Positions 1 to 20,949 of a DNA stretch of 20,949 nt are shown here, one piece after another (within the stretch, counting starts at the first letter, position 1; every line of letters starts with the position of its first letter). The notes under the pieces are model-generated. The model searched no databases and had not been told where the DNA came from. It saw only the letters and a list, made by a program, of their open reading frames with translations. Source of the stretch: a virus; IMG/VR virus record IMGVR_UViG_3300030102_004571, positions 1-20,949 of that record; one strand, given 5' to 3'. Position numbers and translations under genes: made by a program.

Positions 1-1470
1 AACAAAATACTTGCTGAACTAATAAGAAACAACAGACTAACAATACTAAAAGCAAGACAGTTAGGTTCAACTACTTTCATTGCTGCTTTCTTATTCTGGA
101 AAACTCTTTTCAATACAAATGAAAGAACAGCAGTTATTGCTCATACCAGAGACGCTGCTGAAAGTATTTTTCTTATTTATAAAAACTTTTATAACAACCT
201 ACCCAACTTCTTACAGTTCTCTACTACTTCCAGTAATGTAAGAGAAATAAACTTCAAGACTGGTTCTAAAATAAAAGTAGGTTCAGCCTCAACTGAGAGT
301 TTCCGTGGTTCTACATACAATAATGTCCACGCTAGTGAGGTAGGTTTCTGGGGTGACGCTGAGAAAACCATTAGTTCTATTTTCCAGACACTAACAGCAA
401 ACCCTACTATTGTATTAGAAAGCACAGCCAATGGCTTCAATGACTTTCACAAGTTATGGCACGACGAAAACGGTATGTCTAAACTGTTTCTCAGTTGGTT
501 AGACGCAGACGACTACCTTAGTTCAGAGAAACCAAAGGCTATACCTGACCAGTTTAGAGCCTACCAAACTATTCCTCAGAAAAGACTAAACTGGGCAATA
601 AAAACATTCTTTGAAAAGTGTGCTGGTAACTGGGCTGTATTCCAACAAGAATACCCTATTACACCAGAAGTTGCTTTTATTACTTCCGGTGACCGCTTCT
701 TTTCTATTTTCTATGACAACTGTCAAACATTTACAGGACTTAAAATTTATGAACCACGCCAAAAATACCATATTTACACTCTTGGGGTTGACACTGCTTC
801 TGGCTCCCCTAATGGTGACTATTCTGCTTTTACACTCATTGACGTAACAAACAAAGAAAAACCTCGTATAGCAGCCACTTACTATGACCGCATTTCACCT
901 CATAACTTTTCAGCATTAGTTTTTGACGTGGCTAAAAAGTATGAAGCCTTAGTGGTCTGTGAGAACAACTCTTATGGTCTTTCAGTTATTGAACGTTTAG
1001 TAGAAATGGGTCAAGGTTTATTTTACAGAACTACAAAGTTCAATAAAACTACCGGTAAATGGAGAGACACTATTGGTTACAATACCAACTCTTCTACCAG
1101 ACCCCTCTTACTTGACCGTTTCCAAAGGTTTATTCACGAAGGTAAGTTGCTTCCTATTTGTCACAGACTACAATACGAAATGAATACTTTTGTTTATAAG
1201 GACGGCATAAAGCCCCAAGCAGACGTAGGAAGCCACGACGACCTTATTTTTGCTACTGCTCTTGCTCTTATTGGGCTAGAACAAATAAGTCAAGTAGAAC
1301 AACACATTCAGAAGCGTGCTCCTGCCAACCTAAAAGAAATGTTAGAGTGGGAAAACGCTACTGGAAAGGTTTATAAAAAGAATGCTCACAAGTTTTATGA
1401 CCCTATGGAGAACTCTCCTCTAAACAAACTAAGAACAGACACACCCACTGCTCAGTGGGGCTTAGACTAG
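1..1470 (+). CDS. terL: Terminase large subunit (5' partial)
   Basis: The reading frame is open from base 1 to the TAG at 1468-1470 and gives 489 residues, so the N-terminus lies upstream. The protein should be the ATP-driven DNA-packaging motor and headful nuclease that docks on the portal. Visible ATPase elements, numbered from the window edge, are a Walker A-like loop KARQLGSTT (17-25), HASEVGFW carrying the Walker B-type Glu113 (110-117), and the coupling motif STANG (141-145). The C-terminal RNase H-like nuclease shows GVDTASGSPNGD with Asp264 and Asp273, then CEN with Glu321, and HDD at 412-414, the usual acidic metal-binding set. The ATG at 475 is internal and not the start. The Walker A loop ends GSTT rather than GKT, a variant known in some phage terminases. 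No small terminase is visible, so it probably lies upstream. Confidence 0.95.
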   Translation, partial: NKILAELIRNNRLTILKARQLGSTTFIAAFLFWKTLFNTNERTAVIAHTRDAAESIFLIYKNFYNNLPNFLQFSTTSSNVREINFKTGSKIKVGSASTESFRGSTYNNVHASEVGFWGDAEKTISSIFQTLTANPTIVLESTANGFNDFHKLWHDENGMSKLFLSWLDADDYLSSEKPKAIPDQFRAYQTIPQKRLNWAIKTFFEKCAGNWAVFQQEYPITPEVAFITSGDRFFSIFYDNCQTFTGLKIYEPRQKYHIYTLGVDTASGSPNGDYSAFTLIDVTNKEKPRIAATYYDRISPHNFSALVFDVAKKYEALVVCENNSYGLSVIERLVEMGQGLFYRTTKFNKTTGKWRDTIGYNTNSSTRPLLLDRFQRFIHEGKLLPICHRLQYEMNTFVYKDGIKPQADVGSHDDLIFATALALIGLEQISQVEQHIQKRAPANLKEMLEWENATGKVYKKNAHKFYDPMENSPLNKLRTDTPTAQWGLD

Positions 1471-1486
1471 GTATGTGAATACTACG
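1471..1486 (+). promoter_or_regulatory. GTATGTGAA element, copy 1
   Basis: GTATGTGAATACTACG begins directly after the terminase stop codon and 41 bases before the next start. It shares the first nine bases exactly with copies at 3150, 5725 and 15477. Position ahead of a gene block suggests a promoter for a phage-encoded or phage-modified RNA polymerase, or an RNA-processing site. The function is inferred. Confidence 0.5.
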
Positions 1487-1511
1487 AACAACTTACATTA
1501 GGAGTAAAGTT

Positions 1512-2360
1512 ATGGACAGAGACAGCGGCGAGTTGAAGGCACTCAGAATAGCCTTAAAAATGTTAGGAAAAACAGACGCAGAAGCAAGCAAGTTTATTGC
1601 TGAAAAAGAAAAGAAAGGCGTAAAGGAAGGTGCCAAGTTAGTTCTTCCCGGTGACTATGACATTTTAGAGAAAGAAGGTATGAGCAAAGACTTTGTAAAG
1701 TCAGTTGCTATGGACATTGGCGAAGGTGCCGCTCTTTCAGCAGCAATGGCTGGTGGTCTGGGTCTTGCCGGACTTGCTGGTAAAGCCGTAGGCAAAGGCG
1801 TCAAAGCCTTGCGTAAAGCAGCCAAAGCCCGTAAAGCAGCAAAGCAGCCTCCTATGAACAGACGCCTTGGACGTTCCACAGCAGACGTAAAAAGAAGCAT
1901 TATGAAAAAGCCTCTCCGCACCGCTGGTGAGCCATTAGAAGAAGGTTTCTTATTTGGAATTAAAAGAACTGGTAACCCAGACAAAGACCGACAACTCCTA
2001 AAACTAAGCAGACAAGCAAAAGCAGAAATGGAAGGTTTCAAAAATGCTAAACCTCGTTCAAGAGCAGCAATAAAAGAGAAAATTAACGAAATTGAAAAGT
2101 CTATGAAAAGAATTAGAGACAGCAAGACAATGCCTGACCCAAGAGTGCCAGCAAAACCAAAAGGAAAGCCTATGACCCCTTCTGACAGCAGTCAAATGAA
2201 ACGAATGGAAGAACTTATTAGTAAAGAAGTTGAACTCAAAAAAGCGGTCCAAACCGCTAAGGGCAAGCCTCGCAACGCAAAAGAAGTTATGGACCTCAAT
2301 GCGCAATTGGACGCCCTTCAAGACGAGTTGGCACCCCTCAAAGAGAAGTTTATGAACTAA
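1512..2360 (+). CDS. Helical, basic phage protein of unknown function (282 aa)
   Basis: I do not recognise this protein. It starts at ATG 1512 behind a good ribosome binding site (AGGAG, about 8 bases upstream) and just after the GTATGTGAA element. Residues about 70-100 are Gly/Ala-rich and hydrophobic and run into a Lys/Arg/Ala-rich stretch (to about 110). Residues about 170-280 are highly charged and likely form coiled coil. Such a mix occurs in small internal-virion or head-associated proteins, but nothing diagnostic is present. Its TAA overlaps the next ATG by one base (TAATG), which suggests translational coupling. It lies between the terminase and the probable lysis genes. A virion role is inferred from context only. 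Confidence 0.7.
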   Translation: MDRDSGELKALRIALKMLGKTDAEASKFIAEKEKKGVKEGAKLVLPGDYDILEKEGMSKDFVKSVAMDIGEGAALSAAMAGGLGLAGLAGKAVGKGVKALRKAAKARKAAKQPPMNRRLGRSTADVKRSIMKKPLRTAGEPLEEGFLFGIKRTGNPDKDRQLLKLSRQAKAEMEGFKNAKPRSRAAIKEKINEIEKSMKRIRDSKTMPDPRVPAKPKGKPMTPSDSSQMKRMEELISKEVELKKAVQTAKGKPRNAKEVMDLNAQLDALQDELAPLKEKFMN

Positions 2361-2650
2361 TGAACCCTAGAAAAGCAGCAGCAGAAAAAATGGCTTTCAA
2401 TAAGCCACGTAGAATAAAGAAAGGCGAACCCGGTTACGGTAAGAAGAAGTTTGTTGTTCTTGCTCGTAATGCTGCCGGTAAGACTAGGCTTATTCGCTAC
2501 GGTGACGCAAATATGGAAATAAAACGAGACGACCCTGACCGAAGAAAGTCATTTAGAGCACGTCATAAATGCGACAGTGCCAAAGACATTCTCTCAGCCC
2601 GGTTCTGGTCTTGTAAACAATGGCGTGCGGGAAGTAAAGTTGAAGGTTAA
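2360..2650 (+). CDS. Small basic Cys-containing phage protein (96 aa)
   Basis: This 96-residue protein starts at the ATG of a TAATG overlap with the gene before. It is strongly basic. The N-terminus is rich in Lys, Arg and Gly. Then come KKFVVLARNAAGKTRLIRYGDANMEIKRD split over residues 29-57, FRARHKC (about 66-72) and ARFWSCKQW (about 80-88). The combination of a RHKC motif and a WSC motif resembles a small conserved protein that I recall from other phage genomes and that has no established function. The two Cys with nearby His might bind metal, but only a pair of Cys is present. Its 3' end may overlap the start of the i-spanin gene in another frame. Confidence 0.72.
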   Translation: MNPRKAAAEKMAFNKPRRIKKGEPGYGKKKFVVLARNAAGKTRLIRYGDANMEIKRDDPDRRKSFRARHKCDSAKDILSARFWSCKQWRAGSKVEG

Positions 2651-2942
2651 TGAAAGACTATTATGGTTGTGTTTAGTAACTGCTATGGCTATTGTTGCTC
2701 ACCACGAGAGAGCAAGGTGTATTACTGCGTATGAAGACCAAAGTCAAAGGCTTACTAAGTTGTCTTACCACCATTGGAAAGTTAAGAAAGAACTTCAAGC
2801 AGAAAAAGAAAAGTCTGCGGACCTTAGAAACAAAGGTCAAGAACTATTCGCCCATTGTAAAAAAATGGGTCAACAATGTAAGAAAGTTATTGAAGGGCGG
2901 CTGAACTGTCGTCCTGTTCAGTTTTTAGAGAGGAACTTATAA
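2640..2942 (+). CDS. Probable inner-membrane spanin (Rz-like)
   Basis: The frame encodes a short N-terminus, one hydrophobic helix (LLWLCLVTAMAIVA), then about 75 charged, coiled-coil-prone residues with several Cys near the end. This is the layout of an i-spanin, which spans the periplasm and pairs with an outer-membrane lipoprotein to fuse the membranes at lysis. The next gene, starting immediately after its stop, encodes such a lipoprotein. The start is uncertain. There is no ATG before the helix in this frame, so I chose TTG 2640, preceded by GGGAAGTAAAG. GTG 2577 would add 21 residues but has no ribosome binding site, and ATG 2682 falls inside the helix. With TTG 2640 the gene overlaps the previous one by 11 bases. 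No Rz sequence signature could be checked, so the call rests on topology and pairing. Confidence 0.62.
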   Translation: MKVNERLLWLCLVTAMAIVAHHERARCITAYEDQSQRLTKLSYHHWKVKKELQAEKEKSADLRNKGQELFAHCKKMGQQCKKVIEGRLNCRPVQFLERNL

Positions 2943-3146
2943 ATGAACTTATTCAAACTATTTTTAGTAGTGTTGTCAGTAAGCACGCTACTTTTGTCCT
3001 GTAAGGGTCCAGACTGCGAAGTCAAATGTTCAGGACACAAATGCTCTTGTGAGAGTAGACCCGCTGAAAAAGAAGACAGTGTAGACAGTCCAAAAGAAGT
3101 CACTCCAACCAAGTTACCTTGGGACGTAGTGCCTTGTGACAACTAA
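2943..3146 (+). CDS. Probable outer-membrane spanin lipoprotein (Rz1-like)
   Basis: This 67-residue protein has a classic lipoprotein signal: Lys5, a hydrophobic core from residue 6 to 18, and the lipobox LLSC with Cys20 as the lipidated residue. The mature part would be about 48 residues, with five further Cys (25, 29, 34, 36 and one near the C-terminus), and an acidic, Pro-containing tail. It begins directly after the stop of the probable i-spanin, with GAGAGGA upstream as ribosome binding site. A small lipoprotein directly behind a one-helix coiled-coil protein fits a two-component spanin, which implies a Gram-negative host. Alternatively it could be a lipoprotein for superinfection exclusion, but the pairing favours lysis. 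Confidence 0.68.
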   Translation: MNLFKLFLVVLSVSTLLLSCKGPDCEVKCSGHKCSCESRPAEKEDSVDSPKEVTPTKLPWDVVPCDN

Positions 3147-3149
3147 ATT

Positions 3150-3166
3150 GTATGTGAAAAAATACA
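3150..3166 (+). promoter_or_regulatory. GTATGTGAA element, copy 2
   Basis: GTATGTGAAAAAATACA begins four bases after the o-spanin stop and 77 bases before the scaffold start. The nine-base core is identical to the other three copies. The distal part differs: a longer A tract, then TACA in place of TACGA. The element is followed directly by a hairpin and T-rich run, so any transcript starting here would have a structured leader. Confidence 0.5.
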
Positions 3167-3167
3167 A

Positions 3168-3204
3168 AGAGTGCCGCCCACTCTGAGGGGCGTTTTATTT
3201 TATT
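3168..3204 (+). terminator. Intrinsic-terminator-like hairpin with an alternative stem
   Basis: The stem CGCCC (3175-3179) / GGGCG (3188-3192) is followed by TTTTATTTTATT (3193-3204), as in an intrinsic terminator. A second stem, AGAGTG (3168-3173) / CACTCT (3179-3184), shares base 3179 and overlaps the first, so the two cannot form fully together. It could simply end the terminase-to-spanin transcript, or act as an attenuator before the scaffold and capsid genes. The stems are short, so strength is uncertain. Confidence 0.5.
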
Positions 3205-3226
3205 GGCGTAAAAAAGGAGAATTATT

Positions 3227-3988
3227 ATGTCGTATTTGTCAGAAGACAGGGCGACGGAAATGCTCGCCAAACTCCGAGGAGAGCCTGAACAGGCTGTTCA
3301 AGAACCGGAAGTTGTTGAGGAAACCGTTAGTCCGCAGGTAGAACCAGACGTAAAACAAGAGGCTTCGTCAGCCGAACCTGAGCAGGAAGAGGGTGGTCAC
3401 AACGTTCCTTACCAAAGGTTTCAGCAGGTTATTTCTGCTAAAAACCGTTTACAGGAAGAAAAAGAACGTTTAGCCAGCCAACTCCAAGAACTTCAAACCC
3501 AGTTTGAAACCAACAACAACCGAGTAGTGGACAAAGTAGAAACTGTTAGTGACACATTCACTGACGACTTTGGCAGTGAGGGAGACGAAGGAGACGACCG
3601 TTATAGCGCATTAGAAAGTAGAGTTCAACAGTTTGAAGTCTACAAAGAAGAAATGCTTCTTGAAAAAGAACTACAAACAGTCGCCCAAGAGTTTCCACAG
3701 GTTCCCAGAGAGTTGCTACTACAAGCGGTTATTGACGACCCAAGCGCAGACTTATTGGAAGTAGCAGGTCATTACACCACTTATGTGGCTCAGGTTGAAG
3801 AACAAGCCATTGCCCGTTATGTAAAGGACAATGACATTCAAGTTCCAAAACGTGGAGCAGCAGCAGGTGGTTCGTCAGGTGGAGGGAAGGCTTCTAGCCA
3901 ACTCAACGCAGGACAAAAAGAGAAACCAAAAACAATTAAAGAGGCTACTAGTCGCTTCAAGTCGTTTTTGAAAAATAACCCATTTTAG
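3227..3988 (+). CDS. Capsid scaffolding protein
   Basis: This 253-residue acidic protein directly precedes the major capsid gene, the normal place for a scaffold. Residues about 15-55 are very rich in Glu, Pro, Val and Gln and probably disordered. HNVPYQRFQQVISAKNRL (about 58-75) is typical of the VPY-x-RF segment seen at the start of the coiled coil in podovirus-type scaffolds. A Glu/Gln-rich coiled coil follows to about residue 95. The C-terminal 40 residues are Gly-rich, then basic (ATSRFKSFLKNNPF), suiting the usual capsid-binding helix-turn-helix tail. The start at 3227 has AAAGGAGA upstream. The protein should guide coat assembly and leave before DNA packaging. No protease gene or protease domain is seen nearby. 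Confidence 0.83.
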   Translation: MSYLSEDRATEMLAKLRGEPEQAVQEPEVVEETVSPQVEPDVKQEASSAEPEQEEGGHNVPYQRFQQVISAKNRLQEEKERLASQLQELQTQFETNNNRVVDKVETVSDTFTDDFGSEGDEGDDRYSALESRVQQFEVYKEEMLLEKELQTVAQEFPQVPRELLLQAVIDDPSADLLEVAGHYTTYVAQVEEQAIARYVKDNDIQVPKRGAAAGGSSGGGKASSQLNAGQKEKPKTIKEATSRFKSFLKNNPF

Positions 3989-4012
3989 CAAACATTACAG
4001 GAGGAAAATAAA

Positions 4013-5287
4013 ATGGCAGCAAGCATTACAACATTAGACGCTATTCTAAAAGAGTTCTACTTAGGACCAATTGAAGAGCAACTAAACAACGAAACAATGG
4101 TCATTGACCTATTTGAAAAAGCCACGGTTGACTGGCAGGGTAAGAATGTTATTATTCCTATTCACCTCAGCCGTAACTCAGGTGTTGGCTTCAAAGCCGA
4201 AGGCACCACATTCGCTGGCGCAGGCATTGCCGCTGGTAACCAAGGCTACGCCCGTATGGTCGTAACCGCAAAGTTCCTTTACGGACGCTTTGAACTCTCA
4301 GGACCAGCAATTGCTTCCGCAAAAACTGGTGCTAACTCATTCGCTACTTACATTGAGGCTGAAATTAATAAGTTGGTCACAGACGTTCGTAACGAAAGTA
4401 ACTTCACAGCCATTACTGGTGGTGCTGTTATTGGTCTTTGCTGGTCAAAAGGCAACGGCGTAACTAAGCAATACTCAGGACAGAGCACAGGTCTAAACGC
4501 ACTCGGTGGTGCTACTGACACTTGCCGTCTCCGCTTGGTCCGCACTGGCGAACTCTTTGGCGCACAGCGTGTCATTGCCGCAGTCACTGAGACTGCTATT
4601 GAGTTCACAGTCGCCATTAACACTTCCATTGGTCAGGTTGACGCTGCTGGTAACGCAGTTGTCGCTGGTGACGTTTTCGCAGTTGAACTAGACGCTACTT
4701 CAACAGTCAAAGACAACGCTGGTGCTAACGAAGTTACTGGTATTTGGGGCAACCTCTTCGCTGGTGAGCACTTCGGCATTGCCCGTAACACCAACACGGA
4801 ACTCATTTCCACTGCCTTCACGGTTTCCAAGGGTGACGTTTACGCCGCTCTAAACCTTGACAGCATTCAGAACATTCTGGACGAAATGCTCCTCCGTGCT
4901 GACGAAGAGCCAACCGTTATGGTTATGAACCCAGTTATGCGTGTAGAATACACCGCTCTCTTACAGGGTGTTGGCGCAGCCAACCTCTACAAAGACTTGA
5001 CTGGTGCTCAGAATGGTGACGCAGGTTTCACTTCCTTGGGTTACGCTGGTATTCCAATGAAGGTTACTCGCCACGCTCCAAAGGGAAGCATTATGTTCCT
5101 ATGTCCTAAATACTGGCGCTTGCTAGAATTGGACAAGAAGGGCTTCGCTGACCTTGACGGTTCCATTCTTAGCCGTGTCGCAGGTGCCGGTGCTACCGAC
5201 GCTTACGAAGGTTATTACAAATGGTATTATGAGGTAGTGTGCCACCGTCCAAACGCAAATGCTGTTTTGACTGCGGTTCAGTTCTAA
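4013..5287 (+). CDS. Major capsid protein
   Basis: This 424-residue protein follows the scaffold behind the strongest ribosome binding site in the window (AGGAGG, 7 bases before ATG 4013). Its layout fits an HK97-fold coat protein: an N-terminal helix (TTLDAILKEFYLGPIEEQL), a Gly/Ala-rich loop with KAEGTTFAGAG (about 62-72), a long helix-rich spine region (about 105-135), a beta-rich insertion (about 165-260), and a C-terminal part with MVMNPVMRVEYTALL. It lacks the runs of charge seen in the ejection proteins. Codon use differs from the neighbours: all 15 Arg codons are CGT or CGC with no AGA or AGG, Ile is ATT, and C-ending codons such as CTC, TTC and GCC are frequent. That fits selection for very high expression. 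Assignment rests on context and overall layout more than on a single motif. Confidence 0.9.
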   Translation: MAASITTLDAILKEFYLGPIEEQLNNETMVIDLFEKATVDWQGKNVIIPIHLSRNSGVGFKAEGTTFAGAGIAAGNQGYARMVVTAKFLYGRFELSGPAIASAKTGANSFATYIEAEINKLVTDVRNESNFTAITGGAVIGLCWSKGNGVTKQYSGQSTGLNALGGATDTCRLRLVRTGELFGAQRVIAAVTETAIEFTVAINTSIGQVDAAGNAVVAGDVFAVELDATSTVKDNAGANEVTGIWGNLFAGEHFGIARNTNTELISTAFTVSKGDVYAALNLDSIQNILDEMLLRADEEPTVMVMNPVMRVEYTALLQGVGAANLYKDLTGAQNGDAGFTSLGYAGIPMKVTRHAPKGSIMFLCPKYWRLLELDKKGFADLDGSILSRVAGAGATDAYEGYYKWYYEVVCHRPNANAVLTAVQF

Positions 5288-5316
5288 TAGACTAACTTCA
5301 TAGTTTATGCTATAAT
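5288..5316 (+). promoter_or_regulatory. Sigma70-like promoter with extended -10
   Basis: TGCTATAAT (5308-5316) is a perfect extended -10 element. Seventeen bases upstream of TATAAT lies TAGACT (5288-5293), matching four of six bases of the -35 consensus. It sits just after the capsid stop and would drive the GIY-YIG gene. The start site would fall near 5323, inside the left arm of the hairpin that follows, so transcripts from it would not form that hairpin whole. Confidence 0.55.
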
Positions 5317-5344
5317 GGGGGGTAGGGTTTCGGCTCTACCCCTC
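5317..5344 (+). terminator. Strong hairpin after the capsid gene
   Basis: GGGGTAG (5319-5325) pairs with CTACCCC (5336-5342). Further G-T and G-C pairs extend it at both ends, leaving a loop near TTCG. This is the most stable hairpin seen in the window. No uninterrupted T run follows (TCATTACATTT), so it may be a partial terminator or a structure protecting the 3' end of capsid mRNA. Either would help set a high capsid level relative to downstream genes. Confidence 0.5.
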
Positions 5345-5363
5345 ATTACATTTAAGGAACATT

Positions 5364-5732
5364 ATGCCATACAAAGACATTGAACAACGACGACAATACC
5401 AACGAGACAAAAGAAAGAACTGGAAGAAACATAACCACGTTACACCATACGTTTATGCTATTGAGTTTCCAGACGGTGCTATTTACTTTGGTTACAGCAA
5501 ACAACGTTACAGGTTTGGACAACACTTTCATAAAAATGCTAAATGGTCTGAGGCAACTAAACACGCAGTAAATAATGGCTTCTCAAAGGAAGAATGCCTT
5601 TTCACTAAACTATTTATTTGTGAGGACTTAGAGGAAGTAAAGAGGTGGGAAGCAGTCATTATTTTTGACAATGTTGACGACCCTCTAATGCTCAACACAA
5701 CCATACCCAGACCACCTCTGAGTAGTATGTGA
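5364..5732 (+). CDS. GIY-YIG-like endonuclease (small, free-standing)
   Basis: The 122-residue protein begins MPYKDIEQRRQYQRDKRKNW, the basic N-terminal helix style common in phage homing nucleases. A GIY-YIG-like core follows: YVY (29-31) in place of GIY, AIYFGYS with YFG (41-43) in place of YIG, then RYRFGQHF supplying Arg50 and His54, and WEAVII with Glu96 at the place of the metal-binding Glu. The family cuts DNA; free-standing members often act as homing endonucleases that spread themselves. It lies between the capsid gene and a membrane-protein gene, with its own sigma70-like promoter, and has GGAAC upstream as a weak ribosome binding site. Its TGA stop lies within GTATGTGAA copy 3. It obeys the same GAT/ATC absence as its neighbours, so it has probably been resident for a long time. 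No split gene or intron is visible in the window. Confidence 0.68.
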   Translation: MPYKDIEQRRQYQRDKRKNWKKHNHVTPYVYAIEFPDGAIYFGYSKQRYRFGQHFHKNAKWSEATKHAVNNGFSKEECLFTKLFICEDLEEVKRWEAVIIFDNVDDPLMLNTTIPRPPLSSM

Positions 5733-5740
5733 AATACGAG
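5725..5740 (+). promoter_or_regulatory. GTATGTGAA element, copy 3
   Basis: GTATGTGAAATACGAG overlaps the end of the GIY-YIG gene: its TGA stop (5730-5732) lies inside the element. It precedes the next start by 26 bases. Compared with copy 4 (GTATGTGAATAACGAG) only two of sixteen bases differ. If it is a promoter, the leader before ATG 5751 would be very short and has no clear ribosome binding site. Confidence 0.55.
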
Positions 5741-5750
5741 GTTTTATTTT

Positions 5751-5936
5751 ATGTCACCAGTTTTAGAGTTCTTCTTAGTTATAAATTCAGTTATTGTAGC
5801 AGCACTTCTTTGGACCCAGTTGTCCATAGCAAGACATAAACTAAAACAAATAGAAAAAGAACAACACTCACGAGACTTGGTGGACATTGCCGGTATTGCT
5901 GACGTGTTTGCTTTGGAGGAAAACAATGGCGGGTAA
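5751..5936 (+). CDS. Small single-helix membrane protein (61 aa)
   Basis: Residues about 4-25 form one hydrophobic helix (EFFLVINSVIVAALLWTQLS), followed by a basic and then acidic, probably helical, cytoplasmic or periplasmic tail. No clear ribosome binding site precedes ATG 5751, where TTTTATTTT is found. It is the first gene after GTATGTGAA copy 3. Its end overlaps the start of the next gene by 11 bases in another frame. A small protein with one membrane helix and a charged tail could be a holin or a holin regulator, since no other holin is seen, but the spanin genes lie 2.6 kb away and no lysin adjoins. The function is not established. Confidence 0.58.
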   Translation: MSPVLEFFLVINSVIVAALLWTQLSIARHKLKQIEKEQHSRDLVDIAGIADVFALEENNGG

Positions 5937-6333
5937 ATACGAGAAAGTTCTAGCAGCAAGCAGACTTCAACGACAACAAAAAAAAGAAAAAGGTGCTTCA
6001 TTAGGAAACATTCTTTCTCTAATAGGAACCGTAGTAGGAACTAAGTTTGGTGGTCCAGTCGGTGCTTCTATTGGTTCAGGTCTAGGCAAAGCCGTTGGTG
6101 GCTTCGTAGGTGGAGACAAAGAAGCAATGGTAGAAGGCGCAGGAACAGCCGCAGGAGGCGTTATGAAGGCTAAGGCAAAGGCAGGTGCCTTGAAGTCTCT
6201 TATGACCGGTCTAGAAGGCGCACAGAGCCTCGCAGCAGCAAATGCTTTGGTCAAACAGTCTAAGGTAGACATAAGCAAACTAGACGACGAGAACAGAAAC
6301 AAAATTATGGCACTAATAGGTAGGTTACAATAA
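5926..6333 (+). CDS. Glycine-zipper protein, probably virion or pore associated (135 aa)
   Basis: I chose ATG 5926 because GGAGGA lies just upstream (5915-5921); an in-frame upstream start at 5887 has no such site. The N-terminal 25 residues are very basic. Residues about 26-70 are hydrophobic with small residues at regular spacing (IGTVVGTKFGGPVGASIGSGLGKAVGGFVGG), a glycine-zipper pattern typical of proteins that insert into or pack within membranes. The C-terminal half is Ala-rich and helical. The TAA overlaps the portal ATG by one base. Position before the portal and the composition suggest a small virion protein, perhaps one that enters the host membrane at DNA ejection; a holin-like role is an alternative. 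I know no family name. Confidence 0.68.
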   Translation: MAGKYEKVLAASRLQRQQKKEKGASLGNILSLIGTVVGTKFGGPVGASIGSGLGKAVGGFVGGDKEAMVEGAGTAAGGVMKAKAKAGALKSLMTGLEGAQSLAAANALVKQSKVDISKLDDENRNKIMALIGRLQ

Positions 6334-8243
6334 TGAGTAAAATTTGGCATAAAATTCAAGGCAGTATTACTGCTGCTGACAGCGCAAAAAGCATTGACAA
6401 AAGAAAATGGGAACTAGCCCAAATGTTTTTGGAAGGAAGACAACACATTTCCTACGACAGAAACTTGGCTAAATACGTTACTGCTAGGGCACAGGCTGGT
6501 AAACAACAAGTTACAATTAACCTTATTCTAAACATTTACAGAAACATTGTTGCTCGTTTGACTACTGCTTACCCAAGCATTCGTATTGTTCCAGCCTCAC
6601 CTCTTGCTGACGACATTGTAAAAGCAAAAGCAAGTGAGACAGCCATTCGTTATTGGTGGCAGCAAAGCGAAATGAAACAAGTTTTACAGAAATGTATTCA
6701 AGACTTGCTTATTTGTGGTAATGCTGGTTTATTTCAGTTCTATGACCCAGACGCAAAAGAGGTAAAAATACGACACGTTTCACCTTACGACTTTTTCTTT
6801 GAAAAGAACTCTTCTGGTATGGAAGACAGCACGTTTGTTGCTATTCGTTCTTATGTAACAAAAGAGCAACTACAAGAAGACTTTCCCAACAAAGCAGAAG
6901 AACTACAAGGTGTTTCATACGCTACAAACACAACCTCACAATACACTCACCCTGTTCCAGAGGACAGAGTAGAACTTTATGAAACTTACCTACTAAAAGG
7001 TAAAGACAAAGGACGTTATGCTCTTATGGTTGGTTCCACAGTTCTTTTTGAAGGTAGAACCCCTGACAACATTATTCCTTTTCAACACATTCGTTACACT
7101 AGTGTTCCAGACAAAATGTGGGGTATGAGCCTTATTTACCCACTCATTGAGTTACAGGCGCTTTACAACAAAGCAAGAGCCTTAGTAATGGAGAACGCTG
7201 CTGTTATGACTAACCCTAAGTGGCTTATTCCTACAACAGCAGGTGTGTCACCTAATGCTATTACAAGCCAACCGGGTGAGAAAATATTCTACAACCCTGC
7301 TGGTGGTGTTCCACAGCAAATTGGTATGGCTCCTATGCCGGGTTATGTTTTCCAAAACATTTCTTCTATTCAACAGGAAATGCTAGACATTTCAGGCATT
7401 CACTCAACTACATTGGGTAAAAGAACAGTAGGTATTCAGTCTGGTAAGGCTATTCAGGCTATTGCTGAACAAGACCTTTCACAGTTAGTTTTTACACAAA
7501 ATAACATTGAGTATGCTTGTAAAGACGTAGCAGAAGTTGTTCTTACTTTTATGAAGGCTTTTTACAAAGAAAGTAAAATGACTAGAATGCTTGACGCTTA
7601 TGGCGGCATTATTTTCAAGGAAGTAAAAAACACTGACTATGTAGACACTCCCGAAGTGTTTATTGAAAGTGGTTCTCTCTTCCAGCACCAAGCAGAAGGC
7701 AAAGACAAGAAGGTCTTGGAAATGCTCCAACTCCAACTTATTACAAAAGAAGAGGCTATGGCAGCACTTTCATTCTCTACTGGTTCAACATTTGCCTTGG
7801 AGAAAATGGCTGCTATGACACACGCACAGCAAATTCTAGAAGCAGCAATAGAAGGAGCAGAGGTAGAAGTCTATGCCACAGACGACCTACAAGTGTTCCA
7901 GAAGGTCTTCGCAGACTTTATGCGACTACCAGACTTCTACAACCTAGAACAAGAGCGTCAGGACTACCTCAGCGACGTTTTTGTTTCAATGGTAGAGTTT
8001 AGCCAAGCACTGGCAACAGGAAAACAAAGTCTAAGAGACAAAGTGTTCCCAAGCATTCCAAAGGGAAGTGACGAAAGTTCTATTCCTAAAATTGCTTTGA
8101 ACCAACAAAGTCCTGTTAGTTCTACACAAGTTCTTGAAGAAGCAGCAGACGGCTTACAAGTTCAGAAAATGGTTCAAGCCGCAAACAGTTTGAGAGCAGT
8201 TCCCAACTCTAACTTAGAGGGAAACGCTGAGGGAGGAGTATAA
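6333..8243 (+). CDS. Portal protein
   Basis: This 636-residue protein has the sequence style of podovirus-type portals: an N-terminal helical region (REGRQH-like LEGRQHISYD at about 32-41), VTINLILNIYRNIVARLT (about 59-76) followed by PSIRIVPASP, a helix-rich wing with GNAGLFQFYDPD (about 129-140) and VSPYDFFFEKNSSGMED, then the segment IRYTSVPDKMWGMSLIYPLIELQALYNKARALV (about 252-285), which matches the conserved P-x-x-x-WG-x-S-x-x-x-x-x-x-x-x-Q stretch of many portals. The C-terminal part is helical and Gln/Glu-rich. As a dodecamer it would form the vertex for terminase docking, DNA passage and tail attachment. It starts at the ATG of a TAATG overlap, with a weak GGTAGG upstream. It lies downstream of the capsid gene, which is unusual. 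Confidence 0.93.
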   Translation: MSKIWHKIQGSITAADSAKSIDKRKWELAQMFLEGRQHISYDRNLAKYVTARAQAGKQQVTINLILNIYRNIVARLTTAYPSIRIVPASPLADDIVKAKASETAIRYWWQQSEMKQVLQKCIQDLLICGNAGLFQFYDPDAKEVKIRHVSPYDFFFEKNSSGMEDSTFVAIRSYVTKEQLQEDFPNKAEELQGVSYATNTTSQYTHPVPEDRVELYETYLLKGKDKGRYALMVGSTVLFEGRTPDNIIPFQHIRYTSVPDKMWGMSLIYPLIELQALYNKARALVMENAAVMTNPKWLIPTTAGVSPNAITSQPGEKIFYNPAGGVPQQIGMAPMPGYVFQNISSIQQEMLDISGIHSTTLGKRTVGIQSGKAIQAIAEQDLSQLVFTQNNIEYACKDVAEVVLTFMKAFYKESKMTRMLDAYGGIIFKEVKNTDYVDTPEVFIESGSLFQHQAEGKDKKVLEMLQLQLITKEEAMAALSFSTGSTFALEKMAAMTHAQQILEAAIEGAEVEVYATDDLQVFQKVFADFMRLPDFYNLEQERQDYLSDVFVSMVEFSQALATGKQSLRDKVFPSIPKGSDESSIPKIALNQQSPVSSTQVLEEAADGLQVQKMVQAANSLRAVPNSNLEGNAEGGV

Positions 8244-8246
8244 AAA

Positions 8247-8960
8247 ATGCTAGCAGAAGAAGTAGCAAACTTATTTAGAAAATACACTGACGAAAGTGAC
8301 ACAACGTTCTTGTCTGACGCAGACGTTGCCTTATACCTTTACTTAGGTTACAGTGACTTCCGTCAGGAAATTGAAAACATTGACAGTTATGCTTACAAAA
8401 AAACCGCAAGTTACACAACAGTAAACCAAGAACTAGACTTAGCCACAGTGGCAGCAGCCATTGGACCTAAAATTATGGGTGCTTCACCTACTGTTGCTGA
8501 CGACAAAGTAAAAAGTATTCTAAGAGTTTATGTTACTGAGGCTGGTCAAACTGACATTCAGTTCTTTCTAACACCAGTTCAGAACAGAGAAGCACTTTAC
8601 TCAGTCCCAAATGACTACCTAACTAAGTATTGTTTAGAAGGAACAACCCTTTTTCTTTCAAACTCACCATTTAGTTCCCCAGTAGCCATTGACTACCAGC
8701 CCATTACTCCAACAACTGTTTTTACCACAACGACTATTCAGCCGGGTCAAAACCAATACATTGACGAGTTTGAGGCTTTTCACGACCTTATTGCCCTTTA
8801 TGCTTATGAACAATACGCTATTAGGGACGTTGCTGACAACCCACAACTAACTCGTAGGTTTGTTTTACGCAGACAAATGCTCAGAGACTTCATTACTCGT
8901 GGTCGCTTAGAAAGAGCAAACCGCTTCGTTATTTCAGACGACGCTTACTTTGTAACATAG
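8247..8960 (+). CDS. Head-to-tail adaptor (connector) protein
   Basis: The 237-residue protein starts at ATG 8247, three bases after the portal stop, behind a strong GGAGGAG site. The N-terminus LFRKYTDESDTTFLSDADVALYLYLGYSDFRQEIE (about 8-42 in sections) and the later FEAFHDLIALYAYEQYAIRDVADNP (about 175-199) resemble the helical core of podovirus adaptor proteins such as T7 gp11 and P22 gp4, which ring the portal and connect it to the tail. The middle is beta-rich (LFLSNSPFSSPVAIDYQP). The gene order portal, adaptor, tail hub supports this. No motif is unique to the family, so the call combines helix pattern and context. Confidence 0.75.
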   Translation: MLAEEVANLFRKYTDESDTTFLSDADVALYLYLGYSDFRQEIENIDSYAYKKTASYTTVNQELDLATVAAAIGPKIMGASPTVADDKVKSILRVYVTEAGQTDIQFFLTPVQNREALYSVPNDYLTKYCLEGTTLFLSNSPFSSPVAIDYQPITPTTVFTTTTIQPGQNQYIDEFEAFHDLIALYAYEQYAIRDVADNPQLTRRFVLRRQMLRDFITRGRLERANRFVISDDAYFVT

Positions 8961-8970
8961 GAAATAAATA

Positions 8971-11853
8971 ATGGCAATAACGAGAACAAGACAAAGAGAC
9001 AACACAGTTGACGCCACTGCGTCTGGTATGGACATTAATGCCCAGAACCGTGGTGACTGGTTACAAAACCTTTATTCTGAGAATGGTTCTCTTGTTGTTC
9101 GTGAAGGTTTTGGTCAAGTAAACCGGTTCTCTTCAACTCTTACAACAAACACAAACATTACAGTTTCAGGTGTAAGTCGTGGCTTTGAAGAAATACTAGG
9201 GTCTTATTACATTGACACAGACTTTGGACACGAACAAATTATTACTGTAATAAAGTCTATTGTATGGACAGCAGACAATGGAAGCACAACCTTAGCAGGA
9301 ACTAAAAGTATTTATTCAGTTCTTGTTTATGACATTACAGCAAACCAAAAGAAAGAACTAACCATTTATGAAACAACTGCCGCAAACCAAAGTGCTCAGT
9401 TGCCTATGTTCCAACAGTATGGTCATTACGAAACAACACACAACACAGACCGTCAGACTTGGACAGAAGGTAAAAAAGAAAGAGTTTTCTTTACAGAATA
9501 CGCAGACCGTTTGTTCTTTGGAACTGAAACTATGGGTGCTTACTTTTACACGCCTTGTATTTTTACAGAAGACGACCTAAATGTGGAGGGGTCAGTAACC
9601 CGAACTTGGGAAGCAAGTGAGCACGAAAGCACTTACCGTAGTGAAGACTTATGTATTCAGCAGGTTGTATTCAACCCTAACAAAGTTTTCCAAGGTGAAA
9701 CAGTAAATGAAGACGGTTCTCTTTCTGTTCTTTACACTTACGCAACAGAAAACGAAATAACAAAAATAACTGACGCAACAACCTTTGAAGGAAGAGTTTG
9801 TTGGGCAGGTGGACGTTCTGTTTTCTTTTCAGACCCCAATAAACCAAACTCAGTAGCCGCACCAAACTTTATTACATTAGACAGTGAGAATGAAATTACT
9901 GCTATTTTGGCTTTGAGAGACAGCATTATTATTTGGACAGACAATGAAACGTTTATGTTCTTACCTTCTAATGACCCTTTTATTATTTCAGCAGGTAGGC
10001 TTTACAACTTGTCTTCACACGTTGGTTGTTTAGGACCACAGTCTAAAATAAGAGTAGGTAATGCCGCTACTTGGGCAGACCGTAACGGTTTCTGGACAGC
10101 AGCAGGCAACACTAAAATAGACAAACTCAGTGACCGCATTGACCCTTTCTTCAACACACAAGTTTCACGTCCTATGACTAACTTCTTTTCTAAGGACGGT
10201 GGTAACCAAAGCAGAAGTTCAGGACAAAAAATAAACTTAGACACAGCACACGACGAGTTAGTTGTTATGTGTTATGAGCCAGAGGAAGAAAGACTTTTCT
10301 TTACTTACCCTGAAAGAAACTTTGCTTGGGTTCTAGACGGTGGTGGTTTCAAGGTATGGACTTGGGAAACAGTTGCTACAAACCAACAAGACGGTGACGG
10401 TAAGTCCCTTGTAGAAGTCTCAGAGAACATTAAAAAACCTTTTATGGTTTCAAATAACCAAGGTGGGCTTTACATTGTAGGAAGAGAGGACGAAACAGTC
10501 TTTACAACAGACCGCAGAGGTTCATTAGTTTCTAATGGCTACGGTGCTGTGTATGTTTTAGAGTGGAAACGAGGTGGTGGAGTAGACAGAACCTCTTCAT
10601 TCTTTGAAGACGACGTTCATTTTACCGGTGAGTTTGTAGAAACACAGTTAGGTTCCTCACAAAATGCTTACTTAGTTATTGGAAAACCTGTAAAAGTAAC
10701 CGAGTTGACGCCTAATTACTCGTATTTCAACCCCACAGCAGCCGCAACAGCAGTAGAAAACACCTTTTTATTGCCTATTCGCATTATTGTTCAGAGCCAC
10801 CCCAAGGTTACAGACGTAAACTTTGAGTTTACTTACGACAATAATAACTTTTCTTTCCAAATTGACCCTAACTCAACAGGTGGTGGAGACATTTTATGTG
10901 TTGTTCCTACTGAAAGAGTAGCCTCAGCCTCTGGTTGGGCACTAGGACAAGGCATTTTCCCCGGTGGTGCTACACAAAGTTATGCCGCAGTTTTCCAAGG
11001 AGCAAGTCCTGACCCTAATGGTAATACAGTAAAACTGAAATGGAACGGAAATAATGGTGGCTACACGGCTCGTCCTTGGTCTTATTCCAATGGTGCGGGT
11101 GTAGGTGCCCTTAATTTCGCAGAAAAACAAGTAACAACTTTACTTTACTTAGTAATGAGAATGGAAGCCAACCCAAGCGGAACAAGAACTACTCCTAAGT
11201 TTACACCAACAGTAGCCTCTTACACACCAGTAGCAGGAGCAGCAACAGCCATAAAAGCAATGGCTTGGCAAGCAACTCCCTATGACAATAATGCTATGAC
11301 GACTAGTGACGCCAAACAACAGCCAGTTGAATGGGTGTTCAAGACTAGAACTATTGGTGACGGAGACATAAACATAAAAGCCAGAGGCATTACAACTACT
11401 ATGGTTTCAACAGGAAATGCTACAACAAGTATTTTCCCCAACTGGGCTTACAGACTTTACAATAGTTTATTAGGTTCAGACCAAAAAGAGTTTGCTTCTC
11501 AGGTCGTGGACTTCACTGACCCTGACGGCTCACTCACAACAAACATTCAAAACATAAAAAACATTGTCAACAAGGACACCGTTGTAGCCCGTCTAAGAAG
11601 CGCACCCTACCAAGCAACCGTAGACAACTCTTACGGGTCAGCACAGGCGAAATGGGCTTCTACACAGGCAGGAACAGACGGAACTGTCCTTGTCTCAAAC
11701 AATGCTGAAAACAACATAACACAAAGCGACAGTGTTAGGGGTGGTCGTTTAGCCTACACCTTATTTGGTTTCGTAATGAACAAAGCCGAAAGAGTAAGGT
11801 TCAATGTAGTCAGAGCAACCATTCGTGCCATTGGCGCACTAAGGAGAAGGTAA
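8971..11853 (+). CDS. Large beta-rich tail protein (tail-hub or nozzle-like)
   Basis: This 960-residue protein directly follows the adaptor. The first 60 residues (ASGMDINAQNRGDWLQNLYSENGSLVVREGFG) resemble the start of podovirus tail proteins that carry a beta-propeller, such as P22 gp10 and T7 gp12 equivalents. Residues about 270-400 contain EGRVCWAGGRSVFFSDP, SIIIWTDNETFMFLPS and YNLSSHVGCLGPQSKIRVGN..WADRNGFW..KIDKLSDRIDPFF, the blade pattern of the 'source code then dwelling on ice' of such propellers: repeated strands ending in a Gly-Phe or Ser-Asp turn. The remaining 450 residues are beta-rich with many Thr and Asn and may hold a receptor or fibre-docking part. It would close the portal channel and form the distal tail. 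Ribosome binding site is weak (AGGAAAT). Confidence 0.72.
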   Translation: MAITRTRQRDNTVDATASGMDINAQNRGDWLQNLYSENGSLVVREGFGQVNRFSSTLTTNTNITVSGVSRGFEEILGSYYIDTDFGHEQIITVIKSIVWTADNGSTTLAGTKSIYSVLVYDITANQKKELTIYETTAANQSAQLPMFQQYGHYETTHNTDRQTWTEGKKERVFFTEYADRLFFGTETMGAYFYTPCIFTEDDLNVEGSVTRTWEASEHESTYRSEDLCIQQVVFNPNKVFQGETVNEDGSLSVLYTYATENEITKITDATTFEGRVCWAGGRSVFFSDPNKPNSVAAPNFITLDSENEITAILALRDSIIIWTDNETFMFLPSNDPFIISAGRLYNLSSHVGCLGPQSKIRVGNAATWADRNGFWTAAGNTKIDKLSDRIDPFFNTQVSRPMTNFFSKDGGNQSRSSGQKINLDTAHDELVVMCYEPEEERLFFTYPERNFAWVLDGGGFKVWTWETVATNQQDGDGKSLVEVSENIKKPFMVSNNQGGLYIVGREDETVFTTDRRGSLVSNGYGAVYVLEWKRGGGVDRTSSFFEDDVHFTGEFVETQLGSSQNAYLVIGKPVKVTELTPNYSYFNPTAAATAVENTFLLPIRIIVQSHPKVTDVNFEFTYDNNNFSFQIDPNSTGGGDILCVVPTERVASASGWALGQGIFPGGATQSYAAVFQGASPDPNGNTVKLKWNGNNGGYTARPWSYSNGAGVGALNFAEKQVTTLLYLVMRMEANPSGTRTTPKFTPTVASYTPVAGAATAIKAMAWQATPYDNNAMTTSDAKQQPVEWVFKTRTIGDGDINIKARGITTTMVSTGNATTSIFPNWAYRLYNSLLGSDQKEFASQVVDFTDPDGSLTTNIQNIKNIVNKDTVVARLRSAPYQATVDNSYGSAQAKWASTQAGTDGTVLVSNNAENNITQSDSVRGGRLAYTLFGFVMNKAERVRFNVVRATIRAIGALRRR

Positions 11854-11858
11854 CTATT

Positions 11859-11969
11859 ATGTATGGTAAAAAGAGAATGAAGGCTCGTAAGAAAGCCGCA
11901 ACAAAAATGTTCAAAGCAGGTAAGAAGCCTGTCAAGAACCCACCCGAAGAAGAAAAGAGAGGCGACTAA
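11859..11969 (+). CDS. Very small basic protein (36 aa)
   Basis: ATG 11859 follows a strong ribosome binding site (AAGGAGAAGG) and the frame runs to TAA 11967-11969, giving MYGKKRMKARKKAATKMFKAGKKPVKNPPEEEKRGD in two parts: a Lys/Arg-rich first 27 residues and a short acidic end. About 40 percent of residues are Lys or Arg. The stop overlaps the next ATG (TAATG). Its sequence composition suits binding of nucleic acid or packing inside the head, but I do not recognise a family. Its reality is supported by the ribosome binding site, the overlap, and the lack of any other gene here. Confidence 0.62.
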   Translation: MYGKKRMKARKKAATKMFKAGKKPVKNPPEEEKRGD

Positions 11970-12139
11970 TGCCAAACAGGAAACAACCTTACAGAGCAGG
12001 TATGCCTGCTAAGTATTCAAAGGGTTTGTCTCCCAGAGTGGCAGCAGCCAGAAAAAAGTTCTTTGACGAGTTGAAAAAGAAACAAAAAGAAGGTCGGGCA
12101 ACACCAGCCGACTACAAGAGAAAAGCACCGGGAGACTGA
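11969..12139 (+). CDS. Small basic protein (56 aa)
   Basis: The ATG at 11969 overlaps the stop of the 36-residue gene, with GAGAGG upstream. The frame ends at TGA 12137-12139. The protein is rich in Lys and Arg throughout, with YRAGMPAKYSKGLSPRVAAARK (about 8-29 in sections) and a helical FFDELKKKQKEG. The motif YSKGLSPRVAAARKKFF looks like a short DNA-binding or protein-docking helix, but no family is recognised. It belongs to a coupled run of four genes (11859 to 12893) between the tail-hub gene and larger virion proteins. Confidence 0.65.
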   Translation: MPNRKQPYRAGMPAKYSKGLSPRVAAARKKFFDELKKKQKEGRATPADYKRKAPGD

Positions 12140-12141
12140 CA

Positions 12142-12381
12142 ATGGAAAAACTACGAAAGTTCGCAAGGGACAAAGGACTTCCTTATGGTCCATTAGCCGC
12201 CATTTACCGTAAAGGTTTGGCTGCTTGGGCAACAGGTCACCGCCCCGGTGTTTCTCAACACGCTTGGGCAATGGCTAGGGTAAAGTCTGTTCTTCGTGGT
12301 GGACCAGCAAGAAAAGTAGACATTAAACAATGGAAGCAAATACAAAGAAGCAAAGCCGCCAAGAGGAAAAGAGGTAAATGA
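12142..12381 (+). CDS. Small conserved-looking basic phage protein (79 aa)
   Basis: ATG 12142 lies two bases after the previous stop, with GGGAGA upstream. The protein reads like a compact conserved domain: YGPLAAIYRKGLAAWATGHRPG (residues about 15-36) then SQHAWAMARVKSVLRGGPARK (about 38-58), ending in a Lys/Arg tail. I recall similar GLAAW-x-TGHRPG...WAMARV-x-S segments in small phage proteins of unknown function (possibly the DUF5824-type group; the name is from memory and unverified). Trp and His spaced along predicted helices suggest a real fold rather than a disordered peptide. The stop overlaps the next start as ATGA. Confidence 0.75.
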   Translation: MEKLRKFARDKGLPYGPLAAIYRKGLAAWATGHRPGVSQHAWAMARVKSVLRGGPARKVDIKQWKQIQRSKAAKRKRGK

Positions 12382-12893
12382 GTTCTAGGACAACTAAACA
12401 ACCAAGTCGCCCAGTCTCAGCAGACGAGAGGTTAGACAGAAATGTGGTGGACGACAGCATTAAGCGCATTCCTAATAGGGTTGAGCCTAACAATGCTTTT
12501 ACAGAAATTAAAAAAACTGGAAACGCTTATGAACTCCAAAACGGTGAATACCCCGGTGGTCAGTTCTCAACACCGAAAGGTTCAGTAACTGGTCAAGGTG
12601 CTTCAAGTTTTACAAAAGAACACAAGGTTGCTTCAAGTGGTGAATACACTTTTAGTGGCTGTGTATTTGAAAACACAGTGGAAGTAAGCGGCAAAGTGGT
12701 TTATAACTCTTGTCGGTTTGAAAAAGCAGTGTCAGTAGCGGCAGGAGCCAAAGCCATTTTCAATGGTTGTATTTTTACTGACGACGGTAAGGTTACTAAC
12801 GCAGCAGGTGTAGCAGACTGTGTAGTTATTGGCTGTATGAGAATAGGAACAGGCGCTCACGTCAATGTAACCCTAATAGGAGAGGTAGTATAA
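12378..12893 (+). CDS. Beta-helix-like virion protein (171 aa)
   Basis: It starts at ATG 12378 in an ATGA overlap. The N-terminal 50 residues are polar and probably flexible. Residues about 85-165 show repeating units of the type YTFSGCVFENTVEVSGK, VVYNSCRFEKAVSVAAG, AKAIFNGCIFTDDGKV and ADCVVIGCMRIGTGAHV, each with a small residue, Cys and a hydrophobic-x-Phe/Met turn at a period of about 20. That is the pattern of a parallel beta-helix, as in pectate-lyase-like folds of phage spikes and decoration proteins. With only about four coils it would be a short helix, so a fibre base, a head decoration or a chaperone part is likelier than a full enzyme spike. No catalytic residues can be assigned. 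Confidence 0.66.
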   Translation: MSSRTTKQPSRPVSADERLDRNVVDDSIKRIPNRVEPNNAFTEIKKTGNAYELQNGEYPGGQFSTPKGSVTGQGASSFTKEHKVASSGEYTFSGCVFENTVEVSGKVVYNSCRFEKAVSVAAGAKAIFNGCIFTDDGKVTNAAGVADCVVIGCMRIGTGAHVNVTLIGEVV

Positions 12894-13715
12894 ATGGCTA
12901 GAAAAGTAACAAAAGAAGAAATTGCTGAGGGAGTTTTCATTGACGGTGGTCAGTTAGAACGAATGAGCGACGACATTGTAGACCGTTACAATGAGTTACA
13001 ACTAAATGACTTACAAAAGAAATACCAAACTACACAAGTTATTTACACAGACGGCACGCAAGTAGAAACAGGAAAAGTTTTTGTTTACCAACAGCACATA
13101 AACGGCACACAAACAGCAACAGTGCCACACTACCCACTTGCTGGTGGTTCAGACCTAATAAAAAACGAGTTTAGAACAAAAGGTTACTGGGACAACATTG
13201 GCTCTCCAAATATGACGGACAGTGCCACTCCTTCTCACCTTATTTTTCAACACAGCATTGGTTTCAATAAGTCAGTTGTTCTAACAAACTGGGCTTTACA
13301 CATTCAGTGTGGAGACGCTTACTACACGTTTGACCCTGAAACTGGTGGCTCACCATTAATAACCGGGGGAGTTCGTGCTATTATTACAGGTAAAAACTTT
13401 TTTGACCAAAGAGAAAGAGCCTTTGACACAGTTGTTATGAACAGAGACATTGACTTCAACAGAGAAGCCTTTTACTCAACCGGAGCAACAGACGCTGACG
13501 CAAGCACAGTAGGAGGCACACGCTTTCCTACTCCACCAGTAGCACCAGCAGGTGCCTTTGTAGAACACCACCTAAATGTTCCTGTTCCAGAACAAGGACA
13601 ACTATTCTTTTCTGTTATTGTTCCAGTCAATAGAACCGGTGCTCCTTGGGACGTAGAAATAAACCCTACTTGGAAAGTTACTGGTATTATTAGTTACTTA
13701 GAGGAAATTGAATAA
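12894..13715 (+). CDS. Beta-rich probable structural protein (273 aa)
   Basis: This starts at ATG 12894, immediately after the previous stop, with AGGAGAGG upstream. The first 45 residues (VFIDGGQLERMSDDIVDRYNELQ) are helical; the rest is beta-rich with many aromatic residues, NWALHIQCGDAYYTFDP (about 132-148), a Pro/Ala linker (FPTPPVAPAGAFVEHHLNVPVPEQG, about 210-234) and a final strand-rich part. The next protein has a similarly placed GD..L..MSD segment, so the two may share an attachment region. The stop overlaps that gene's ATG (TAATG). A minor virion protein, possibly a head or tail fibre, is inferred from position. No family recognised. Confidence 0.68.
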   Translation: MARKVTKEEIAEGVFIDGGQLERMSDDIVDRYNELQLNDLQKKYQTTQVIYTDGTQVETGKVFVYQQHINGTQTATVPHYPLAGGSDLIKNEFRTKGYWDNIGSPNMTDSATPSHLIFQHSIGFNKSVVLTNWALHIQCGDAYYTFDPETGGSPLITGGVRAIITGKNFFDQRERAFDTVVMNRDIDFNREAFYSTGATDADASTVGGTRFPTPPVAPAGAFVEHHLNVPVPEQGQLFFSVIVPVNRTGAPWDVEINPTWKVTGIISYLEEIE

Positions 13716-15475
13716 TGGCAAAATTTACTAAAAAGCCTCTGCCACGAGGAACAAAACTTTACGGAGACGCTGTATTAGGTCCAATGTCAGACATTGCGAC
13801 TTCTGTAACAGCAAAAGGTCTAGACGAAGACAACTACAAAAGAGACGAAATACCGTGGAGAATAACTATTTGTCCAACAAACTTGACTTACAAGTCATTT
13901 TACGACGGCACAAACTCTTTGGCTTTTCCATTTACTCTTATTCCACCACAAGACTTATTTAGCACAAGTGGTTTACAAAGTTATGACCAAGTTTCTCTTT
14001 CATTAGAAGAAATAGGTTTCTCAGTAGACTTACGTCAGGAACCAGCAGCCGTAGCAGGCACAGCCGTAGCAACTAAGTTACACGGAGCAGCAGAAGTAAA
14101 TGAAGTTCAACTAACCATTTGTGAAAAACAACAATGGTATTTCAATAACAATATGGAAACACACACACCTGAAAGAGTTGTTTTCCAAAGAACTTACACA
14201 CCAGACGACTTTGCTTCATTGACCTACCCTTTCTTCCAAAGTGACCTAAACATTAGTTTGGACCCTTACAAAACTTATGCTGTTCACGTTAGTTGTCCTA
14301 AACTAAACCAACACAACAACGCTTACTCAGTAGACTTTCAGTTGGCTTCTCCAACCATTACTATGCGAGGTAACTGGACAAGGTTTGAAAACACTGTAAA
14401 TACAAAGGGCGCAACAGACGACAACCCAGAGTGTCAAAATGCTCCACTAAAAGCAAGCACAGACACAGCACAAACAGTCTCAGTTGCTACACCAGCAGGT
14501 GGCGCAGCACTAACAGCGGCTTCAATAAACTCTGGTGTAAATGTTTTAGACAACTTACTACAAGAAAAAATAGAAGGTGGTTATGGACCTAACTCTGAAA
14601 TGGGTCGTTATGGTCAAACAAAGAAAACAATGGGTTATGACATTATTGCCGTGCCTCTTTTTACAACAGCAGACGGTTTAGGTTACAGAGCAAGTGTTGG
14701 TGCTAACTACGAACACATTCAAAACAGAGCACCATACCTTACTGTCGGTGCTGCCAACAACTCTATGTATGACAGAGTTATTTTACCTATTCAGTCACCA
14801 ATGGAAATACACCACGTTTACTGTGGCTGGAACTTACAGTCTCCTTTTGACGGAACAAACGCACCTGCTACACACCCAACAAGCAACACAGCCCGTTGGC
14901 AAGTAGGAGTTTCAATGGGTTCAGGAATAAAGTCTGACTATGTTGCTTACCAACAAGTCGCAGCATTAGAGTTTGGTGTAAACTCAGGTGACGCAACTTA
15001 TTACCAAAACTTTCTTATTGACCGTTACAGAACAAAAGAGTTTGGTGACAGAATGAGCCAAGGCGGCACAGCAGACCCTAAGTGGGACGTTGCTCTTCTT
15101 TCAGTTCCTCTTATGTATAAAGCCGGTGGAACAGTAGGAGCAGGTTACCACACACAAGGTAAACCAGTATTTGTTGGTAGAGGAAACAGTTGGACTGGCT
15201 GGAAAGACGGTTCAGGCACTGCTCTTTCTACTTCAAGAAGGTCAAGACTACCACACTACGACGGTTCTTCACCACCTTCCTCAGCCGCAGCAAGTAATGT
15301 TCCAAACACATTTGGTTTAGAAAACTTTTTAGAAGTTGCTGTAAAAATAACTGAAACAGGTGGAGCAGTTTTAGAGGCAATGCCCGACACAGACGCACTC
15401 ACTGGACAAGGTGGTTTTTGGGTTTATTTGGTTGTAAAGAGAGCCTCTGTCCAGAGCACGGAGAGGCTACGCTAA
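13715..15475 (+). CDS. Large beta-rich probable structural protein (586 aa)
   Basis: It is coupled to the previous gene by TAATG, with AGAGGAAA upstream. An N-terminal segment (GTKLYGDAVLGPMSDIATSV, about residues 12-31) resembles that of the 273-residue neighbour. The rest is beta-rich with many Tyr, Asn and Thr: WRITICPTNLTYKSFYDG (about 47-64), a central linker with repeated Ala and Thr (about 245-275), and a C-terminal domain with HHVYCGWNLQSPFDG and FWVYLVVKRASVQ near the end. Such composition fits a capsid or tail fibre or spike. I see no chaperone tail, protease site or glycosidase motif. Last gene before GTATGTGAA copy 4. Confidence 0.68.
   Translation: MAKFTKKPLPRGTKLYGDAVLGPMSDIATSVTAKGLDEDNYKRDEIPWRITICPTNLTYKSFYDGTNSLAFPFTLIPPQDLFSTSGLQSYDQVSLSLEEIGFSVDLRQEPAAVAGTAVATKLHGAAEVNEVQLTICEKQQWYFNNNMETHTPERVVFQRTYTPDDFASLTYPFFQSDLNISLDPYKTYAVHVSCPKLNQHNNAYSVDFQLASPTITMRGNWTRFENTVNTKGATDDNPECQNAPLKASTDTAQTVSVATPAGGAALTAASINSGVNVLDNLLQEKIEGGYGPNSEMGRYGQTKKTMGYDIIAVPLFTTADGLGYRASVGANYEHIQNRAPYLTVGAANNSMYDRVILPIQSPMEIHHVYCGWNLQSPFDGTNAPATHPTSNTARWQVGVSMGSGIKSDYVAYQQVAALEFGVNSGDATYYQNFLIDRYRTKEFGDRMSQGGTADPKWDVALLSVPLMYKAGGTVGAGYHTQGKPVFVGRGNSWTGWKDGSGTALSTSRRSRLPHYDGSSPPSSAAASNVPNTFGLENFLEVAVKITETGGAVLEAMPDTDALTGQGGFWVYLVVKRASVQSTERLR
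15442..15468 (+). other. Inverted repeat at the 3' end of the 586-residue gene
   Basis: AGCCTCT (15442-15448) and AGAGGCT (15462-15468) are exact reverse complements with a 13-base loop, lying within the last codons of the gene. A T-rich run occurs only later (15493-15501), beyond GTATGTGAA copy 4, so this is not a standard terminator. It may stabilise mRNA or mark the end of the unit. Confidence 0.3.
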
Positions 15476-15476
15476 T

Positions 15477-15492
15477 GTATGTGAATAACGAG
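15477..15492 (+). promoter_or_regulatory. GTATGTGAA element, copy 4
   Basis: GTATGTGAATAACGAG begins two bases after the stop of the 586-residue gene and 39 bases before the next ATG. The distal part forms a small inverted repeat with what follows (AATAAC, GA, GTTATT, 15484-15497). It separates beta-rich virion genes from the ejection-protein genes, as expected of a unit boundary. Confidence 0.55.
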
Positions 15493-15515
15493 TTATTTTT
15501 TAGAGGAGAAGGTAA

Positions 15516-16241
15516 ATGACAACAACCCTAACAAAGTTTGCGACCCAACCATTATTAAAAATGGCACAAGACAAAACTAAAAAGAAAAGAAAGAAAAAGT
15601 TTGACGAAGACGTAGCAGAACTAAGTGAATTTACTGAGCCTCTTTTACAAAAGGCTGCTGAACGTAGAGCAGAACGAGAAAGAAACCAAGCATTAGTTAG
15701 AGAAGGACTTCAAGACCAACTCAGAGCCGCCAGAGAAGGTGTAACAAGAGTTGAAAGAGCAGGCAGAGTTGGACAACAACAAGCCGTTGAAGAAGGAGCC
15801 TTAGCAAGAACTCGTTTGGCTACTCCAAGAGGTTTTGGAACAGGTGCTGCCGCACTAGGTGCCGGTCAAATTGCCGCTCAAACAGCAAGAGCAAGACGAG
15901 ACATTGAAGCAAAAACTGGTTTGGCTATGACTGAGGCTGAAAAAGCAGAAGCAATGGCGAAGAAAGCAGTTGCCACTGAAAGAGAAGACCTCGCAAAAGC
16001 AGAAGACGCACAAGCACAACTAGCCCGTGACGCAGTAGCAGCAGCAGAAACTCTATTCAACACTGCTGTGAATAACGTGTATGTATTCTTTACAATGGAA
16101 GACCGTAGAGCAGCCGCTAGGAAAATTAGAGAACAAATTCTAGCAGGTGAAACAAACGAGGCTGTCATTAGGGCAGTAGAAAACTTCCTAAAAGAAACAG
16201 TTCTGAACCCCAACCACGACGCTGCTGGTAAAGTAGGTTAG
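15516..16241 (+). CDS. Probable internal virion (ejection) protein, small (241 aa)
   Basis: ATG 15516 follows a very good site (AGAGGAGAAGG); a later ATG at 15561 has none. The protein is almost wholly helical: a basic N-terminus with KKKRKKKF (about 22-29), long Glu/Arg/Ala coiled coil, then TPRGFGTGAAALGAGQIAAQTARARRDIEAKTG (about 102-134), the short Gly-Ala turn between helices that I associate with podovirus internal virion proteins (T7 gp14 or P22 gp7 type). The C-terminal 40 residues include MEDRRAAARKIREQI. First gene after GTATGTGAA copy 4 and first of three such genes in line. Such proteins leave the virion into the host envelope to form a DNA channel. Assignment is by pattern and order. 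Confidence 0.62.
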   Translation: MTTTLTKFATQPLLKMAQDKTKKKRKKKFDEDVAELSEFTEPLLQKAAERRAERERNQALVREGLQDQLRAAREGVTRVERAGRVGQQQAVEEGALARTRLATPRGFGTGAAALGAGQIAAQTARARRDIEAKTGLAMTEAEKAEAMAKKAVATEREDLAKAEDAQAQLARDAVAAAETLFNTAVNNVYVFFTMEDRRAAARKIREQILAGETNEAVIRAVENFLKETVLNPNHDAAGKVG

Positions 16242-16267
16242 TCTCAAAACACAAAAGGAATAATAAA

Positions 16268-18658
16268 ATGGCAAGAGTAGTAAAAGGAAGAACACCATAC
16301 GCACAAGGCACTAGTAAGTTTGAGGCTTTTAGACCTGACCAAAGGCAATACAATAACCCACAACAACTTTCAGGCTTTCAGCGTTTATTACAAATAATGA
16401 AAGTAGCAGAGACTATTGGTAAAAGTCCACTCTCTGGTTTATTAGTTCAAGGTGTTCAGAAGTTAGCAGAAGGCGCAACTCCTACACTAACCGAAGCCGC
16501 TGCTGCTAGGAAAGGTGTTCCAACTCCCGAAGCACAGGCTCCACAGCCAGCCGCAAAGACTACTATTGACGAACAAGCAGCACAGTTTGTAAAACAAGCA
16601 ACCTCACAACCCGCTCAGACTACAATGTCACCTGCCAAAATGACTGTGAAGCCAACACAGCAAATGGACAGAAGCGCAGACACTACTCAAAAGAACATTG
16701 AAGAGTTTCGTGCTCGTGCTTACCGCTCACCGGTTCAGTATGCTCCAAGTGACGTGGCTCGTATTCTACAAACAAGTGGTATTTCAGGCATTGACGACAG
16801 AGTTTTCAACCAAGTTGTTGCTATGGTTGCTGACAAACAAAGTCGTGAAGGTGGCATTTCTATGGAAGACATTGAAAGTCTTGCTGTTCGTGTTTCTTCT
16901 GGTCAACCATTTGCCGTTGAAGAAACTGAAAGTGTTGAAATGGCTCAAAGAGAAGCAAACCAAAGACGCAACCAAGCACGTTTCACTGAACTTATGAGTG
17001 AAAGAAAAGCAAAAGAAGAACTCATTGACCGTATGGAAGCACTTCCACCTAAACTAAGAACAAGAATGCGTATGCTTATTCGTAACGAAAGTCCTGTTGC
17101 TATTCAAGACTTTCTTACAGCACTTAGAGCAAGACGAGCACAAAGTTTTTTTGGTGAAGAAATAGCCACAAAAGGCAGAATGGCAGTCCCACAGGTTGAA
17201 GGTGAAGAAGAGTTATACGACGTTATGGCTGACTACCTAAGACTTATGAAAGGTGTTGCTGTTCCAGACTACAATGCTGACGTTGCTGAGAGAGGTCGTG
17301 TAGCAGAACCCGACTTACCCACACCACGTCCTGCTGAGACAACCGAAGTAGAAGACTTACAAGCCCAACGTAGAGGAGAAGCAGAAAGAAGCCGTGAAGC
17401 CGCAACTGCTGCGTTAGAACAACCAGCCGTTCCTTCTATGGCAGACGCTATTCCAAGACAGGGACCAGTTCCTTTTGGACCAGAACAAATAGACAAAATA
17501 GTTTCCGCCGCTATGTTCGCTGACCGTCAGCCCATTCCTGACCAAAAAGCGACAGACACCTCAGCAGCGGCAACCCCAGAGCAACCAGCAGAAGCCCCTG
17601 TCACCCCCGCTCCTGTTGAAGAAACTGTTGACACCGAAGCAGTAGAGGTCGTAACTCAACCTCCTGCCGTAAGACGTTTAGTTGCCGGGGCTGAACCACA
17701 AGCAGCGAAAGACTTCAACCAGTTATTCGCTAATGCCCGTAGAGCAGTTACTGCCGCTGACCAAGCAGCCGTCTTAGACCAAGTTGCTAATGTTCGCTTA
17801 CCAGCAAGAAGTTTCTTTGACTTTATGTTTGACGGACCACAGCAAAGAGCCAGAGCAGAACTACTCAAAGCATTCCCCAAAGGAAGTAAACCAAGAACAC
17901 AAAGCCAACAACTCGCTGACTTGGCACTTGCTGAACTTAGACAAGCACAAGCCAAACGTGCTACTGCTCAGGCTACTGAGGTTGAACCAGCAAGAGCAGA
18001 AAGTTTTAGACAAAAAGCAGCAGTTAGTAAAGAAAAAGCAGAGGCTCGTTCACAAGACAAGTCTATTACACAAAGTATTATTGACAAAAACTTGGCTATG
18101 GCTAAGAGGGCTTTACGAGCACCACGTTTTAGAGGTTCTGGTAATACAGCCAAACGTATGAGAAATACTGAAATTGAAAACGCAAGACGTGCTGCTGAAA
18201 GAGAAATTAAGTCACGTTTTAGCACAAAAGACATTGACGCAGAGCAAAATAAAACAACTACACAAATTCAGCGACTTCAAGCAGCCGCTAGTGGCACCGT
18301 CGCCAACCCCGGTAAGGGACCAGACAGACCCACAAAAGGTCGTGGTGAAACTAACAAACGGTTTGCCGAGCGACAAAAGGCTTTCGCAAAAGAAAACGCT
18401 TCATACTTGAAACGCAAAAGTGAGTATGACAAAGACCAAAACCGTAAAAGACAAGTTGCTAAGACAGTGAAAGCATTAGAAAAGCGACAAGCAAAACTAA
18501 ACAAGGAAAGAAGGTCTAGACTAAAAAGTCAACAGTCAGCACTACGCAAACTAAACAATGACGCTGACAAACTAAAAGGTGGAGCAAGTGCTCAACTACG
18601 CTCACAGTTAGAAACGAGAAGAAAAAGCGAAGAAGAAGACCAACTCAAAGGTAAATAA
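16268..18658 (+). CDS. Probable internal virion (ejection) protein, 796 aa
   Basis: ATG 16268 follows AAAGGAATAATAAA. The protein is very rich in Ala, Gln, Arg and Glu. Residues about 75-140 are Pro/Thr/Gln-rich and likely disordered. A more folded part spans about 140-330 (YAPSDVARILQTSGISGIDD, MEDIESLAVRVSSGQPF). A second Pro/Ala/Glu-rich linker (about 380-470) is followed by a region around SFFDFMFDGPQQRARAELLKAFP (about 515-537), and the last 200 residues are strongly basic, charged coiled coil. There is no signal peptide or membrane helix. It lies between two other long helical proteins in the order small, medium, large, as in the ejection-protein cassettes of podoviruses. No lytic transglycosylase motif was found. 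Confidence 0.62.
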   Translation: MARVVKGRTPYAQGTSKFEAFRPDQRQYNNPQQLSGFQRLLQIMKVAETIGKSPLSGLLVQGVQKLAEGATPTLTEAAAARKGVPTPEAQAPQPAAKTTIDEQAAQFVKQATSQPAQTTMSPAKMTVKPTQQMDRSADTTQKNIEEFRARAYRSPVQYAPSDVARILQTSGISGIDDRVFNQVVAMVADKQSREGGISMEDIESLAVRVSSGQPFAVEETESVEMAQREANQRRNQARFTELMSERKAKEELIDRMEALPPKLRTRMRMLIRNESPVAIQDFLTALRARRAQSFFGEEIATKGRMAVPQVEGEEELYDVMADYLRLMKGVAVPDYNADVAERGRVAEPDLPTPRPAETTEVEDLQAQRRGEAERSREAATAALEQPAVPSMADAIPRQGPVPFGPEQIDKIVSAAMFADRQPIPDQKATDTSAAATPEQPAEAPVTPAPVEETVDTEAVEVVTQPPAVRRLVAGAEPQAAKDFNQLFANARRAVTAADQAAVLDQVANVRLPARSFFDFMFDGPQQRARAELLKAFPKGSKPRTQSQQLADLALAELRQAQAKRATAQATEVEPARAESFRQKAAVSKEKAEARSQDKSITQSIIDKNLAMAKRALRAPRFRGSGNTAKRMRNTEIENARRAAEREIKSRFSTKDIDAEQNKTTTQIQRLQAAASGTVANPGKGPDRPTKGRGETNKRFAERQKAFAKENASYLKRKSEYDKDQNRKRQVAKTVKALEKRQAKLNKERRSRLKSQQSALRKLNNDADKLKGGASAQLRSQLETRRKSEEEDQLKGK

Positions 18659-18661
18659 TAA

Positions 18662-20949
18662 ATGGCGACACTCCGAGAACAAATAAGACAGTTCAATGAA
18701 GAGGGCACCAAAGAGCAAACAAACACACGACTGAGAGAACTTTATTCAGTTGACGACTTGTCTGCTCTGGTGCCTTTCTTAGACAGGGAAACAACAGAAC
18801 TTACAGAAATAATGTCAATGGCGTTTCCGGTAGGCTCACCAACTACCTCTCAAACGCCCGTGAAGGCACCTACAACGGACGCAAAGGAACTTACCCTACC
18901 AACTCCCCCTCCACAAGAAAAGGAAGCCGTAGAACCGCCCGTAGAAGCCGTTAGTTTACCGGGTGAAGTAACCCCTCAACCTGACCCTATTTTAGAAGCC
19001 CCCCGAAAGAAACCTGAACCTAGTGGTTTTGAAATGCCGGGAACGGTTCGTGTTCCTGTTTTAGAAGAAGCAGGTATTATAAAACCTTTTAGTGGTGACC
19101 CAGACACAGTATTATTAGACGTTGGTCCTTCTGCTGAGAAGTTTTCTGGTATTTTAGTTGGTTTGGTTGACCAAGGTTTTGCTGTTGGTGCTACTTTCTT
19201 AGAAGCAATGGCAGCAGGTATTGGTATACCCGGTCAAATGGACATTACTGTTCCTATTAAAGACGACCCTATTAGAGAAGCAGACCGCAAAGCAAAGTTG
19301 AACAGAGTTCTAAAACTTGCTGTTGAGTTTGACAAAACATTCAAAGAAAAAGAAGAGAAAGTCCAACAAGTAACAGACGCTACCGGTCCTATTGACGCAA
19401 CCTTTGGCTTTTTACAAAACACAGCAGGCGACGTAAAAGACATTTTACTTGGTCTTGGCACTCTACTAAATGAAGTTGGTGGTTTAGAAGCCCGTCGTGC
19501 TGGAACTGGAAGAAGAAAAGGTGGTCAAAAGTTTGGTCAGGAAATGGCTAAGGGTATTGCTCTTATTACTGGTGCTACTTTTGAAGGTGCTGAGGACGTT
19601 GGTGACGTTGAAGGTGCCCTTACTGGTTTAGCAAAGTCATTTGCTGCTAGACCACTCACTACTCTGCTTACTCTTCACCCTGTTATAAAAGCAGGACAAA
19701 GAGGAGCCAACACTCTTCGTCAACAAAAACTTTATGCTGCTGCTGAACAAGCCTCACAAAGAATGTGGGAAAAGTCAGGAGCAAAAGGACGCTGGCAAGA
19801 CGTTACTGAAATGTCAAGAAATAACCCTGCGTCACAAGCCCTTGCTCGTTTTTATAAAAACATAGACGAAGTGGGCACTCGCCTCTTGGAAGACCCAACA
19901 CAAATGGCTACACCAGAGGCTACACGAATAGCACAAAGAGTTATTGACGAACCAAGGCAAGCAAGAGAACAAGTTGCCGCAAGAACAGAAGGTTTGAAAA
20001 GAGAAATAGGTCGTGAGCCACCGGTAGACCTAACACCCGAGTTAGAAACAAGAGTTGCTCAACCAACTGGCGAACAAATGGCACAAGCGTTTGACGTAAG
20101 AGCAGGTAGTAGAGAACCGTTTTCTGTTAGTCAAGAAAGACTAAATACAATAATAGAAGAAAGCATAAAAAACCCTGACGAGTTGGCTGCTTACCAAAAA
20201 GTAAAAGCAGAGTTTGACACTCTTTCAGGACAACAAATACAAGTTGGTCCACGCAGAGCAGACTTAGTTTTAGACACTGGTCTTGGTGGAGCATTTGACG
20301 CTGTTCTTAGAAGTAAAGGTATGGAGGGTCAAGTTGTTACAGACATTGCTAGACAAGCAGCAGACTTTGTTAGAGCAGCCAAAAGAGACGGCGTAAAACG
20401 ACCAGCCTCAGTTACAAAAGCAGCCATTTTAGAAATAATAGACAACGTAGACGCAACCATAGCAGACAACCTTTCCGCTAGGGAACTTACTGCTCTTACT
20501 AAGTCAGCACAAAGACAAGCACTTCGTCTTGACTTACAAGACTTACTGAGCGACTATGCCGGTGACACAACCCGAGCACCCAAGGTTCGCACACAACAGT
20601 TTGACATTACAGCAGAAGGTGTTGTTAGACAGCCCTTTACAAGAAGAAGACTAGCCAAAGAAGCAATAGAAATTTACCAAGACGCTCAGTCATTTGCTGA
20701 ACTTACAAAAGACTTAGCGTTTAGAGGAGTAACTACGGCAGACAGAGCCGTTGCCAGAACAAGACTTGGAGAACGAGGAACAAGAGGTTTAGGTCCAAGA
20801 CTAGACTTGCGACAAGCAAGAGCATTTTACCCAGAGTTAGACAATGTTGTTTCTTTTGTAAATGAACAAGTCAGACAAGTTTTACCAAAAGGAGAAAACG
20901 TTGAGGTTGGACCTTATTCTACAAATGCTCTTACAGCACGTTTTATTGA
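18662..20949 (+). CDS. Large probable ejection protein (3' partial, at least 762 aa)
   Basis: The frame starts at ATG 18662, three bases after the previous stop region, with AAAGG upstream, and remains open to the end of the window. Residues about 60-130 are Pro/Glu-rich and probably disordered. A hydrophobic Gly/Ala stretch (SGILVGLVDQGFAVGATFLEAMAAGIGIPG, about 163-192) and further small-residue segments (DILLGLGTLLNEVGGL, about 256-271; PLTTLLTLHPVIKAG, about 331-345) could insert in or cross a membrane. After residue 350 it is helical, with Arg and Gln abundant. This fits a large ejection protein that forms part of a channel across the host envelope, but it could also be a tape-measure-like tail protein. 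No enzyme domain is seen in the part visible. Confidence 0.65.
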   Translation, partial: MATLREQIRQFNEEGTKEQTNTRLRELYSVDDLSALVPFLDRETTELTEIMSMAFPVGSPTTSQTPVKAPTTDAKELTLPTPPPQEKEAVEPPVEAVSLPGEVTPQPDPILEAPRKKPEPSGFEMPGTVRVPVLEEAGIIKPFSGDPDTVLLDVGPSAEKFSGILVGLVDQGFAVGATFLEAMAAGIGIPGQMDITVPIKDDPIREADRKAKLNRVLKLAVEFDKTFKEKEEKVQQVTDATGPIDATFGFLQNTAGDVKDILLGLGTLLNEVGGLEARRAGTGRRKGGQKFGQEMAKGIALITGATFEGAEDVGDVEGALTGLAKSFAARPLTTLLTLHPVIKAGQRGANTLRQQKLYAAAEQASQRMWEKSGAKGRWQDVTEMSRNNPASQALARFYKNIDEVGTRLLEDPTQMATPEATRIAQRVIDEPRQAREQVAARTEGLKREIGREPPVDLTPELETRVAQPTGEQMAQAFDVRAGSREPFSVSQERLNTIIEESIKNPDELAAYQKVKAEFDTLSGQQIQVGPRRADLVLDTGLGGAFDAVLRSKGMEGQVVTDIARQAADFVRAAKRDGVKRPASVTKAAILEIIDNVDATIADNLSARELTALTKSAQRQALRLDLQDLLSDYAGDTTRAPKVRTQQFDITAEGVVRQPFTRRRLAKEAIEIYQDAQSFAELTKDLAFRGVTTADRAVARTRLGERGTRGLGPRLDLRQARAFYPELDNVVSFVNEQVRQVLPKGENVEVGPYSTNALTARFI

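What the first reader, a model, noticed from the sequence alone, without database searches (positions are those of the whole stretch)
1..20949. Trinucleotide GAT/ATC appears entirely absent
Reading every line, I found no GAT and no ATC on the given strand, hence none on either strand. At this composition several hundred of each would be expected in 20.9 kb. The effect crosses all frames: every Asp codon is GAC, no Ile codon is ATC (only ATT and ATA), no start or internal ATG is preceded by G, and intergenic stretches obey it too. So it is not codon bias. GATC avoidance alone is common in phages, but loss of the whole non-palindromic triplet is not what a usual Dam-type or 4-base restriction enzyme would select. 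Candidate pressures: a host system reading GAT, such as a modification and nicking or cleavage system with 3-base non-palindromic specificity (SspABCD phosphorothioation at CCA is a known precedent for 3-base recognition), several overlapping systems (GATC, GANTC, GATN-type), or a phage DNA modification chemistry that makes GAT costly.
Basis: partly seen in the sequence, partly recalled or inferred. Interest (0 to 1): 0.93.

Follow-up and report, generated by a model that had tools for sequence, protein, structure and literature searches.

The report
Phage genome with no GAT triplet
A phage genome fragment of 32.8 kb, and a fragment of a clearly diverged relative, contain not one copy of the three-letter word GAT (or ATC), apparently because something in their bacterial hosts attacks DNA at GAT, which would be a restriction target shorter than, and shaped unlike, almost all known ones.

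Summary
GAT and ATC occur 0 times in the window and in the whole 32,833-bp virus record (about 1,155 expected from composition, 494 by Markov model). All eight GATN/NGAT words, all codon positions, both strands and 3.7 kb outside gene calls obey it. The proteome lacks the four dipeptides that cannot be coded without GAT (MM, MI, WM, WI: 0 against 20.4). A relative in another metagenome (L003; portal 80% aa identity, 44% of fourfold sites different) also has 0 of 155. All 35 Asp residues conserved between the two are GAC in both, while 35% of conserved Asn/His/Tyr/Phe codons differ. Selection is active and DNA-level; artefact and codon bias are rejected. Among 122 other phage loci GAT obs/exp is 0.68-1.82. 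In L003 most of these are normal, while GAT (and GANTC) stay at zero. Best explanation: a host restriction-like defence reading the 3-bp non-palindromic site GAT (R-M, nicking or Ssp-like). Agent and host were not found.

The parts
1..20949 (.). Whole window: no GAT and no ATC on either strand; also no AGCT, CATG, CGCG, GGCC, GTAC, TCGA, TGCA, GANTC, CCWGG, CTNNAG or GAGNCC. The same holds for the rest of the 32,833-bp record.
1..1470 (+). Terminase large subunit, cut at the left end of the record
   Evidence: phrog_2 terminase large subunit, E 1.4e-29
4013..5287 (+). Major capsid protein; 67-75% aa identity to L003
   Evidence: NCBIfam capsid_maj_Podo 2.8e-36
5364..5732 (+). Small probable GIY-YIG / homing-endonuclease-like gene inserted after the capsid gene; absent at the same place in L003; also GAT-free
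   Evidence: weak PADLOC homing endonuclease match E 0.0025; L003 sequence
6333..8243 (+). Portal protein (P22-like); 80% aa identity to L003, used for the codon comparison
   Evidence: phrog_156 portal 2.9e-44
8247..8960 (+). Head-tail gene, 74% aa identity to the end of L003

Best explanation
The phage lineage has purged every GAT because its hosts carry a DNA-targeting defence that recognises the 3-bp, non-palindromic double-stranded site GAT/ATC and cuts, nicks or blocks DNA whose GAT sites lack the host's mark. GAT-bearing progeny are lost, so new GAT mutations are continually removed. The host would protect its own GATs by a modification (methylation or phosphorothioation). Shown: total absence on both strands, in coding and non-coding DNA, kept up over long divergence, in a genome with the same zero counts for about a dozen typical restriction sites. 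Inferred: that the agent is a host defence, and that it reads GAT as a modification-guarded target.
For: 0 GAT/ATC of about 1,155; all GAT-containing 4-mers zero; both strands, genes of both orientations and non-coding DNA, so a double-stranded DNA target and not RNA. Relative L003 also 0 of 155; 0 of 35 conserved Asp codons differ against 48 of 136 for Asn/His/Tyr/Phe, so continuing purifying selection. The same genome is at zero for AGCT, CATG, CGCG, GGCC, GTAC, TCGA, TGCA, GANTC, CCWGG, CTNNAG and GAGNCC, the usual mark of restriction pressure; elimination is known mainly for orthodox Type II sites (PMC6286503). Three-base specificities exist: phosphorothioation C*CA and C*AG (PMC11931770) and virus nickases CCD and RAG (PMC7019647).
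Against: No host is known, and no enzyme or modification with GAT specificity was found. Clearing over a thousand sites is a long path, since the first few losses help little. Only one long and one short genome are in hand, so a phage-borne cause is not excluded. Non-Type II systems are rarely escaped by complete site loss.
Confidence: 0.5

Rival explanations
1. The cause is carried by the phage: it makes a nuclease or nickase that cuts GAT to destroy host DNA or rival phages, and its own genome is safe because it has no GAT instead of carrying a protecting mark.
For: GAT-zero follows the phage lineage (record and L003) while most other site losses do not. Two GIY-YIG-type genes in the record. 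Virus-encoded 3-base nickases exist in chloroviruses (PMC7019647).
Against: One of the two GIY-YIG genes is absent at the same place in L003, and both look like homing enzymes, which normally have long sites. L003 is only 4.4 kb, so gene content cannot be compared.
Confidence: 0.2
2. A host toxin that modifies single-stranded DNA at GAT or ATC during phage replication, such as a DarT-type ADP-ribosyltransferase, has been escaped by losing its target word.
For: EPEC DarT reads a 3-nucleotide target (TTT/TCT; PMC7003065), and acting on single strands during replication would hit both strands.
Against: No DarT with a GAT motif is known to me. Phages are known to escape DarTG by protein changes (own knowledge). 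A modified base would probably be tolerated at low density, which argues against exactly zero.
Confidence: 0.1
3. Several ordinary restriction systems (GATC, GANTC and various GATN or NGAT sites) overlap and together remove GAT.
For: The host range clearly includes many restriction specificities, and GATC and GANTC are both at zero.
Against: All eight GAT-containing 4-mers are at zero, 121-339 expected each, which would need at least four asymmetric 4-bp systems with no gap. L003 lacks most other losses and still has 0 GAT. Phages with GATC fully eliminated (L009, L073) keep GAT at 0.7-0.8.
Confidence: 0.07
4. A mutational process, such as a context-specific base editor or deaminase of the host, converts every GAT instead of selection removing it.
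For: GAC and GGT, the products of one transition in GAT, are more frequent than the Markov expectation.
Against: GAC and GGT are also what selection would leave behind. Conserved Asp residues stay Asp (35 of 35), and no enzyme of such completeness is known to me.
Confidence: 0.04
5. Sequencing or base-calling artefact, for example a modified base turning GAT into GAC.
For: None found.
Against: Seen in two independent contigs. ATC read as GTC would turn Ile into Val GTC, yet GTC is only 72 of 688 Val codons and Ile is present as ATT/ATA. It would also have to erase about a dozen other motifs.
Confidence: 0.01

Closest known systems
Restriction-site elimination in phages under orthodox Type II R-M systems (Rusinov et al. 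2018, PMC6286503)
   Same: Complete loss of short DNA words on both strands; the same genome has lost at least seven 4-bp palindromes as well as GANTC, CCWGG and CTNNAG.
   Different: GAT is 3 bp and not palindromic; orthodox Type II sites are usually 4-8 bp palindromes.
SspABCD-SspE phosphorothioation defence (C*CA) and related 3-base phosphorothioate motifs (C*AG)
   Same: A 3-base asymmetric DNA target used in anti-phage defence.
   Different: No GAT motif is reported there, and no Ssp genes or host are linked to this phage.
Chlorovirus nicking enzymes Nt.CviPII (CCD) and Nt.CviQXI (RAG)
   Same: Virus-related enzymes with 3-base asymmetric sites (PMC7019647).
   Different: Viruses of green algae; different words; no such enzyme has been identified in this phage.
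GATC (Dam/DpnII-type) and GANTC (CcrM/HinfI-type) avoidance
   Same: Both sites are at zero here.
   Different: They cannot remove GATA, GATG or GATT; phages that lost GATC keep GAT near 0.7-0.8.
DarT DNA ADP-ribosyltransferase toxins
   Same: Three- or four-base DNA target words on phage-relevant ssDNA (PMC7003065).
   Different: Different target words; acts on single strands; not known to be escaped by loss of the target word.

Membership tests
Elimination of a DNA restriction site by a phage | Observed/expected of the site below 0.1 | tested here: met
   GAT 0 of about 1,155 in the record and 0 of 155 in L003
Elimination of a DNA restriction site by a phage | Strand-symmetric, and holds in non-coding DNA | tested here: met
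   0 GAT and 0 ATC in genes of both orientations; 0 of 134 expected in 3,698 non-coding bases
Elimination of a DNA restriction site by a phage | Host carries a restriction system with this site | not testable with these tools
   Host unknown; genome-contig scans found no related prophage
Orthodox Type II R-M site | Palindromic recognition site of 4-8 bp | tested here: not met
   The lost word is the asymmetric triplet; every 4-mer containing it is zero
GATC and/or GANTC avoidance only | GATA, GATG and GATT remain | tested here: not met
   All at 0, with 242-339 expected each
RNA-level avoidance (mRNA interferase, tRNA or codon bias) | Loss only on the coding strand or in one codon frame | tested here: not met
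   All frames, both strands and non-coding DNA
Ssp-type phosphorothioate defence | Host ssp genes and a phosphorothioate at the triplet | not testable with these tools
   No host or modification data
Phage-encoded GAT nuclease | Nuclease gene present in all GAT-free members | tested here: inconclusive
   Two GIY-YIG-type genes here, one absent at the same place in L003; L003 is only 4.4 kb

The most novel reading that the evidence does not exclude
There exists a bacterial anti-phage system with a 3-bp, asymmetric double-stranded target, GAT/ATC, acting strongly enough to make a phage lineage give up a trinucleotide, and with it the dipeptides MM, MI, WM and WI, across its genome.
Probability: 0.45. 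Interest if true: 0.92.

Novelty: new variant of a known kind. Interest (0 to 1): 0.87.

Why it matters
A whole trinucleotide missing from a DNA virus lineage is, as far as I know, unreported. It points to a DNA-recognition system with much denser targets than the usual 4-6 bp restriction enzymes, and it shows that natural genomes can live without one Asp codon, one Ile codon and four dipeptides. It is directly testable: find the host and read its modification at GAT. The same genome gives a map of about a dozen further specificities acting on it, among them CTNNAG, which I do not recognise as a known enzyme's site.

Tried and rejected
Searches for more relatives: capsid, portal (this phage's, L003's, and a profile), terminase and the 960-aa protein against viral contigs gave only L003; genome contigs gave none; a hand-made portal motif gave 34 further loci, none related and all with normal GAT. 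The named-phage collection gave only relatives near 25% identity, and the four I counted (Cellulosimicrobium phage DS1 and three Manatee Spring phages) have normal GAT. RNA-level avoidance rejected (strand symmetry, minus-strand genes, non-coding DNA). Codon bias or tRNA supply rejected (all frames, non-coding, dipeptides). CRISPR PAM avoidance rejected on general knowledge: PAM pressure acts only at spacer targets and cannot clear 1,155 sites. GATC/GANTC union rejected. Artefact rejected. Attempts to infer the methyltransferase's specificity from sites kept in its carriers gave no common site. Named phages chosen as hard cases (Pelagibacter HTVC010P, Nostoc A1, Microcystis LMM01, Helicobacter KHP30, Pontimonas phiPsal1) have GAT at 0.90-1.14. 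Literature searches found no report of a phage lacking a trinucleotide.

Full report
What is there. The window is bases 1-20949 of a 32,833-bp virus record, ending exactly at a 10-base N gap. It is a fragment of a tailed phage with podovirus-type head genes: terminase cut at the left end, capsid, portal and a long block of plus-strand structural-type genes. After about 25 kb the genes turn to the minus strand and include an N6/N4 DNA methyltransferase (record 27,022-28,146; Pfam N6_N4_Mtase 3.6e-36) and a GIY-YIG gene. No DNA polymerase was recognised among the proteins scanned and no tRNA was found in the window, so the genome is probably incomplete.

GAT 0, ATC 0 in the window and in the other 11.9 kb. 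Expected about 1,155 by composition and 494 by a dinucleotide Markov model. No other trinucleotide is near zero (next: CGA/TCG 0.41). All eight 4-mers with GAT are zero, each with 121-339 expected. By codon: Asp 504 GAC, 0 GAT; Ile 306 ATT, 116 ATA, 0 ATC. In 3,698 bases outside my gene calls: 0 of 134. Because Trp and Met codons end in G and Met and Ile codons begin with AT, a GAT-free genome cannot encode MM, MI, WM or WI; indeed 0 occur against 20.4 expected, while ML, MV, MF, IM and II are at expectation. The rule therefore constrains proteins as well.

It is kept up by selection. One relative was found, L003 (IMGVR_UViG_3300032277_001806, 4,369 bp; portal 80%, capsid 67-75% aa identity). 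It has 0 GAT against 155 expected. Between the two, 44% of fourfold sites differ; of 136 conserved Asn, His, Tyr and Phe residues 48 use a different codon, but of 35 conserved Asp residues none does; at a 35% rate the chance of 0 in 35 is about 3 in ten million. In the methyltransferase, homologues from other phages use GAT for 6 to 10 of the 13-14 shared Asp residues where this phage has only GAC, so a gene of a widely shared family is clean as well. The GIY-YIG-like gene after the capsid gene, absent from L003 at that place, is also GAT-free.

It sits in a genome purged of restriction-like sites. AGCT, CATG, CGCG, GGCC, GTAC, TCGA, TGCA and (inside GAT) GATC are at zero, each with 62-120 expected; so are GANTC (120), CTNNAG (120), CCWGG (36) and GAGNCC (36). 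ACGT, CCGG, CTAG and CTNAG are present. Such elimination is the known answer to orthodox Type II systems (PMC6286503: 7.1% of their sites eliminated, under 0.5% for other types). In L003 most of these sites are at normal numbers (AGCT 25, GTAC 13, CTNNAG 15, CCWGG 8), while GANTC, CGCG, CATG and TCGA are at 0-1. GAT is therefore separable from the palindromes and is, with GANTC, the zero that the two share most strongly.

How unusual. In 122 other phage loci of at least 4 kb, GAT obs/exp is 0.68-1.82, and the lowest value of any trinucleotide is 0.10, for TAA in one locus. Phages that carry the nearest relatives of this methyltransferase (L008-L011, L013, L054, L073) show heavy multi-site purging too, up to eight palindromes plus CTNNAG and CCWGG, but GAT is normal in them, even where GATC is fully lost (L009, L073). 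So the purging regime is shared by several phages; the triplet loss is not.

Mechanism. A double-strand, DNA-level agent that reads GAT is the simplest reading: strand-symmetric, independent of frame and transcription, separable from GATC. Given that the same genome answers about a dozen restriction-type pressures in the same way, I take the agent to be a host defence with a 3-bp asymmetric site, its own GATs being guarded by a mark. That last step is inference. Three-base specificities are known for phosphorothioation (C*CA, C*AG; PMC11931770), virus nickases (CCD, RAG; PMC7019647) and DarT on ssDNA (TTT/TCT; PMC7003065), none at GAT. The rival that the phage itself carries a GAT-cutting enzyme cannot be excluded, because L003 is too short to compare gene content and no host is known.

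Limits. Statements on the absence of precedent rest on my knowledge and on a library of open papers only.

Noticed in passing
window 1-20949 and whole record: AATT, ATAT, TTAA and TATA are strongly but not fully depleted (45, 7, 28 and 49 against about 234 each by composition), as if older, weaker or partly guarded targets.
   Followed up: partly
whole record; L009, L010, L054: CTNNAG, a gapped palindrome that I do not recognise as a known restriction site, is at zero in this record and in three phages of other lineages that carry a related methyltransferase.
   Followed up: partly
whole record, both strands: GAGNCC/GGNCTC, an asymmetric 6-bp pattern, is at zero (36 expected) in this record; two of its four forms contain other lost sites (GAGTC, GGCC), so the real site may be GAGMCC or GAGNCC.
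   Followed up: partly
L008, L009, L010, L011, L013, L054, L073: Phages from other lineages that carry the nearest relatives of this methyltransferase have lost many 4-bp palindromes at once (up to eight in L009), suggesting a guild of phages on hosts rich in restriction systems.
   Followed up: partly
L009:7393-9906; record 27,022-29,178: A small cassette, HTH-type small protein, then a GIY-YIG gene, then the N6/N4 methyltransferase, lies in the same order in L009 and in this record, although the rest of the gene content seen differs.
   Followed up: no
record 30,000-32,833 (outside the window): The right end of the record differs from the rest: few long genes, 15 of the 49 TATA, no AATT, TTAA or ACGT in the last stretch counted.
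   Followed up: no
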